Origin: Vibrio spartinae | GTDB lineage: Bacteria > Pseudomonadota > Gammaproteobacteria > Enterobacterales > Vibrionaceae | DNA length: 64,000 nt | Direction: 5' to 3' | Assembly: GCF_024347135.1 (NCBI RefSeq) | Contig: NZ_AP024908.1 | Span: 1,116,001 to 1,180,000, forward strand | Shown: positions 1 to 64,000 of the stretch, one piece after another | Position numbering within the stretch: the stretch's first letter is position 1 | Layout of the letters: every line of letters starts with the position of its first letter | Notes under the pieces: generated by a model | Database searches by the model: none | Told to the model about the DNA's origin: nothing | The model's input: the letters and a program-made list of their open reading frames with translations, nothing else | Translations under genes and position numbers: made by a program

Positions 1-3000
1 CAGGGTCTTCTCAATCAGCTTGCCCTGTGCGTCATACGCGTAACGGGTCGTCAGCTCGGTGCCTTCACTGCCGATTTCGGTTTTTGCCGTCAGTTGCGTG
101 TGCGCGTCATATTCATAGACAAACTGACGCCCGTCAAAGGTCACTTCCCGCTGGACATGGCCGGTCGGCGTGTAGTCTATCTGATAGTGCTCACCGCGCT
201 CATTGATAATGGCACTGACAAAGTGGAACGGGTTGTCATAACGATACTGGACCGTACTGCCGTCCGGGTTGGTCTTCTGCGTCACCAGATGCAGCGGGAA
301 CTCATAATCGTAGGTGGTGGCTCTGCCCTGCTCATCGGTGAACTTGGTGACCTTGTTATAGGCGTTGTATTCATAAAAGCGGGTCTGACCGCCCGGCAAC
401 ACCTGTTTGGTCAACCGCCCGCTGCGGTCATACGACAGCTCGGTGACGCCCTGACTGTCATGACGCAGCCGCAACCGCCCCAGAATATCGTAGCGGTAAC
501 GAATCACTTCCCCCTGCGGGGTGGTCTCATCGACCAGATGACCGTTGCGATTCCATGTCAGTTGGTGAATGCCACCGTCCGGATAGGTGATTTTCTCAAT
601 CAGGCCGTGGTCGTTGTAATCATAAGTGGTGGTATGGCCCAGCGGGTCGCTCTGCTCGGTGATATGACCCCAGCGGTCATGCCGGTAACGCCACACCGCT
701 TTGTCCTGCTGCACCTGAGCCAGTAAACCGTTTTTATAGCTGAAATGGGTGGTTAAACCATTGGGCTCGACTTTAGCAATCAGCTCACCGGCATCGTTGT
801 ACACCGATTCGGTGACATTGCCGAGCGCATCAGTCTCTTGGGTCAACCGCCCTTTGTCATCGTAGGCCTTGAGGTATTCCCCGCCGCTGCCGTCCACTTC
901 TTTAATCAGCCGCGCGTTGTCATCATGCTGGTAAACTTGCTGCGAGCCGTCGCTGTTGGTCAGCGTCACCGTCCCGGCATCTTCATCCCAGTCATAGCGG
1001 GTATCGACCTGCGTCAGGTTACTGTACTGGCGCACCGCCCGAACATCCTTCCCTTCGCCCTGCCATTCCCAGCGGAACACCGCACCACCGGCCAGCTCGC
1101 GCGACTGAATCACATGTTGGGCATCGTAGGTATATCGCTCGGTCTCCCCACTGGCATTGGTGGCGGTGATGAGCTGCGACTGCGCGTTATAGCCATAACT
1201 GACTTGCGTCTGAACAAATTGCCATTCGTCCTGCTCAGCCAGATAAGCGTACAAATCCACTTGGGTAATCAGGTCATCCGTATACACCAGCTCAAATCTA
1301 AGGTTGGTCTCGGTTGAAATCCGGACCGGACGGTGCTGACGGTCGTAAGTGATGCTCAGTGAATGGTCATATTGGTCTTTGATAGATGTCAGTAAGCCCG
1401 AGTCACCACGCATTTTAAAGGTATAAAACCGCTCACCGCTGGCAATAATCATCTGCTGTTTATCACTACCCAGAAATGCCGCTGATTTCGCCATGCGGTT
1501 GGTAATCGCCGGCAATTGCTCTGTCGGTCTGGGGAAACGGGTCAGTTTGCCTTCGCCGTCCCGCCAGATAATCGCATCACCGTCCACGGTCAGCTGATGT
1601 GACAGTGAATGTGACCAGCCATAACCGAGCCCGACATGGGTTTCAACCGCAGCGGTCCGGTACAACCGTTGCCATTCAAACGGCAACAGACCAATCAGGT
1701 GGCCGTCGGTCAGCGACAGTAACTCTTCACCGGTTGCCATCGATATCGGGTCTTTGTCACACACCGTGCCTTTACTGTCTTGGGTCGAGCGACCGGATTC
1801 ATTGGTCGGCGCATGGCTGTCGTCCGGCAGTGCATCATGATCGCCATGGAGCTTGGTATTCGGTCGGTTATTGGCTTCAAATTCAAGTTTGCCATTGCGA
1901 TAAGTACCCCGACCACCCCGGTTCATCGCAATCCGTTTGAATTTATCACAGGCTTTCAAAATCAGTTTCTTAGCAAAGGCAAAGATTTCTCCAATCACAT
2001 TCAACAGCGGTTGGATCACTTTTTTAATTGCCACACCCGCGGTTTTCACTGCCCGGTAGGTCGCATAAGCAACTCCCGTCGCCGGTGTAGCAATAAAGGT
2101 CACGATGACACCACCGAGTAACCCTAACAACACGCCGGCCAGCGCATTGCCACCCATTTCAGCCAGTTTATTCAACATCCCCGCCAGCGGCACCATCGAG
2201 ATATAAGCCATCATCGCCCGGACGAACAAATATAATGCGGCTTCATCCGAGGCAAATAACAACGCTTTTTCCAGCATATCCGGCGCACTGCTGGCAGCAT
2301 TCTTAATCGCGTCAATAATATCAGAAGCACCATCAACCATATCCTTCAGCGCTTTTTTGGGATCTTTAAGCATGTCATAAATTTCACCAATCCCATCCCA
2401 CAGCTCTTTTAAGGCTTTCCAGATCCCGTCAGCAAAATGGCGGATCACCGATAAAACCGACTGCGCTGCGGTATTGGTAAAATAGCTGTCCCATTCCGGC
2501 TTGAACGTCTTCCACTTGCCGTTCAGCCAGCTCACCAAATCTCCGCTCAGCTCATCATAATGGGAAAACAGCGAGTCCATCTCTGCCGGGGTCGGTTTGT
2601 TATTGATCACCACTTCATAGTATTTACCCGGGGTCAGGTCGGTGACGGTCGCTTTCCCCTCGGCATCAAGGGTTACCGTTCGGGTTTCACTGCCGTCTTC
2701 GGCTTTGATAATCGCATCAATGCCGCCTAACGGCACGTGGTAGATCGATTGAAAGACACTTTGGATTTCCAGATTGCCGCTGAGCGGACAGCTCACCTTG
2801 GTGGTATAATTCGCATCATCTTTGCCCACCGTGGTACTCTCGCCACTGACTTTGAGCTGTTTATCCATCGAAAATAGTGACGGTAAATCTTGCCATGCAC
2901 TAAAAGCATCCGCAGTCTGAAAATAAATTTTCTTGGTCATTTGCCGATAGTCAGTCAACAAATCAGGAAAGCTGTTCAACTGCTGATTGATATAATTATA

Positions 3001-3021
3001 AAATTGTTGTTGTTCGCTCAT
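1..3021 (-). CDS. rhs: Rhs-family T6SS effector, N-terminal 1007 residues (runs off left edge)
   Basis: Continuous open frame from an ATG at 3021 down to the first base of the window with no stop, so only the first 1007 codons are present and the C-terminal polymorphic toxin is outside. The first ~240 residues are an unrecognised soluble N-terminal region; residues ~250-320 hold long Ala/Gly/Leu-rich hydrophobic segments that may be membrane-inserting. At ~422 there is the PISMATGEELL motif typical of the start of the Rhs shell (DUF6531-like), followed from ~600 onward by many YD repeats of the form RYxYDxxGRL and TTYDYN. Rhs shells encapsulate a toxin delivered on VgrG spikes. The ATG overlaps the stop of the DUF4123 gene by one base, so the two are translationally coupled. 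I did not see a PAAR signature. Family call is firm; toxin activity cannot be stated. Confidence 0.93.
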   Translation of the reverse strand, partial: MSEQQQFYNYINQQLNSFPDLLTDYRQMTKKIYFQTADAFSAWQDLPSLFSMDKQLKVSGESTTVGKDDANYTTKVSCPLSGNLEIQSVFQSIYHVPLGGIDAIIKAEDGSETRTVTLDAEGKATVTDLTPGKYYEVVINNKPTPAEMDSLFSHYDELSGDLVSWLNGKWKTFKPEWDSYFTNTAAQSVLSVIRHFADGIWKALKELWDGIGEIYDMLKDPKKALKDMVDGASDIIDAIKNAASSAPDMLEKALLFASDEAALYLFVRAMMAYISMVPLAGMLNKLAEMGGNALAGVLLGLLGGVIVTFIATPATGVAYATYRAVKTAGVAIKKVIQPLLNVIGEIFAFAKKLILKACDKFKRIAMNRGGRGTYRNGKLEFEANNRPNTKLHGDHDALPDDSHAPTNESGRSTQDSKGTVCDKDPISMATGEELLSLTDGHLIGLLPFEWQRLYRTAAVETHVGLGYGWSHSLSHQLTVDGDAIIWRDGEGKLTRFPRPTEQLPAITNRMAKSAAFLGSDKQQMIIASGERFYTFKMRGDSGLLTSIKDQYDHSLSITYDRQHRPVRISTETNLRFELVYTDDLITQVDLYAYLAEQDEWQFVQTQVSYGYNAQSQLITATNASGETERYTYDAQHVIQSRELAGGAVFRWEWQGEGKDVRAVRQYSNLTQVDTRYDWDEDAGTVTLTNSDGSQQVYQHDDNARLIKEVDGSGGEYLKAYDDKGRLTQETDALGNVTESVYNDAGELIAKVEPNGLTTHFSYKNGLLAQVQQDKAVWRYRHDRWGHITEQSDPLGHTTTYDYNDHGLIEKITYPDGGIHQLTWNRNGHLVDETTPQGEVIRYRYDILGRLRLRHDSQGVTELSYDRSGRLTKQVLPGGQTRFYEYNAYNKVTKFTDEQGRATTYDYEFPLHLVTQKTNPDGSTVQYRYDNPFHFVSAIINERGEHYQIDYTPTGHVQREVTFDGRQFVYEYDAHTQLTAKTEIGSEGTELTTRYAYDAQGKLIEKTL

Positions 3022-3770
3022 CAAAGCATCCCTAGCCGTTGTTGCTCTTGTTCGATTAATTCAATGAAAGCCGCCAGATAACCGTCTTCTTCCCCCTGAT
3101 AACGCGCCACAAACCGTTCGGTTTTCTGACGTAACACTGGCTCAGGATAGGCGTCATACAAGGCCTGTTGATATTCACTCAGCCCCTGAAGCAGATTGTT
3201 GACCAGTACCCCCGGGTCTTCGCTCAGCCCCGCCAGCACAGCCTCCGGTACCGTCCACCACGGGAAGGCGCGCGCCTGAAAATTGGTTTGGCTTATCGGC
3301 GCGGGGTTATCGACTCGAGTGAGTGCTTCTTGTGCAGCGACGCGCAGCCAGCATTGGGTCGGGCCCATCAGGGCGATGCGCTGCTCATCGTCACACAGGC
3401 TCGCCACATCCAGCGCGAAACGCGGGTCATAGAAGCGGAAGAACACATGCTCACCGGCGGGCAGCCACACATGGGTCAGGCTGCGAAAATGAGCCTGCAC
3501 CGTGGCGAAATCGGCCTCAGCGCCGACCACAATGCCCCAGTCAGCACAGGATTCATTCGTAATCCAGTCAAGAAACGGATGCTCCGGAGAAATCCGGGCG
3601 ATGTTCGGCATCACTTCACGCCACTCGGCATACGGCGTATTCAGCCAGATACCCTGTGCATCCTCACCGCCGTTGAGATAAAACCAACGCTGTGGCTGGC
3701 CGTCACTGGTTTCATTGAGGATCACGTACCAGTTTAAATCTGCGGTCAGTTGCTGGTTTAAATCGCACAT
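3021..3770 (-). CDS. DUF4123 T6SS effector adaptor/chaperone (Tap-1/TEC type)
   Basis: 249 residues, cytoplasmic, no signal peptide. The sequence has the DUF4123 character: an N-terminal YVILNETSDG-type strand, a central acidic/aromatic region with HVFFRFYDPRF near residue 110, and a helical C-terminus. Proteins of this family (Tap-1, TEC) bind a specific effector and load it on the cognate VgrG tip without being secreted. The position exactly between vgrG (13-base overlap upstream) and rhs (1-base overlap downstream) fits that role and predicts that its client is the Rhs protein. Start ATG at 3770 is preceded by a GGACGGGG-like Shine-Dalgarno inside the vgrG end. Specificity for this Rhs is inferred from order only. 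Confidence 0.88.
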   Translation of the reverse strand: MCDLNQQLTADLNWYVILNETSDGQPQRWFYLNGGEDAQGIWLNTPYAEWREVMPNIARISPEHPFLDWITNESCADWGIVVGAEADFATVQAHFRSLTHVWLPAGEHVFFRFYDPRFALDVASLCDDEQRIALMGPTQCWLRVAAQEALTRVDNPAPISQTNFQARAFPWWTVPEAVLAGLSEDPGVLVNNLLQGLSEYQQALYDAYPEPVLRQKTERFVARYQGEEDGYLAAFIELIEQEQQRLGML

Positions 3771-5815
3771 ACCCCGTCCTTACATTTTTCACACTCTTCA
3801 CAGAACGGCGCGGCTGATTTCATGGTAGCAATCTGCGCGGGGGTTAAAATCGGGGCCGGATTGTCCGGTTTGGTGGTGATTTCCTCGGGCAACAGCGCAG
3901 CCAAGCCGCCATAAGCAACCGCACTGCCGGCACTGCCGCCCGCGTTGAGGTTAATCGCAGCGCCGGACAGGTTGACGCTGCCGCTGTCGATGCTGATAAA
4001 GCTGCCACCGGCCGCTAAGGTCAGCCCCGAGCCCGCTTCAGCGACAATTTTGGCACCACTTTTAAGGGTGATGGCGCTGCCGGTTTCGACGGCGGTCAGG
4101 CTGCCGACTTGCTGCTGTAAATCACCACCGATGTCATGGGTCTGATCCCGGGTGATTTTGATCCGCTGCTCACCGTCCACGGTCAGATGATCGTTCATCT
4201 TGATGTGTTCATACCGGTCGTTTTCAACGGTTAAATGGCTGTCGTGACGGATCAGCGTGGTGGCATCATTTTCAATCAGGGCTTCGGTGTCTTTCTGCGC
4301 ATGGAGGTAGACTTTTTCGCTTTCGGCCTGATCTTCAAAACTCAGCTCGTTAAAGCCCTGCCCTTGGTGGGTTTCGGTCCGCAACACGGTTTTGGTTTTG
4401 TTTGCCGGTAAAGGGTAAGGCGGCACATGGCTGGCATTGAATGCCCGTCCGGTGATGAGCGGTTGGTCCGGATCTCCTTCCAGAAAATCAACCATCACTT
4501 CATGGCCGATACGCGGCACGGCCACCATGCCGTACTGACTGCCCGCCCACTGCTGTGATACCCGCACCCAGCAGGAGCTCAGTTCATCGCCGTTGCTTTC
4601 GCGGTCCCACGGGAAATGCAGCTTGACGCGGCCATGCTCGTCACAGTAGATCTCTTCTCCGGCCGGGCCGACCACCGTGGCGATCATCGTGCCGTCAACC
4701 CGCGGCTTATGCATAATCGGTGACAGCCATAAGTTGTCACCGGGGATCGCGGTAAACTGGTTGGCATATGTGGTGGCGCCACTGCCGCCGGATTCTTCCA
4801 GCGCTTGCGGTTGACTGCCTTGGTGCGCGACCTGTACCAGCAGCCAGTTCTGATTCATCGCAGTATCGAGGTGGTCACTGAGGTCAAACCGTACCCCGGC
4901 CTGAAGCATCGCCTGATTACTTTTGCCACTCGCGGTATGCGCATCGCGTCGCAACGCATCGAGGCGAATTTGGCTGAATGCTGTGCCGCTGGCATCGTCT
5001 TTATACCGTCCCGGCGCGTCATAATATTCATAATTCGGCAACTGATAGTCTAAATCACTGCCTTCCGCGGTCTGTTTAAAACTGTAGGTCGGCTTTTTAA
5101 AGCTGTAATCCTGCAACCACACCGAGCTGACTTCAGACTGCTTGCGCGCGGTGATGGCGGAGACATACGGGGTCTCCGATACGCCACCGGACAATACGTT
5201 ATACGGCACCGTGCCGCCGAGCCGGGCAAAACCTTCTGAATTGTCGGTCACCACTAAGGTGTGTTTTTCTGCCTCGTGGGTAAAGGTGTACATCAGCCCT
5301 TCTTCAGCGGCGAGCCGGTGGAAGAAATCTAAATCGGTTTCCCGGTACTGCACGCAGAATTCACGCGGGGGGCATTCCCGTTTGGTGGAAAAGGCATAGT
5401 CGGTGATGTTCATCTCCTGTAACAACACCGAGAGGATTTCCGGCACGCTTTTTTGTTGGAAGATGCGGCTGTTGTGCCGTAATGAGAGCCGTTCGAACGA
5501 CGGCACCAGCGTCAGGGAATAGAAGGTGTGATGATGGCCGGTATCGCCGCGGCTGAAATTGCGAATGATGCCATGGACTTTCTGTACCACCTGCCCGTTG
5601 CGGAGCACTTCAAGCAGCGCGGTGGTATCGACCATCTGTTCAAAGGTCAAATCACTGTTGCGACTGGCGAGCGCGATATGATAGCGATAGCCATAAACCG
5701 GATGCCCGCCGGCGTCCACCGATGCTGAAACGGATTCAAATCCCTGATAGTCACGAACCACCAATGACGCATCATTGACCCCATTGATCGTGAGCCTGAA
5801 ACCTAACGTTGCCAT
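3758..5815 (-). CDS. vgrG: T6SS spike protein VgrG
   Basis: 685 residues. Residues 1-~370 are the gp27-like base with typical elements (NSDLTFEQMVDTTALLEV, CVQYRETDLDFFHRLAAEEG); ~380-470 is the gp5 OB-fold (DEHGRVKLHFPWDRESNGDE, SCWVRVSQQWAG, GHEVMVDFLEGDPDQPLITGR); ~480-630 is the repetitive beta-helix needle with Gly/Ser-rich turns. The C-terminus after the needle is short and ends in a Cys-rich tail (CEECEKCKDGVC), with no large effector extension, so this is a structural rather than 'evolved' VgrG. VgrG trimers tip the Hcp tube and carry effectors out of the cell. It heads the vgrG - DUF4123 - rhs cluster; no other T6SS structural gene is visible, so this is an orphan (auxiliary) cluster. 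Confidence 0.95.
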   Translation of the reverse strand: MATLGFRLTINGVNDASLVVRDYQGFESVSASVDAGGHPVYGYRYHIALASRNSDLTFEQMVDTTALLEVLRNGQVVQKVHGIIRNFSRGDTGHHHTFYSLTLVPSFERLSLRHNSRIFQQKSVPEILSVLLQEMNITDYAFSTKRECPPREFCVQYRETDLDFFHRLAAEEGLMYTFTHEAEKHTLVVTDNSEGFARLGGTVPYNVLSGGVSETPYVSAITARKQSEVSSVWLQDYSFKKPTYSFKQTAEGSDLDYQLPNYEYYDAPGRYKDDASGTAFSQIRLDALRRDAHTASGKSNQAMLQAGVRFDLSDHLDTAMNQNWLLVQVAHQGSQPQALEESGGSGATTYANQFTAIPGDNLWLSPIMHKPRVDGTMIATVVGPAGEEIYCDEHGRVKLHFPWDRESNGDELSSCWVRVSQQWAGSQYGMVAVPRIGHEVMVDFLEGDPDQPLITGRAFNASHVPPYPLPANKTKTVLRTETHQGQGFNELSFEDQAESEKVYLHAQKDTEALIENDATTLIRHDSHLTVENDRYEHIKMNDHLTVDGEQRIKITRDQTHDIGGDLQQQVGSLTAVETGSAITLKSGAKIVAEAGSGLTLAAGGSFISIDSGSVNLSGAAINLNAGGSAGSAVAYGGLAALLPEEITTKPDNPAPILTPAQIATMKSAAPFCEECEKCKDGVCAI

Positions 5816-6112
5816 GAAGAAAACCTTTGATGTTTGATTTGAGAGTGTCGATATTTTGTTCTAATTTGCATCGCCAATGCGAATTGATGCATAAGCAAAC
5901 CCGCCAAGCGTGCGACGATAGTTTATTCAACAACTTGCTATTGTATTCAATTTAATTTACGGAGTTCAGCCTTTATCAGTTCACTTTCATTACCAGATGC
6001 ATTTTATTGAATGCATCTCTCAATTTTGCACGCTGCCTCACCAAGGCTCGCCCGATTGCAAAATATTGCAACATCACAGGGCGATCTCTTATAGTGTCTG
6101 CCAGAGCAAAAA
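5816..6112. other. Intergenic region between divergent vgrG and DUF1289 gene, with two inverted repeats
   Basis: No ORF of note. It must hold the divergent promoters. Two small symmetric motifs are visible: GATGCATT-N6-AATGCATC at 5996-6017 and TTGCAA-N4-TTGCAA at 6056-6071; the second lies about 40 bases before the start of the DUF1289 gene and could be an operator. Neither is assigned to a known regulator. Confidence 0.4.
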
Positions 6113-6442
6113 ATGAGTCAGATAGAAGTGTCAGAAAAAGCGATCAAGTCGCCGTGTGTCGGCAACTGTAAAAATGAAGAGGGTCTTTGTTCGGGGTGCT
6201 ACCGAACGATGGAAGAGATCCGGCAGTGGCGCCATTACACCGATCAACAAAGAGACCAAATTATGCAACGGCTGAGCGGAACAGCAACATCTCATGCTTG
6301 TCCGCAATGCTCAGAGCCGACACATTGTGGTATCAGTGCCGGTGAATCAGACTGTTGGTGTTTTCATGTGTCACCCCGGGAGAAAACCGGGACAGCCCTC
6401 TGCCTGTGTCGTCGCTGCCTTGCCCAACAGCCGCTGCGATAG
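6113..6442 (+). CDS. DUF1289 / cysteine-rich CWC domain protein
   Basis: 109 residues. N-terminal half matches the DUF1289 pattern: SPCVGNC..EEGLCSGCYRTMEEI followed by a W and a helix (residues ~13-50). The C-terminal half has a second Cys cluster, ACPQCS...CWCF...LCLCRRCL, of the cysteine-rich CWC type (~60-105). Spacing of Cys pairs suggests metal (Zn or Fe-S) binding in both halves. The family is common in marine gammaproteobacteria but has no assigned biochemical role. Start ATG has only a weak AGAG Shine-Dalgarno. It is a single-gene unit, convergent with the HopJ relic. Confidence 0.8.
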   Translation: MSQIEVSEKAIKSPCVGNCKNEEGLCSGCYRTMEEIRQWRHYTDQQRDQIMQRLSGTATSHACPQCSEPTHCGISAGESDCWCFHVSPREKTGTALCLCRRCLAQQPLR

Positions 6443-6494
6443 CACCATTTTGTCTCAGTATCTCTTTCTTGGTCTCTCTTGTCTCAGTGCGACG

Positions 6495-6755
6495 TTACGA
6501 TTTTACCGCGAATGCGTGGCCCTCAAACCGAATCCCTGCCCAACCGGTGCGCATAAAGTTACGGATATTCTGATGGTCCTGATTTTCAGGGTGTTGTAGA
6601 ACATCCTGACGATAAAAGTCCCCAAAGCAAGCCAGCGTTTCTTCAGGATTCAACTGATGCAATTTCGCAAAAGAAAAGATTTTACATGAGCCTTGGTTTT
6701 CATGTGCGTCGTTCACTAACTCACCATTGCTAAATCGGGTCGGTGTAAAATCATG
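6495..6755 (-). pseudogene. HopJ-family protein, N-terminally truncated
   Basis: The C-terminal ~85 residues match the HopJ type III effector-like family found in many non-pathogens: DFTPTRFSNGELVND, then NQGSCKIFSFAKL, ETLACFGDFYRQDVLQHP, DHQNIRNFMRTGWAGIRFEG. The usual family length is about 110-115 residues. Here an in-frame TAA at 6756-6758 stands directly before the conserved HDFTPT block and the frame upstream does not resemble the normal N-terminal 30-35 residues. The longest ATG-initiated product would be 73 residues from 6716. Either a decayed gene or a short variant using an internal start; the conserved core is otherwise clean, suggesting recent loss. The family function is unknown outside plant pathogens. 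Confidence 0.65.
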
Positions 6756-6976
6756 TTAATTAATCATGAAAATGAGGACATCGGTCTCTTTCGGCACAGA
6801 AAATGCCTTTTTTCCCAGACTTCTGTGAGTCTTGCCGACAGAATCAGGATTTTTTTAGCAACTATTGAGCAGAAAAACTTAATGTCATCAATAATTAACT
6901 AAGACGTGTTCGCTCTGACAGCAGCGCGTCTCTTGCAAATGACGACGATACGAACTGAAATCAGGGCATTGACAAT

Positions 6977-8941
6977 ATGACATCAAAGACTGAAAAGCCG
7001 ATACAAGAGGCAGCTCAAGAGATGGAAGAGATAGAGATAAAATCGATTCACCCACTGCGCAGCCGCTTGGGACGAAGAATCATTTTTATTTTGGTATTAC
7101 TCAGTGGGACAATTACTTTTTTAGCGACCCTAACGCAGCTCTATTTCGACTACAACAAACAATTTAGTAACGTTGATCGGCGTCATCAAGAAATTCGGAA
7201 TATCCATACCCACCTGCTGGCTTCATCACTGTGGAATTTTGATCTCACCATTTTGCAGCAAAGAGTCAATGGGCTGATCAATCTGCCTCATATCGATTAT
7301 TTGGAAATACAGTCTGACAACTATAAAATCAGTGCGGGAAAACCAGTGACAGGCCAAGCGACCAGTCATCTTTATCCGCTGACCTTCCAAGATCCGATCA
7401 CCGGAAAATCAGAACAAATCGGGACGATTCGCGTTGAGTCGAATCTTCAGCAAATCTATAACTCACTGATGCATGACTTTTTGGTCATTCTGTCAATCAA
7501 TACCATTAAAACAGCCTTGGTCTGCTATCTGATTCTGATTATTTTCCACCACAGTATCAATCAACGGATTTACGCAATTGTCCGCTACCTGAGGCAATAT
7601 AATCCCAGACATAGAACCCACCCCTTACGCGTCTATAGCTATCCGATTATTACGCAAAAAAATGACGAATTATCTCTTTTATGCAATGAAACCAATAAGT
7701 TAACCAGAAATCTCACGATCTTATATCAGAATATTCGCTTCGAACAGGCGCGTTTAGCGGATTTTGCCCATGTCTCGTCTGACTGGCTGTGGGAAACCGA
7801 CTCCGCCCTGAAACTGGTGTATTGCTCAGAAACGATGCTGGAAGCCCTCAATTTACCAGAGAACCATCGTTTGGCATTCCATGAAATTGAACAATTTCAA
7901 ACAGCAATTCAGTTACAACAATCCTTAAACGGCAAGCAAAACTTTCACCACTGTGAAGTCGCGCTCAACTTAAACGGACATAAGATGTGGCTGATGTTTC
8001 AGGCACAGGCGCGCTATGACAATGAGCAGGATACATTTTTGGGCTTTCGTGGCACAGCGCTGAATATTACCGAACTCAAATCGGTACAAGCTGAGCTGGA
8101 ACAACTCAATCAAAGCTTAGAGCATACCGTTCAAGAACGGACGCATGATTTAGCCGAGAGTCTCAAACAACTCAAACAGGCACAGGCACAGCTGATCCAA
8201 TCGGAAAAATTGGCGGCACTCGGTGGGTTGGTGGCTGGTGTTGCCCATGAGGTCAATACCCCGTTGGGTATTGCGGTAACCGCAACATCGCTCATTGAGG
8301 AAGTAACCGCGGAATTTGAACAAGCATTTCGCGCTCAAACTTTAACCTCGACTCAGTTTGTTGAACTGACGGAAAAACTGAAATCGGGCTCAGGATTACT
8401 GCAAAGCAACCTGAGCCGGGCATCGAAGTTAATTCGGGATTTCAAACAGACTGCAGTTGATCAGGTGTCTGAAAACCATAGTAAGTTCAATATTCATCAG
8501 GTGCTGATGGCATTAATTGCCAGTATGCATCCAGAAACCCGCAAGATTCCGGTGTCACCACAACTGGAAGGGGATGAAGCGCTGATGATGACGAGCCTGC
8601 CGGGAACATTAACTCAAATTATCTCGAATTTGATTATGAACAGCCTAGTTCATGCTTTTGAAGGTGAACATCCGTCACCGGAAATTCAGATCAAATTCTA
8701 TGCAGAAGGCCAGCATATTATTTTTGAATATCAAGATAATGGCATCGGTGTTCCACAGACATTACACGAAAAGATTTTTGAACCGTTTTATACCAGTAAA
8801 AGAGGTCATGGCGGGTCGGGACTGGGGCTCAATCTGGTCTTTAATCTGGTCACTCAGAGGCTGAAAGGTCATTTGAAATTTACCTCAGAGCCGGGTCAAG
8901 GCGTTCAGTATCGCATTCAACTCCCGCAGACATTGGATTAA
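6977..8941 (+). CDS. Hybrid-free sensor histidine kinase (copy 1 of tandem pair)
   Basis: 654 residues. TM1 at ~35-57 and TM2 at ~163-190 enclose a ~105-residue periplasmic sensor; then a cytoplasmic linker, a PAS-like region (~260-365, ending FLGFRGTALNITELK), a coiled coil (~370-410), and a HisKA-type dimerisation helix with LGGLVAGVAHEVNTPLG, phospho-acceptor His424. The HATPase_c domain has an N box (NLIMNSLVHAF), G1 (DNGIGVP) and G2 (GHGGSGLGL). All catalytic motifs are intact. There is no receiver domain and no partner regulator on the same strand. The next gene is a close paralogue in the same architecture, so the pair arose by duplication. The signal sensed is unknown. Confidence 0.9.
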   Translation: MTSKTEKPIQEAAQEMEEIEIKSIHPLRSRLGRRIIFILVLLSGTITFLATLTQLYFDYNKQFSNVDRRHQEIRNIHTHLLASSLWNFDLTILQQRVNGLINLPHIDYLEIQSDNYKISAGKPVTGQATSHLYPLTFQDPITGKSEQIGTIRVESNLQQIYNSLMHDFLVILSINTIKTALVCYLILIIFHHSINQRIYAIVRYLRQYNPRHRTHPLRVYSYPIITQKNDELSLLCNETNKLTRNLTILYQNIRFEQARLADFAHVSSDWLWETDSALKLVYCSETMLEALNLPENHRLAFHEIEQFQTAIQLQQSLNGKQNFHHCEVALNLNGHKMWLMFQAQARYDNEQDTFLGFRGTALNITELKSVQAELEQLNQSLEHTVQERTHDLAESLKQLKQAQAQLIQSEKLAALGGLVAGVAHEVNTPLGIAVTATSLIEEVTAEFEQAFRAQTLTSTQFVELTEKLKSGSGLLQSNLSRASKLIRDFKQTAVDQVSENHSKFNIHQVLMALIASMHPETRKIPVSPQLEGDEALMMTSLPGTLTQIISNLIMNSLVHAFEGEHPSPEIQIKFYAEGQHIIFEYQDNGIGVPQTLHEKIFEPFYTSKRGHGGSGLGLNLVFNLVTQRLKGHLKFTSEPGQGVQYRIQLPQTLD

Positions 8942-8995
8942 TTTGAAAAACAGATGTCCCCAAGGTGGACGATTGTCGGCTAGGGCCTCAAGAAT

Positions 8996-10948
8996 ATGAC
9001 AACAGGTAAATACAGCACAGAATTGATTTCCCCGTTACGGAGCCGTCTTGGGCGACGCATGATTTTCATCCTGATTCTGATCAGTAGCGTGTTTACATTG
9101 ATTTCCACAGTGACTCAGCTCTATTTCAATTACACACAACATATGGATCATATTGAAACACGCCATATAGAAATTCGCGACGTGCACGCGCATGTGCTGG
9201 CTTCGTTTATTTGGGACTTTAACCTGCCACGGTTGCAGCAGAGAATGGATCACTTGGTGCTTTTATCTGATATTGACTGTTTAAAGGTTCAATCGGGTAA
9301 TTACAGCCTCGCTGTTGGTAACCCGCGCACTTCAAAGGTGATTCGACATGTCTACCCACTGACTGTCCGCGAACCGGTGAGTGATGAAACAAAATTGATC
9401 GGCACCATTACCGTTGAATCGAGCCTCGATAATATCTACAACATCCTGATTCGTGCATTTTTGACGACATTGGCGATTAATGCCCTCAAAACCACATTGG
9501 TCTGTTATCTGATCCTCGTTATTTTTCATCGAAGCATCAATCAGCGGATATATTCGATTGTGCGCTTCCTGCAACGTTACAACCCGATGAACCCGGGGAT
9601 GCAACTTGAAGTTTATCAGACGCCATTCATTACGCAGCACGATGATGAGTTATCGTTACTGGTCAAAGAGACCAATAAATTAACCCAAAACCTCGGGGAT
9701 TTTTACCAGAGCAATCATTTGGAACGGACTCGCTCAAGACATTTTGCACTGATATCATCGGACTGGCTCTGGGAAACGGATAACTCACTCCGGCTGACTT
9801 ATGCCTCGGAAGGCATGTTGAACGCCTTACATCTATCGGAAAGTCATCCGACCCCTTTCAAGCAAATCGAAGTGTTACAACCCGCACAGGAGCTACACCG
9901 CTTGCTCGCTCTCAAGCAGAGTTTCCAACAGTGTGAAGTCACCATCATTTTGGATGGTGCCCGACAGTGGTTTGTTTTTCAGGCACTGGCCCGCTATAGC
10001 GCCACGCATGAATTCCTCGGATTTCGGGGAACGGCTCTGAATATCACTGAGCTGAAATCCGGGCAGCTGGCCTTAAAGCAGTTCAATCAAGCGCTGGAAG
10101 ATAAAGTCGAACAACGCACTGATGAGCTGGCACACAATGTGGCGCAACTCAAACAAGCTCAAACGCAACTGATTCAATCAGAAAAATTTACCGCACTCGG
10201 AGGATTGGTTGCCGGTGTGGCGCATGAAGTCAACACCCCGCTTGGGATTGCCATTACAGCGACATCGGTCGCAGAAGATGTCAGAAAAATGCTGGAAGAG
10301 AGCTTCCATAATCAAACACTCACCACCCATCAGTTTACGGAACTGATCCAACAATTAAATTTAAGTGTCGATCTGTTGAAAGGCAATCTCACCCGGGCAT
10401 CTCAATTAATGCAGAACTTTAAACAGACAGCGGTTGATCAAATCTCTGAGTGTCAGAGTCAATTTAACATCTATCAGGTCTTGCAAGCCTTAATTGTCAG
10501 TATGTATCCGGAAACCAGAAAAGTGCCGGTTGAGCCAGAACTGGAAGGAGATGAGAACCTCATGATGAATAGTTTTCCGGGCGGTTTGACGCAAGTGATT
10601 GCCAACCTCATAATGAATAGCATCCGTCATGCATTCGACAACGAAAACACACCAGTCGCACCGCAGATTATGATTCGTTTTCATGCCGAGGGGGAGTCAA
10701 TTGTATTTGAGTATCTCGACAACGGCATTGGCATCCCTGAGAGTTTACATCAAAAAATATTTGAACCGTTCTATACCACCCAAAGAGGGCACGGTGGCTC
10801 GGGGCTTGGCCTGAGTTTAGTGTTTAATCTGGTGACCCAACAACTTCAGGGAACATTACAGTTTTCATCCACTCCCGGACAAGGTCTCCACTATTGGCTC
10901 AAGCTTCCCAAGCAATTAAACATTCAAGAGCAAGAAACGGTATTGTAA
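8996..10948 (+). CDS. Sensor histidine kinase (copy 2 of tandem pair)
   Basis: 650 residues, colinear with the upstream kinase along its whole length: same SPLRSRLGRRMIFIL entry into TM1, same periplasmic domain size, PAS-like region, coiled coil, VAGVAHEVNTPLG box with phospho-acceptor His410, N box, DNGIGIP and GHGGSGLGL. Most divergence lies in the periplasmic domain and PAS region, as expected if the two read different ligands. It follows copy 1 by 54 bases and is probably co-transcribed. The stop lies only 10 bases from the stop of the convergent HD-GYP gene, leaving no room for a terminator between them. Confidence 0.9.
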   Translation: MTTGKYSTELISPLRSRLGRRMIFILILISSVFTLISTVTQLYFNYTQHMDHIETRHIEIRDVHAHVLASFIWDFNLPRLQQRMDHLVLLSDIDCLKVQSGNYSLAVGNPRTSKVIRHVYPLTVREPVSDETKLIGTITVESSLDNIYNILIRAFLTTLAINALKTTLVCYLILVIFHRSINQRIYSIVRFLQRYNPMNPGMQLEVYQTPFITQHDDELSLLVKETNKLTQNLGDFYQSNHLERTRSRHFALISSDWLWETDNSLRLTYASEGMLNALHLSESHPTPFKQIEVLQPAQELHRLLALKQSFQQCEVTIILDGARQWFVFQALARYSATHEFLGFRGTALNITELKSGQLALKQFNQALEDKVEQRTDELAHNVAQLKQAQTQLIQSEKFTALGGLVAGVAHEVNTPLGIAITATSVAEDVRKMLEESFHNQTLTTHQFTELIQQLNLSVDLLKGNLTRASQLMQNFKQTAVDQISECQSQFNIYQVLQALIVSMYPETRKVPVEPELEGDENLMMNSFPGGLTQVIANLIMNSIRHAFDNENTPVAPQIMIRFHAEGESIVFEYLDNGIGIPESLHQKIFEPFYTTQRGHGGSGLGLSLVFNLVTQQLQGTLQFSSTPGQGLHYWLKLPKQLNIQEQETVL

Positions 10949-10958
10949 CGATTCAGAC

Positions 10959-12518
10959 TCAATCGGGCAGACTATTGCGAATGTTGATAAATTCATCCCA
11001 GTGTGCAATGAACAAGTCCACAAGCTGTGGGTCAAATTGTTTGCCTCGCTGGTCTAAAATTTCCTGTTTGATCTTGTCATCGGCCCAACTTTCTTTATAA
11101 CAACGTTTCGCCCCCAGGGCATCGAAAACATCCGACAGTGCCGTAATTCGGCCACAAATCGGGATACTTTCTCCGGATAAACCATGAGGATAACCGCTAC
11201 CATCCCATCGCTCATGATGATACTCAGCGATGTCTTTCGCCATCACCATCAACGGACGCGCTGATTTACTCAAAATTTCGACACCATACTCCACATGTTT
11301 TTGCATAATGGTCCATTCTTCATGATCCAACTTACTGCTCTTATGCAAAATGCTATCGGGCACGGCTACTTTTCCGACATCATGTAACGGTGCTGCATGT
11401 TTGATCATTTTAACCTGCGTTTCATTCAAGCCATACAACTGAGCCAAACGCTCACTATACAATGACACCCGCTGGACATGTGCACCAGTCTCTTTGCTAC
11501 GAGCTTCAACAGCATTCGAGAGGTTATATACCAGCTCCACCGAGGTTTCCTGCAAATCGACAAACAAGTTGATATTGTCGAATGTCATGCAGATGTTCTG
11601 CATGTATATTTCCAACAACTGTTTATCAATATCCGATAATTCACCGTTCAAATTGACATAGAGGAGATTCGAGACATCCCGTTCATCGCGGGTATGAAAA
11701 ACATAAGCATCCCCATAATTTTGGGAGGCACATTTTGCCAAGACTTCCTGACAGCGCTGAGCGACCAAATCCGGGAGCACATTGAAACTACACTCTTTAT
11801 AAAAGGAAACATATTTCCCTGTTGCGGCCAGTGTCAGAGCACGCTCGCCGTCTTCACGATCATGGGGATAGACGATACAGTAAAAAGCAGAGGCTTCGAG
11901 CCCGAGAAGAGAAGTCAGTTGTTTCAATACCGTTGTCGCATAAGTTTTCAATGTTCTGGTATTTTGAACCTTGGCTGAGGCTTCAATGACTCTGCTTAGT
12001 CCCTCCTTTTGTTCTTCAATGAGACATAAGTCCCGGTATGCTCTCAGCATCGAATAGAGTAAAGTCCGTAACTTCTGGGTGGTGAGCTCCGTTTTTTCTT
12101 TGTAGTCATCAATTTCATAATCTTGAATCACCTTTTCTTCCGGTGCCTGACCCGCTTGCCCTGTCCGTAGGACCAACCGGATAATACGATTACGACAGGT
12201 CTCCCGGATGAAGCGAACCAAATCCAGTCCCGCATATTCCGTTTCCATCACGACATCGATCAGTGCCAGTGCAATGTCATCTTCTTGTTTAAAGATGTCT
12301 TGCGCTTCACTGCCAGAGTAAGCAGAGATCAATTTCAAAGGACGTTTCTGAAAAACAAAATTACTGAGCGCCAGCTTTGTAATCTGGTGCATTTGTGCAT
12401 CGTCATCGACCAGCAACACTTTCCAAGGCTCTAAACCCTGAACATTTGCCGATGAATGACTGTCTTTATTTTCTTCATGATCTGAAGAGCCTGAACGCAT
12501 ATCTGCAAATAATTCCAT
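10959..12518 (-). CDS. Response regulator with DUF3369 and HD-GYP c-di-GMP phosphodiesterase domain
   Basis: 519 residues from ATG 12518, chosen because GAGG sits six bases upstream; a GTG two codons earlier is less likely. Residues ~34-155 form a receiver (VLLVDDDAQMH, ALIDVVMETEYAGLDL, KTEL), ~165-330 a DUF3369-type sensory module, and ~340-500 an HD-GYP domain with LHDVGK (about residue 380) and HHERWDGSGYP (about residue 440), i.e. full metal-ligand and GYP signatures. It should hydrolyse c-di-GMP in a phosphorylation-dependent manner. It converges on the tandem kinases and is the only response regulator nearby, so a kinase-to-HD-GYP pathway is plausible but inferred. Confidence 0.9.
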   Translation of the reverse strand: MELFADMRSGSSDHEENKDSHSSANVQGLEPWKVLLVDDDAQMHQITKLALSNFVFQKRPLKLISAYSGSEAQDIFKQEDDIALALIDVVMETEYAGLDLVRFIRETCRNRIIRLVLRTGQAGQAPEEKVIQDYEIDDYKEKTELTTQKLRTLLYSMLRAYRDLCLIEEQKEGLSRVIEASAKVQNTRTLKTYATTVLKQLTSLLGLEASAFYCIVYPHDREDGERALTLAATGKYVSFYKECSFNVLPDLVAQRCQEVLAKCASQNYGDAYVFHTRDERDVSNLLYVNLNGELSDIDKQLLEIYMQNICMTFDNINLFVDLQETSVELVYNLSNAVEARSKETGAHVQRVSLYSERLAQLYGLNETQVKMIKHAAPLHDVGKVAVPDSILHKSSKLDHEEWTIMQKHVEYGVEILSKSARPLMVMAKDIAEYHHERWDGSGYPHGLSGESIPICGRITALSDVFDALGAKRCYKESWADDKIKQEILDQRGKQFDPQLVDLFIAHWDEFINIRNSLPD

Positions 12519-12836
12519 AAACACCTCTTTTTCATCGGCCTAATATAGTTTTAGCACATCCCTATCACTCTTAACGGTTTTATTCTGACTTATCGGAACA
12601 ACATCAAAAAAGCATGGGCCTTTCACATGCGTTATATTTTCAAATCAAATAGTTACCTTTACGGGGACAGTCACTACCTGGGTCACAAAGTTACAATTTA
12701 GGTTGCATCAATTTGAAACCGATACATTGTGCTCAGAGAACAGGTCAAAAGCATATTAAGTCGTATGGTGCGAAAGCACACTGAGCCGGACAAGCGTCCC
12801 TCAGGAATACAGGCACCAACTAATCACATATGAATC
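12519..12836. other. Intergenic region upstream of the HD-GYP gene
   Basis: About 320 bases with no convincing ORF, containing the promoter of the minus-strand HD-GYP gene. A GGGGACAGTCACTACC stretch near 12662 resembles sequences often seen next to REP-associated transposase relics in marine gammaproteobacteria, but no transposase is left. The right end passes into a 16-base tandem array. Confidence 0.35.
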
Positions 12837-12916
12837 ATTATTCACATAAAGTATCATTCATATGAAACACTATTTGCATAAAGCATTATTCACATAAAAC
12901 ATTATTCACATGAAAC
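12837..12916. repeat. Five-copy 16-bp tandem repeat abutting the nadD-like stop codon
   Basis: Five consecutive 16-base units start at 12837, 12853, 12869, 12885 and 12901; the last two are ATTATTCACATAAAAC and ATTATTCACATGAAAC, the others differ at one to five positions, and a more degenerate copy precedes them at 12821. The array ends one base before the stop codon of the minus-strand adenylyltransferase gene, so it forms the start of its 3' untranslated region. No dyad symmetry strong enough for a terminator. Confidence 0.85.
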
Positions 12917-12917
12917 A

Positions 12918-13433
12918 TTAGTGATAGAGCGATAGTGAATGGATCAATTGAGCAACAGACGGTGTCGTTAATGTATCGATCGTCTTGCCTTGCTGAAGTC
13001 CTTGGCGGATGTCCGTGCTGCGAACGGGCACTTTTTCCGGACAGGCCATGACATTAAATTGCTTGAGGATATCTTTCGCTCGAAAAAAACGGGCGAATTG
13101 AAACAAATTATCCGGGCCCATCACAAACGTCAGTTCATCCTGCGGATAAATGTCCTGTAATGCGGTCAATACCGCATAAGTGGTAATGTGCTTGCCGGGA
13201 AGATAAAGCTGCTCTTCAATTGCAGAGCGTTGAATATTATCACCGCCTAAATCGGATATCAGTGCATCAACCAAGCGACATCGTTGCTCGTAAGGGAGCA
13301 TCTTCTTTCCCCATGCATGAGCGAGACTCGGGACGAGTAAAATTTGATCAAAATGACTCAATGAATCAATCACACTTTTGTGACCCAAACTTGGTGGGTT
13401 AAAAGCGCTGCCAAATACAGCGATTTTCAACAT
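12918..13433 (-). CDS. Nicotinate/nicotinamide nucleotide adenylyltransferase-like protein
   Basis: 171 residues from ATG 13433; AGGAAGG lies just upstream, inside a longer reading frame that starts at 13451. The N-terminus IAVFGSAFNPPSLGHKSVID is the nucleotidyltransferase P-loop/HxGH class motif (here SLGH), and the C-terminus has the SSTDIRQ-like block as RSTDIRQGL. Family reaction: NMN or NaMN plus ATP to NAD or deamido-NAD. It is shorter than E. coli NadD and lies back to back with nadE, so it probably supplies NadE substrate or works in NAD salvage. It may be a second copy beside a main nadD elsewhere. The symbol is withheld because NadD and NadM-like specificity cannot be told apart by eye. 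Confidence 0.8.
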   Translation of the reverse strand: MLKIAVFGSAFNPPSLGHKSVIDSLSHFDQILLVPSLAHAWGKKMLPYEQRCRLVDALISDLGGDNIQRSAIEEQLYLPGKHITTYAVLTALQDIYPQDELTFVMGPDNLFQFARFFRAKDILKQFNVMACPEKVPVRSTDIRQGLQQGKTIDTLTTPSVAQLIHSLSLYH

Positions 13434-13500
13434 ATCCTTCCTTTCTGGCAATTATCCGGTTTTCTAATTCAACGAAATAGGTATGATACTAAAAAGTTGT

Positions 13501-13566
13501 TATATACCCAAGTGACCTCAAGATACGGGATTGCGCGTATCTCCCGATCACGGTGACTTGAGCTTC
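13501..13566. repeat. Vibrio-type intergenic repeat (TATACCCAAGT family)
   Basis: TATATACCCAAGTGACCTC at 13501 opens an imperfect inverted repeat closing with GGTGACTTGAG near 13560, with GATACGGG and CCCGATCA in the arms. Elements starting TATACCCAAGT are dispersed in Vibrio genomes. A half copy in opposite orientation lies at 49172-49189 and a weaker match, ACCCAAGTAACC, at 22296. Confidence 0.55.
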
Positions 13567-13570
13567 ATAC

Positions 13571-13604
13571 TATCAGTTTATTCTTGTTATCAGTTTATTC
13601 TTGT
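13571..13604. repeat. Perfect 17-bp tandem duplication in the nadE leader
   Basis: TATCAGTTTATTCTTGT occurs twice without mismatch at 13571-13587 and 13588-13604. It ends 18 bases before the nadE start, immediately before the Shine-Dalgarno AAGGAA (13609-13614). Confidence 0.9.
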
Positions 13605-13622
13605 ACGAAAAGGAATCTCAAA

Positions 13623-14453
13623 ATGGAACAGCTTATTCGCGAGGAAATGCGTGTCCAACCCACTATCAACCCAGAATATGAAATTCAGCGTCGTATTGAC
13701 TTTATCAAACGCAAATTGACTGAATCCGGCTGTAAATCTCTGGTGCTCGGTATCAGCGGTGGCATTGACTCGGCCACTTGTGGTCGTCTGGCACAGTTGG
13801 CGGTTAATCAGCTCAATGAGGCGCATCCAGACACCCCGTATCAATTCATCGCGGTCAGATTGCCCTATGGTGAGCAAAAAGATGAAGATGAAGCGCAACT
13901 CTCTATCACCTTTATTGAGCCGAGCCATGCTGTTTCTGTGAATATTAAAGCGGGCGTTGACGGCCTTCACGCTGCGTCTCACCAAGCACTGGCAGGAACC
14001 GGATTACTCCCAGAAGACCATGCACAACTGGATTTCGTGAAAGGCAACGTCAAAGCTCGTGCCCGCATGATTGCCCAATACGAAATTGCGGGTTATGTGC
14101 GTGGCCTTGTGCTCGGCACCGACCACTCCGCAGAAAATATTACTGGTTTTTATACCAAGTTTGGTGATGGTGCATGTGACCTCGCCCCATTGTTCGGATT
14201 AAATAAACGTCAGGTTCGTCAGGTTGCTGCAACACTGGGTGCACCGGATGTACTGGTCAATAAAGTTCCGACGGCTGATTTGGAAGAACTGGCACCGCAA
14301 AAAGCGGATGAAGCAGCGCTGAATCTGACCTACGATCAGATTGATGATTTTCTGGAAGGAAAACCGGTTCCGCAGGGCGTCATTGATCGATTAGTCGCAA
14401 TTTATCAGGCCACTCAGCATAAACGTCAGCCAATTCCGACAATTTACGACTAA
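13623..14453 (+). CDS. nadE: Ammonia-dependent NAD synthetase
   Basis: 276 residues from ATG 13623, which has AAGGAA nine bases upstream; the same length and alignment start as E. coli NadE. Catalyses deamido-NAD + NH3 + ATP to NAD. The ATP pyrophosphatase P-loop is [13 protein letters not shown] (residues ~41-53), and the later blocks [26 protein letters not shown] and [10 protein letters not shown] are the substrate and ATP-binding segments. There is no glutaminase domain. It stands alone with its own leader, back to back with the adenylyltransferase gene. Identification is firm. Confidence 0.97.
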
Positions 14454-14468
14454 TTTTCCCACCTAAAT

Positions 14469-14506
14469 GTTGTGGGAGATCAATCAACGGTATGATCCCC
14501 CACAAC
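14469..14506 (+). terminator. Stem-loop after nadE
   Basis: GTTGTGGGAGATC and GATCCCCCACAAC form a long stem with a 12-base loop, 15 bases after the nadE stop. No T-run follows, so it may be a weak or Rho-assisted terminator or an mRNA-stabilising hairpin. Confidence 0.5.
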
Positions 14507-14695
14507 CTATTAACACTCCCATCCAGTAAACAACACATCATATTTGCATCGCAGTCACGTTTTTATTCCATAATGTGAGTTCTCTCCGATCGCGTAACAC
14601 TTTTAAAAAAACGACGAGTGAACATGATTATCGTCAATATTTTTTTCACCATATCGATGATGATGAAGTAACGAATTGTTATAGGAGTTTACAAT

Positions 14696-16024
14696 ATGTT
14701 GTATATGGAGTTTTTTTTCCTATTATTGATGCTTTACATTGGCTCTCGATACGGTGGTATCGGCTTGGGCGTGGTGTCTGGGATCGGTTTGGTTATCGAA
14801 GTATTTATCTTCAAAATGCCTCCGACTTCCCCGCCCATCAATGTCATGCTCATCATTTTGGCCGTGGTCACCTGTGCATCCATTCTTGAAGCCGCTGGTG
14901 GATTGAAGTACATGTTACAGGTCGCTGAACGCCTGCTACGGAAAAATCCCAAACGCGTTACCCTCATCGCACCGTTTGTCACCTATACCATGACTTTTTT
15001 GCTGGGTACCGGCCATGCGGTCTATTCCATTATGCCAATCATTGGTGATGTCGCACTGAAAAATGGGATTCGCCCAGAACGCCCGATGGCTGCCGCTTCT
15101 GTGGCTTCGCAAGTAGCGATTACAGCGTCTCCGATTTCAGCGGCTGTGGTTTATTATCTGGCTCAGTTAGTGAATGTTCAGGCTAATATCACACTCCTTT
15201 CTATTCTGATGGTCACTGTACCAGCCACACTTTGCGGTACACTCGCGATGTCGTTGTACAGTCTGAAACGAGGAAAAGAACTGCAAGATGACCCAGAGTA
15301 TCAGGCTCGTCTGAAAGATCCCGTTTGGCAAGAAGAGATCCGAAATACAACCGCAACAACGCTGAATGAAACCCTACCGGCAAAAGCAAGAAACTCTGTT
15401 TTACTCTTTATTAGCTCCATTCTCTGTATTGTCTTGATTGCGATGGTGCCGGAAATCAGAACTATCAGCGAAGGGGCGAAACCCATCAGTATGGCCGTTG
15501 TAATCCAGATGATGATGCTCTGCTTTGGCGGGATTATTCTGCTGGTCACCCGCACAAATCCGAAAAATGTCCCTGATGGCGTCGTCTTTAAATCTGGGAT
15601 GGTTGCCGCCATTGCAATCTTTGGGATTGCCTGGATGTCAGATACTTATTTCCAATATGCGATGCCTCAGTTCAAGTCTGGGATTGTTGAAATGGTTCAG
15701 TTATATCCTTGGACCTTCGCGCTGGCGCTCTTCGTTGTTTCTGTCGTGGTCAACTCTCAAGCCGCAACCGCTCGGATGATGCTGCCGGTCGGGCTGGCTT
15801 TGGGCCTGAACCCTGCATTGTTGATCGGCCTGATGCCTGCCGTTTATGGTTATTTCTTTATTCCGAACTATCCATCGGATATCGCCACCGTCAACTTTGA
15901 TGTCTCCGGTACGACGAAAATAGGAAAATGGTACTTTAATCACTCGTTTATGGCGGTCGGTCTCATTGCCGTTGTGACGGGCTGTATTGTCGGTTATCTG
16001 CTGGCTCAGGTGGTGATTGGCTAA
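14696..16024 (+). CDS. DcuA/DcuB-family anaerobic C4-dicarboxylate carrier
   Basis: 442 residues, very hydrophobic with about ten to twelve membrane segments. Characteristic blocks align with E. coli DcuA/DcuB: GGIGLGVVSGIGLVI, LRKNPKRVTLIAPFVTYTMTFLLGTGHAVYSIMPII, RPERPMAAASVASQVAITASPIS, FKSGMVAAIAIFGIAWMSDT, and NYPSDIATVNFDVSGTTKIGKW near the C-terminus. Members exchange fumarate, malate or aspartate for succinate during fumarate respiration, in the inner membrane. The start ATG at 14696 has AGGAG 12 bases upstream. DcuA and DcuB cannot be distinguished by eye, so no symbol is given. In V. cholerae a Dcu gene is likewise close to nadE. Confidence 0.92.
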   Translation: MLYMEFFFLLLMLYIGSRYGGIGLGVVSGIGLVIEVFIFKMPPTSPPINVMLIILAVVTCASILEAAGGLKYMLQVAERLLRKNPKRVTLIAPFVTYTMTFLLGTGHAVYSIMPIIGDVALKNGIRPERPMAAASVASQVAITASPISAAVVYYLAQLVNVQANITLLSILMVTVPATLCGTLAMSLYSLKRGKELQDDPEYQARLKDPVWQEEIRNTTATTLNETLPAKARNSVLLFISSILCIVLIAMVPEIRTISEGAKPISMAVVIQMMMLCFGGIILLVTRTNPKNVPDGVVFKSGMVAAIAIFGIAWMSDTYFQYAMPQFKSGIVEMVQLYPWTFALALFVVSVVVNSQAATARMMLPVGLALGLNPALLIGLMPAVYGYFFIPNYPSDIATVNFDVSGTTKIGKWYFNHSFMAVGLIAVVTGCIVGYLLAQVVIG

Positions 16025-16049
16025 ACTTTTACACACTCATCACGCAACA

Positions 16050-16075
16050 AGCCCCTGAATATCAGGGGCTTTTTC
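16050..16075 (+). terminator. Rho-independent terminator of the Dcu gene
   Basis: AGCCCCTGA-TAT-TCAGGGGCT type stem followed by TTTTTC, 26 bases after the stop codon. Confidence 0.9.
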
Positions 16076-16147
16076 GTGATAACGCTGAACTGCCAATCAC
16101 CTTGAATGATGAGTGAAATCACATGACCCCATTATTTCTCATCCCAC

Positions 16148-16195
16148 CTATTTTTTATCTAAACTATTTTTCATCTAAGCTATTTTTCATCTAAC
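16148..16195. repeat. Three-copy 16-bp tandem repeat spanning the carbonic anhydrase stop codon
   Basis: Units CTATTTTTTATCTAAA (16148), CTATTTTTCATCTAAG (16164) and CTATTTTTCATCTAAC (16180). The third unit contains the last four codons and the TAG stop of the minus-strand carbonic anhydrase; the other two are copies of this end in the 3' untranslated region. Each copy therefore carries its own TAG. Confidence 0.85.
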
Positions 16196-16893
16196 ACTAC
16201 GCGCGCATTGCGTGCCTGAACGGGGCGATTGTTGTGCCCCATGACAGAAGCCAGTACATTCTCCTGCTTGGTCGAGAGCGTTTTCGTCTGTTTCATCACA
16301 AACCAACGTACCCCTTCACTACACGGTGGCGTGGTGAGCGAACCATTGAAACGATAATATTTCTGCGTTGGCGGCAGTAAATCTTTCACAGGGAAAGAAA
16401 CCGGCACTGCGTCGCCTTTTCCCGGTAATTTCTGTGTCAACAGCGTCAACTCCTGATTCGCGCCCCCGATATCAAACATCACGGCAATAACAGCCAGATT
16501 GCCGTCACTGTCTTGATGAACAAAGTGAGCTTCCAAAGGATATTGGTGATTCTTAATCAAATTTTCGGAAGGGGTATGAAAATGAAATTGCTTTAGTTCA
16601 AAAAGCTTGCCATCAACGGTCAGCGTATTGTTACCGGTGATGGTTGCCTGTAACGTATGACCATTGTTGGTCAGGGTCGTCACTTGCCCTTGGTAATCAA
16701 TCGCCAAAGGCTTCAGTTCGGATGTGACTGTCTCCGTCAGATTAATCGGACTCTGGTTTCTCCCGGTCTCACAAACCTTGGAGACATGCCCCCAGTGTTT
16801 CGGACCATGTTCACCAATATATCCCCATTCTGAAGCCTGAGTCATGGTGGAGAATAAAGCGCCTACTGATATTGCCAATATAATTTTTTTCAT
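16180..16893 (-). CDS. cah: Periplasmic alpha-class carbonic anhydrase
   Basis: 237 residues from ATG 16893 (GGAAAG four bases upstream; the frame is open 27 codons further but without a better start). MKKIILAISVGALFSTMTQA is a Sec signal peptide. The mature part shows WGYIGEHGPKHWG, NQSPINL, the zinc ligands in QFHFHTPSEN and LEAHFVHQ, and SLTTPPCSEGVRWFV, all typical of bacterial alpha-CA. It converts CO2 and bicarbonate in the periplasm. Single-gene unit. The final codons are part of a tandem repeat, so length variation between strains could be expected there. Confidence 0.95.
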   Translation of the reverse strand: MKKIILAISVGALFSTMTQASEWGYIGEHGPKHWGHVSKVCETGRNQSPINLTETVTSELKPLAIDYQGQVTTLTNNGHTLQATITGNNTLTVDGKLFELKQFHFHTPSENLIKNHQYPLEAHFVHQDSDGNLAVIAVMFDIGGANQELTLLTQKLPGKGDAVPVSFPVKDLLPPTQKYYRFNGSLTTPPCSEGVRWFVMKQTKTLSTKQENVLASVMGHNNRPVQARNARVVLDEK

Positions 16894-17009
16894 TGTCTTT
16901 CCATGTCGTGATATCAAATACGATTGCGATACAACGGATATGTGTTGTGTTGTCTTATTTTTATTTATAATCAAAGACTAAGATGAAGATACCTTGTCGG
17001 TGTTTGAGT

Positions 17010-17357
17010 CTATCTCACCAAACTCCGGTACTCAATAACGACTTGATTGCCATCCACATAAACCGAATCAATATCACCATCGATAATCACTCGATTGACT
17101 AGTTTGACTTGCTGTTGCCCTTCCCGTTGCTGTTTGATCAGGCTGGGCATGAACAGATAGGGATCGACATGGAGATATCGACAGAAAGATTGTACGAATT
17201 GCTGCGTCAGTGGCTCACGCCCCCGCAAAATGTTGGACAGTTGGATTTGGGTCAGTCCCAACTGCTTAGCCACTTCCATCTGTGTCAGATGCATTCTCGC
17301 TTTTTGCGACATCCAAACATGATAAAGTGCGTCAAGATCATCCGATGTATATGCCAT
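17010..17357 (-). CDS. Small XRE/Cro-type DNA-binding regulator
   Basis: 115 residues from ATG 17357, with AGAGGAAAT upstream. Residues ~20-70 form a helix-turn-helix of the XRE type: MTQ-like MHLTQMEVAKQLGLTQIQLSNILRGREPLTQQFVQSFCRYLHV. The C-terminal ~40 residues are beta-rich (VNRVIIDGDIDSVYVDGNQVVIEYRSL) and may mediate dimerisation or ligand sensing. It is not a HigA partner, as no toxin gene is adjacent. A 17-base repeat array rich in GATAnnTATC dyads starts 43 bases upstream, which suggests autoregulation (inference). Confidence 0.8.
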   Translation of the reverse strand: MAYTSDDLDALYHVWMSQKARMHLTQMEVAKQLGLTQIQLSNILRGREPLTQQFVQSFCRYLHVDPYLFMPSLIKQQREGQQQVKLVNRVIIDGDIDSVYVDGNQVVIEYRSLVR

Positions 17358-17400
17358 AAAGGGATTTCCTCTAAGAATGTTGTCAACCAAACCGACAGTT

Positions 17401-17488
17401 ATCAACAATGGATAGTTATCAACAACGGATAGCTATCAACAACGGATAGTTATCGACAACGGACGGCGATCAACAACAACTGATAGCG
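17401..17488. repeat. 17-bp tandem array with GATAnnTATC dyads upstream of the XRE gene
   Basis: Units of 17 bases at 17401 (ATCAACAATGGATAGTT), 17418, 17435 and 17452, followed by a degraded 20-base unit at 17469. Unit junctions create GATAGTTATC, GATAGCTATC (perfect palindrome) and GATAGTTATC at 17411, 17428 and 17445. The array begins 43 bases before the start codon of the minus-strand XRE gene, so it occupies its promoter region. Confidence 0.85.
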
Positions 17489-17558
17489 ATAAATCCCGAC
17501 AATATGACAGATGTGTATGAGTCATGTGTCAACCAATCGTCATGATTGATTGATGACA

Positions 17559-18416
17559 CTACTCCTGAGAAGGAGCCGTCAGCAAACTGTCAAACGTCTT
17601 ATTGCCGTGCAGTCCTTCAAAGTCTGATTCTTCAGCAATGAACTCGCGCAGTGAAGGGCTGAGATCAACGGCGAGCTGTAGATCGATAATCGCCTGTTCT
17701 TCTGCGCCCAAACACGCGTAGGCACAAGCGCGTTGATACAACGCCGGGCCGTTGGTTTCATCGAGCTCAAGCACGCGGTTACATAAGCTCATTGCCCAGT
17801 GATATTCTTTCATTTCCATCACAGCGTCAGCTTTATAGGTCAGTGCTTCTAAATCTCCCGGACGAATTTTCAGAATTTCATCATAAACTTGCACTCGTTG
17901 TTCTGGTGTTTGCACACTCTGTGCTCTGAGCCACAAGTTGTGAATCTCATTGATAATCTCAATCTCGCGGTTATTGTCAGTGATGATCCGTGTTTTACGC
18001 TTCAGATCGCGCTCCAAGGCCAGAAATTTTTTCTCATAATCTTGCGCAATTTTATTTAAGCGTTTATCGGCCAGCTCACGCGTGTTGTTTTTCACCTCTT
18101 TCAATGAATGCCAGCCAAATAAAGCGATCAATGACGCGGCAGCAGCGATAATGTAAAAGAAATAAGTAACCGTAACATTGGCATAATTCATTGATTTATC
18201 GGCAACGCTCAATTCCCGATCCGTTATCTGGATGGTCAGACGGCGCTCCAGATCTTGTTGATCTTGTCGTAGTGATTTCAGCTCATCAAGAATATAGCGC
18301 TCGATAAGCGGACGCTCCAAGATATCAGTTTGCGAGTATTTCTGTTCCGGTTCTGCAACGGCAGTTCTCAGAAAAAGAGACAGTATAATTCCAACCATCA
18401 GTATAATTTTTAACAC
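17559..18416 (-). CDS. TPR-repeat inner-membrane protein
   Basis: 285 residues. An N-terminal signal peptide or anchor (MLKIILMVGIILSLFLRTAVA), a periplasmic helical stretch rich in charged residues (~25-80), one clear membrane span (~83-102, VTYFFYIIAAAASLIALFGW), a coiled coil (~105-150), and a C-terminal region with about three TPR-like helical repeats (~165-275: YDEILKIRPGDLEALTYKADAVMEM, AMSLCNRVLELDETNGPALYQRACAY, AIIDLQLAVDLSPSL). Such proteins scaffold other proteins; no function can be assigned. Monocistronic. Confidence 0.75.
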   Translation of the reverse strand: MLKIILMVGIILSLFLRTAVAEPEQKYSQTDILERPLIERYILDELKSLRQDQQDLERRLTIQITDRELSVADKSMNYANVTVTYFFYIIAAAASLIALFGWHSLKEVKNNTRELADKRLNKIAQDYEKKFLALERDLKRKTRIITDNNREIEIINEIHNLWLRAQSVQTPEQRVQVYDEILKIRPGDLEALTYKADAVMEMKEYHWAMSLCNRVLELDETNGPALYQRACAYACLGAEEQAIIDLQLAVDLSPSLREFIAEESDFEGLHGNKTFDSLLTAPSQE

Positions 18417-18525
18417 GGCAGACCCCTTATTTTTAAGACCACTTATCTTTCACACGGCAAGCGTCATCCACATTGTCTAATGAAATACAGCACGAAACAA
18501 TCCACAGTAGATAAAAAAACAATTA

Positions 18526-18539
18526 ATTTGTGCACAAAT
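18526..18539. promoter_or_regulatory. 14-bp perfect palindrome upstream of proV
   Basis: ATTTGTGCACAAAT lies ~170 bases before the proV start in a strongly AT-rich leader. Vibrio proVWX operons are known to be osmoregulated and repressed by the MarR-type CosR; whether this is such an operator is not shown by the sequence. Confidence 0.35.
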
Positions 18540-18707
18540 AATTCCACAAAAACATGAAAAAAAAGGAGAAATAAATAATCATTTAAAATCAACATGTTAT
18601 ATAGATAAAAAAACATCAAGAAACAGAAGCGCTTGATTTATATCCAATTAATGCTTAGAGTTCATTACATATAGTTGTTAATTTTAAACAATATGGGTCA
18701 TGATGAC

Positions 18708-19895
18708 ATGGAAGCTATCTTAGAAGTAAAACAGCTTTACAAAATATTCGGAGAGTCAGTTGACACCGCCTTTCCCTTAATGGAAAAGGGGCTGGATAAA
18801 GACCAAATTTTTGAAAAAACAGGTCTCACTGTCGGTGTCAAAAATGTATCGCTCTCGATTCAGGAAGGCGAAATTTTCGTAATTATGGGACTGTCCGGCT
18901 CCGGAAAATCAACACTAGTCCGTTTGTTAAATCGTTTAATCGAACCAACCCAAGGCAGTGTCCTGCTCAAAGGGCGGGATATTGCACGCATCTCCGCGCC
19001 AGATCTCCGCGAAGTTCGGCGTAAACAAATTTCAATGGTTTTTCAGAATTTTGCACTGATGCCACACATGACAGTGATCGACAATACTGCGTTTGGCCTA
19101 GAGCTGGCGGGGATTGATAAAGCAACCCGCTATCAACGCGCCAAAGATGCACTGTCACGAGTCGGACTGGATGCTTACGGGGACTCTTTCCCTGATGAAC
19201 TTTCCGGAGGCATGAAACAACGGGTCGGACTTGCCCGGGCATTAACCAATGACCCGGATATCCTGTTAATGGATGAGGCATTTTCAGCACTCGATCCGCT
19301 CATTCGTACTGAAATGCAGGATGAGCTGATCCGCTTACAGAACGATGATAAACGGACCATTGTTTTTATTTCCCATGATCTGGATGAAGCCATGCGTATC
19401 GGTGATCGAATTGCCATTATGCAAGATGGTGAATTCATTCAAGTCGGCACCCCGGACGATATTCTGCACAATCCGGCCAATGATTATGTGAGTTCCTTCT
19501 TCCGCGGCGTGAATGTCGCCAACATTTTCACGGCAAAAGATATTGCCCGGAGAAAAATCGCCACGCTCCTGAAAAAACATGACAATGATGGACCAGCCGC
19601 TGCACTACAACTGTTACTGGATAATGACAGGGAGTTTGGCATTGTCGTTGATCGGGGCTATAGCTATGAAGGCGTTGTCTCCATCGATTCACTCAAAGAA
19701 GCTCAAAAACAAAAACGCTCACTCTACAGTGCACTCCTGCAAGACACGATTCATGTTCATGCCGACACTCCCATCAGCGAATTAATCGGTCAAGTTGCGA
19801 CCGTCCCTTACGCGCTGCCTGTCATCGATGACAATAACCGCTATCTGGGTGTTATCAGTAAATCCCGATTACTTCAGACTTTAGACAGAGAATAA
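18708..19895 (+). CDS. proV: Glycine betaine/proline ABC transporter ATP-binding subunit
   Basis: 395 residues from ATG 18708, which gives an N-terminus ([16 protein letters not shown]) exactly colinear with E. coli ProV; an ATG at 18693 and a TTG at 18675 are alternatives. Contains the QILEKTG-like leader typical of ProV ([17 protein letters not shown]), Walker [10 protein letters not shown] (~63), signature [15 protein letters not shown] (~165), Walker [14 protein letters not shown] (~185), and two CBS domains from ~275 to the end that in homologues gate the transporter by ionic strength. First gene of proVWX; the stop is two bases before proW. Confidence 0.96.
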
Positions 19896-19897
19896 TT

Positions 19898-20917
19898 ATG
19901 GCAATGGAATCCTCACAAAACGTTGACCCTTGGGCGACAAGCACCACAGCGAACAGTGACTGGTTAAATGCCAGCACACCACCACCAGAGACATTTCACT
20001 GGTTACACCCATTTAAAGACGCAGTCATACCCTTTGATCAATGGGTAGAAACGGCACTCAACTGGTTAGTAGAGCACGGACGGCCGCTATTTCAGGCGAT
20101 CCGTGTTCCAATCGATTTAATCCTCAGCTCATTCCAGACCGCATTAGTCGCCACACCGGCCCCCGTCATGTTAGTGATACTGTTTCTGCTGGCTTGGCAA
20201 ATGGCGGGGCTGCGCATGGGAATCATTTCACTGGTTTCATTAATTGTGATCGGTCTGGTCGGTGCGTGGAATGGAGCAATGGTGACATTGGCCTTGGTCA
20301 TGACCTCGGTATTTTTCTGCTTACTGATGGGGCTGCCGCTCGGCATCTGGCTAGCTCGGAATCAGACGGCCGCGAAAATAATCCGGCCGGTGCTTGATGC
20401 AATGCAGACAACCCCTGCGTTTGTCTATCTCGTCCCCATTGTGATGCTGTTCGGGATTGGCAACGTCCCCGGGGTCGTCGTGACCATTATTTTTGCACTG
20501 CCGCCCATCGTTCGATTGACCATCCTCGGTATCCAACAAGTCCCCGAAGAGCTGGTTGAAGCAGGTCATGCTTTCGGTGCAAGCCCGAAACAGATGCTGT
20601 ATCGCATTCAGCTTCCTTTAGCGATGCCATCGATCATGGCTGGCGTAAACCAGACACTGATGCTATCACTTTCTATGGTGGTCATCGCTTCAATGATTGC
20701 CGTGGGCGGATTGGGACAAACCGTATTACGCGGTATTGGTCGGCTCGATATGGGGATGGCAGCCGTTGGGGGACTTGGGATTGTGATTCTCGCCATTCTG
20801 TTGGATCGAATTACGCAAACCATCGGCATCGCAACCCGGGATAATAAAAGTCGTTGGTATCACGCAGGTCCCGCCAGTTTCATTTGGCGACTGGTTGCAA
20901 AAGCAAAAACCAATTAA
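19898..20917 (+). CDS. proW: Glycine betaine/proline ABC transporter permease
   Basis: 339 residues with an extended hydrophilic N-terminus (~1-90) containing DPWA and [20 protein letters not shown], then six or more membrane segments. The EAA loop reads [33 protein letters not shown], as in binding-protein-dependent permeases. Long N-terminal tails are typical of ProW. It assembles with two ProV subunits in the inner membrane. The stop codon sits inside a short 8-base tandem repeat (AACCAATT, 20908-20923). Confidence 0.96.
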
Positions 20918-21021
20918 CCAATTAACCATGGTTACCAAATAACAAAGCCATGACGTACGAGGAAATACCGCCAGTCAGTCACGAACTCAACCATCAGTCT
21001 CGTTTCTGATTGGCTGACCAT

Positions 21022-21064
21022 AGAACCGGACCTTCACATCAATGAAGTGTGTTCCAGCGGTTCT
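21022..21064 (+). other. Hairpin in the proW-proX gap
   Basis: Outer stem AGAACCG/CGGTTCT encloses an inner CTTCA/TGAAG stem, followed by TTTTCCTT. In a 231-base gap between proW and proX this could be an attenuator or an mRNA-processing/stability element that sets ProX levels apart from ProVW. Confidence 0.5.
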
Positions 21065-21148
21065 TTTCCTTGAGGCCCGAAAGCCTCAAATGCGGAACAT
21101 AGAGGATATTCGGGCATTGATAAGCTCATCTATATAAGGAAATCAAAT

Positions 21149-22156
21149 ATGAAATATACACGGAGAATGTTGATAACCACCGGTCTGGTATTATCAGCGT
21201 GTCAAGCCTCACTGGCTTTCGCTGAAGATTTACCCGGAAAAGGGATTACGGTTCAGCCCGTACAATCCACAGTTGCAGAAGAAACCTTTCAGACGCTGAT
21301 CGTCAACAAAGCGATGGAAGCTTTAGGCTACACCGTGTTACCCACCAAAGAAGTCGATTACAACGTCGGCTATACCTCGATTGCCAAAGGCGACGCAACT
21401 TACCTTGCTGTCGGCTGGTTCCCCCTGCACGTCAACAAATATGAAAAATCAGGTGGTGATGACGCGTTCTATGTTGCAGGCAACTATATTTCTGGTGCTG
21501 TGCAGGGTTATCTTATTGATAAAAAAACAGCCCAGAAATATAAGATTACTAATATTGAACAATTAAAAGATCCGAAACTGGCGAAGCTCTTCGATACCAA
21601 TGACGATGGTAAAGCGGATCTCACCGGATGTAACCCCGGTTGGGGATGTGAAAGTGTCATTGAGCATCAGTTAGATGCCTACGGTTTACGTCAAACCGTG
21701 ACGCACAATCAGGGTAAGTATTCAGCACTGATTGCTGACACAATCGCTCGCTATCACAAAGGCCAACCGATTCTGTATTATACATGGACACCATATTGGG
21801 TCAGTGGTGTATTGGTTCCGGGAAAAGATGTTGTCTGGTTGCAAGTACCGTTCTCAGCATTGCCCGGCAATCGGAAGAACATCGATACCAGTCTCCCCAA
21901 TGGTAAAAATTATGGTTTCGAGATGAACACAATGAAAATTGTTGCAAACAAAAAGTTTGCGCAAGATAACCCAGCCGCAGCGAAATTATTCTCACTCATG
22001 AAGCTCAACATCAACGATGTGAGTGCGGAAAACATGATGATGAGTCAGGGGAAAAATAGTACCGCGGATATTGAAGCGCATGCCAATGGTTGGATCAAAG
22101 CTCACCAGAAATTATTTAACTCTTGGATAGAACAAGCGAAAGCCGCAGCGCAGTAG
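21149..22156 (+). CDS. proX: Glycine betaine-binding periplasmic protein
   Basis: 335 residues with a signal peptide (cleavage probably after LAFA, ~residue 25). The betaine-binding tryptophans of the ProX fold are visible in [15 protein letters not shown] and YYTWTPYW. The mature protein delivers glycine betaine to ProVW. Start ATG has AAGGAAAT upstream. Last gene of the operon, followed by a strong stem-loop. The 231-base gap to proW is longer than usual for an operon and contains a hairpin. Confidence 0.95.
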
Positions 22157-22174
22157 TCACCACGCTAACCCATT

Positions 22175-22219
22175 CTGAAACCATCGTCAGGTCGCTCTTG
22201 AGACCTGTCTGATGGTTTC
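22175..22219 (+). terminator. Long stem-loop after proX
   Basis: TGAAACCATC pairs perfectly with GATGGTTTCA, and inside it AGGTC with GACCT, around an 8-base loop; 18 bases after the proX stop. No T-run, so termination strength is uncertain. Confidence 0.6.
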
Positions 22220-22441
22220 AGACATATTCTCCCAGAATCTCGCCACTTCCCTTTAATTTTTGTTCCTGCTGTTTTTATTCTTGAGTATCATAGCCACCCA
22301 AGTAACCGCAGGATTCGGTGTCTCTTTAAGACCACACATTCAGGAAACGGTCTGCCCCAATGGACATCCCATAGCAATATGCTCCGGTGCAGATCTTTCT
22401 TGATGCCATATGGTGCTGAATACATTCTCGGAGTGAAAAAA

Positions 22442-23788
22442 TTGAGCGTTCAAGAAGACTTATCCTTATTTATTGAATCACTGACACAAGCCGATGAGAT
22501 TGAACAGTCAAAACAACTGACCTCATATCTGAATCACGGCATGGATTCAGATACTGTGGCACGTTTACTTGAAGCATTAAAAGTAGAGCAACGGGTCAAA
22601 CTCTGGCGTGCTTTACCACTTGAATTTCATATTCCCGTTCTGACGGAAATGCGCTCAGAAGCACGGATTTCAGTGATTCAGAGTCTGACACCGATAGAGC
22701 TAAAATTAATCCTCGCGAAACTGGATAACCTGTCGCTGCTGGAGTGGGAAGATTCCCTGCCTGACGATATCATCAGTGAAGCACTACGATTAATCAGCCG
22801 GGATGAATTGGAGCTTTATGACCAAGCCAACCAGTATCATGACAACCAGCTGGGTCACTGGGCAAACCGTAAAGTGTTTACTTTGCCGTTCAATATTCGG
22901 GTCAGTCGTGCCAGAATCTTGTTGGATAAATATCAGGATGGCCCGACACCTTATATTTATCTGATCAATAAGGATAAAAAATTCCGAGGCCTGATCAGTT
23001 CCGCTGAGTTGCTGACCGCTGATCTTTCAGCACCGCTGAGTTCACTGAATAAAACCAATCTCACCCAACTCAAAGCAACCGCACCGCTTTCAGAAGCCGT
23101 CAGTGCGCTTGAGCATTCGGAATACCCGACGCTCCCCGTACTGGGGGATTACGGCATCTTAATCGGTGCGGTTGACTGGCAGTTTACGCTCAGTGTTCAG
23201 CGAGAAATTTACGAAGCCCGCCTGATGGCGGGGACCGGTATTCACGAAGGGGATGACTTATTTGCACCCGTTTTCAAAGGGGCACAAAAACGGGGGGTAT
23301 GGCTCGGTATTAATCTGCTGACCGCAATTCTGGCTTCGATCACGATTGGAGTCTTTGAAAATGTAATCGCGCAAGTCGTTGCGCTGGCCGTTTTGATGCC
23401 CATTGTTGCCTCTATGGGTGGCATTGCCGGCAGCCAAACCCTTACGTTAATGGTGCGGGCGATGGCTTTAAACCAGATCACGTCAGGCAACCGGTGGACC
23501 TTCCTGAAAAATGAATTGGGGATTGGCGCATTGAACGGCCTGCTCTGGGCATTGATTATCGGTGCACTCACTGGCCTGTGGTATCAATCGCTGGGATTGG
23601 GAATGACAATCGCTTTCGCCATTGTCGTCAATATTGCAACGGCTGGATTGTTTGGGGTTTTAATCCCGATACTGCTGGATAAATTCAAGCTGGACCCTGC
23701 ATTGGCAGGCTCTGTCATCCTGACAACCGTCACCGATGTTGTCGGCTTTTTTGCTTTCCTGGGGACGGCGGGTGCAATTTTACTTTAA
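22442..23788 (+). CDS. mgtE: MgtE-type magnesium transporter
   Basis: 448 residues if the TTG at 22442 is used: GGAG lies eight bases upstream and the length then fits the family (~450). The in-frame ATG at 22379 would add 21 residues without a Shine-Dalgarno. Domains in order: N-terminal superhelical domain (~20-120), a CBS pair (~125-250, YIYLINKDKKFRGLISSAELL, LPVLGDYGILIGAVDW), and a five-helix channel domain (~280-448) with MPIVASMGGIAGSQTLTLMVRA and the C-terminal TTVTDVVGFFAFLG where the pore Asp lies. Imports Mg2+ with cytosolic gating. Its 3' end overlaps the convergent binding-protein gene by four bases. Confidence 0.94.
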   Translation: MSVQEDLSLFIESLTQADEIEQSKQLTSYLNHGMDSDTVARLLEALKVEQRVKLWRALPLEFHIPVLTEMRSEARISVIQSLTPIELKLILAKLDNLSLLEWEDSLPDDIISEALRLISRDELELYDQANQYHDNQLGHWANRKVFTLPFNIRVSRARILLDKYQDGPTPYIYLINKDKKFRGLISSAELLTADLSAPLSSLNKTNLTQLKATAPLSEAVSALEHSEYPTLPVLGDYGILIGAVDWQFTLSVQREIYEARLMAGTGIHEGDDLFAPVFKGAQKRGVWLGINLLTAILASITIGVFENVIAQVVALAVLMPIVASMGGIAGSQTLTLMVRAMALNQITSGNRWTFLKNELGIGALNGLLWALIIGALTGLWYQSLGLGMTIAFAIVVNIATAGLFGVLIPILLDKFKLDPALAGSVILTTVTDVVGFFAFLGTAGAILL

Positions 23789-24579
23789 GCAGAATGACTG
23801 TCCGGTGTATTGCACTCAAAAGGTTGATGCAATGCATGTTTGACCATGAACTGTCGCTCGATCCCTTTGAGTTTAATGTCATCCAGAATCAGGTTGACCA
23901 TATTGAGTAATCGCTGCTGCCCGAGAGGCAGCAGATAACTGAATTGATGTTGTTCCGTCGGTGTCAGTTCCCGAATGGCAATCAATGAGGATTCGGTTGC
24001 CTGATAAAACTGCGCAAATGGTGTTTCGGCCATCATCACATCGATCTGCCCGGCGTCTACGGCCAATGGCATATTCAAGTAGTTCTCAAACGCCACAATA
24101 GTGGCTGCCGGAAAATACTGTTCAACCAACGTTTGATAAACTTGACCAACATGCACACCAATTTTTACCTCAGGACGGTTGAGCTGTGCAAGGCTACTGA
24201 AGCGTGATTGGTTGTCTGCTGTTGCCATCAACACATGACGAAAAGTGAGGTAACCTTGCGTCTGCTCAACCTCATACTGACCAGAGACTGAGCGAGGAAT
24301 ACCGCCCATCGCGATATCAAACCGGTCAGAATACAGCCCGGAGACCAGTGCCTGCCGTTCAGTCAACACTAATTCAACTTCAACTCCCAACTGCTCAGCT
24401 AAATAAGCTGCAATATCAATGTCATAGCCAGAAAAGTTCTCACCATCAAAGTAGGATAGCAAGTGATAATCTCCCGGAGTGCCGACCCGCAAGCGGCCCC
24501 GTTTTCGAATATGTGCTAATTGATCAGTCTGAGTGATAAAACGTAGACAACCGGCAATCAATATCATCCATTCAACCAC
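23785..24579 (-). CDS. Periplasmic solute-binding protein, family 3 (PheC-like)
   Basis: 264 residues. A short hydrophobic N-terminus (MVEWMILIAGCLRF) is a weak signal sequence; the rest is a bilobed SBP_bac_3 fold: LRVGTPGDYHLLSYFDGENFSGYDIDIAAYLAEQLGVEVELV, DRFDIAMGGIPRS, IGVHVGQVYQTLVEQYFP, VDVMMAETP-like IDVMMAETPFAQF. The opening GTPGDY...SGYDIDIA resembles periplasmic cyclohexadienyl/arogenate dehydratase (PheC) more than classical amino-acid binding proteins, but catalytic assignment is uncertain. No transporter genes adjoin it, which also favours an enzyme or orphan sensor role. Confidence 0.75.
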   Translation of the reverse strand: MVEWMILIAGCLRFITQTDQLAHIRKRGRLRVGTPGDYHLLSYFDGENFSGYDIDIAAYLAEQLGVEVELVLTERQALVSGLYSDRFDIAMGGIPRSVSGQYEVEQTQGYLTFRHVLMATADNQSRFSSLAQLNRPEVKIGVHVGQVYQTLVEQYFPAATIVAFENYLNMPLAVDAGQIDVMMAETPFAQFYQATESSLIAIRELTPTEQHQFSYLLPLGQQRLLNMVNLILDDIKLKGIERQFMVKHALHQPFECNTPDSHSA

Positions 24580-24626
24580 TTATTTGTTTGATGTACCCAA
24601 CCGATCTGCTCATATCATCCGGATTT

Positions 24627-25553
24627 TTATAACACCGTATTCCTGATCATATTCTGCTGCGGAGTGAGGTAGGCTTGCTGTAAATATCGCCGAATAGCCA
24701 GCATTGCTTGGGTAAAAGTTTTACCACGCTTCCAAGCTAAGCCGACACTCATCGGATCGATCACATCATCCAGAGAACGTGTTTCAATCCGCCGCCCCTC
24801 TAAAGACCACGGCCTGTAAACGAGATCAGAAAGAATGGCGACGCCCAATCCGTTCGCAACCATACTGCGGACCGATTCCACTGAACTGGTGCGGAGTATC
24901 ACATTGGGTTGCAACGATTTACGACACCAGTAACGCATAGCACTCACATCAGCTTCATCCACCGTCAGCATGATAAACGGCTCTTGTTCAATATCTTCCA
25001 AAACCAATGTTTTCTGCTGACTCAACCGATGGTGACTGGGTATCCAGAGCCTGCGTTCAGAACTGAATAATTTTTCAGAAACAACCTCTGACGCTATTAA
25101 GTTATCCGTCAATACAATCGCCATGTCAATTGAACCATCTAATAATTTATCTTCAATCTCCATCCGCTCAAACTCGTACAAATCAATTGAGATATTGGGG
25201 TACCACTGTCTCAATCGCTGTAAGTGGTAAGGCAACAGATATCCCAACGCCGTATAAGTGGCCGCGAAGCGAACGGAACCACAGGCTTCTTCATCCGTAT
25301 GTGGCATATTCAGCGCTTCATCAACACTTCTCAGAACCTGATAAGCATTATTCAAAAAGTGACGCCCCTGATCCGTCAACGTGACTCCCTGAGTGCTGCG
25401 CACAAACAAGGCCACCCCAAGTAATGATTCCAATTCCCGGATTGCAGTGGTCACCGCTGATTGTGAGATATTCAACTGAATGGCGGCCTGAGAAACCTGC
25501 CCAAGTTCAGCTGCTGCAACAAAATATTTCAATTGCCGAATGGTCATTGACAT
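24627..25553 (-). CDS. LysR-type transcriptional regulator of the pxp operon
   Basis: 308 residues from ATG 25553, preceded by GAGAG. Residues 3-62 are the winged HTH (RQLKYFVAAAELGQVSQAAIQLNISQSAVTTAIRELESLLGVALFVR) and ~90-300 the effector-binding domain. Divergently oriented to pxpA with a perfect 21-base palindrome in the 134-base gap. By the usual LysR logic it controls the pxp-type operon and itself; the inducer may be 5-oxoproline or a related lactam (inference). Confidence 0.92.
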   Translation of the reverse strand: MSMTIRQLKYFVAAAELGQVSQAAIQLNISQSAVTTAIRELESLLGVALFVRSTQGVTLTDQGRHFLNNAYQVLRSVDEALNMPHTDEEACGSVRFAATYTALGYLLPYHLQRLRQWYPNISIDLYEFERMEIEDKLLDGSIDMAIVLTDNLIASEVVSEKLFSSERRLWIPSHHRLSQQKTLVLEDIEQEPFIMLTVDEADVSAMRYWCRKSLQPNVILRTSSVESVRSMVANGLGVAILSDLVYRPWSLEGRRIETRSLDDVIDPMSVGLAWKRGKTFTQAMLAIRRYLQQAYLTPQQNMIRNTVL

Positions 25554-25568
25554 ATGTTTATCTCTCAA

Positions 25569-25589
25569 GGTATCTGATTTTCAGATACC
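25569..25589. promoter_or_regulatory. Perfect palindrome between lysR gene and pxpA, probable LysR operator
   Basis: GGTATCTGA-N3-TCAGATACC, symmetric in all nine positions of each arm, located 16 bases before the LysR start and ~100 bases before pxpA. Contains an ATC-N9-GAT core as in LysR binding sites. Confidence 0.7.
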
Positions 25590-25687
25590 ACAATATCTAA
25601 AAATAAATCTTTTTTACAGTACGCAAAAAGCTATATATTGAACGGGTTGCGTAAATATATAACCATAAATAATGGTGGTAGAAAACG

Positions 25688-26458
25688 ATGTTATCTGTTG
25701 ATGTAAACTCTGATATCGGAGAAGGATTTGGCCATTGGTCTGTCGGTGATAACGCAGACGCACAAATCATACCGCTTATCAGTTCTGCCAATATTGCAAC
25801 CGGGTTTCATGCGGGGGATCCATCCACAATGTATACCACCGTGGAACTTGCCAAAAAACATGGTGTTTCGGTCGGGGCGCATCCCGGGTATCGAGATCTA
25901 CTCGGTTTTGGTCGTCGCCATATTCATACTTCAGCCCCCGAACTTATTCACGATATCATTTATCAGGTCGGTGCTTTGAGAGAGATGGCATCCGCTCACG
26001 AAATGACTTTACAGCATATCAAACCACACGGTGCATTATACATGCATCTGGCAAACGACTACGAAGCGGCTAACTTATTTATTCATCAGCTCCACCGTCT
26101 TGCACCAGAACTTATTTTATATGTGATGCATGGCTCACCGCTCCATCAGCTTGCATTAGACAAAGGCCACTCCGTCATTTGTGAATTTTATGCAGATCGA
26201 GAATACGATCAAAGTGGATCAATCGTCTTTACCCGGAAAACCGGAATGTTGGATCCGAATCAGGTTGCAAACAAAATCCTCAAAGCGTGTCGCGAAAACA
26301 AAGTTACGACCATTGATAATCAGGAAATTTCTGTACAATTCGACTCAATCTGTATTCATAGTGATGCCCCGGGCGCATTGGCACTCGTTCAAGTCGTCAG
26401 ACAAACGCTGGAACAAGCCGGTATTTCGATTCAGGCGCCAAACCGTATGAATAATTAA
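25688..26458 (+). CDS. pxpA: 5-oxoprolinase subunit A (LamB/YcsF family)
   Basis: 256 residues. Hallmarks of the LamB/YcsF fold: VDVNSDIGEGFG, SSANIATGFHAGD, GVSVGAHPGYRD.LGFGRR, IKPHGALYMH, FYADREYDQSGSIVFTRKTGMLDP, CIHSDAPGALALV. PxpA works with PxpBC to cleave 5-oxo-L-proline to glutamate with ATP. The motif set is complete but the protein differs noticeably from E. coli PxpA (for example ADREY for ADRGY), so the substrate could be another lactam. First gene of pxpA - biotin carrier - pxpB - pxpC. Confidence 0.88.
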   Translation: MLSVDVNSDIGEGFGHWSVGDNADAQIIPLISSANIATGFHAGDPSTMYTTVELAKKHGVSVGAHPGYRDLLGFGRRHIHTSAPELIHDIIYQVGALREMASAHEMTLQHIKPHGALYMHLANDYEAANLFIHQLHRLAPELILYVMHGSPLHQLALDKGHSVICEFYADREYDQSGSIVFTRKTGMLDPNQVANKILKACRENKVTTIDNQEISVQFDSICIHSDAPGALALVQVVRQTLEQAGISIQAPNRMNN

Positions 26459-26475
26459 AATGGTATATCACCAAG

Positions 26476-26499
26476 ATTGAGGTAAAAATTGAGGTAAAA
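26476..26499 (+). repeat. 12-bp perfect tandem duplication carrying two Shine-Dalgarno copies
   Basis: ATTGAGGTAAAA is repeated at 26476 and 26488, directly before the ATG at 26501, so GAGGT occurs twice (8 and 20 bases from the start). Confidence 0.8.
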
Positions 26500-26500
26500 A

Positions 26501-26752
26501 ATGACAAATACATATCAAGTCACCTCGCCGTTGCCCGGTATTTTTTATCGGCGTCCGGCGCCTGACGTAGCGGAATTTGTCGCTGAAGGGAGTGAGATAC
26601 ACCGTGGTGAGGTGATTGGATTAATTGAAGTGATGAAACAATTTTCTGAAGTCACTGCAGATGTCGATGGCATCCTAAAATCGTTTTATATTGAGAACGA
26701 AGCGTTTATTGAACCCGGCCAAGTAATTGCCAGTATTGAAACGCAAGAGTAA
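26501..26752 (+). CDS. Biotin/lipoyl carrier domain protein (AccB-like), stand-alone
   Basis: 83 residues comprising a single biotinyl carrier fold. The hairpin LIEVMKQF matches the biotin-attachment motif (E-V-M-K with Gln instead of the usual Met/Leu after Lys), flanked by SPLPGIFYRRPAPDVAEFV and IENEAFIEPGQVIASIE. Such genes are often found beside pxpABC homologues, usually with a biotin carboxylase. No carboxylase or carboxyltransferase gene is present here, so if biotinylated it must use a partner elsewhere. Lies 42 bases after pxpA. Confidence 0.85.
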   Translation: MTNTYQVTSPLPGIFYRRPAPDVAEFVAEGSEIHRGEVIGLIEVMKQFSEVTADVDGILKSFYIENEAFIEPGQVIASIETQE

Positions 26753-26845
26753 CCCGATACTCTCGAAGTTAAAACGATAAAAATGGTCGATGCAACAGCC
26801 TGTCAGGAACATTCACTGACCAGCAAGAGGAAGGAGAATTAGGAC

Positions 26846-27727
26846 ATGTCTGAACAATCAATCCGGTACTCTTTCGGGGGCGATGAGCATCTATTTGCAG
26901 AGATCTCCGAGTCTATGTCTCTGCCTGCATTTTTCCGTGGGTTGGAAATAACCAATCGCTTGAAAGCGATGAATTTATCGGGGATTCTGGATATCTGTCT
27001 TGCCAACGCATCGTTTCAAGTTCGGTTTAATCCCGACCGGATATCACCACAAACATTGCTGGACAAAGTAAAATCCCTTGAGAGTGCGCGTAGCACAGCC
27101 CATCATCTCAACACTCGGATCATTGAGATTCCGGTGTATTACAATGATCCTTGGACACACGAAACGCTGATGCGTTTTCGGGATAGACATCAATCGCCTG
27201 AACAAACCGATTTAGAATATGCTGCGAGTTTAAACGGGCACGGCAACATTGAAGACTTCATTCGTGCACATAGCCACTCCCCCTGGTTTGTCTCGATGGT
27301 TGGATTTGTTGCCGGGCTCCCCTTTATGTTTCAGATGGTCGAGCAAGAACAGCAACTTGAAGTCCCGAAGTATCTGACACCCAGAACAGATACGCCCAAA
27401 CAGACTGTCGGTCACGGTGGATGTTTTGGCTGCATCTATTCCGTCAAAGGCGCAGGTGGTTATCAAATGTTTGGGATGACCCCCGTCCCGATTTACGACC
27501 CTCTGCAATCGATGCCCCACATGCAGGAATCGATTGTGTTTTTCCGTGCGGGTGACATCGTGAAATTCCGTCCGATTGATCAGTTGGAATACCAACAAAT
27601 CACTCAGGCGGTCGAGTCAGGGACTTATCAACTTCATACCCGGCCATTCAGATTCGACTTACAGGAATACCTTGCCGATCCAGAAGACTACAAACGTCGC
27701 ATCATGGAGGCGCTTTATGTCAATTAA
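26846..27727 (+). CDS. pxpB: 5-oxoprolinase subunit B (KipI family)
   Basis: 293 residues, longer than E. coli PxpB (about 220), mainly at the N-terminus and in the middle. The family core is clear: RIIEIPVYYND, DLEYAASLNG, HSHSPWFVSMVGFVAGLPFM, FGCIYSVKGAGGYQMFGMTPVPIYDP and FRAGDIVKFRPI. Pairs with PxpC as the ATP-dependent half of the enzyme. RBS AGGAAGGAG before ATG 26846. Overlaps pxpC by 11 bases. Confidence 0.9.
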   Translation: MSEQSIRYSFGGDEHLFAEISESMSLPAFFRGLEITNRLKAMNLSGILDICLANASFQVRFNPDRISPQTLLDKVKSLESARSTAHHLNTRIIEIPVYYNDPWTHETLMRFRDRHQSPEQTDLEYAASLNGHGNIEDFIRAHSHSPWFVSMVGFVAGLPFMFQMVEQEQQLEVPKYLTPRTDTPKQTVGHGGCFGCIYSVKGAGGYQMFGMTPVPIYDPLQSMPHMQESIVFFRAGDIVKFRPIDQLEYQQITQAVESGTYQLHTRPFRFDLQEYLADPEDYKRRIMEALYVN

Positions 27728-28694
27728 AGTCATCAAACCCGGCCTCAGTACAACCGTACAAGATGGTGGACGCGAAGGCTATTATCATCTGGGCATTCCG
27801 CCCTCGGGCGCCTTGGATCAGTTTTCGATGAAAGCGGCCAATCTATTGGTTGGAAATCCGGTCACTGAAGCGGTCCTCGAATGTACACTTTTGGGGCCAG
27901 AGCTGGCGTTTCTCAGCACAACGCTGATCGCAGTATGTGGGGCAGATATGCCACCCATGATCGATGGCGAAGTGATGCCGATGAATACGACCCTCAAAGT
28001 GCAGGCAGGCCAAAAACTTAACTTTGGCTACCCTCTGAAGGGCGCCCGAATTTATCTGGCCGTTGCCGGCGGATTCAATCTAGAGCCAACCTTAGGCAGT
28101 CGTTCAACCTATGTGTTGGGCAGCTTGGGGGGCATGAAAGGACGAACCATACAAAAAGATGACCTGCTGACGATCGGTTCCCCCACCGTGAAAGTCAGCA
28201 AAGGTCGCACGATTCCCAAACGGTTCTTGCGGCCGATTCATAAGGAAACAACGATTCGGGTCGTTGAAGGGCTATATGCGCATCGACTGATGCCAGCAAG
28301 CCTCCGCCGTTTCTATCGAGAAGAATGGCTGGTCGGCAGCGAAGCAGACCGCATTGGTTATCGCTTTAAAGGCGGTCACTCACTTGAATTCAAACCAAGA
28401 GTTCAGCCGTTTGGTGCCGGTTCTGATCCATCAAATATTGTCGATGCCTGTTATCCGATCGGCTCCATCCAAGTCCCGGCGGGTAAGGAACCCATTGTGC
28501 TCCTTCGCGATGCCGTCTCAGGCGGTGGTTATGCCACTATCGGGACTGTCATCAGTTCAGACCTTGATCTGATCGGTCAAATGCAGCCCAATTACAAAGC
28601 TCAGTTTGAGTCGATTACGATCGACGCAGCACTACAGGTCAGAGAAGAAACAAATTTGCGTTTACAGCAACTCTATGAACATCTGATACTGTGA
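27717..28694 (+). CDS. pxpC: 5-oxoprolinase subunit C (KipA/AHS2 family)
   Basis: 325 residues from ATG 27717, with GGAGG seven bases upstream inside the pxpB end. Blocks typical of PxpC/KipA: VIKPGLSTTVQDGGREGYYHLGIPPSGALDQFS, ANLLVGNP, ALEC-like AVLECTLLGPEL, YLAVAGGF, LGSRSTYVLGSLGGMKGR, GSEADRIGYRFKG and the final LLRDAVSGGGYATIGTV. Forms PxpBC heterodimers that activate oxoproline. Last gene of the operon; a bidirectional terminator follows. Confidence 0.93.
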   Translation: MSIKVIKPGLSTTVQDGGREGYYHLGIPPSGALDQFSMKAANLLVGNPVTEAVLECTLLGPELAFLSTTLIAVCGADMPPMIDGEVMPMNTTLKVQAGQKLNFGYPLKGARIYLAVAGGFNLEPTLGSRSTYVLGSLGGMKGRTIQKDDLLTIGSPTVKVSKGRTIPKRFLRPIHKETTIRVVEGLYAHRLMPASLRRFYREEWLVGSEADRIGYRFKGGHSLEFKPRVQPFGAGSDPSNIVDACYPIGSIQVPAGKEPIVLLRDAVSGGGYATIGTVISSDLDLIGQMQPNYKAQFESITIDAALQVREETNLRLQQLYEHLIL

Positions 28695-28722
28695 GATAGG
28701 GGTGACTGCATCAATATCGAAT

Positions 28723-28767
28723 AAAAAAACCATGGCCGTCATCTGTATGACAAGTCATGGCTTTTTG
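28723..28767. terminator. Bidirectional terminator between pxpC and the small membrane ORF
   Basis: AAAAAAA, stem CCATG/CATGG with inner GTCAT/ATGAC, then TTTTT. Works for pxpC on plus and for the 24-residue ORF on minus. Confidence 0.8.
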
Positions 28768-28854
28768 TGCCGACTGATGTTTCTATCTATCATCGAACAT
28801 GACCAAAGTCTCTATCATGACACTCATTTTATAACCTCATCAAACGCGTCAATC

Positions 28855-28929
28855 TTAGCGGTTGATACGGAAGTAAAGCGTCAACAAGACTCCAGTACAT
28901 AACATCACCAATCCAACTTCGATAACCAT
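28855..28929 (-). CDS. 24-residue single-pass membrane protein (new small ORF)
   Basis: ATG at 28929 with GGAG eight bases upstream (GGAGAAAGCAGA before ATG), then 24 codons and TAA. It begins MVIEVGLVMLCTGVLL and ends TLYFRINR, i.e. one hydrophobic helix with a charged C-terminal tail, the form of proteins such as KdpF or CydX, though it matches none I know. It has its own AT-rich leader, a good Shine-Dalgarno and a downstream terminator, and lies between pxpC and tag. Too short for standard gene finders. The call rests on these signals only, without homology. Confidence 0.6.
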   Translation of the reverse strand: MVIEVGLVMLCTGVLLTLYFRINR

Positions 28930-29138
28930 TCTGCTTTCTCCATTCGATCAAATCATTACTGCATCATTTGCGATAATGAACATAGATGAATATAAACTTT
29001 ATTATAATTGTAATGATATTAGTCACTATAAAGTGATTACTTAATTATATAGTTCTCAGGGTCTCGGTTGTCAAAATGAATGGATACGTTCCACAGTGGA
29101 AATCGCGATTGTCTCATTTATGAGAATTGTGATGACGA

Positions 29139-29744
29139 CTATGGCCGTTGAAAACCAGCCCGAACTTGTGCCACTTTTTCCCGAATCACACAGCCTTCTT
29201 CATGATCATTGACCAGTCCCATTGCCTGTAAAAATGCATATATCGTCGTTGGCCCGACAAACTTCCATCCCATCTTTTTCAGTTGCTTCGACAAAGCTAC
29301 TGATTCTGGTGAAATCGATACCGATTGCGGTTCTGGTAACGTGGCAGGATCCGGCTCATAACGCCAGAAAAAAGCTGCCAGAGATCCTTCCTGAGCCACC
29401 AGTTCCTGCGCTCGTTTCGCATTGTTAATCACTGCTTCAATTTTTCCACGATGCCGGATGATACTGGCATCCTGTAACAAACGCTCGACATCCTGCTCGG
29501 TAAACTGAGCCATTTGGTTAAAATCAAAATTCAGAAAAGCCCGCCGAAAATTCTCTCGTTTGGCCAGAATCGTTCGCCAGCTCAAACCCGACTGAAAACT
29601 CTCCAGACATATCTTTTCAAATAGGGTTCGGTCATCATCGACCGGAAATCCCCATTCATGATCATGGTAGTCAAGAAAATCAGTGGTCGTGCTACACCAC
29701 CGACACCGCTTTTGACCATCAGGGCCAATATATTCATCACTCAT
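29139..29744 (-). CDS. tag: DNA-3-methyladenine glycosylase I
   Basis: 201 residues. Zinc-snap and base-binding elements of Tag are present: CRWCSTT near the start, DYHDHEWGFP, SFQSGLSWRTILAKRENFRRAF, IIRHRGKIEAVINNAKRAQEL, GWKFVGPTTIYAFLQAMGLVNDHEEGC. It excises 3-methyladenine from alkylated DNA. The N-terminal 12 residues (DEYIGPDGQKR) extend beyond the E. coli protein. Monocistronic. Confidence 0.95.
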   Translation of the reverse strand: MSDEYIGPDGQKRCRWCSTTTDFLDYHDHEWGFPVDDDRTLFEKICLESFQSGLSWRTILAKRENFRRAFLNFDFNQMAQFTEQDVERLLQDASIIRHRGKIEAVINNAKRAQELVAQEGSLAAFFWRYEPDPATLPEPQSVSISPESVALSKQLKKMGWKFVGPTTIYAFLQAMGLVNDHEEGCVIREKVAQVRAGFQRP

Positions 29745-29946
29745 ATTTTTCTCTCAAACATATCAACAAAAACAATAATAAACGGAAAAAATGCGCATCA
29801 GGGATATAATCTTTCATCTTCGATGCCAATTAGATATATTATGTGAAATTCAAGCAAATCTATTCAAAATCTAAATAGACTTCTTAGAAATAAATAAGTT
29901 ACAATTTATTAACAATTTGGATGGTGAGCACCGTCGCAGACTCAAG

Positions 29947-30093
29947 ATGATGTTGTCTTTTTTTAATATAAGATATCGTAGAAAATATCAGGAAGTGTCT
30001 CAAATAACCTGCTTCTTGACTTTATTTCTGATTTTTCTCCCCCAAGAAAGTTATGCCGCTCTCTATAAAGTCAGCCTAGAGTGGGTGTGCTGA
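29947..30093 (+). CDS. 48-residue ORF with signal-like segment, coupled to the next gene
   Basis: ATG at 29947 opens a 48-codon frame ending TGA at 30091-30093, which overlaps the ATG of the next gene (TGATG). The product has a basic start (MMLSFFNIRYRRKYQ), a hydrophobic stretch ITCFLTLFLIFLP and QESYAALYKV, like a signal peptide and cleavage site. It could be a leader peptide coupling translation, a small secreted peptide, or the 5' remnant of a porin-type gene that often precedes such binding-protein/c-di-GMP pairs. No clear Shine-Dalgarno, hence moderate confidence. Confidence 0.4.
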   Translation: MMLSFFNIRYRRKYQEVSQITCFLTLFLIFLPQESYAALYKVSLEWVC

Positions 30094-30545
30094 TGAGAAG
30101 AGCACCGCAACGACATCGCTTCTATCACATATTTAGCTTTTGGCTGGTGCTGAACCTATTCAGTTTATGTCCGCTCAGTTACGCCAAATCCCAGCCGAGT
30201 ATTCTTGTCATCGCCAATGTGGCATCACACCTGCCAGCATTAACCCATCATGAAATCCGACAAATATACATGGGCGGGACACTCAGCCGTAAATATCAAG
30301 CGGTTGCTTTAGAGGTTGGCAACCCCACCCGAATACGGTTCAATACTAAAGTGATTGGTTTAACCGAAAGTCGGATTCAATCCTACTGGGCACAATTGCT
30401 GTTTACGGGACGAAATCACCCACCACTCGAATTCTCATCCGTTAAAGAATTACTGAACTATGTCACAAAAACAAATAACGCGATCGGCTACGTTCCGGCT
30501 CCAGTGGCGCTCCCTCACAATGTGATTGTGGTTTATCAAAAATAA
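30093..30545 (+). CDS. Short periplasmic phosphate-binding-like protein
   Basis: 150 residues from ATG 30093 (frame opens at a GTG at 30081). Signal peptide ~1-30 (HIFSFWLVLNLFSLCPLSYA). The mature part, ILVIANVASHLPALTHHEIRQIYMGGTLSRKYQAVALEVGNPTRIRFNTKVIGLTESRIQSYWAQLLFTGR and NAIGYVPA, matches the half-length PstS-like proteins that sit next to c-di-GMP sensors in Vibrio. Likely the periplasmic partner of the downstream GGDEF-EAL protein; co-transcribed with it. The ligand is unknown. Confidence 0.75.
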   Translation: MRRAPQRHRFYHIFSFWLVLNLFSLCPLSYAKSQPSILVIANVASHLPALTHHEIRQIYMGGTLSRKYQAVALEVGNPTRIRFNTKVIGLTESRIQSYWAQLLFTGRNHPPLEFSSVKELLNYVTKTNNAIGYVPAPVALPHNVIVVYQK

Positions 30546-30582
30546 CGACTGGCTAGAATACAACCAAAAACAGGATGGCTTG

Positions 30583-32712
30583 ATGTTAGCAGGGATTCAT
30601 AAAAAACTGGGTATCCGAGGAAAATTTCTCTTCATCAGTACACTGTCGATTGCACTTTGTGCACTCTCAGTTTTTATGGTTTCTCTTAAAGAGTACGAAG
30701 CCATATACATTCATTCTGTAAAAAACAACCTCCAAGCTTTAATCGACAATGTTGCCGATGAGCTGCTCTTCACTTTTTCAGAGGAGCCGGACAGGTTCAT
30801 TCTAAAAAATAAACTCCTCTCTTTCGAAAGATATGATCACATCCTCTATGCCGATGTTTATGACGCAAACTGGAATTTACTTGAACGCTACTCCAAAACG
30901 TCAGCCAAGCCGATTCATATCATTGATAATCCGCATTATCAGTCGCTCATTGCCCAAAAAAAACCATTCCCGGTGACACATATTGATGATTTTCTGGTGA
31001 GTGTGGACACCATTGGCAACCCGAATTTTCCGGTTGGCTATCTGGAAGTCGTCCACGACTTCAACCAGCCGATTGCCAGTAGCCGGCGCGATCTTCTCAT
31101 CAAGGCGATTCCTCTGGTATTGCTGATTCTGGTCATGTCTCTGGTCATTTCTTGGTATATGTTTCAGCGCATCGTGACACCTTTGATCCGCCTCTCGGCA
31201 TTTACCAGACAGGTCAAACACTCCAGAAATTATACACTCCGCCATGCCGCTGAAGGCGTCAGCGAGGTGTTGCACCTGAGCCAAGATATCAATTCAATGC
31301 TGGAGACGATCAATCAAGAACATCAGCTCAATCAAGAACAGAATAAAAAACTGCGCCAACAACAAGTCTCCATGTTTCATCTCGCCAATTACGATCATCT
31401 CACCGATTTGCCAAACCGACGCTATGTGATGGAAACCCTGAGACAATATCTACTCAGTGCGCAACAGCATCACACCGATATGGCGATTTTTTTCCTCAAT
31501 GTAGACCGTTTTAAAGATATTAACGATTTGATGGGACACACGGTTGGTGATGACCTGTTACGCCATCTGAGTCATCTCATTGCAAGGAGTCTACGGTCAA
31601 ATGACACGCTTGCCCGCCTTGGTGGTGATGATTTTCTGGTGGTATTGCCCGATTTGCCGGATTCAAGTATCGCCAAACAGGTTGCCCAAACAATTACCGA
31701 CCAACTGAAAACCCCGATTACCATCGGCCAGTGGAAAATCCAGACCAGTGTCAGTATTGGTATTGCGATGGCCAAAGCGTCCGATTTCGACATCGATACC
31801 CTGATTTCTAACGCTGATATTGCGATGTCTCACAGTAAAAACGTTGGCAAAGGGTCATATCGGCTGTTTAAGCCTCAAATGTTACGTCAGAAACGGCGCA
31901 CGTTGCAGATCATCAACCGCATCTCAGCGGCAATTGATAATCATGAATTCTTTTTGGTTTATCAGCCCAAAGTATCTCGCCAAGGTGAGGTGATTGGATT
32001 TGAGGCACTCATCCGGTGGAACAACCCAGATCTGGGTATGATTGCCCCTTCTGAATTTATTCCTATCGCAGAAAATGGTGGCAAAATCAGCGAAATTACA
32101 AGCTGGATGCTCTGTCAGGCAATTCAGGATTTAGATGAAATTCAATCAATTAGCCTCCATCCCGTCGTCGTCTCCGTCAATATTTCATCGAAAGATTTAA
32201 TGACAACTCAACTGGAAAATGTCCTGCATCAGGCTTTAGCAACCCATCACCAAGATATTGCCCGACTGCAGTTCGAAATTACCGAGTCCAGCTATCTGGA
32301 AAAATTTGATTTAGCAAACCAATTCTTCTCTCGTATCCGGGCGCAGGGGAGTTCAATTGCACTCGACGATTTCGGGACCGGCTATTCATCACTGAGCTAT
32401 CTGAACCGTATTGATATCGATACCTTAAAAATCGACCGTCAGTTTGTCGTCAACTCATTTAACAGTGATAAAGATGCTTCGGTTCTCAATGCCATTCTGG
32501 CGCTCGCCCAACAGCTCGGATTACACAGCTGTTGTGAAGGTGTAGAAACGGAAGAGCACGCCCGTTACCTGATAGAAAAAGGATGCGATAGCCTGCAAGG
32601 GTACTACTTCTCTACCCCGGTGCCATTGGAAAATTTAGCGCAGGCCGTCTATTCATCGATACAAAACTATTACCGGTTATTCACCGCTTTCGAACCACAC
32701 GCTCACGATTGA
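30583..32712 (+). CDS. HAMP-GGDEF(degenerate)-EAL c-di-GMP phosphodiesterase
   Basis: 709 residues from ATG 30583 (AGGA seven bases upstream; an open frame extends back to 30526). TM1 ~13-35, a periplasmic domain (~36-180), TM2 ~185-207, HAMP (~208-262), GGDEF (~275-440) and EAL (~455-700). The diguanylate cyclase signature reads RLGGDDF instead of GGDEF/GGEEF, so the catalytic Glu is Asp and cyclase activity is doubtful. The EAL domain has [44 protein letters not shown] and [10 protein letters not shown], all catalytic residues intact. Predicted net role: c-di-GMP breakdown controlled by a periplasmic signal. Confidence 0.92.
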
Positions 32713-32779
32713 TCGTCGACAGGCCATTAACCATACAGCCCCGCGGACACCACTCGAATCGCCATAGACTGCTTATCGT

Positions 32780-32911
32780 ATCATTCGCAATCCTGACTTC
32801 TCGCTGTAATCGCTTGCCAAGGTCATCCTGCAATGGCCGATCATTTAACCAAACTGAGTTCGCATTTTTTACCCGCCCGGTATAAGGAGAAATCGTACCG
32901 GTCATCCCCGC
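32780..32911 (-). pseudogene. Relic of a ROK-family sugar kinase (Mak/NagK-like)
   Basis: On the minus strand the frame reads [43 protein letters not shown], which is the central block of ROK fructokinase/N-acetylglucosamine kinase (usually GSISPxTGxVKNANSxWLNGxPL ... RIANDANC). The similarity stops abruptly after RIAND, and no N-terminal ATP-binding or C-terminal zinc motif remains on either side. About 44 codons of a gene normally near 300 codons. The fragment lies between the EAL gene and dgkA. Confidence 0.7.
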
Positions 32912-32944
32912 CTGCGCTTTAAAGGTGACATCTCTTTTCTCCTT

Positions 32945-32980
32945 CTTAAGTCAATCTTAAGACTTGCTCATTACGATAAT
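32945..32980 (+). promoter_or_regulatory. PmrA-type box and -10 element upstream of dgkA-eptA
   Basis: CTTAAG-N5-CTTAAG at 32945-32961 equals the PmrA/BasR direct-repeat box (consensus CTTAAT-N5-CTTAAT type). A GATAAT -10 hexamer is at 32975-32980, so the second half-site sits where a -35 would be, as in PmrA-activated promoters. The regulator gene is not in the window. Confidence 0.7.
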
Positions 32981-33035
32981 CCAATGTTTCAACCACATGT
33001 CAGATTTTTTACGACCTGATTCATATGAGGATGTT

Positions 33036-33392
33036 ATGAAAACAAGTCATCAAGGGCTCAAGCGGGTCTATTTCGCCACCATTTATTCGATGAAAGGCCT
33101 CCGCTCGGTCTGGATTCATGAAGCCGCCTTTCGTCAGGAGGTGATGGTCTCCATACCACTGATCATCCTCACCTTCTGGCTCAATGTCGCGTCAAGCGAG
33201 CAGATGCTCATGATTGCATCGTTGATCCTGATTTTAATCGCTGAACTGTTTAATTCTGCCGTCGAAGCTGTTGTTGACCGGATCAGCGACGAATTTCACG
33301 AATTAAGCGGCAGAGCCAAAGACATCGGCTCTGCGGCTGTTTTTATCACTATTTTACTGACTGCTTTTATCTGGACGTGGATTTTAGTATGA
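33036..33392 (+). CDS. dgkA: Diacylglycerol kinase
   Basis: 118 residues from ATG 33036, with GAGG five bases upstream. The DgkA pattern is intact: GLKRVYFATIYSMKGLRSVWIHEAAFRQEV, three membrane helices, and LIAELFNSAVEAVVDRISDEFHELSGRAKDIGSAAV with the catalytic Glu in AxELxNSAVE. It recycles diacylglycerol released by phosphoethanolamine transfer. Its TGA overlaps the eptA ATG (ATGA), giving tight coupling that fits this metabolic link. Confidence 0.95.
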   Translation: MKTSHQGLKRVYFATIYSMKGLRSVWIHEAAFRQEVMVSIPLIILTFWLNVASSEQMLMIASLILILIAELFNSAVEAVVDRISDEFHELSGRAKDIGSAAVFITILLTAFIWTWILV

Positions 33393-35110
33393 AAATTAAT
33401 CGCACTATGACGTTTTACCCGTTCTCATACACCATCATGACGCTGATCCTTTCAGCTTATTTTGCCATATTTCTCAACCTGCCGATTTACTCGGATTTGA
33501 AGACCATTTTCAACAAGCTTGAGACGGTTGATACCGGCTTTATCATCTCAATTCCGCTATTTTTCTTCTGCACCTTAAATATTCTCTTTGCGCTGTTTAC
33601 TTGGCCGAAAATCACCAAGATCTTCTTTTCTATTCTGATCATAACCTCAAGCATCGTCTGTTATGCGAGTTACAATTACGGTGTCATTTTTGACATCGAT
33701 ATGATCCGTAATATCGTCGAAACCAACGCCGGTGAGGCGACCTCATATCTGAGTATGAACTCTGTTTTGTGGGTCATCATTCTGGGGATCATTCCAACCA
33801 TTTCGCTCTGGTTATCGCCGATCCGTCCAGAACGCAGCGTCCTGCGCTTAGTCGGTAAAAAGCTCCTGACGATCGGCATATCGCTACTGGGGATTATCAT
33901 CATTGCCATGTTCTACTATCAGGACTACGCCTCCGTCGGCAGAAACAACAGCTATTTGCGGAAACTGATCATTCCAACCTATTACGTACATAGTCTCGAC
34001 CGTTTTATCCGCGAAAACTATCTGACAGCACCGATGGATTATCAACAGCTCGGTCTGGACGCCTATCAACCCACGCCAACCGCCAGTAATGGTAAACCGA
34101 CACTCTTTGTTTTTGTGTTAGGAGAAACAGCCAGAAGTCAAAACTATCAGCTCAATGGTTATCCGAGAGAAACCAATCCATATACCAGCAAGTCTGATGT
34201 GATCGCTTTTCAACACGTCTCGTCATGCGGAACCGCGACTGCGGTGTCTGTCCCTTGTATGTTCTCGCGGCTGAATAAGTCTGACTACAATGAGCGAGTG
34301 GCACTCCATCAGGACAATGTACTGGATATTCTCAACCGGGCTGGTGTCGATGTTCTCTGGCGCGAAAATGACGGCGCAGATAAGCATGTCCCCGCTCGCC
34401 TTCGGGAAGAAAACTTATCCCGGAGCAGCAGCAACCCATTGTGTAATGGCACAAGTTGCCTCGACATCAAGCTGCTTGAAGATTTTCAGGACAAAGTCGC
34501 CTCGATGAAAGGGAATCGGATCATCGTCCTGCACCTGATAGGCAGTCACGGACCCACATATTATCAGCGCTATCCGAAAGAATTTGCCGCATTCCAACCA
34601 GACTGCCCGAGAGCGGATATTGAAAACTGTACTCAGGAACAGTTAATCAACACCTATGATAATACGATCCGCTATACCGATTACGTTGTCGGGCAAACCA
34701 TCGACCAACTGAAATCACTGGAAGATCGCTACAATACCGCCATGATCTATATGTCCGATCACGGTGAATCGTTAGGTGAAGACGGGGTTTATCTGCACGG
34801 CCTGCCTTATAGCATCGCCCCGAAATATCAGACGCATGTCCCACTGCTGCTCTGGATGTCACCAGGATTTAAACAAACCAAATCAGTCAATGAAGCTTGT
34901 CTGAAAACGGAGGCGCAACAAGCCCGGATCTCTCACGACTATCTTTTCGATACGTTGTTGGGCGCGCTGGATGTCACCACCCAAGCCTATCGTCCACAGC
35001 AAGATGTCTTTGCCAAATGCCGTGCATCCAATCCGGCCATGGCGATAGTGCAGCTATCGAAAAAATCGGCCGCTCCCCCTACGCCGCTCATCTCGACTGA
35101 CACGCCGTGA
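33389..35110 (+). CDS. eptA: Lipid A phosphoethanolamine transferase
   Basis: 573 residues from ATG 33389. Five membrane helices (~15-185) and a periplasmic sulfatase-fold domain: GETARSQNYQLNGYPRETNP with the metal-binding Glu, SCGTATAVSVPCMFSRL with nucleophile Thr282, and YMSDHGESLGEDGVYLHG with Asp/His ligands. Cys pairs for disulfides are present. It adds phosphoethanolamine to lipid A and in relatives lowers polymyxin/colistin binding. Second gene of the dgkA-eptA unit under a PmrA-type box. Confidence 0.95.
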   Translation: MKINRTMTFYPFSYTIMTLILSAYFAIFLNLPIYSDLKTIFNKLETVDTGFIISIPLFFFCTLNILFALFTWPKITKIFFSILIITSSIVCYASYNYGVIFDIDMIRNIVETNAGEATSYLSMNSVLWVIILGIIPTISLWLSPIRPERSVLRLVGKKLLTIGISLLGIIIIAMFYYQDYASVGRNNSYLRKLIIPTYYVHSLDRFIRENYLTAPMDYQQLGLDAYQPTPTASNGKPTLFVFVLGETARSQNYQLNGYPRETNPYTSKSDVIAFQHVSSCGTATAVSVPCMFSRLNKSDYNERVALHQDNVLDILNRAGVDVLWRENDGADKHVPARLREENLSRSSSNPLCNGTSCLDIKLLEDFQDKVASMKGNRIIVLHLIGSHGPTYYQRYPKEFAAFQPDCPRADIENCTQEQLINTYDNTIRYTDYVVGQTIDQLKSLEDRYNTAMIYMSDHGESLGEDGVYLHGLPYSIAPKYQTHVPLLLWMSPGFKQTKSVNEACLKTEAQQARISHDYLFDTLLGALDVTTQAYRPQQDVFAKCRASNPAMAIVQLSKKSAAPPTPLISTDTP

Positions 35111-35143
35111 GCATAACCGGATAACGATACGGATAGCTCTCAA

Positions 35144-35169
35144 TAAAAAAGAGCAGCGAATGCTGCTCT
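35144..35169. terminator. Convergent terminator eptA / phospho-sugar mutase
   Basis: AGAGCAGC-GAAT-GCTGCTCT stem with an A-run on the left (T-run on minus: TTTTTTATTG), so it is strongest for the minus-strand mutase gene. Confidence 0.85.
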
Positions 35170-35203
35170 GGTTGGTTTTGTCGTTACATGCGCAGCAAAC
35201 GCG

Positions 35204-36937
35204 TTATTGCAGATGGATCTGATGTTCAGCAATCAGCATACTCAATTGTTCATCTGCGCGCTGCTGCGCATTCTGAAATGCTTCATCTGCTGCAATGTCG
35301 GTCACCAGTTCGTAATAACATTTTAGTTTCGGTTCCGTACCTGAAGGGCGGACAATCACTCTGGCGCCACCATCCAATTGATACACCAATACATCACTCA
35401 CCGGTAAATCAATCGATTCAGTCTGTCCGTCAGCCAAATGGCGTTGCGATGTCTTATAATCTTCCGTCACCATCACTTGACGTCCGGCAATCGTCTGCGG
35501 CGGGTCCGCTCGCAATGCATCTCCGATTGGTGGCGTCTCCGGTGATAAGGCGATACTTTTCTGGGCAGTCACATACAGACCGTGCCGACGATAAATCGCT
35601 TCAAGCCGATCCCAGACCGTTTGTCCATCACGCTTGAGTGCCGTACACATCTGCACAAACGCCAAGAGAGTTGATAATCCGTCCTTATCCCACACTTGCG
35701 TACCGATGGTGTAACCCAGCGCTTCTTCATACGCAAATAAGAATGGCAGGTCTGCATGCTGTTGCTGCATGGCAACATTTGTGAGCCATTTAAATCCCGT
35801 CAGCGTCTTAAAATAAGTGGCATGATAATGCTCGGCGATTTTCTCCAGCAGACTGGAAGAAACAATGGTATTACCGACCAGTACCTGTTGCGTGTGTCCT
35901 TTCTCTTTCTCTAACACTTTCTCTAACAAATAATCGCCTAACAAACTGCCGACCTGATCGCCGGTCAGCATCTGAAAGTCACCCGAAGAATGACGCGCTG
36001 CAACCGCAAAGCGATCCGCATCCGGGTCATTGGCACAAGCCAAATCCGCCCCCACTTGTTCCGCCAATGCAATCACGAGATCCATTGCCCCCGGCTCTTC
36101 GGGATTCGGGAAATTCACCGTCGGGAAACGACCATCGGGTTCACGCTGCTGTGCAACACTATGGACCTGTGTGAATCCGGCCTCCTGTAGCAATGCTTCA
36201 GCATAAGGTGCACCAACACCATGCATCGCGGTATAGGCAATCGTAATGTCATCCCCACTCTTTTCCTGAGCACCGGATTGTAATAATGGATGCTGATGTA
36301 CCGCCAACCGATAGGCCTCGTAGTAGTCATCACTCAGCCATACGAGCCGCAACTCTGATTCAGCTTCGGTCAGACAAGTCGTGTGCAGTGGCTGCTGAGA
36401 CGCCAGCTCAATCGCCTGTGCGATCCCTTGATCGTGTGGTGGAATAATTTGCGCCCCGTTTTCCCAGTACACTTTAAATCCGTTATATTCCGGTGGATTA
36501 TGACTGGCGGTTACCACCACACCGGCTGCCGTATTCAGTTGACGAATCCCATAGGCAACCACCGGTGTCGGAGCGACTTGGTCAGTGAGGTATACTTTAA
36601 TCCCTAACGCTACAAGCACGGATGCGGTATCGTATGCAAAATCTCTCGAATCCAAACGGCCGTCATAACCAATGATGACACCGCGTTCTTTGGCCTGATC
36701 GACCTGTTGAATCAGATAGTTGCCTAATCCGGTTGCCGTTTCCTGAATGACCAGACGGTTCATCCGGTTGGGGCCACAGCCCACCTTGCCACGCAGACCT
36801 GCCGTCCCAAACGCTAGACGACTGTTAAACCGATCTTGCAGTTCTTCCTGATTCCCGGCATCAATCAATGCTTGTAATTCATCTTGTGTTGTCCGATCTG
36901 GGTCTCTTGCCAGCCAACGAGAAAATTGTTCATTCAT
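35204..36937 (-). CDS. Phospho-sugar mutase (phosphoglucomutase/phosphomannomutase family)
   Basis: 577 residues from ATG 36937 (AAGG nine bases upstream; the frame stays open 43 codons further). Size and motifs match the long alpha-D-phosphohexomutase group (PgcA-like): AFGTAGLRGKVGCGPNRMN, GYDGR, phosphoserine loop VVTASHNPPEYNGFKVYW, metal loop CANDPDADRFAVA, substrate loop AYEEALGYTIG, and phosphate-binding VRPSGTEPKLKCY. It interconverts hexose 1- and 6-phosphates and links to the glycogen/maltodextrin genes at 54-61 kb. Specificity (glucose or mannose) not resolved. Confidence 0.93.
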   Translation of the reverse strand: MNEQFSRWLARDPDRTTQDELQALIDAGNQEELQDRFNSRLAFGTAGLRGKVGCGPNRMNRLVIQETATGLGNYLIQQVDQAKERGVIIGYDGRLDSRDFAYDTASVLVALGIKVYLTDQVAPTPVVAYGIRQLNTAAGVVVTASHNPPEYNGFKVYWENGAQIIPPHDQGIAQAIELASQQPLHTTCLTEAESELRLVWLSDDYYEAYRLAVHQHPLLQSGAQEKSGDDITIAYTAMHGVGAPYAEALLQEAGFTQVHSVAQQREPDGRFPTVNFPNPEEPGAMDLVIALAEQVGADLACANDPDADRFAVAARHSSGDFQMLTGDQVGSLLGDYLLEKVLEKEKGHTQQVLVGNTIVSSSLLEKIAEHYHATYFKTLTGFKWLTNVAMQQQHADLPFLFAYEEALGYTIGTQVWDKDGLSTLLAFVQMCTALKRDGQTVWDRLEAIYRRHGLYVTAQKSIALSPETPPIGDALRADPPQTIAGRQVMVTEDYKTSQRHLADGQTESIDLPVSDVLVYQLDGGARVIVRPSGTEPKLKCYYELVTDIAADEAFQNAQQRADEQLSMLIAEHQIHLQ

Positions 36938-36963
36938 GGGAGATACCTTTGCATCATTTCGTG

Positions 36964-37014
36964 ATCTACATGTTTTCATGATCAACATGTTTTCGTAATC
37001 AACAGTGTATGATA
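36964..37014. repeat. 17-bp tandem repeat upstream of the phospho-sugar mutase
   Basis: ATCTACATGTTTTCATG (36964) and ATCAACATGTTTTCGTA (36981) followed by a degraded third unit ATCAACAGTGTATGATA (36998). Begins 26 bases upstream of the mutase start codon, in its leader or promoter. Confidence 0.7.
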
Positions 37015-37133
37015 GATCACGGATTATTTGTGAGTACGCAATCGATAAATAATAGAAATCCTTCATCGTATTTCAGCCACAATGAGAGATTGAATACAAT
37101 GTATACCTTGTCACAACACCCCTTCAAACGCAG

Positions 37134-37181
37134 TGTACACTATTTTTTACAAACAATGCTTAATGTAAAGATAGGTTTAAT
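37134..37181 (+). promoter_or_regulatory. Two TyrR boxes upstream of aroG
   Basis: TGTACA-N6-TTTACA at 37134-37151 (one mismatch to TGTAAA-N6-TTTACA) and a weaker TGTAAA-N6-TTTAAT at 37164-37181. Centres are 30 bases apart, three helical turns. This strong-plus-weak arrangement is typical of TyrR-repressed promoters such as E. coli aroF and tyrP. Confidence 0.75.
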
Positions 37182-37187
37182 ATTGCA

Positions 37188-37217
37188 TTTACATAAAAAA
37201 AATGATTGCAACATAAT
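37188..37217 (+). promoter_or_regulatory. Predicted sigma70 promoter of aroG
   Basis: TTTACA (-35, 37188-37193) and CATAAT (-10, 37212-37217) with an 18-base spacer, directly downstream of the TyrR boxes. Confidence 0.55.
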
Positions 37218-37246
37218 ATTGAACCCGATACCTTACGTAAGTTAAA

Positions 37247-37278
37247 ACATCTGAGGGTACCGTCCCCTTGACAGATGT
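37247..37278 (+). other. Leader hairpin of aroG
   Basis: ACATCTG pairs with CAGATGT and inside it AGGG with CCCT, in the untranslated leader 29 bases before the aroG start. No T-run, so more likely a leader structure than a terminator. Confidence 0.45.
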
Positions 37279-37306
37279 GTCGTGATAAGAGAGGAAGAAG
37301 AACCGA

Positions 37307-38374
37307 ATGTTTCAGACTGATGATGTGAAAATAAAACGAATTAAAGAATTACTCCCGCCGGTAGCCATACTTGAAAAATTTCCGGCAACTGACGTTGCTT
37401 CTTCAACAACATTTAATGCGCGTAAAGCCATTCATAATATTCTGAATGACAAAGATGACCGTCTCCTTGTGATTATCGGACCATGTTCTATCCATGATCC
37501 TGAAGCCGCAATCGAATATGGCAAGCAGCTGAAAAAAATGCGTGATGAGTTAAGTGATAATCTGGAAATCGTCATGCGTGTCTACTTTGAAAAGCCCCGG
37601 ACAACGGTTGGCTGGAAAGGTCTCATCAACGACCCGTACATGAATGATACCTATAAGATCAATGAAGGTCTGAAAATCGGGCGTAACCTGTTGCTCGAGC
37701 TGACCAATCTGGGCATGCCGACCGCCAGTGAGTTCTTGGACATGATCACCCCCCAATATATTGCCGATCTGATCAGTTGGGGCGCAATCGGGGCGAGAAC
37801 CACTGAATCACAGGTTCACCGTGAGCTGGCCTCTGGTTTATCATGCCCGGTCGGGTTTAAAAACGGCACCGATGGCAACATCAAAATTGCAGCGGATGCC
37901 ATTCGCTCAGCACGCGCATCTCACAACTTCCTTTCTGTAACTAAATTTGGTCATTCTGCGATTGTTGAAACCGCCGGAAACCCAGATTGCCACATTATTT
38001 TGCGTGGTGGTAAAGAGCCGAATTACAGTGCAAAACATGTTCAGGATGTCAAAGATAAACTAACCGAAACCGATCTGCCGCAAAAGGTGATGATTGACTT
38101 CAGCCATGCGAACAGCAGTAAGCAGTATCAGCGTCAAATGGTGGTCGCTGAAGACGTTTCAGCACAACTTGCTAATGGCGAAGAGCAAATCTTCGGCGTG
38201 ATGATTGAATCGCATCTGGTTGCAGGACGCCAAGATTTAGTCGATGGACAAGCCCTGACTTATGGTCAGTCGATTACTGATGCATGTATCGGCTGGCAGG
38301 ATACAGAGCAAGTGCTACGTCAACTCTCTGCTGCGGTTGAAGCGCGTCGCAAAGCAAAAGCAGCTCGCGCTTAA
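37307..38374 (+). CDS. aroG: 3-deoxy-7-phosphoheptulonate synthase (DAHP synthase, class I)
   Basis: 355 residues, colinear with E. coli AroG from the start (IKRIKELLPPVAILEKFPAT). Catalyses PEP + erythrose 4-phosphate to DAHP, first step of the shikimate pathway. Blocks: VIIGPCSIHDP with the metal Cys, RVYFEKPRTTVGWKGLINDP, SWGAIGARTTESQ, GFKNGTDGN, DFSHANSSKQ, GVMIESHL and DACIGWQDT. The N-terminal feedback site region is of the AroG (Phe) type, but the TyrR boxes upstream point to regulation more like aroF. AGAGAGGAAG serves as RBS. Confidence 0.97.
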   Translation: MFQTDDVKIKRIKELLPPVAILEKFPATDVASSTTFNARKAIHNILNDKDDRLLVIIGPCSIHDPEAAIEYGKQLKKMRDELSDNLEIVMRVYFEKPRTTVGWKGLINDPYMNDTYKINEGLKIGRNLLLELTNLGMPTASEFLDMITPQYIADLISWGAIGARTTESQVHRELASGLSCPVGFKNGTDGNIKIAADAIRSARASHNFLSVTKFGHSAIVETAGNPDCHIILRGGKEPNYSAKHVQDVKDKLTETDLPQKVMIDFSHANSSKQYQRQMVVAEDVSAQLANGEEQIFGVMIESHLVAGRQDLVDGQALTYGQSITDACIGWQDTEQVLRQLSAAVEARRKAKAARA

Positions 38375-38426
38375 TGCCGTAAGCGTTTATTCCCTCCCGG
38401 CTTGATTTAAGAATCACGCCATGAAT

Positions 38427-38454
38427 AAAAACCCCGCTTGTCAGCGGGGTTTTT
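38427..38454. terminator. Bidirectional terminator aroG / MATE gene
   Basis: AAAACCCCGCT-TGTC-AGCGGGGTTTTTATT, 53 bases after aroG; perfect GC-rich stem with T-run on plus and A-run giving one on minus. Confidence 0.95.
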
Positions 38455-38492
38455 ATTATCATAACGAACTGTCAGTCTTCGTCAGAAAGGCC

Positions 38493-39827
38493 TCAGTCAG
38501 ACGATACCGCCTGCCCGATCTGCCGTATCGTTCTCCGATAAATCAGCCAGGCACACAGACCCGCAAGGATGTTGCCGATCATCGATCCGAGATAGATACC
38601 TTTCAATTCCGCTATCTGCGCACCGATCCACAAGCAAGGGAGGAAAAAGACAAACAGCCGCAACGCTGAGATCACCAACGCGGTGTATGATTTCGCCAAC
38701 GCATTTTGGATCGACACCATCAACATACAAATTCCCAGCGGGCCAAGACTGATCGGGACAAAGATCAGATGCCATTGGAGTAATTGTTGAATCATCGCCG
38801 CATCGGACATCCACACCACAATCGAACCCGCCAGAAAAAAGACCAATACCGCAAGTACCGTCTGAAAAATCAGCACAAATCTCACCGCAATCCCGACCAA
38901 ATGACGAATCTCGGTAATTTTTCGCTCACCAAGCATTCTGGCAACCATTGGCGGCATTGCCATCGTGAGTGCCAATACAGCCACCAGTGAGAAAAATTCA
39001 AACCGTGACCCCACCGCCCATGCGGCAACGGGTTCATTGCCGAATGAAGCCAGTATATGGGTTGCCATCATCGAAGAAATTGGCGGAAGTAACTGACTCA
39101 CCGTTGCCGGTCCCATCACCTGTAAAATCGACTTCACACTGGCCCGGATATCCAACCCTTCCCATTGAAATGACATCCAGTGACGGGACAACACTTTCAC
39201 CGCAACCACGGCAATGCCAATCCCAAACGCACAGCTCGTTGCCCACGCTGCGCCATTTATCCCTAAATCGAACGAGAAAATGAAAATCGGGTCCAGAATC
39301 AAGTTGACCAAACTGGTGATCATCATCATCGTGCCGGGGAGGATCGTATTACCATTGGCACGGCAGATACTATACAAGAAGTACAACACGGCACCGGTCC
39401 AGGCACTGATCAGCCAGACACTCCAATATTGATCGATAATGGGAAATACTTCCGGTGTCGCGCCCAGTAATGCCAGAATCGGATGGCGTAGTAGATAGAT
39501 CAGCACTGTTAGCACTGCCACACTGATACTGCCGATAGTCAATATCAGACCACCCAACTGTTTTGCATCTTGCTGCTTACCGGCTCCGAGTACACGGGCA
39601 ATCACAGATGTGGTCGCAATGCCCAGCCCGACCTGCAAACCAATGATGACCATTTGCATCGGTAGTGTGAACCCTTGAGCGGCCAGCGGCAAAATGCCCA
39701 ATTGTGCGATAAAAATACTGTCAACCAACTGGAATCCCATCAGAGAAAGAACACCAAAGACCATTGGCCAGGTCATTTTGAAAAGCTGGCGACCCAGTGA
39801 TTGCGGAACATTTACAGTTTTCTGCAT
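38493..39827 (-). CDS. MATE-family efflux transporter
   Basis: 444 residues from ATG 39827, twelve membrane segments in two halves. Motifs: MTWPMVFGVLSLMGFQLVDSIFIAQLG at TM1, LGIATTSVIARVLGAGKQQDAKQL, YSICRANGNTILPGTMMMITSLVNLILDPIFIF, and the second-half AWAVGSRFEFFSLVAVLALTMAMPPMVARMLG. Such proteins extrude organic cations or drugs with Na+ or H+. Closer to the DinF/VmrA-like branch than to NorM by appearance; not certain. Monocistronic. Confidence 0.88.
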   Translation of the reverse strand: MQKTVNVPQSLGRQLFKMTWPMVFGVLSLMGFQLVDSIFIAQLGILPLAAQGFTLPMQMVIIGLQVGLGIATTSVIARVLGAGKQQDAKQLGGLILTIGSISVAVLTVLIYLLRHPILALLGATPEVFPIIDQYWSVWLISAWTGAVLYFLYSICRANGNTILPGTMMMITSLVNLILDPIFIFSFDLGINGAAWATSCAFGIGIAVVAVKVLSRHWMSFQWEGLDIRASVKSILQVMGPATVSQLLPPISSMMATHILASFGNEPVAAWAVGSRFEFFSLVAVLALTMAMPPMVARMLGERKITEIRHLVGIAVRFVLIFQTVLAVLVFFLAGSIVVWMSDAAMIQQLLQWHLIFVPISLGPLGICMLMVSIQNALAKSYTALVISALRLFVFFLPCLWIGAQIAELKGIYLGSMIGNILAGLCAWLIYRRTIRQIGQAVSSD

Positions 39828-40151
39828 AAAAATAAAAACTCTTCTCTCGTCAGATAAAATCAAACATCATCGACACTCTGCCCACCGAACATCAGCACGG
39901 GACAAGCATGGTATTCGACTTCACGAATTGTGCTCATCTTGACGCTGTCGGGCTAAAAGGAACGCTAGTCTACTGACTCTATGATGATTATCAAAGTACT
40001 CTTTCCCCGGTCACCATGATTTCATGATTCGGTTACATTTCACCATAAACTGTTGATTATTTGTCCAATCAGATACTAATCAGCGCTAAGTCACTAAAAA
40101 TGCAAACAATTACATCTACACTGAATAAAAAAAGGAAGGCGTGAGGGAATC
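39828..40151. other. Divergent intergenic region MATE / Lon-like protease
   Basis: 324 bases; holds both promoters. No ORF, no clear operator; only a short direct repeat of TCATGATT near 40015. Shine-Dalgarno GAGGG before 40152. Confidence 0.4.
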
Positions 40152-42512
40152 ATGGCAATCGAACGACTACAAACACATCAGCTTTATCATGTTGCCAAGC
40201 TGGAAAAATTGTCCAGTAAGTCTACAAAAGATTTACCCCCTATCGATGAGATCGTTGGGCAAGAACGGGCACAAAAAGCGGTTGAATTCGCCATGTCGAT
40301 CAAAGAGAAGGGATACAATATTTACGCCATCGGCAGAAACGGACTCGGTAAACGGACGATGGTTCTACGCTATCTTAACCGTCACCGACACGAGCTGGAT
40401 GCCCTGTTCGATTGGTGCTACGTCGCTAATTTTACCGAAAGTCGCACGCCGAAAGTCTTAAAACTGCCACGCGGGCTCGGCAATCAGTTGCGTCAGGATA
40501 TCGAAAAGCTGCTCGAAAAACTGGTGGGGGCGATTCCACTGGCATTCGATAATGAGCTGTATATCGGCCGGGCGGAACAGCTCAAAAATCAGCTCGCCAC
40601 CAAACAGCAAACCGAGTTAGAGCAAATCACCAAAGACGCGAAGGAAAAAGGTGTCAGTCTGACGATTACTTCGCAAGGCGATTACCAGTTTATTGCCATG
40701 AATGGCGATGAGATGCACACCGAATCCACATTTGAGGCATTAACGAAAGAGGAACAGACTTATTTCGGAGAAACAATTGACGAACTGGAAATCAAACTGC
40801 GGAATATGGTTCGCCAACTCTCAGAGTGGGAAGAAAGTTACAACGAAAAAATCAAAAAGCTCAATGATGGCGTCACCGGTGAAGTGCTCAATCACTTTAT
40901 CAAAAAACTCAAAAAAAATTATTCGGGTTATCCGGAAATCAAAACCCATCTTGAAGATCTGCGCAAAGATATTATCGATAATGTCGATATCTTTCTTGAA
41001 GAAAGTGGCGAACAAGGCGAGATCGCGGCAGCCGCGCTGGACAAAAAATTACCGCGTCGCTACAAAGTGAATGTATTGGTCAGTCATCCGGAAGATTGCT
41101 TCCCGATCGTGGTTGAAGAGAATCCGAATTATCACTCGCTGTTCGGCTATATTGAAAACGCTACCTATAAAGGAACCGTATTCACCGATTTTTCACTGAT
41201 TCGCTCAGGGAGTTTACACCGTGCCAATGGCGGCGTTCTGCTCATGGACGCAATTAAGGTGTTGGAACGTCCCTACGTCTGGGACGGCTTGAAGCGTGCC
41301 CTGCGTTCACGTCAGATCAGCATGACGTCGCTGGAGAGAGAAGTCACGTTAAGTGGTGCGATTTCGTTGGATCCTGAACCCATTCCACTGAATGTGAAAA
41401 TCATTCTGTTCGGAGATTATCGAACCTACCAACTGCTGACGAATTATGATCCTGAGTTCGGTGAGCTCTTCCGGGTCACCGCTGATTTTGAGGATGAAAT
41501 GCTCCGCAACGCAGACTCGGAACTACAATATGCGCGATTTATCTCCAGCTTCGTGCACGACAACAACTTGCTACACTGTGATCGCAAAGCGATGGGGCGC
41601 ATCATTGAACACAGTTCCCGCATTGCCGGGGATCAAAATAAGCTGTCGTTGCACTCAGCGCATATCGCGAATCTGCTACGCGAATCAAACTATGTTGCCA
41701 AGCAAGCCAACTCGAATATGATTCGTCAGGGACATGTTGACGCAGCACTGCACAATCAGGAACTGCGGGTCAACCGTATCCAGCATAATGTGATGGAAGG
41801 GTTTCTCAACGGCACCACGTTGATGCAGACAGAAGGACATGCAATTGGTCAAGTGAACGCGCTGTCGGTACTCAGTACCACCGATCATATGTTTGGCGTA
41901 CCGAATCGCATTACGGCAACCACCTGTTACGGTGAAGGCGACATTATCGATATCGAACGGAGCGTTGATCTCGGTGGCAGTATTCACTCAAAAGGCGTGA
42001 TGATCCTCACCGCATACCTCCATTCGGTACTGGGTAAGAATGCCAAACTCCCCCTCACCACAACACTGACCTTTGAGCAATCCTATGGGGGTGTCGATGG
42101 TGACAGTGCCAGTATGGCGGAGTTCTGTGCCATCCTTTCTGCTTTCTCAAAACAGCCCAACCGGCAGGATATCGCGATTACCGGCTCGATGAATCAGTTT
42201 GGAGAATCGCAGCCGATTGGCGGGGTGAATGAAAAAATTGAGGGGTTCTTCGATGTATGCACCATCAAAGGCCGTCACCCACAACAGGGGGTGATTATCC
42301 CCCGCTCCAATGTACATAACCTGATGTTACGTCATGATATTGTCAATGCGATTGAAAAGCAGGAGTTCCATATCTGGGCGATTAACCATGTTACCGACGC
42401 GATCGAAATCTTCACCGGCAAACCCGCCGGCATTGCAACTGAAGACGCTAGTTATCCGATCAATTCGATCTTTGGCATTGCCCAAGCCAAACTCAACGCA
42501 ATGCGCAAGTAA
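40152..42512 (+). CDS. Lon-like ATP-dependent protease (AAA family, LonB/YcbZ type)
   Basis: 786 residues. No LAN substrate domain as in classical Lon. An N-terminal AAA-like part has YNIYAIGRNGLGKRTMVLRYL, where the Walker A Ser/Thr after GK is Arg (then Thr), a long helical insertion (~150-330), then NGGVLLMDAIKVLERPYVWDGLKRALRS (Walker B-like) at ~355. The C-terminal peptidase S16 domain has the Ser-Lys dyad: GVDGDSASMAEFCAIL with Ser652 and GGVNEKIEGFF with Lys695, 43 residues apart as in Lon. The PSAG consensus is DSAS here. Proteolytic activity likely; target unknown. Confidence 0.88.
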   Translation: MAIERLQTHQLYHVAKLEKLSSKSTKDLPPIDEIVGQERAQKAVEFAMSIKEKGYNIYAIGRNGLGKRTMVLRYLNRHRHELDALFDWCYVANFTESRTPKVLKLPRGLGNQLRQDIEKLLEKLVGAIPLAFDNELYIGRAEQLKNQLATKQQTELEQITKDAKEKGVSLTITSQGDYQFIAMNGDEMHTESTFEALTKEEQTYFGETIDELEIKLRNMVRQLSEWEESYNEKIKKLNDGVTGEVLNHFIKKLKKNYSGYPEIKTHLEDLRKDIIDNVDIFLEESGEQGEIAAAALDKKLPRRYKVNVLVSHPEDCFPIVVEENPNYHSLFGYIENATYKGTVFTDFSLIRSGSLHRANGGVLLMDAIKVLERPYVWDGLKRALRSRQISMTSLEREVTLSGAISLDPEPIPLNVKIILFGDYRTYQLLTNYDPEFGELFRVTADFEDEMLRNADSELQYARFISSFVHDNNLLHCDRKAMGRIIEHSSRIAGDQNKLSLHSAHIANLLRESNYVAKQANSNMIRQGHVDAALHNQELRVNRIQHNVMEGFLNGTTLMQTEGHAIGQVNALSVLSTTDHMFGVPNRITATTCYGEGDIIDIERSVDLGGSIHSKGVMILTAYLHSVLGKNAKLPLTTTLTFEQSYGGVDGDSASMAEFCAILSAFSKQPNRQDIAITGSMNQFGESQPIGGVNEKIEGFFDVCTIKGRHPQQGVIIPRSNVHNLMLRHDIVNAIEKQEFHIWAINHVTDAIEIFTGKPAGIATEDASYPINSIFGIAQAKLNAMRK

Positions 42513-42619
42513 GCAGCGTATGAGTCGGGGTAAATTGCGCTTTACCCCGCTCCCATTTTCTTGCAGGCCCGACTCACAGCCCATCAAAAGCTTTATGGGT
42601 CTGGCTTAAGAAAACGGTA

Positions 42620-42832
42620 GAACAGCAATTTAACCATGTGATGTCAACCAATGAAGTCGCTGTCAGGTTATGGCAGAAGCTCGGTTTTACGATCATAGGA
42701 ACCATTCCGAAAGCCTATCAGCACGCTCGATTAGGATTTGTTGATAGCGACATCAAATCGATAAGCAATCGGCTAATTCTACCATTACCTTCCCTGAAGG
42801 GGTGGATAAGGATAAATTCTAGGCGGGCATAA
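42620..42832 (+). pseudogene. 3' relic of a GNAT acetyltransferase
   Basis: The frame QQFNHVMSTNEVAVRLWQKLGFTIIGTIPKAYQHARLGFVD is the C-terminal beta-alpha-beta of a GNAT enzyme (usual form NxxAVxLWxKLGFxxIGTxPxAFxHxxxGxVDAYVM). The acetyl-CoA-binding half is missing upstream, and after GFVD the sequence changes to unrelated residues before the stop at 42830. A GTG at 42638 could start a 64-residue product, but it would lack the cofactor site. Confidence 0.65.
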
Positions 42833-42952
42833 AAAATAATTCAATGCAACGGACCATTCACTCTTAGAGACAAAATATTTTTGTGAGCAAGCCTACTATT
42901 TTTTATAATTATGATTATCCATAAGATATTGAATTTATTAATGAAGGCAACA

Positions 42953-43438
42953 ATGAAGATACAAAGCTACTCACCAGAATGGGCCAGAGAGATTGCTGAC
43001 TTGTTTTATCAGTCGGTACATGCCATTGATCCTTCGGTATATACTCCTGAACAAAAGGAAGCTTGGGCCCCGACACCGATTAATTATCAGTTGTGGTCTG
43101 AGCGACTCAGTTACAAGCAACCATTTGTGGCAATCATTGACAACCGTGTTGCCGGTTTTATCGAACTCGATAGTGATGGCCATATTGATTGCACCTATAC
43201 ACATCCAGATTTTCAGGGCAGCGGTGTTGCCGCTTCACTTTATGAACACTTACTTGCAAAAGCGACAGAAGCCGGTATTGAACGCTTATATGTTGAGGCA
43301 TCACTTATTGCTCAAACTTTTTTCGAACGCCGTGGCTTTGCTGTGATCAAGAAGAATGAAGTACAACGCAACGGCGAGTCTCTCATCAATTTTTCAATGG
43401 AAAAGTATCTTCGCCCGAATCATCAGACATCGGTGTAA
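42953..43438 (+). CDS. GNAT-family N-acetyltransferase (YafP-like)
   Basis: 161 residues from ATG 42953 (AAGG upstream; longer frame from 42911). Resembles E. coli YafP: ADLFYQSVHAIDPSVYTPEQKEAWAP, the acetyl-CoA motif A region IDCTYTHPDFQGSGVAASLYEHLL (Q-x-x-G-x-A type), and ERLYVEASLIAQTFFERRGFAVIKKNEV. Small cytosolic acetyltransferase, substrate unknown. Stands beside a GNAT relic and a hexapeptide acetyltransferase in an accessory-looking stretch. Confidence 0.85.
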   Translation: MKIQSYSPEWAREIADLFYQSVHAIDPSVYTPEQKEAWAPTPINYQLWSERLSYKQPFVAIIDNRVAGFIELDSDGHIDCTYTHPDFQGSGVAASLYEHLLAKATEAGIERLYVEASLIAQTFFERRGFAVIKKNEVQRNGESLINFSMEKYLRPNHQTSV

Positions 43439-43602
43439 AGTGTGAATTGGCATGAGTGAGTAACACTTGAAGTTGCATGCTGATTTGACGACGTTTGCTG
43501 AGGGGCGTGAAAATGGGAGCACATACACATCGTTGTCGTTTCATCACTGATATTTTAAAATCATGTAAGTGACGACATGCATACTTAAATGGTGATAAAA
43601 AT

Positions 43603-44148
43603 ATGAGTGAATTTGAGAAAATGAGTTTAGGTTTGGAATTCGATGCAACCAGTTCCGAATTTACAGAGTTGAGAAATGAAGCGTTTGATTTACTGAAAGA
43701 CATAAATTCGCGTCAATTTGAAGCGGCTAAACCTTACGTTGCCCAGCTATTCAAGCATGTGGGAGAAAATACGATCGTGTGTCCGCCATTCCTCTGTGAA
43801 TATGGGAAAAACATTTCTATCGGTAGCAATACCTACATCAACATGGGTGTAACGATGCTGGATAATGCACCGATCACTATCGGCAATGATGTTTTAATTG
43901 GCCCAAGTGTCCAATTTTATACGCCGACCCATTCGTTAGATCATCGCCAACGTAAAAATTGGAAATTTCAGTGCTTGCCGATCGTCGTCGAAGATGATGT
44001 CTGGATCGGGGGAAATGCCGTGATTTGCCAAGGTGTCACCATCGGTGCTCGCTCAGTGATTGCAGCAGGCTCTGTAGTGACCAAAGATGTTGCGCCAGAC
44101 ACCTTAGTGGGTGGCGTACCGGCTAAATTCATCAAAACCACCAGATAA
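43603..44148 (+). CDS. Hexapeptide-repeat sugar O-acetyltransferase (Maa/NodL family)
   Basis: 181 residues. N-terminal Mac domain (FEKMSLGLEFDATSSEFTELRNEA, ~5-45), then a left-handed beta-helix with hexapeptide repeats (FLCEYGKNISIGSNTYINMGVTMLDNAPITIGNDVLIGPSVQFYTPTHSLD) including catalytic His in PTHSLD, and the VGGVPAKFIK C-terminal signature. Acetylates maltose, galactoside or a related sugar with acetyl-CoA. The Mac domain lacks the usual YDPxDPEL motif, so it belongs to a divergent subgroup. Confidence 0.88.
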   Translation: MSEFEKMSLGLEFDATSSEFTELRNEAFDLLKDINSRQFEAAKPYVAQLFKHVGENTIVCPPFLCEYGKNISIGSNTYINMGVTMLDNAPITIGNDVLIGPSVQFYTPTHSLDHRQRKNWKFQCLPIVVEDDVWIGGNAVICQGVTIGARSVIAAGSVVTKDVAPDTLVGGVPAKFIKTTR

Positions 44149-44194
44149 TTCACCACTAACAAACTCAGGCCCCTTTTCAACTGGCGGTATCTGA

Positions 44195-44365
44195 TTCTTA
44201 TCCGACTTCCGCTTGAAACAGTTGTTGTGTCATCAAGTGGAAAAAGAAGATACCTTAATCGAAGATACCTTCGATTCCTGCTTTCCGGACAGCCATTCGC
44301 TTGAGCCTTTCTATGAACAAGAGATTGGTTTAACCGTTGGGCAATATAACGAGGAGAAAATATGA
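44195..44365 (+). other. Short unassigned ORF coupled to the MAPEG gene
   Basis: An open frame follows a TGA at 44192 and stops at 44363-44365, overlapping the MAPEG start (ATATGA). From a TTG at 44213 it would encode 50 residues, acidic, with EKEDTLIEDTFDSCFPDSHS and EQEIGLTVGQYNEE. Not recognised. It may be the 3' end of a lost gene or a short leader; a direct repeat GAAGATACCTT lies inside it. Confidence 0.3.
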
Positions 44366-44784
44366 CTTCTATAGATTTATATACCGCATCTTACTGGGGT
44401 ATTTTTGTTATGCTGATTACATGGCTGATTCAAAGTCTTGTGGCATCTGTATCGAAAGGCTCTCAGCCAGGAGCAGTCCCCGGGAAAATTGACGAATCAC
44501 TGAGTCACGACTCATTTGTTTTCAGATCTCACCGTACTTTTATGAACTCGCTGGAAAATCTTCCAATGATGTTGGGAACAGCATTTTTAGCTATTTTAGT
44601 GGGCACAAATGTATTCTGGACGGGGGTTTTTATCTGGGTTTTTGCCGGGGCGAGAATTGTGCATATGGTGCTTTACTATGCCATTGCCACAGAAACCAAC
44701 CCTAGTCCGCGTTCCTATTTCTTCTTACTCGGTTTATTGTCCCATATATGTTTACTTGTGTTATGTGCTCTAGCCCTTGTCTGA
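44362..44784 (+). CDS. MAPEG-family membrane protein
   Basis: 140 residues with four membrane segments (~10-30, ~60-80, ~84-105, ~115-138). MAPEG hallmarks: FRSHRTFMNSLENLPMMLGTAFLAILVG with the conserved R..H...NxxE pattern, then FAGARIVHMVLYYAI. Eukaryotic relatives are glutathione transferases/peroxidases of eicosanoid metabolism; bacterial members are poorly defined. GAGGAG is the RBS. Confidence 0.88.
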   Translation: MTSIDLYTASYWGIFVMLITWLIQSLVASVSKGSQPGAVPGKIDESLSHDSFVFRSHRTFMNSLENLPMMLGTAFLAILVGTNVFWTGVFIWVFAGARIVHMVLYYAIATETNPSPRSYFFLLGLLSHICLLVLCALALV

Positions 44785-44865
44785 CTAAGTCAGGTAACCA
44801 CCAGACTCACGATACGCAAGAGATAACCAAACGAGCCGACAAACAAGTATCCTGAATCATCAAAC

Positions 44866-44901
44866 GAACCTTGAGCCACCATTGTACTCAAGGTTCATTT
44901 T
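44866..44901. terminator. Convergent terminator MAPEG / GH30
   Basis: GAACCTTGAG pairs perfectly with CTCAAGGTTC around an 11-base loop, followed by ATTTT. Confidence 0.8.
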
Positions 44902-44943
44902 AAAGGTAAAAGGTGAAGGGGGATTCACCTTTACCGACATCAA

Positions 44944-46164
44944 TTACTCAGATACAAATGTGAGCACTGACCAGGGGTCTGCATAAGCAGTAAAGCGATT
45001 GTTACTCACTGCGTATTTGCCGCCATAACTTACGTTCTTCGACGCTGAAGTCACATATTTTGTCATTGAACCAACAGTGCCGTTTTGCAGCGTAAATTTC
45101 AGCTCTTTATGAGAGTTGCTTCGGTTGACAACCGCAACAACCAGTTTGCCGGATCTGTTTTTATAAGCAGTCACATAGACATTACTTTCTGGAACTTCAG
45201 TTGCCGCAATACGCACATCACCCGGACGAATGAATTTTGAGTATTGTGACATCACATAACCACGTTTACTGATGTTACCATTTTCAGTTAACAAGCCATA
45301 GCTACGACGAATATACCACCAGATATAAGCGCTATAGTTCGCAACCATACTTTGATGCAGCTCTAAACCAACATCCATAGCTTTGTTCCAGTTGTTTGCA
45401 TCTTCATTATCGGTATAGTGCTCTGTCATCCAGAGTTTTTTACCTTTTTGTAATGCAAGCGGATAATTTTTCGGTTTCACACCATATAAGTGACCACCGA
45501 TAATATCAACATGGTTACGGGCTACATAGTTATTTAGAATCGGATCAGAAAGGGCAGGATTAAAACCTAATGATTCAGGCGCTAAAATTTTAAGCGAAGA
45601 GTCCAGTCGCGATCCTTGAGAATTTAAATAATTGACGAAATCTGCACCAGACCAGTCACAAGACTCATAATTAGGGTGCCAGTCTGGTTCATTTTGGATT
45701 GACAACGCGTAAATCGGTGCATTTCTACCTGCCATATAATGGGTAAAATCCATTAAATGGTCGGTATATCCCCAATAATGTTCTTTTTTAAGTTTACCAC
45801 CATTATTGACGTTGTTATTGGTCTTCATATAAGCCGGTGGAGACCAAGGTGTTGCCAATAGTTTGGCACCATAAGAATGCGCAATTTGAGCAACCGGTAC
45901 TTGTCTGTACCATTGGTTTGAATCAGGATCGATACGCATACGCATGATGGATAAACCCATTTGACCATTACCATTACCAAATGCCGTCGTCGCCTGTGCC
46001 GATGTTAAATCATTAATCCAACCTGGTGCATTCATGCCTCCAAACCCATCAATTTCTTGATATTCGGCATTAAAATTCACGTATACAGAACCAGCAACGG
46101 CACTTAAGCTCATCGAACTAAGCAAAAAAACCGTTGAAATCCCTAGTAATTTTTTCATCTCCAT
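44944..46164 (-). CDS. Secreted GH30 (subfamily 8-like) endo-xylanase, glucuronoxylanase type
   Basis: 406 residues with a Sec signal peptide (MEMKKLLGISTVFLLSSMSLSAVAG). The catalytic barrel carries EYQEIDGFGGMNAPGWI, the acid/base YALSIQNEPDWHP (Glu159) and nucleophile KLWMTEHYT (Glu248). The block YIWWYIRRSYGLL...ISKRGYVMSQYSKFIRPG is the GH30_8 signature, including the Arg that in Dickeya XynA and Bacillus XynC binds the glucuronic acid branch. A C-terminal beta-domain (~320-406) completes the fold. It should cut 4-O-methylglucuronoxylan outside the cell. No other xylan gene adjoins it; flanks are AT-rich, compatible with transfer. Confidence 0.93.
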   Translation of the reverse strand: MEMKKLLGISTVFLLSSMSLSAVAGSVYVNFNAEYQEIDGFGGMNAPGWINDLTSAQATTAFGNGNGQMGLSIMRMRIDPDSNQWYRQVPVAQIAHSYGAKLLATPWSPPAYMKTNNNVNNGGKLKKEHYWGYTDHLMDFTHYMAGRNAPIYALSIQNEPDWHPNYESCDWSGADFVNYLNSQGSRLDSSLKILAPESLGFNPALSDPILNNYVARNHVDIIGGHLYGVKPKNYPLALQKGKKLWMTEHYTDNEDANNWNKAMDVGLELHQSMVANYSAYIWWYIRRSYGLLTENGNISKRGYVMSQYSKFIRPGDVRIAATEVPESNVYVTAYKNRSGKLVVAVVNRSNSHKELKFTLQNGTVGSMTKYVTSASKNVSYGGKYAVSNNRFTAYADPWSVLTFVSE

Positions 46165-46731
46165 ATTTGTCCAACCTTGTTAGCGAGTGTTAAATATTAT
46201 ATGGCAGACATCACTGCCAATTGATTGACTCAACCAGACATAAATGTCTGACTGAGTAAAACGTAGTGAGAACAACTTAATAAAATAAATCACTGTAAAA
46301 CAGACCCCAATATTTCTATATTAGGTGGTTCTGTCAACTATGCCATCCTATATAATATATATAATCCAAAAAAAATCAGAATATATGACTAACACCCAGT
46401 AATTACAGGGTAATAAAATATATTTAATTCAATAAAGACCTTGTTTATTGTGATGTGAGTCGTACCGAATTCAATACCATTAAAATCAATACATTCATTT
46501 GCCATGAATTGGTTCAAATCATATTACTCATTGAGTTTTCATCAAAAAATCAATGCGGGACATTACTTGTTGATATATAAATAAAAAAATATATCATAAA
46601 ATTCAAAACTTAATTTCTATAAAATATAAGGCAAATTTCACCTTAGCATGCACACTAAAAAATCGCGCCCAGATAAAATATAAAAATCTGAACCGGAACG
46701 ATTCGATAAGGACGGTTCAAAGCAAAACAAA
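46165..46731. other. AT-rich intergenic region upstream of the GH30 gene, with an extended palindrome
   Basis: About 570 bases, visibly more AT-rich than the rest, no ORF. A composite dyad lies at 46228-46257: ACTCA-N3-AGACAT-AA-ATGTCT-N3-TGAGT (nested arms CAGACAT/ATGTCTG), 64 bases before the GH30 start; this could be an operator. The remainder looks like non-coding spacer. Confidence 0.5.
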
Positions 46732-46762
46732 AGAGAGCCCCCCGAGTCGGGGTAGGCTCTCT
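46732..46762 (-). terminator. Terminator of the decarboxylase operon
   Basis: Read on minus: AGAGAGCC..ACCCCGA-CTCGGGG-GGCTCTCT with TTTTGTTTTG after it; 21 bases past the end of subunit D. Confidence 0.9.
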
Positions 46763-46783
46763 GATACTTTTCCTTCTCTGGGA

Positions 46784-47020
46784 TTACCGTTCATTCTCAG
46801 GGAGTAATGGAGGGATTTCCGGTAGTAGTATCGCGTTATCGATATCTGCCTGTGTCATTTTAAATGCATCAGGAAAATGCTCGCGACTTATCCGTCTGAG
46901 CGGTTCTGTAGAACGCCAAGTATACAAGCATCGTTGGCATTGATAGACCGTCCATACATCGGGGACCGGTGACAGAGCAAGTGTCATTATCTCTTTATGG
47001 GCACAGCGTGGACAAATCAT
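46784..47020 (-). CDS. Hydroxyarylic acid decarboxylase subunit D (VdcD/BsdD-like)
   Basis: 78 residues. A zinc-ribbon-like CPRCAHKE...CQRCLYTWR pair and the tail RRISREHFPDAFKMTQADIDNA are typical of the small D subunit of vanillate/4-hydroxybenzoate decarboxylases. The D subunit is needed for activity but is not catalytic. The start overlaps the C subunit stop by four bases. Third gene of the B-C-D operon. Confidence 0.88.
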   Translation of the reverse strand: MICPRCAHKEIMTLALSPVPDVWTVYQCQRCLYTWRSTEPLRRISREHFPDAFKMTQADIDNAILLPEIPPLLPENER

Positions 47021-48456
47021 TGTTTACCTTCCTTTGCTTCGTCAAGCATACGCGTTAATTTGGATACCCACTCTTGCGTCTCAGGTAGATCTTTCACAGG
47101 CATCCCGTAGTTTCCTCGATTATCCGGAGCAACCGGCGTTGTCGCATCGATAATCAATTTATCCGTCATCCCCGCCGGTGATGAGCCGGGATCCAGTTCC
47201 AGTACCGACATATTATTCAGTTGAACCAAGTCACCTGCCGGGTTCACTTTCGATGACATCGCCCACATCACTTGTTTTAAATCGAAAGGATCCACATCTT
47301 CATCGACCATAATGACCATTTTGACGTAGCCAAGACCATGCGGTGTGGTCATGGCACGCATCCCGACCGATCTGGCAAAACCTCCGAAACGTTTCTTCGT
47401 CGAGATAATCACCAGTAAACCATGTGTGTACATGGCATTCACCGCTTGGACTTCAGGAAACTCAGCTTTGAGTTGTTGGTACAAAGGGACGCAAGTCGCA
47501 GGCCCAATCAAATAATCAACCTCGGTCCACGGCATTCCGAGATATAAAGATTCGAAAATTGGATTGCTCCGGTAAGAAACCTTATCAATTCTGACGACTG
47601 CCATTCTCCGGCCACCGGAATAATGTCCGGTAAACTCACCGAATGGCCCTTCGATCTCACGGACACCACACTCAATAACCCCTTCGAGCACAACTTCAGA
47701 TCCCCAAGGCACATCAAATCCGGTCAACGGTGCTTTCACAATCGGATAAGGCGCTTCTCTGAGAGCCCCCGCCATATCGTATTCAGACTGATCATATTTA
47801 AGTGGTGTTGCGCCCATCAGCGTGATGATTGGATCATTACCGAGCACGATCGACACTGGCAGATCCTCTCCCCTCTCCTCTGCTTTATGCAAATGAATCG
47901 CAATGTCATGCATCGGAATCGGCTGCAAACCCAACTTTCTTTTGCCTTTGACTTCCAGCCGATAAATCCCGACATTTTGCTTATCAAAGTTTTCTGGATC
48001 CGTCGGATCCCGAGAAACTGTACATGCCTTATCGAGATAGAATCCGCCATCCCCATCGTTGAGCCGGAAAAGAGGCAGAATCTCAAACAGATTGATCGCT
48101 TCACCATCGACGGTATTTTCTGCCCAAGGCGGGTTGTCCCGATATACAGGCGCCACCGGGAAATTATCCCAACGGCGAATAAATTCATCGATCTGTTTTT
48201 TCACCGGTGTATTGGGTGGTAACCCAATTGATATCGCGTGATTTGGCCATGATCCAACGGTATTCATCGCCACTCTGGCGTCGGTAAATCCCTCGATATT
48301 ATCGAACCAAAGTGCCGGTGCACCGTCACCAATTCTTCCGGCCGCATTAGCCGCAGCGCCAATATCCGGTTCCGCTTTAACCTGCTCGGTAATTCTCAGC
48401 AGCTGGCCTTGCTCTTCTAACGCATTTAAATAACTTCTTAAATCATCAAAAATCAT
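47017..48456 (-). CDS. Non-oxidative hydroxyarylic acid decarboxylase subunit C (UbiD family)
   Basis: 479 residues from ATG 48456 (GAGGAA eight bases upstream; a longer open frame starts at 48525). UbiD fold with MIFDDLRSYLNALEEQGQL, GSWPNHAISIGLPPNTP, NVGIYRLEVKGKRKLGLQPIPMHDIAIHLHKAEERG, ECGVREIEGPFGEFTGHYSGGRRM with the catalytic E-x-x-x-E region, and VNPAGDLVQLNN. Uses prenylated FMN to decarboxylate an aromatic acid such as vanillate, 4-hydroxybenzoate or protocatechuate/gallate. Exact substrate not readable. Confidence 0.93.
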   Translation of the reverse strand: MIFDDLRSYLNALEEQGQLLRITEQVKAEPDIGAAANAAGRIGDGAPALWFDNIEGFTDARVAMNTVGSWPNHAISIGLPPNTPVKKQIDEFIRRWDNFPVAPVYRDNPPWAENTVDGEAINLFEILPLFRLNDGDGGFYLDKACTVSRDPTDPENFDKQNVGIYRLEVKGKRKLGLQPIPMHDIAIHLHKAEERGEDLPVSIVLGNDPIITLMGATPLKYDQSEYDMAGALREAPYPIVKAPLTGFDVPWGSEVVLEGVIECGVREIEGPFGEFTGHYSGGRRMAVVRIDKVSYRSNPIFESLYLGMPWTEVDYLIGPATCVPLYQQLKAEFPEVQAVNAMYTHGLLVIISTKKRFGGFARSVGMRAMTTPHGLGYVKMVIMVDEDVDPFDLKQVMWAMSSKVNPAGDLVQLNNMSVLELDPGSSPAGMTDKLIIDATTPVAPDNRGNYGMPVKDLPETQEWVSKLTRMLDEAKEGKQ

Positions 48457-49051
48457 TAACGATTTCCTCATCATGTCTATTGGTTCTTTGAGAAAGACCT
48501 TGCCAGCGTTTTGCAAACGGAGCATCTAGGCCAAACTGGTCCAGCACTCTCGTCACAATATGCTGTTTAATATCCTCGACAGACTCAGGTCGGTTGTACC
48601 ACGCTGGCATGGGGGGCACCATCGAGACGCCCAATTTGGCAAGCGCGAGCATATTTTCTAAGTGGATCGGATTGAGCGGCATTTCGCGAGGAACAAGCAC
48701 CAATCGACGTTGCTCTTTTAAGATCACATCAGCAGCCCGACCAATTAAACCCTCAGCATATCCGGATCGGATACCAGCCAAAGTCTTCATACTACAAGGC
48801 ATAATGATCATGCCGTCTGTTCTGAATGAACCGGATGAGATCGCAGCCGCCTGATCCGCGGAATGATAAGTCACATCGGCCAAGAGACTGACTTCTCTGG
48901 CGGTCATCGACGTTTCGAGTTCAATCGTCGTTTTTGCCCAACGCGACATCACAAAATGTGTTTCTACATCCGGGATTTGCTGTAAAGCCTGCAACAGCGT
49001 GACAGCCAAAGGGGCCCCGGTAGCACCTGTCATTCCAACAATTAGCCTCAT
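48446..49051 (-). CDS. Flavin prenyltransferase, UbiX/VdcB/Pad1 type (subunit B)
   Basis: 201 residues. RLIVGMTGATGAPLAVTLLQAL is the FMN-binding start, followed by YHSADQAAAISSGSFRTDGMIIMPCSMKTLAGIRSGYAEGLIGRAADVILKEQRRLVLVPREMPLNPIHLENM and VPPMPAWYNRP, all typical of UbiX. It makes the prenyl-FMN cofactor for subunit C. Operon head; it overlaps subunit C by 11 bases. Being paired with C and D and under a MarR gene, it is the catabolic paralogue, not ubiquinone UbiX. Confidence 0.93.
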   Translation of the reverse strand: MRLIVGMTGATGAPLAVTLLQALQQIPDVETHFVMSRWAKTTIELETSMTAREVSLLADVTYHSADQAAAISSGSFRTDGMIIMPCSMKTLAGIRSGYAEGLIGRAADVILKEQRRLVLVPREMPLNPIHLENMLALAKLGVSMVPPMPAWYNRPESVEDIKQHIVTRVLDQFGLDAPFAKRWQGLSQRTNRHDEEIVNDF

Positions 49052-49075
49052 ACACCCTCAAAATTGTGATTGAAA

Positions 49076-49099
49076 ATATTGTTCGCATACGAACAATAT
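49076..49099. promoter_or_regulatory. Perfect inverted repeat, probable MarR operator
   Basis: ATATTGTTCG-N4-CGAACAATAT, ten matched bases per arm, 24 bases before the subunit B start and ~185 before the divergent MarR gene. Size and symmetry fit a MarR-family dimer site. Confidence 0.8.
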
Positions 49100-49283
49100 G
49101 GTTAAACTAAATCTTATATACACAAAAAGCAATATTAAAATTTCAAATCAGTGATACCTCAGTTCCCTTGCAGCGACTTGGGTATATAATTAACAAAATA
49201 CGTAATGAATGGATATTTTGCATGACGATATTATGCATAACATTGTGCTTCTCTTTCATTAAGACCAAGGATAACCTGAACAG

Positions 49284-49700
49284 ATGACTCAACCATTAGA
49301 TTCAGCCGTATTTCACTTAATGCGAAAACTATTTCAAGAACATACGTCCTATTGGCAAGAAGCATTACCCCATGTGACGAAACCACAGTTTTCAGTTTTA
49401 CATGCGATTGCTCAATCTCCGGGAATTGAACAAGTTGATCTTGTGGAGGCAGCCATTACCACCAAAGCAACATTAGCAGAACTACTGGGTAGAATGGAGA
49501 AACGGGGGCTGATTAACCGACAGCATAGTACGCAAGATAAAAGACGCCGTTTTGTCTATTTAACTGCGGAAGGCGAAAAGCTTTACCATGACTCAATGGT
49601 CGTCGTTCAGTCACTCGATATGCGGTTTCTGAGTCGTATCCCAGCAGCGGATCATCAACAGTTGTTACGTATTCTGAATACATTATCTGTCAGCCGTTAA
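49284..49700 (+). CDS. MarR-family regulator of the decarboxylase operon
   Basis: 138 residues. Winged helix: LPHVTKPQFSVLHAIAQSPGIEQVDLVEAAITTKATLAELLGRMEKRGLINRQHSTQDKRRRFVYLTAEGEKL, with the DxRxR-like wing as DKRRRFVYLT. Members of this family that sit beside aromatic-acid genes bind the aromatic compound and derepress. It is divergent from the B-C-D operon with a perfect palindrome between them, so it is the likely repressor and phenolic-acid sensor. Confidence 0.92.
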   Translation: MTQPLDSAVFHLMRKLFQEHTSYWQEALPHVTKPQFSVLHAIAQSPGIEQVDLVEAAITTKATLAELLGRMEKRGLINRQHSTQDKRRRFVYLTAEGEKLYHDSMVVVQSLDMRFLSRIPAADHQQLLRILNTLSVSR

Positions 49701-49717
49701 GCACAGCGCCAAACCGT

Positions 49718-49748
49718 CAAAAGCACCGACAACTTGTCAGTGCTTTTG
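49718..49748 (+). terminator. Terminator after the marR gene
   Basis: CAAAAGCAC-GACAA-TTGTC-GTGCTTTTG type stem with T-run TTTTG; 18 bases after the stop. Confidence 0.85.
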
Positions 49749-49947
49749 CATTATCGCTTCTTGTCGGAAGCATCAGCCGCCGGCAACCCACTGATGCTTG
49801 GTTTTGATACTGGAAATCAGATAGGACAACAGGAATAGGAAATTTTCGCGGCGAATATCGCGCTAACGCATCAAAAGATAAAATGAAAAATCGTAGTCTT
49901 AACGGTTAATAATTTTTATAACAATCAACCAATCCATCGCTTTTCAG

Positions 49948-50343
49948 TCAGGCTTGCAAACGGTCAATCAGTTGATGAACCAAGGTATCCACCATGTCAG
50001 GAATCTGCGTAAGATGCTCCGGCTTCGCCTGATCGATATGAATCCCACAACTGACCGAAACAACACAATTGAGGGCAGCAGCCATCACCTGAGCCGTACG
50101 ATGCGCAAGCAGATCTTCTTTGTGGCCTAATACACACAGCACCGACGTCGATGCACTCACCTTCGATGCATCTTGCAAGCTTGCCCGCGGTTGCGCCAGT
50201 GCCACAGCACCGACATGTGCTGCATCACCACCATGGATGGTCACGAGCAAATCCCGACCCACGCTAACAGCAACTAAATCAATCACAATCCCGTCAGCTT
50301 CCAGTTTTAACTGCACAATGTGATCGGATGGATATGGCGTCAT
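49948..50343 (-). CDS. LpdD-like protein (prenylated-flavin-linked)
   Basis: 131 residues, cytosolic alpha/beta. The blocks VAVSVGRDLLVTIHGGDAAHVGAVALAQPR, SVLCVLGHKEDLLAHRTAQVMAAALNCVVSVSCGIHID resemble the LpdD-like family, described as prenylated-flavin chaperone-like, found near UbiD/UbiX-type decarboxylases. The position next to the B-C-D operon and its regulator, though on a separate transcript, supports this. I am fairly sure of the family by pattern, not of the function. Confidence 0.6.
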   Translation of the reverse strand: MTPYPSDHIVQLKLEADGIVIDLVAVSVGRDLLVTIHGGDAAHVGAVALAQPRASLQDASKVSASTSVLCVLGHKEDLLAHRTAQVMAAALNCVVSVSCGIHIDQAKPEHLTQIPDMVDTLVHQLIDRLQA

Positions 50344-50538
50344 ATATGTTGTCTCCCTATTTTCAATGATGACTTTCGTGTGGGCTTAGGGGATTATACC
50401 TGAGGGGATGAAAAATAAACCACAATTGAGGAGAGTGTGTTTGTTTTTGTTGTGAAAATGTTACCCTGACAATCAAGATACACGCCTGAGCAACTCAGAT
50501 TGCTTCAGTCAACTCAATCAGTGCACGATGGAGGCATA

Positions 50539-50817
50539 GTGATTCATACAACAAAGACAAAGCTGGACATCAATATCGGTGGCGAACATCTGGTCATCCA
50601 GCAACGTTATGAGGCATTGAGTGCCTTCAATGATCTGCTCATTGCGATCTGGTTTCTGATCGGTAGCTTCTTTTTCTTAAACGATTCGTTGGTTGAAAGC
50701 GGGACTTGGCTATTTATCGCCGGTAGTGCTCAGCTCCTGATCAAACCATTGATCAAACTAACTAGCCTGGTTCATCTTTATCGCATTCAAAACCGCTACA
50801 ATGATGCGCAACAGTGA
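50539..50817 (+). CDS. YrhK-domain membrane protein
   Basis: 92 residues from GTG 50539, which has GGAGG four bases upstream; the frame is open to 50500 without a better start. The YrhK pattern is LVIQQRYEALSAFNDLLIAIWFLIGSFFFLNDSLVESGTWLFIAGSAQLLIKPLIKLTSLVHL, with two membrane helices. Function unknown. Possibly linked to redox or membrane stress; no evidence here. Confidence 0.85.
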   Translation: MIHTTKTKLDINIGGEHLVIQQRYEALSAFNDLLIAIWFLIGSFFFLNDSLVESGTWLFIAGSAQLLIKPLIKLTSLVHLYRIQNRYNDAQQ

Positions 50818-50838
50818 TGAGCGGCAACGATAAAATGA

Positions 50839-50872
50839 CATCGGCTCCCACATATTCACGTGAGAGCCGATG
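50839..50872. terminator. Convergent terminator YrhK / lipoprotein
   Basis: CATCGGCTC pairs with GAGCCGATG around a 16-base loop that itself holds a CACxTATTxxCGTG half-stem. Confidence 0.75.
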
Positions 50873-50904
50873 ACTCAGGACCAATAATCAGAAAATGACG
50901 AGCG

Positions 50905-51222
50905 TTATTTCTCTTGATGCTTATCATTGCCTGCATCTGAAGAATCTCCGATCACACCCTGACTCATTTCAGGCGCTTCTCCCATCATTTCTTGATCAGT
51001 TTTCGGTGCAGTTGGCTCATATGAACCCTGACCATCATTATCCATCGTCTGAACACCGTCCATTGTCGCTGGATCGCCCGCATCCATGGTTGCAGAATCT
51101 GTTTGCTCGCTGCTGGACGTGGTTTTTTCAGTGGTTGCATTATCATCGTTACATGCCGTTAGGCCGAAAGCAATTGCGGTTGTTAGTAGCATCATGGCAA
51201 TCGGGTTTGATAGTTTAGACAT
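50905..51222 (-). CDS. Small acidic lipoprotein
   Basis: 105 residues. Signal peptide with lipobox LTAC at residue ~24 (AIAFGLTACNDDNAT). The mature part is disordered, rich in Thr, Asp, Met and Gln, with repeated TMD/ATMD motifs (DSATMDAGDPATMDGVQTMD). Asn-Asp after the lipid Cys: Asp at +3, not +2, so outer-membrane sorting is expected. No family recognised. Monocistronic. Confidence 0.75.
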   Translation of the reverse strand: MSKLSNPIAMMLLTTAIAFGLTACNDDNATTEKTTSSSEQTDSATMDAGDPATMDGVQTMDNDGQGSYEPTAPKTDQEMMGEAPEMSQGVIGDSSDAGNDKHQEK

Positions 51223-51465
51223 ACTTATCTCCTGTTTTTCGAACGGCTGATGCGTTCACACATTAAATCAACTGGAGCCAGTGTAGTGAATTACGCAGAG
51301 AAGATTTCAAATTTCAGGTCAAGAGTTCGTACTCATTGTGTAAGAAATCAAACATTTCCCTGACCTGAAAAATAAACTGTGTTGCAAACAACAGATCAAG
51401 GCATCGAAAAACAGCTATATTGATTATTCGTGAATCCCATCATAAAAAATCAAATAGGTAGAATC

Positions 51466-54294
51466 ATGCAATGTCAGCCCTCGGAAGTTTCTGCACCATA
51501 CCAGAATCTCATCTCCCGCTTATCCTCTCGGCTTGCGCCTGAATGTATTATCACGCAGCCGGAGCAACGGTTAGCCTACGGCACCGATGCCAGTTTTTAT
51601 CGTTTAATCCCACAAGTCGTACTCCGGTTGAAAAATGTCGATGAGGTCATATTTACTCTACGCATTTGCTATGAACTCGATATTCATCTGACATTCCGGG
51701 CTGCGGGCACCAGCCTGTCCGGACAGGCTGTTTCAGATTCAGTGCTGGTGACCCTGACCGATGACTGGCGCAACTATCAGATTTCAGAGCAGGGTCATCA
51801 GATCAGACTGCAACCCGGCGTGATCGGAGCGGACGCGAACCGCTATCTGGCCCCCTACCAACGAAAAATCGGGCCGGATCCGGCATCGATCAATGCATGT
51901 AAGATTGGAGGAATCGCTGCCAATAATTCCAGTGGTATGTGCTGTGGCACCGCGCAGAATTCGTATCAGACCATTGCAGACATTCACATTATTTTTGCTG
52001 ACGGAAATGAACTCAATACGGCTGATCCCGAGAGCGTTCAAACCTTCAAACAACAAAATCCAGCGTTGATCAGCGGGATTCAGACGCTCTGCGAACAAAC
52101 ACGGCAGAACCACCAACTGACCGATTTGATTCGGCATAAATACCGCCTGAAAAATACCACCGGTTACGCACTCAATGCGCTGATTGATTATACCGATCCG
52201 ATTGACGTGATTAAGCATTTGATGATCGGCTCCGAGGGAACGCTGGGATTCATTGCCGAAATCACCTACCACACCGTGGCAGAACATCCGTTTAAAGCTT
52301 CAGCGCTGCTGGTTTTTCCCGACATCGAGCAAGCCAGTCAGGCCGTCACAACACTCAAAACAACCCCAGTGGCTGCTGTGGAAATGATGGATGGCCGCTC
52401 ACTCCGGGCAATCGCTGATAAGCCGGGTATGCCGGATTTCATCGCCACGCTGGATGAACATGCGACCGCATTACTTATTGAATCTCATAGTCAGAGTGAA
52501 GCGCAACTCACGATGCAGTGTGATCAGGTCATGCAGCAGCTCGCGACTTATTCGATTCTGGAATCTGTCCCATTTACCACCGATCAACAGACGGTCACCA
52601 CACTGTGGGGAATTCGTAAAGGGCTTTTCCCGGCAGTTGGTGCAGTGCGTGAAACCGGCACCACGGTGATTATTGAAGATGTGGCCTTTCCGATTGAACA
52701 TCTGGCCGGTGGTGTGCGCGATTTGCAGACGTTATTTAACAAACATCACTACCATGAAGCGATTATTTTCGGTCATGCACTGGAAGGTAATTTGCATTTT
52801 GTCTTTACACAAGGCTTCGACCAACCGGAAGAAATTGCACGGTATAGCGCGTTTATGGATGATGTCGCGCAACTGGTCGCGGTGAAATACGGTGGCTCAC
52901 TGAAAGCAGAACATGGCACCGGGAGAAACATGGCGCCTTATGTTGAGCTGGAGTGGGGAAAATCGGGTTACGCACTGATGCAACAGATAAAGAAATTATT
53001 TGACCCCACAGACAGGCTCAACCCCGGAGTGATTATCAATGCGGATCCGCAGGCACATGTCCAACATCTCAAACCCATGCCACCAGCCAACCCATTGGTT
53101 GATCGCTGTATTGAATGCGGTTTTTGCGAGGCAGTCTGCCCGTCCCGAACACTGACACTCTCCCCGCGGCAACGAATTGTGCTGTACCGGGAATTACAGC
53201 ATCGCCGTACGCTTGAAGACAGCACTGACGTTCAGGCGTTAGAACAAGCCTTTGAATATCAGGGAATCGATACGTGTGCCGCAACAGGCTTGTGTGCGAC
53301 ACGTTGTCCGGTCGGCATTAATACCGGTGATTTAGTGAAACAACTGAGAACCGAGAAATACCATCGCTATGATTCTATTGCCCGGTGGACCGCGAACCAT
53401 TTCACCACGACGACACAACTTGCCAAAACAGGATTAAAACTGAATGCATCGGCAACACGTCTGCTTGGTGCGAAACGAATGCAGCACTGGAATCAACGCT
53501 TACGTCACCATATGCAAATACCGAAGTGGTTGCCAGAAATCCCGACGCCAAATCGTGATGCTATCGCCAAGCACCGTGACAGTCCGGCTAAAAATAAGGT
53601 TGTCTACTTTCCGTCCTGTGCCAGCCGAACCATGGGAACAACGCCACAAGGCGAGGATCAACGCGCGCTCACTGAAGTCACACGTCGGTTGCTGAATAAA
53701 GCCGGATTTGAAATCATCATCCCCAACCATTTAAACGAACAGTGCTGCGGGATGCCTTATGACAGTAAAGGGATGACAGCACACGCCCAACACAAAGCGC
53801 ATCAGTTAGAGCAGGCTTTACTCGATGCCTCTGAACAGGGTCGCTATCCGGTTCTGATGGACACCAGCCCGTGTGTACAGCGACTGAAAACCGAATTGCG
53901 TTCAACGATACCACTCTACGAACCGGCCGAGTTTGTCAGTCGCTACCTGTTGGAATTGCTGACCATTACCCCAACCGAAGAAACGATTATGCTTCACATT
54001 ACCTGTAGTGCCCGAAAAATGGGATTGGAAGATGTGATGTTAAAATTGGCTCAGGCCTGTGCCCGTGAGGTCATCGTCCCGGAACATATTCAGTGTTGTG
54101 GCTGGGCCGGAGACAAAGGCTTCACCACACCAGAATTGAATCAGGCCGCATTACAACCGTTGAAAAGTCAGATACCGCCGGGTTGTAAACGCGGCTTCAG
54201 CCATAGCCTGACCTGTGAAATCGGCCTTTCACACCACAGCGGTATTCCTTATCAATCCATTCTGTATCTGGTGGATGAAGTGTCCGGGGGATAA
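51466..54294 (+). CDS. FAD/Fe-S D-lactate-type dehydrogenase (Dld-II/YdiJ-like)
   Basis: 942 residues from ATG 51466 (AGGTAG upstream; a GTG at 51430 would add 12). N-terminal FAD-binding PCMH domain (TFRAAGTSLSGQAVSD, CKIGGIAANNSSGMCCGT, IGSEGTLGFIAEITY), a FAD-oxidase C domain (~300-530, EAIIFGHALEGNLHFVF, KAEHGTGRNMAP), two 4Fe-4S motifs (CIECGFCEAVCPSR and CAATGLCATRCPVG, ~545-620) and two CCG domains (EQCCGMPYDSKG; QCCGWAGDKGF). It oxidises D-lactate or another 2-hydroxyacid and passes electrons to quinone. No lactate permease or lldD next to it. Long for the family because of the complete CCG pair. Confidence 0.92.
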   Translation: MQCQPSEVSAPYQNLISRLSSRLAPECIITQPEQRLAYGTDASFYRLIPQVVLRLKNVDEVIFTLRICYELDIHLTFRAAGTSLSGQAVSDSVLVTLTDDWRNYQISEQGHQIRLQPGVIGADANRYLAPYQRKIGPDPASINACKIGGIAANNSSGMCCGTAQNSYQTIADIHIIFADGNELNTADPESVQTFKQQNPALISGIQTLCEQTRQNHQLTDLIRHKYRLKNTTGYALNALIDYTDPIDVIKHLMIGSEGTLGFIAEITYHTVAEHPFKASALLVFPDIEQASQAVTTLKTTPVAAVEMMDGRSLRAIADKPGMPDFIATLDEHATALLIESHSQSEAQLTMQCDQVMQQLATYSILESVPFTTDQQTVTTLWGIRKGLFPAVGAVRETGTTVIIEDVAFPIEHLAGGVRDLQTLFNKHHYHEAIIFGHALEGNLHFVFTQGFDQPEEIARYSAFMDDVAQLVAVKYGGSLKAEHGTGRNMAPYVELEWGKSGYALMQQIKKLFDPTDRLNPGVIINADPQAHVQHLKPMPPANPLVDRCIECGFCEAVCPSRTLTLSPRQRIVLYRELQHRRTLEDSTDVQALEQAFEYQGIDTCAATGLCATRCPVGINTGDLVKQLRTEKYHRYDSIARWTANHFTTTTQLAKTGLKLNASATRLLGAKRMQHWNQRLRHHMQIPKWLPEIPTPNRDAIAKHRDSPAKNKVVYFPSCASRTMGTTPQGEDQRALTEVTRRLLNKAGFEIIIPNHLNEQCCGMPYDSKGMTAHAQHKAHQLEQALLDASEQGRYPVLMDTSPCVQRLKTELRSTIPLYEPAEFVSRYLLELLTITPTEETIMLHITCSARKMGLEDVMLKLAQACAREVIVPEHIQCCGWAGDKGFTTPELNQAALQPLKSQIPPGCKRGFSHSLTCEIGLSHHSGIPYQSILYLVDEVSGG

Positions 54295-54322
54295 AGTCTC
54301 CGCCAAGATCTGCGCCTGACAA

Positions 54323-54359
54323 ATAACAGCCCGATTTACAATGTAAATCGGGCTGTTAT
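54323..54359. terminator. Convergent terminator dehydrogenase / glgB
   Basis: ATAACAGCCCGATTTAC pairs perfectly with GTAAATCGGGCTGTTAT; 17-base stem, 3-base loop. No T-run. Confidence 0.7.
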
Positions 54360-54379
54360 GCTGTCGTGTTCTACAAACA

Positions 54380-56572
54380 CTAAGATTCTAATTTATAATA
54401 GACCGTCGCCAATGGCGGAATCCGTAACAATAAAGAGTGCGTCAGTCCCTGACTCTCTACCGTTTCAGTTGTCGCAACACTGACCACCTTGTACCCACTA
54501 CCGCAATATTCCTGGTCATCTGAGTTCAACATCAGACGGTAGTTCCCCTGCACCGGCATTCCCAAACGGAAATCATCATGCGGGACTGGGGTAAAATTAC
54601 TGATAACCAGAATCCGCTCACCGGATTCACTGATGCGTTCATGGGCCAAAATACTGATCTCTGCGGCATCCCCGAGGCGCCACTCGAACCCTTCCGGCAC
54701 AGAATCACTCTCATATAATGCTTTTTCCTGACGATACAGGGCATTCAAATCCTGAGTCAGCTTCAGCACCCCCTGATGCCGTTCATATTCCAACAAGAAC
54801 CATTGAAGCTGGCTCTCATGTTGCCACTCTCCGGTTTGCCCGAATTCAGTCCCCATGAAGTTGAGCTTCTTACCCGGTTGACCATACATGTAACCGAGGT
54901 AAGCTCTGAGATTGGCGGTCTGTTGCCATTCGTCCCCCGGCATTTTGTCATGCAGAGACCGCTTACCGTAAACCACTTCATCGTGAGAAAGCGACAGAAT
55001 ATAGTTCTCACTGAATGCATACAACAGCGGGAATGTGACCACATTATGATGGTATTTACGGTGTACCGGGTCGTGCTGAATATACTCAAGACTATCGTGC
55101 ATCCAGCCCATATTCCATTTAAAACCGAACCCTAGCCCACCGAGAAATGTCGGCATTGAAACCCCGGGAAACGCGGTCGATTCTTCAGCAATGGTCATGG
55201 CATTGGGGAAATGTTTATACACTTCCTCATTCATCCATTTTAATGTCGCGATGGCATCATAATTCTCCCGTCCCCCGTCAACATTCGGGATCCATTGATC
55301 ATGACTGCGCGAATAATCGAGATAAAGCATGGAAGCGACGGCATCAACCCGAATGCCATCAATGTGGAATCGGTCAAACCAGTACAATGCGTTAGAAACC
55401 AGAAAACGGCGCACATGTTCACGTCCCATATCATAGATATAAGAGTTCCAGTCCTGATGCCAGCCACGACGTGGATCCGGGTCGTGATAGAGCGGTGTCC
55501 CGTCAAAATTATTCAGGCCATGTCCATCGGCTGGGAAGTGCGCCGGCACCCAATCCAATACCACACCGATATTCGCTTGATGACACTGATCGACAAAATA
55601 CTTGAAGTCATCGGGTGAACCATAACGGCTGGTCGGTGCAAACAAGCCGATTGGCTGGTAGCCCCACGACCCATAAAAAGGATGTTCGGCCACCGGCATC
55701 AGCTCAACATGGGTATATCCCATATCGGTCAGATAAGGCACCAACAGATCAGCCAGCTCCCGATAGTTAAGAAATTGCTCATCAGGACCAAGTTTCCAGG
55801 AACCGACATGCAATTCATAAAATGACAATGCTTCTTTGCGTTTTTCCGTGATTGGCCGGTTTTGCCAACCCTCATCCTGCCAGACATAACGCGCATGATC
55901 ATAAGTCACAGAAGACAATGACGGGAACTGTTCTGCATAAAAACCCCATGGATCGGCTTTATGAGGCAGCCCCTCACCATTCGGGCCTTTGAGCTCAAAT
56001 TTGTATTGTGTGCCTTCCGTCATTTCCGGGATAAAAATACCCCAGATCCCATAATCAAGTCGCTGCATCGGGTAACGACGTCCATCCCACTGGTTAAAGT
56101 TGCCGATCACAGAACAAGATGAAGCGTGTGGCGCATAGACTAAAAAGCGAACCCCCTCGATCTGCTTGCCGCCCCGCTCCAGCGTAACGAACTGCGCACC
56201 AAGATGTCGATACATGGCAATCGGGGTGTGTAAATGGTCGTATTCGGCATAGATTGCATGATACTGATATGGGTCATCAAGGATCTGCTCTCCCCCTTTC
56301 CAGCGCACCAACAAGCGGTAGTGGGTCAGGCGTAACCCCATGTCCGACTGAAGAATAAAACCGCCATTCTCTTCTGGCGACATTTCAATCGGGTCTTGTT
56401 CATCGAGTAACACGAAGACTTGGAGCGCTCCGGGCATCCATACGCGAAGAACCCCTTGCTCAGGAGAGATAAATGGCCCTAAAAAGGCAAATGGATCAGC
56501 AAATGAAGCCTGTGCCAGTTTCTGATAAGTCTGCTGCTTTTTTGTCAGCTTCTGTTTCTGAACGGTTTTCAA
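54380..56572 (-). CDS. glgB: 1,4-alpha-glucan branching enzyme
   Basis: 730 residues. N-terminal CBM48-type domain (~110-220, [18 protein letters not shown]), GH13 barrel with [43 protein letters not shown] (nucleophile Asp ~407), [13 protein letters not shown] (acid Glu ~462), [12 protein letters not shown], and a C-terminal beta domain. It introduces alpha-1,6 branches in glycogen. Last gene after malP and malQ, separated from malQ by 242 bases including a tandem repeat, so it may also have its own promoter. Confidence 0.97.
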
Positions 56573-56659
56573 TATCCTTACTCCTAGCCTAACGAACCTA
56601 TCTGTTTACCCATAAGCAGACCGATCCCCTATCTTGACGCGGTCAAATCTCCGGGTGCT

Positions 56660-56727
56660 ATCGATCTGTTAATAAAATCGGTCTGTTAATAAAATCGATC
56701 TGTCACTAAAACCGATCTGTTGATAAA
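56660..56727. repeat. Four-copy 17-bp tandem array between malQ and glgB
   Basis: ATCGATCTGTTAATAAA (56660), ATCGGTCTGTTAATAAA (56677), ATCGATCTGTCACTAAA (56694), ACCGATCTGTTGATAAA (56711): four units with one to three differences. Lies ~88 bases from each gene. Confidence 0.9.
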
Positions 56728-56814
56728 ACGACCTAATCTGCAGTTTACAAAACAACCCGATACGATTGAGTGACTGCAATTCAATTTATAGATGATGCCT
56801 GTCACAACCTATCG

Positions 56815-58986
56815 TTATTGTGCTCTCATCGCTGAAATTCGTGCTGCCAGCCGTTGTATCGCCGGCTGTGAAAATAATGTTTCTAACGGTTGACTGAGCT
56901 TACGCCGCCAGTTGGGATATTCCGCAACCGTTCCCGGAATATTGACGGGGTTATCCATTTGTAACCAATCTTCCAGTTGAATACTCATCAGTGCTGATGT
57001 ACCGGCAGCCATATGTAAATGCATTGCCTCACACAGCGCTTCACTCATCGGTACAGTCATCGCATCCCGTCCGACACTTTCAGGCAGTAAACCATGCCAA
57101 GCGATCGAATCCAAAATCGCTTGTTTATGATGTAAACGGACATCCATTCTGAATTTAAATTGCGCCTCATCGGGATAAAGCCCGATATCGCGTCCCATAT
57201 TCAAATCCAGGCAGTGCCAGAACCCTCGTAACGTCGGCATATCATGAGTACATAATGCAGACATCGACTGAGCGGTATAATGAGCCGGAGAAAAATATCC
57301 CCCGTCTTCAGCCGTTTGAAAAAAGAAAATTTTATAGGAATAAATACCGGCATCCGCTAACAGAGAAACGATTTCCTGCGGGACGGTGCCTAAATCTTCA
57401 CCAATGATACTGCACTGATGGCGGTGAGATTCGAGTGCTAAAATAGCGAGTAATTCATGGACGCGATAATAAAGATAGGCCCCTTCCGTCGCCTTTTCTG
57501 CCCGGGGGATCCACCAGAGTCGCAACAATCCCAGAATATGGTCGATCCGCAAGGCTCCACAAGATTTCATGTTGGCGCGCAGGAGCTGAATAAAGGGTTC
57601 ATAGGCCTGATGTCTGAGCGTCAGTGGATTGAGTGGCGGCAGTCCCCAGTTCTGCCCAAGTGGTCCCAGTTCATCGGGCGGCGCACCAATACTGACATCG
57701 AGTAATAAATCTCCCTCATCTGCCCATACTTCAGCGCCGGATTCAGCCACACCGACCGCAAGATCGCGATAGAGTCCGATCACCATCCCCTGCGCTTCAG
57801 CGGCACGTTGGACTGCCTGTATTTGTTCATCGGCGATCCATTGCATGTAGAGATACAAATTGATGCGCTCCTGATTTTCGCGCAAATAATCTTGCACCGC
57901 TGCACTGTGAAAATGCCGATAGTGCTCGGGGAACACCTGCCATCCCCAAATATCGGCATCTTGCTCACACAGGTCAGCATGAATGGCATCAAAGGCGGCC
58001 TGCGATAGTAAAGACTCACCACCTTGCTCAACAAAATCATGGAATGCCTGTCCACGTTCAGTTAAGGAATCCAAATGCTGATGTTTGAACGTTGCATAGA
58101 GCAGCGGCAGAATGTCCATTTTCAGCGCAGTAACATCGGTATACTGAACCCACTCACTGGCTCTTGCTGCGCTCAGGCGTTGGCAGAAATCGGGACTCGA
58201 TATCTGTTGCTGTGCCTGTGGACAGTCGTTCAATTCAGGAATCGCACTCACATCAATGTATAGAATATTCATCCAACGGCGAGAAGAAGGACTGTAGGGG
58301 CTGGCACTTTCAGGATAGGCCGGGAACAAAGCATGAATGGGGTTTAAGCCGACAAAATTTGCGCCCAATTCCGCCATTTTGATGACCAGTCGTTTCAAGT
58401 CACCGAAATCACCAATCCCCCAGTTCTGTTGTGAACGCAGGGTGTACAATTGCACACTGGGGCCCCACAATTTCTCACCTTGTTGCAATGCCGGTTGTTT
58501 GAAACACGCCGGGGGCGCGACAATAATTCTGGCCTGGTAAGGACTCTGACGCCCTTTGCGTAGCACAAATAAGGTGTGATAACCCATGGGAAGCGCCATC
58601 GATAAAGAAAAAACCAGCGGCCCGCCTTCATCACGCGCATCGCTGACAATCTGTGACTGAAGGTAACCTTCGTAACGCTCTCCTTGCTCTGTTTCCAGCG
58701 TCCATTGAAAATCACTTTCTCTCGCACTACTACCCAAATGTAATGGCACTTCGATGACCTGATCAGCCTGACCAAACAAAACCGGCTCCAGAATCGGCTG
58801 TTTATGAATTCTCTCCGCTGAATGAAGTAATGCTTCCTGTGACTGAGTCTCATAGCCTAACGCATTGAGTAAGTATTCAAGCGTCTGACGACTCACAGCC
58901 GCTTTTTTACCTAAATTACTGGTATAGTGATCGGCAATCCCGGCTTGGCGGGCGACCGCCAATAAGCGGTCTTGTTCAATTTCCAT
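56815..58986 (-). CDS. malQ: 4-alpha-glucanotransferase (amylomaltase)
   Basis: 723 residues from ATG 58986, with GGGGGAG six bases upstream; the frame is open to 59028. GH77 motifs: LWGPSVQLYTLRSQQNWGIGDFGDL, GLYRDLAVGVAESGAEVWAD (nucleophile region), GALRIDHILGLLRLWWIPR, IIGEDLGTVP and CTHDMPTLRGFW. It transfers alpha-1,4 glucan segments in maltodextrin breakdown. Second gene of malPQ-glgB, 99 bases after malP. Confidence 0.97.
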   Translation of the reverse strand: MEIEQDRLLAVARQAGIADHYTSNLGKKAAVSRQTLEYLLNALGYETQSQEALLHSAERIHKQPILEPVLFGQADQVIEVPLHLGSSARESDFQWTLETEQGERYEGYLQSQIVSDARDEGGPLVFSLSMALPMGYHTLFVLRKGRQSPYQARIIVAPPACFKQPALQQGEKLWGPSVQLYTLRSQQNWGIGDFGDLKRLVIKMAELGANFVGLNPIHALFPAYPESASPYSPSSRRWMNILYIDVSAIPELNDCPQAQQQISSPDFCQRLSAARASEWVQYTDVTALKMDILPLLYATFKHQHLDSLTERGQAFHDFVEQGGESLLSQAAFDAIHADLCEQDADIWGWQVFPEHYRHFHSAAVQDYLRENQERINLYLYMQWIADEQIQAVQRAAEAQGMVIGLYRDLAVGVAESGAEVWADEGDLLLDVSIGAPPDELGPLGQNWGLPPLNPLTLRHQAYEPFIQLLRANMKSCGALRIDHILGLLRLWWIPRAEKATEGAYLYYRVHELLAILALESHRHQCSIIGEDLGTVPQEIVSLLADAGIYSYKIFFFQTAEDGGYFSPAHYTAQSMSALCTHDMPTLRGFWHCLDLNMGRDIGLYPDEAQFKFRMDVRLHHKQAILDSIAWHGLLPESVGRDAMTVPMSEALCEAMHLHMAAGTSALMSIQLEDWLQMDNPVNIPGTVAEYPNWRRKLSQPLETLFSQPAIQRLAARISAMRAQ

Positions 58987-59085
58987 GGCTGCTCCCCCTG
59001 ATATAGAAGTGATGACGTTTTCAGTCACTGTTCACGTTCGATGGTCAGCCGTTATCTACAACCACCGGCAAACCGCGCCATCGCC

Positions 59086-61539
59086 TTAGCGAGGGACCGA
59101 TTTAAGCTTCCATATCTGATCGACATAATCACGAATACTTCGGTCAGAACTGAATTTTCCGACCAAGGCGGTATTCAATATGGCTTTTTTCGCCCATCCT
59201 GCCGTATCGCGATACTGCGCATCAATCTGACCATGCGCCTCGATATAAGAGGCAAAATCAGCAAGCACCAAGTAAGGATCACCACCATCTAAAAGGCTTT
59301 CATAGGTAGCTTTGAGTTTTCTCGGCTCTCCGGGAGTAAATTCTTCACCATTTAGTAAATCAAGCGAGGCTTTGAGCAACGGATCCGCATTGTAGTAATG
59401 AAATGGGTTGTACCCGCTGGCTTTGAGACGATTGATATCCTCGACTTCTAATCCAAAAATATAGATATTCTCATCGCCAACTTCTTCACGGATCTCAACG
59501 TTTGCGCCATCCATCGTCCCGATCGTCAATGCACCATTCAGCGCCATTTTCATATTACCGGTCCCGGACGCTTCTTTACCGGCAGTTGATATTTGCTCAG
59601 ACACATCTGCTGCCGGAATGATAATCTCAGCCATACTGACCCGATAATCGGGAATGAACACAATTTTCAATTTGTCATTCACCCGCTCATCACTGTTGAT
59701 ACTCTCCGCGATCTTATTAATCGCATAGATAATCTCTTTGGCAAGGTAATAGCCCGGCGCAGCTTTAGCAGCAAAAATGAACACGCGGGGCACCATGTCA
59801 AAATCAGGATGATTGAGCAATCGATGGTACAGCGAAAGAATATGCAACATATTCAAATGTTGCCGCTTATACTCATGAAGCCGTTTAATCTGCACATCGA
59901 AAATAGCGTCGGGATTCAGCTCAATATCCATATTACTTTTGACCCACTTGGCCAAACGCACTTTGTTGTCTTTTTTGACCGCCATAAATGCCCGCTGAAA
60001 CTCGGCATCATCGGCCCATTGAGATAACTGTGCTAGCTCATCCAGCGCAACGGGCCAGTTATCCCCTATTTTTTCGGTAATGAGATGGGATAACCCCGGA
60101 TTACAATACTGCAACCAGCGCCGCGGGGTGATGCCATTGGTGACATTCTTCAGCCGATTCGGATACAGTTCATTAAATTCGGGAAACAGGTCTTGTTTCA
60201 CCAACGCAGAGTGTAGCGCAGCAACCCCATTGACCGCATAAGCTCCGACAACAGAAAGGTTTGCCATTCTCACCATCCGGTGAAAGCCTTCCTGAATAAT
60301 CGAAAGCTTCTGCTGCTTATCACCATCCCCAGGCCATTTTTTCCGGACTTCCTGTAAAAAACGGTGATTAATTTCATAGATGATTTCCATATGGCGCGGT
60401 AGCAGACGCTGGATCAATGCTTCATCCCATGTTTCCAACGCTTCAGGCAACAACGTATGATTGGTATAGGCAAATGTCTGACTACAAATGCCCCATGCGT
60501 CCTCCCAAAGCATGTTTTGTTCATCGACAAAAATCCGCATCAATTCAGGGATAGCAATGGCTGGGTGGGTATCATTGAGCTGAATCGTTTCATACTGGGG
60601 CAACTCGGCCAGTTGATGTCCTGCCGCCTGATGACGACGCAGAATATCCCGGACAGAAGCAGCACTGTGAAAATACTGCTGCATCAAACGCAGTGTCTTA
60701 CCTTTTTCATGGTTATCATTCGGATAGAGCACTTTGGTAATGTTGCCGGCATCAATCAAGCCGTGTTGTGCTTCAAAGTAGTTGCCGTTGTTAAAGCTTT
60801 CTAAAGAAAATGGCGCAATCGCCCGACACTCCCATAAACGCAGCGGATACACGGTCTCACTTTTATATCCGACCACCGGAATATCCCACGGCATTCCCTT
60901 AACCGTCATGCCCGGAACCCATTTGCGTCTTTCTTGCCCATCAACCGTTTCGGTGGTGACATAACCGTAGAAACCAATTTCCTGTGCCAGTTCTGGCCGT
61001 GCAACTTCCCACGGATATCCTTCGATCCCACACCAAGCATCCGGGGCTTCTTTCTGATGGCACGCTTCAAACGACTGTTTGAACAAGCCATATTCATAGT
61101 GCAGTCCGTAACCGACTGTCGGAAATTCCTGAGCTGCCAGTGAATCCATAAAACAAGCAGCCAAACGTCCTAAACCACCATTCCCCAATGAAGGATCCCG
61201 CTCTTCTTCAAGCAGATCGGTTAAATCGAGCCCCAGTTCAGCCACGGCGTCACCAATGGCCTCGTAAACGCCCATATTGAGTAAGTTATTACCGGTCAAA
61301 CGACCAACCAGAAATTCCAGAGAAAGATAATTGACACTTTTTGCATTCAGAATTCGTTCATCCTGCTCAGTTTCCAGTAGATCAAATGTGGTGAGTTCTG
61401 CCAACGCACGGGACATAGCCAAATACCAAGAGCGCTTGGTCGCATTTTCGACGGTTGTCGCATAAGTTGATGTCAGATGACGCTTTACATTCTCCAAAAA
61501 TAGCGTCTTATCAAACGACTTCTGCAATACTGCTTTCAT
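59086..61539 (-). CDS. malP: Maltodextrin phosphorylase
   Basis: 817 residues from ATG 61539 (GGAGGGG upstream; a longer frame to 61623). GT35 family: NYLSLEFLVGRLTGNNLLN, EERDPSLGNGGLGRLAACFMDSLA, NDTHPAIAIPELMRI, the pyridoxal phosphate site EASGTGNMKMALNGALTIGTMDGANVEI with the PLP Lys, and the final VDQIWKLKSVPR. Releases glucose 1-phosphate from maltodextrins; that product feeds a phosphoglucomutase such as the one at 35-37 kb. A CRP-like site lies ~270 bases upstream. No clear MalT box was seen. Confidence 0.97.
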   Translation of the reverse strand: MKAVLQKSFDKTLFLENVKRHLTSTYATTVENATKRSWYLAMSRALAELTTFDLLETEQDERILNAKSVNYLSLEFLVGRLTGNNLLNMGVYEAIGDAVAELGLDLTDLLEEERDPSLGNGGLGRLAACFMDSLAAQEFPTVGYGLHYEYGLFKQSFEACHQKEAPDAWCGIEGYPWEVARPELAQEIGFYGYVTTETVDGQERRKWVPGMTVKGMPWDIPVVGYKSETVYPLRLWECRAIAPFSLESFNNGNYFEAQHGLIDAGNITKVLYPNDNHEKGKTLRLMQQYFHSAASVRDILRRHQAAGHQLAELPQYETIQLNDTHPAIAIPELMRIFVDEQNMLWEDAWGICSQTFAYTNHTLLPEALETWDEALIQRLLPRHMEIIYEINHRFLQEVRKKWPGDGDKQQKLSIIQEGFHRMVRMANLSVVGAYAVNGVAALHSALVKQDLFPEFNELYPNRLKNVTNGITPRRWLQYCNPGLSHLITEKIGDNWPVALDELAQLSQWADDAEFQRAFMAVKKDNKVRLAKWVKSNMDIELNPDAIFDVQIKRLHEYKRQHLNMLHILSLYHRLLNHPDFDMVPRVFIFAAKAAPGYYLAKEIIYAINKIAESINSDERVNDKLKIVFIPDYRVSMAEIIIPAADVSEQISTAGKEASGTGNMKMALNGALTIGTMDGANVEIREEVGDENIYIFGLEVEDINRLKASGYNPFHYYNADPLLKASLDLLNGEEFTPGEPRKLKATYESLLDGGDPYLVLADFASYIEAHGQIDAQYRDTAGWAKKAILNTALVGKFSSDRSIRDYVDQIWKLKSVPR

Positions 61540-62019
61540 CGTAACCCCTCCCAAACAGGTAACGAGCTGACTGAAATCCGTCTCCGCCAGTTCAGGGACG
61601 AAGATATGTCGGATACGAAGCAACTGTCGCAGTCACTTCCGTTCAGTCATAAAAATCATATGGTATACAGCAGACTTACCATGTTGAGGTGTGATAGATG
61701 TCAACTTCTGTGTTGAACACGATTCACAATACCTTTAGATAGTAACCTTAGTCGTTAAATTGAACTCCTTGTGTCATTTTCAGTTAAGAAAGTCTACAAA
61801 AAGTGACAAATATCACATATTGATAACATAATATCGGCTCAAAGTACCAGAGATATGATCTTTTTTTTCTCAATTTTTCGTCTTAACCAGACAGAGTCAT
61901 GGTACTTCAGCATAACGACATCGAAATGTAAGTAAATACTTACATTCAAATCAAGCGTTATTCAAAAAAGCGTATAGGCAAGAGACATTCACAGATGTGT
62001 GATTGAAGGTGATAAAAAT
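61540..62019. promoter_or_regulatory. malP: malP upstream region with CRP-like sites
   Basis: 480 bases without ORF. AAGTGACAAATATCACATA has the exact CRP core GTGA-N6-TCAC (61803-61816). A second weaker site, TGTGA-N6-TCAAC, is at 61690-61705, nearer the malP start. Consistent with catabolite activation of the mal operon; MalT boxes could not be found by eye. Confidence 0.6.
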
Positions 62020-62041
62020 AAAGGCATCGAATGATGCCTTT
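62020..62041 (-). terminator. Terminator of the cyo operon
   Basis: Read on minus: AAAGGCATC-ATTC-GATGCCTTT then ATTTTTATC, 28 bases after cyoE. Confidence 0.9.
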
Positions 62042-62069
62042 ACAATTCTCATATGAAGATGTGTACGAG

Positions 62070-62936
62070 TCAGAAACTCAGTGGAATCAGTTCAATACCG
62101 AGAACAGCACTAAAACTCATCACCACAATCAACGAGTGTTTGAACACCGCTTTTGACCATGCTTCGAAGTTATCCGACGTCATACGCCGGAATGTCACTC
62201 GGGTCCACATCAAGCAAACAACCGAGGCGACCACCAAGTATTCGTAACTTGTATTACCGACGAGGTATAACCCCAGCGCAACAACATTGAAGGCAACCAC
62301 ATAAGCTATCATATGTTTGCGAGCCTTATCGATCCCTGCAACCACCGGCAGTACCGGAATCCCGGCCTGACGATAGTCCTGCAGTCTGAACATCGCGATC
62401 GCATAAGAGTGCGGCATCTGCCATAGACAAAATAAGCTGAACAGCAAAACACCTTCCAGACTGATGTAGTTAGTGACTGCCAGATAACCCGCCAATGGTG
62501 GCACTGCGCCAGAAATACTCCCAACCAATGTGCCGTATACAGACGTCCGCTTGTACCACATCGTATAAAAGAATACGTAAAAGACATAGCCCAATAAAAC
62601 CACAACAGCGGTCAGCGGGTTAGTCTGTTGGTACAGCAGCGCTGTTCCGGCGAGTAGCAAGACAATGGCGTAGATGAATGCATGATCGACATTAATCTCA
62701 CCGCGCACCAACAATCTCTGACTGGTACGTGCCATTTTGCTATCAATATCACGGTCAAAAATATTATTGATGACACACCCTGACGCGATGACCAAAGCCA
62801 CACCGGCCAACGTACAAAGCAGTAACATTGATGTTGCTGATTCAGCCTTGGCTGCGAGAAAAAATCCCGCAGCCGTAGAGATCAGGTTACCAACGATAAT
62901 GCCCGGTTTGGTGATCGACAGATACCCTTTAATCAT
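62070..62936 (-). CDS. cyoE: Protoheme IX farnesyltransferase
   Basis: 288 residues, about nine membrane helices. UbiA-fold signatures: SITKPGIIVGNLISTAAGFFLA, ASGCVINNIFDRDIDSKMARTSQRLLV (NxxxDxxxD), YTMWYKRTSVYGTLVGSISGAVPPLAGY and LFCLWQMPHSYAIAMFRLQDYRQAGIPVLPVV. Converts heme B to heme O for cytochrome bo3. Final gene of cyo, 10 bases after cyoD. Confidence 0.96.
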   Translation of the reverse strand: MIKGYLSITKPGIIVGNLISTAAGFFLAAKAESATSMLLLCTLAGVALVIASGCVINNIFDRDIDSKMARTSQRLLVRGEINVDHAFIYAIVLLLAGTALLYQQTNPLTAVVVLLGYVFYVFFYTMWYKRTSVYGTLVGSISGAVPPLAGYLAVTNYISLEGVLLFSLFCLWQMPHSYAIAMFRLQDYRQAGIPVLPVVAGIDKARKHMIAYVVAFNVVALGLYLVGNTSYEYLVVASVVCLMWTRVTFRRMTSDNFEAWSKAVFKHSLIVVMSFSAVLGIELIPLSF

Positions 62937-62946
62937 CAGTCTGCGC

Positions 62947-63261
62947 CTACATCATCATATTGACGTTCAGGTTCCACATAATCCAGATAGAACCAGCTAT
63001 CAGGATCAGAACAACAATCGCGGAAAACACCAGTGAAATAAAATTCCAGCGACCGTCACTCGTCTTGATTTCCATATGCAGGAAGTAGGCAAAGTGAACA
63101 ATCACCTGAACAATGGCGCAACCGAACAGCACAGCAAATGTCGTCCCGGTCGATAGGCTTTGTGTCGCAGCATAGTAAAAAGGAATAATCGTTAAGATCA
63201 GAGAGGCAACAAAGCCAATCACATATCCCTTCACTCCTGAGTCAGCGTGTTGGTTACTCAT
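62947..63261 (-). CDS. cyoD: Cytochrome bo3 ubiquinol oxidase subunit IV
   Basis: 104 residues from ATG 63261, whose ATGA overlaps the cyoC stop. Three membrane helices: [69 protein letters not shown]. It assists assembly of the oxidase. Confidence 0.95.
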
Positions 63262-63863
63262 GATGTCACCCCAACTAAATAAACGAATGTAAATACACAA
63301 ATCCAGACGATATCAAGGAAGTGCCAGAACAAGCTTAGACAGCCAAATCGAGTTTCGAGCATGTCGGTCAGACCTTTGGTATTCAATTGCCAGAAACACA
63401 CAAACAACCAAATCAAACCAAAGGTCACGTGAAGACCGTGGGTTCCAACCAGCGTAAAGAACGCAGACAGGAACGCACTGTGATCAGGTCCATAACCTTC
63501 AACAATCAAATGATGGAATTCATAGATTTCCATCCCGATGAAGCCGACCCCAAACAGGAAGGTAATCACCATCCATAACTTTAGGGCCCCGATCTGTTTG
63601 CGTTTCATCGCAATCATGCCAAAGCCAAAAGTAATACTACTTAGCAACAGCAACATGGTTTCGACAAAAACAAATGGTAACTCAAAGATTTCTTTACCGC
63701 TGGGACCACCAGCGGTTGCATTAGCCAGCACTGCATAAGTTGCAAATAACGATGCAAACAAAATGCAGTCACTCATCAGATAAATCCAGAAACCGAACAG
63801 CTTGTTACCACCGGTATCATGGTGGTGATCATGTGCGTGAGCTGCAACAGAATTAGCCTGCAT
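63258..63863 (-). CDS. cyoC: Cytochrome bo3 ubiquinol oxidase subunit III
   Basis: 201 residues with five membrane helices and a His-rich N-terminus ([13 protein letters not shown]). Typical COX3 segments: [88 protein letters not shown]. Start ATG overlaps the cyoB end by 11 bases, with GGAGGTG upstream. Confidence 0.96.
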
Positions 63864-64000
63864 AGTTCACCTCCATATCATCTTTCGATTGAGACGCCGC
63901 CTTTGCTTTCGCAACTTCATCACGGTGTTCATCTTCAATCGCCTTGATTTCATCCACCTGAACATAATAATCAACATCGTCGTTGAAACTATGCCAGATG
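63853..64000 (-). CDS. cyoB: Cytochrome bo3 ubiquinol oxidase subunit I, C-terminal end (runs off right edge)
   Basis: The minus-strand frame entering at 63999 reads [25 protein letters not shown] and ends at a TAA at 63853-63855. This matches the CyoB C-terminus (SFNEDVDYYVPVAEVEKLE in E. coli). 48 codons are visible; the heme/copper core is outside the window. Confidence 0.9.

Follow-up and report, generated by a model that had tools for sequence, protein, structure and literature searches.

The window, by which we mean the whole 64 kb stretch of DNA analysed here (G000:C2:1116001-1180000), lies in the genome of Vibrio spartinae, which comprises 5.19 Mb on two contigs. A sequence-only reading of this stretch had described six short tandem arrays at gene borders. 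The arrays are real: Tandem Repeats Finder (TRF) recovered all six, each within a few bases of where it had been placed.

12836..12920, no strand assigned: TRF array of a 16 bp unit, 5.3 copies, 73% matches, CATTATTCACATAAAA-like unit
13571..13604, no strand assigned: TRF array of a 17 bp unit, 2.0 copies, perfect
16133..16199, no strand assigned: TRF array of a 16 bp unit, 4.1 copies
17390..17477, no strand assigned: TRF array of a 17 bp unit, 3.9-4.6 copies (17397-17463 / 17400-17477), with a 34 bp higher-order period
36957..37004, no strand assigned: TRF array of a 17 bp unit, 2.8 copies
56660..56728, no strand assigned: TRF array of a 17 bp unit, 4.1 copies

Relative to their neighbouring genes, four of the six arrays are upstream and the other two at the 3' end. 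The array at 12836 is on the 3' side of a cytidylyltransferase-like gene (12918-13433, minus strand), which we take to be nadD-like, and ends on its stop codon; the array at 16133 likewise overlaps the stop codon of a carbonic anhydrase gene (16180-16893, minus strand), which at this point converges with a DcuA/DcuB-family transporter gene (14696-16024, plus strand). The array at 13571 falls within the leader of nadE (NAD synthase; start 13623, plus strand), and that at 17390 is upstream of a helix-turn-helix regulator gene (17010-17357, minus strand). A further array, at 36957, is within the leader of a phosphoglucomutase/phosphomannomutase-family gene (start 36937, minus strand), and the last, at 56660, is upstream of a glgB-type gene (54380-56572, minus strand) and downstream of a malQ-type gene (56815-59028, minus strand). 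No tRNA gene or Rfam family was detected in the window at tool thresholds. Over the intervals 12827-12918, 16133-16199 and 17390-17477, a doubled period of 32 or 34 bp outscored the single period in TRF, so expansion may sometimes proceed by two units at a time.

The wider survey covered 864 kb of V. spartinae, made up of the window and 40 stretches of 20 kb each and equal to 17% of the genome. Arrays were counted at a TRF score of at least 60 and a period of at most 40 bp, longer periods being left out, and genes were called with a simple hexamer-scored ORF caller that serves as a proxy for annotation. By NAD synthase, the closest named relative among the best 80 loci is Vibrio ruber, with 98% protein identity. 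By nadE DNA, the nearest of 227 genus genomes are G076 (95%), G077 (93%), G164 and G145, taken to be V. ruber (both 91%), and G142 (87%), with the next genomes at 75% or less; these five are referred to as the sisters. For comparison, the five sisters contributed 1.38 Mb, 11 further Vibrio genomes 460 kb and two outgroup genomes 120 kb; another 1.0 Mb came from the nadE surroundings at 79 of the 80 named loci, the V. ruber locus L022 being excluded.

The V. spartinae sample contained 60 arrays, 51 of them intergenic (31.7 per 100 kb) and nine coding (1.3 per 100 kb). The predicted intergenic concentration was borne out in this 17% sample of the genome, with a density ratio of 24.7. The claim that arrays never occur inside a gene held within the window but not beyond it, since nine of the 60 sampled arrays fell in proxy coding DNA. 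Two of these nine are the window arrays at 13571 and 36957, which sit in leaders over-extended by the gene-call proxy: the nadE start at 13623 falls in a block conserved across the sisters, and the phosphoglucomutase-family frame, in its long reading, crosses the array at 36957, which in G076 and G077 differs in length by about 16-17 bp. The window's six arrays are unexceptional for V. spartinae: at the rate seen in the remainder of the sample, 4.3 would be expected in 64 kb (P=0.27). Within contig C1, arrays were weakly skewed towards 1-3 Mb, with counts of 23 and 10 in 53 and 51 kb of intergenic DNA, respectively (p=0.036).

Array densities in the comparison DNA, counted in the same way, were as follows.

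G076: 21 arrays, 14 intergenic, 15.6 per 100 kb intergenic
G142: 12 arrays, 8 intergenic, 9.8 per 100 kb intergenic
G077: 5 arrays, 2 intergenic, 4.6 per 100 kb intergenic
G164: 1 array, 1 intergenic, 4.4 per 100 kb intergenic
V. ruber: 1 array, 1 intergenic, 7.4 per 100 kb intergenic
11 other Vibrio genomes: 9 arrays, 6 intergenic, 8.1 per 100 kb intergenic
79 named loci: 21 arrays, 18 intergenic, 9.2 per 100 kb intergenic
Two outgroup genomes: 1 array, 1 intergenic, 4.0 per 100 kb intergenic

Pooled intergenic density was 31.7 per 100 kb in V. spartinae, 10.4 in the five sisters and 8.9 in other Vibrio, giving V. spartinae a ratio of 3.06 over the sisters (p=1.8e-6) and 3.56 over other Vibrio (p=1.1e-7); over the closest sister, G076, the ratio was 2.04 (p=0.019). 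Because the pooled sisters were no denser than other Vibrio (26 arrays in 251 kb versus 24 in 270 kb, p=0.67), the rise belongs mainly to the V. spartinae lineage. In V. ruber, the first 12.8 kb compared around nadE held no arrays even at a TRF score of 40. Perfect duplications of at least 10 bp numbered 30 in 161 kb of intergenic DNA in V. spartinae, 16 in 251 kb in the sisters and 13 in 270 kb in other Vibrio. The arrays also exceeded what shuffled sequence yields: order-2 Markov sequence matched to the intergenic segments in length gave a mean of 0.2 arrays (maximum 3 in 20 runs) versus 40 real ones at a score of at least 60, and a mean of 3.9 versus 89 in the real intergenic segments at a score of at least 40.

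A preferred period exists, as had been proposed, but its genome-wide mode is broader than the 16-17 bp seen in the window. Periods of 14-18 bp accounted for 32 of 51 intergenic arrays in V. spartinae, 19 of 26 in the sisters and 7 of 24 in other Vibrio (V. spartinae plus sisters versus other Vibrio, p=0.002). Detection does not account for the scarcity above 18 bp, because TRF recovered implanted arrays with periods of 18-40 bp as well as or better than those of 16 bp (within 3 points); two-copy arrays below 14 bp are nearly invisible to TRF, which makes the low side of the peak partly a threshold effect. A threshold-free scan of V. spartinae intergenic DNA placed 14 of 30 perfect duplications with a period of at least 10 bp at 15-17 bp, a modest mode, and also yielded 12 duplications of 8 bp, for which a rough estimate gives about 2.5 by chance.

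The units themselves are unrelated, in agreement with the original description: no 5-mer was enriched among 39 units of 13-19 bp, the best (z 2.7) lying below the median of the null maximum (3.0; 95% point 4.2). With no 5-mer beyond chance, the arrays are not copies of one element or of one binding site. A dispersed repeat family of the REP, ERIC, BIME or STRR kind was rejected, as no unit sequence is common to many sites, and an iteron or DnaA-box cluster was rejected, as no protein-binding word is common to the arrays. The word TTATTCACA, presumably DnaA-box-like, occurs in three units of the array at 12836 and is absent from the other five window arrays.

Placement between genes was uneven. 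Convergent gaps held 19 arrays in 22 kb and the rest 31 in 123 kb, a 3.4-fold difference (p=7.6e-5); divergent gaps held 12 in 43 kb and co-directional gaps 19 in 81 kb. These counts refer to the 50 intergenic arrays with both neighbours called (L015:19933, at a stretch edge, is excluded), and for several of them the nearest called gene is at least 400 bp away, where the proxy may have overlooked one. The convergent bias fits survival where neither promoter nor leader suffers; it would equally be expected if converging transcription were mutagenic.

The history of copy number was then read at orthologous sites. For the six window sites, 29 of 30 comparisons between V. spartinae and a sister were possible, V. 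ruber having no flank match at the glgB site. Read from the alignments, V. spartinae has more copies in 27 of the 29; the exceptions are G076 and G077 at 13571, where V. spartinae carries two copies, G076 three, G077 two, G164 and V. ruber one each and G142 about one. The array at 36957 has three copies in V. spartinae, two in G076 and G077 and one in G164, G142 and V. ruber. That at 56660 has four copies in V. spartinae, two in G076 and G077 and one in G164 and G142. The two copies of G076 at this last site bring no gain in length: the upstream one seems to have taken the place of unrelated letters, an outcome expected of a template switch or a conversion. About one to two units are present in the sisters at 17390, and no copies were seen in any of the five at 12836, where the left flank does not align, so that absence is read from the right side and the total length.

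Beyond the window, 11 further V. spartinae arrays were compared with the sisters. L190:19094 has two copies in V. spartinae and one in all four sisters compared, and L017:18999 has five copies in V. spartinae and one in the four of five sisters that aligned. At L017:16167, G076 is about equal to V. spartinae and G142 bears a longer array of a different unit; L017:12080 corresponds to a different 17 bp array in G077 and to a region that is likewise longer in G076. Copy number in G077 equals that of V. spartinae at L013:16256 and exceeds it at L185:3888 (three versus two), so that V. spartinae is not highest at 13571, L017:16167, L013:16256 or L185:3888, which runs counter to uniform gain. Sites over which a sister was unaligned (L190:18194 in G164 and G142; L017:18999 in G164) or aligned in part only (L013:15206 in G164 and G145) were left uncounted. 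A separate comparison of arrays with sisters, which supplied L185:3888 and the reverse case that follows, skipped window arrays and those lying mostly inside proxy genes, and 3 of its 17 pairs were uninterpretable (V. spartinae L016:3492; G076 L204:13163; G076 L217:15944). The reverse case also occurs: just upstream of the carbonic anhydrase gene, G164 carries a 17 bp array of 2.8 copies that is a single copy in V. spartinae, V. ruber, G076 and G077, with G142 aligning poorly there. Copy numbers in the sisters are mostly lower, in many cases a single copy, and some sisters have acquired arrays themselves; arrays are thus born independently in each lineage, in some instances beside one gene border but from unlike units. 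L017:18999 sits in the relic of a response-regulator gene, as judged from the V. spartinae reading frames, and was rejected as an array inside an intact gene; the middle part of that gene is missing in G076 and G077 too, and V. ruber and G142 keep an open frame.

How the first duplication arises was approached through its junctions. The set comprised 39 perfect duplications of 12-40 bp outside proxy genes in V. spartinae and the sisters, from a scan that began at 12 bp; 19 of them had no third copy, by a test that omits the exact extension, and are few for a junction test. Extension beyond the unit was 0 in nine, 1 in six, 2 in two, 3 in one and 6 in one. The mean was 1.0, versus 0.78 at random breakpoints in the same DNA, 54% of which gave zero; without L182:7849, an 8 bp array read at 16, it was 0.94. 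Two-copy duplications thus show no clear excess of junction homology over random (n=19). Junction microhomology is dispensable in these 19 cases, as it is in fill-in by non-homologous end joining (NHEJ). Ku found no match in any of the six genomes and, among 14 control genomes, had a match in B. subtilis; Ku-dependent joining was accordingly rejected. Genes for PolA, for a PolA paralogue that we take to be Xni-type and for MutS are present in all six genomes with open frames, so an outright absence of MutS or of the 5' exonuclease of PolA/Xni type was rejected at the level of gene presence.

These results bear directly on a more ordinary account, in which short direct repeats on either side of a unit seed slippage or flap-ligation minisatellites (ABA to ABABA), as happens in FEN1-deficient yeast, and some unrecognised weakness in Okazaki-fragment or mismatch repair has raised the rate in the V. 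spartinae lineage. The raised rate in the V. spartinae lineage would suit it, and the insertions of rad27-delta yeast are mediated by direct repeats and include a 16 bp unit in an intergenic spacer (PMC5677150). An extension of at least 2 bp in 4 of the 19 two-copy cases leaves some room for such repeats, and homology could be hidden in older multi-copy arrays. Taken over all 19 cases, flanking short direct repeats of the rad27 type were not evident, junction extension not being clearly beyond random, and the PolA and Xni-type 5' exonuclease domains and MutS are encoded by open frames in all six genomes; we regard this account as rather unlikely.

Selection on leader or 3' UTR length had been offered as an alternative to a common mechanism and fares poorly: copy numbers differ at most orthologous sites, and the arrays are densest between convergent genes, where no leader exists. 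A broader version, in which the arrays are selected as regulatory or structural elements, whether for adjusting the length of leaders or 3' UTRs, for binding a nucleoid protein or for terminating transcription, could draw on the strong intergenic placement, on the four window arrays upstream of genes and on the presumed DnaA-box-like word in three units of one array. It is improbable given the want of a common motif, the convergent density peak and the failure of copy number, and at some sites even of the unit, to be conserved at orthologous sites. Two-copy perfect repeats without homology do look like the empty footprints of excised mobile elements, but target-site duplication remnants are very improbable, because two-copy lengths vary from 12 to 23 bp (in a scan from 12 bp up) and copies reach seven. 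An assembly artefact, which the higher density in a single assembly might bring to mind, is scarcely credible: copies differ from one another in most arrays (72-100% matches), most arrays are shorter than about 120 bp and so below the usual read length, and at some of these sites the sisters have related arrays that differ in copy number.

Taken together, the arrays look like products of a mutational process rather than regulatory elements. The proposal of a common mechanism of short tandem duplication is supported by the excess over shuffles and relatives, by a common period without a common motif, and further by the fewer copies and the independent arrays in the sisters. We consider it probable that the arrays are minisatellites born by mutation in the V. 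spartinae lineage, through homology-independent duplication, expansion and selective survival. In a first step, a single-copy stretch of up to about 20 bp (8-23 bp seen) would be duplicated in tandem without need of junction homology, a pattern apparent in the aligned sequences. In a second, the pair would expand and contract during replication while point mutations make the copies diverge; this step is visible in part, as one, two and three copies of one unit across species and as the 32/34 bp higher-order periods, with slippage the presumed expander. In a third, purifying selection would clear arrays from coding DNA and thin them where leaders or promoters matter, so that they survive between genes and most of all between convergent ones; the densities display this pattern, and purifying selection would be the filter behind it. 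The 14-18 bp mode would then combine duplication that falls off above about 18 bp with expansion that is poor on short units.

For the first step, our leading guess is a break and fill-in: a staggered-strand break, in which two opposed nicks are separated by at most about 18 bp and thus lie close enough for the intervening duplex to melt, would be filled in and rejoined without Ku. More specifically, and only tentatively, an active homology- and Ku-independent process might duplicate any sequence of up to about 20 bp and so seed minisatellites genome-wide faster than in the sisters; a physical ruler, such as duplex melting between opposed nicks, would then limit the length.

The arrays belong to a known kind of sequence, the bacterial minisatellites or VNTR loci, which are used in MLVA typing. 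Like these, they are tandem direct repeats with units in the range of about 10-60 bp, their copy number varies between lineages, here between species, and copies diverge within arrays; most lie between genes. Unlike the usual members of the kind, the V. spartinae class is spread over the genome with a 14-18 bp mode, at about three times the density in relatives, and low-copy states are readable in sister species at many sites; rate, unit mode and these readable states set the case apart. Among the papers listed in literature searches, none described such a pattern in Vibrio in its title or abstract opening. Two eukaryotic systems offer partial parallels. Opposed nicks in mammals and plants produce homology-independent small tandem duplications by a route that needs Ku and NHEJ (PMC8355091); the resulting pattern, which alone is compared here, is similar in its small tandem duplications without need of microhomology, and the difference is that no Ku was found in the six Vibrio genomes. 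In rad27/FEN1-deficient yeast, duplications mediated by flanking direct repeats give similar-sized tandem insertions that grow into arrays, one with a 16 bp unit between two genes (PMC5677150), whereas V. spartinae and its sisters show no clear excess of flanking repeats and have open flap-nuclease genes.

Bacterial minisatellites can seldom be observed at birth, since the ancestral single copy has usually disappeared. In this group, sister species keep low-copy states, and birth, growth and decay become legible site by site. The raised rate relative to close sisters makes the responsible gene searchable. If birth without homology is true, short-repeat slippage would fail to explain the first step in bacteria in which no Ku is found.

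Twelve of the 41 sampled stretches of the V. spartinae genome contained no array, and the 1-3 Mb section of its contig C1 had about twice as many arrays per intergenic base as the remainder of that contig (p = 0.036). One array of this genome was located as follows:

L017:18999-19079 (sampled V. spartinae stretch), tandem array of 16 bp x5, within the relic of a response-regulator gene

This gene is open in V. ruber and in the sister genome G142, and its middle part is missing from V. spartinae, G076 and G077.

The word TTATTCACA, present in three of the five units of the array at 12836-12920, fits the DnaA-box consensus. Because the other five of the six window arrays lack TTATTCACA, this match is probably a coincidence.

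In another sampled stretch, L015:12410-12467 includes approximately 50 bp that match multiple sites in every one of the five sister genomes; this segment may be a dispersed repeat or may belong to an RNA gene.

At the site of the array 56660-56728, G076 (L141) carries two copies at unchanged length; its upstream bases look overwritten by the downstream unit, in a templated-switch-like manner. At the gene border carrying the V. spartinae array L017:16167-16237, G142 (L277) has a longer tandem array of a different unit; arrays recur at this site although their units are unrelated.
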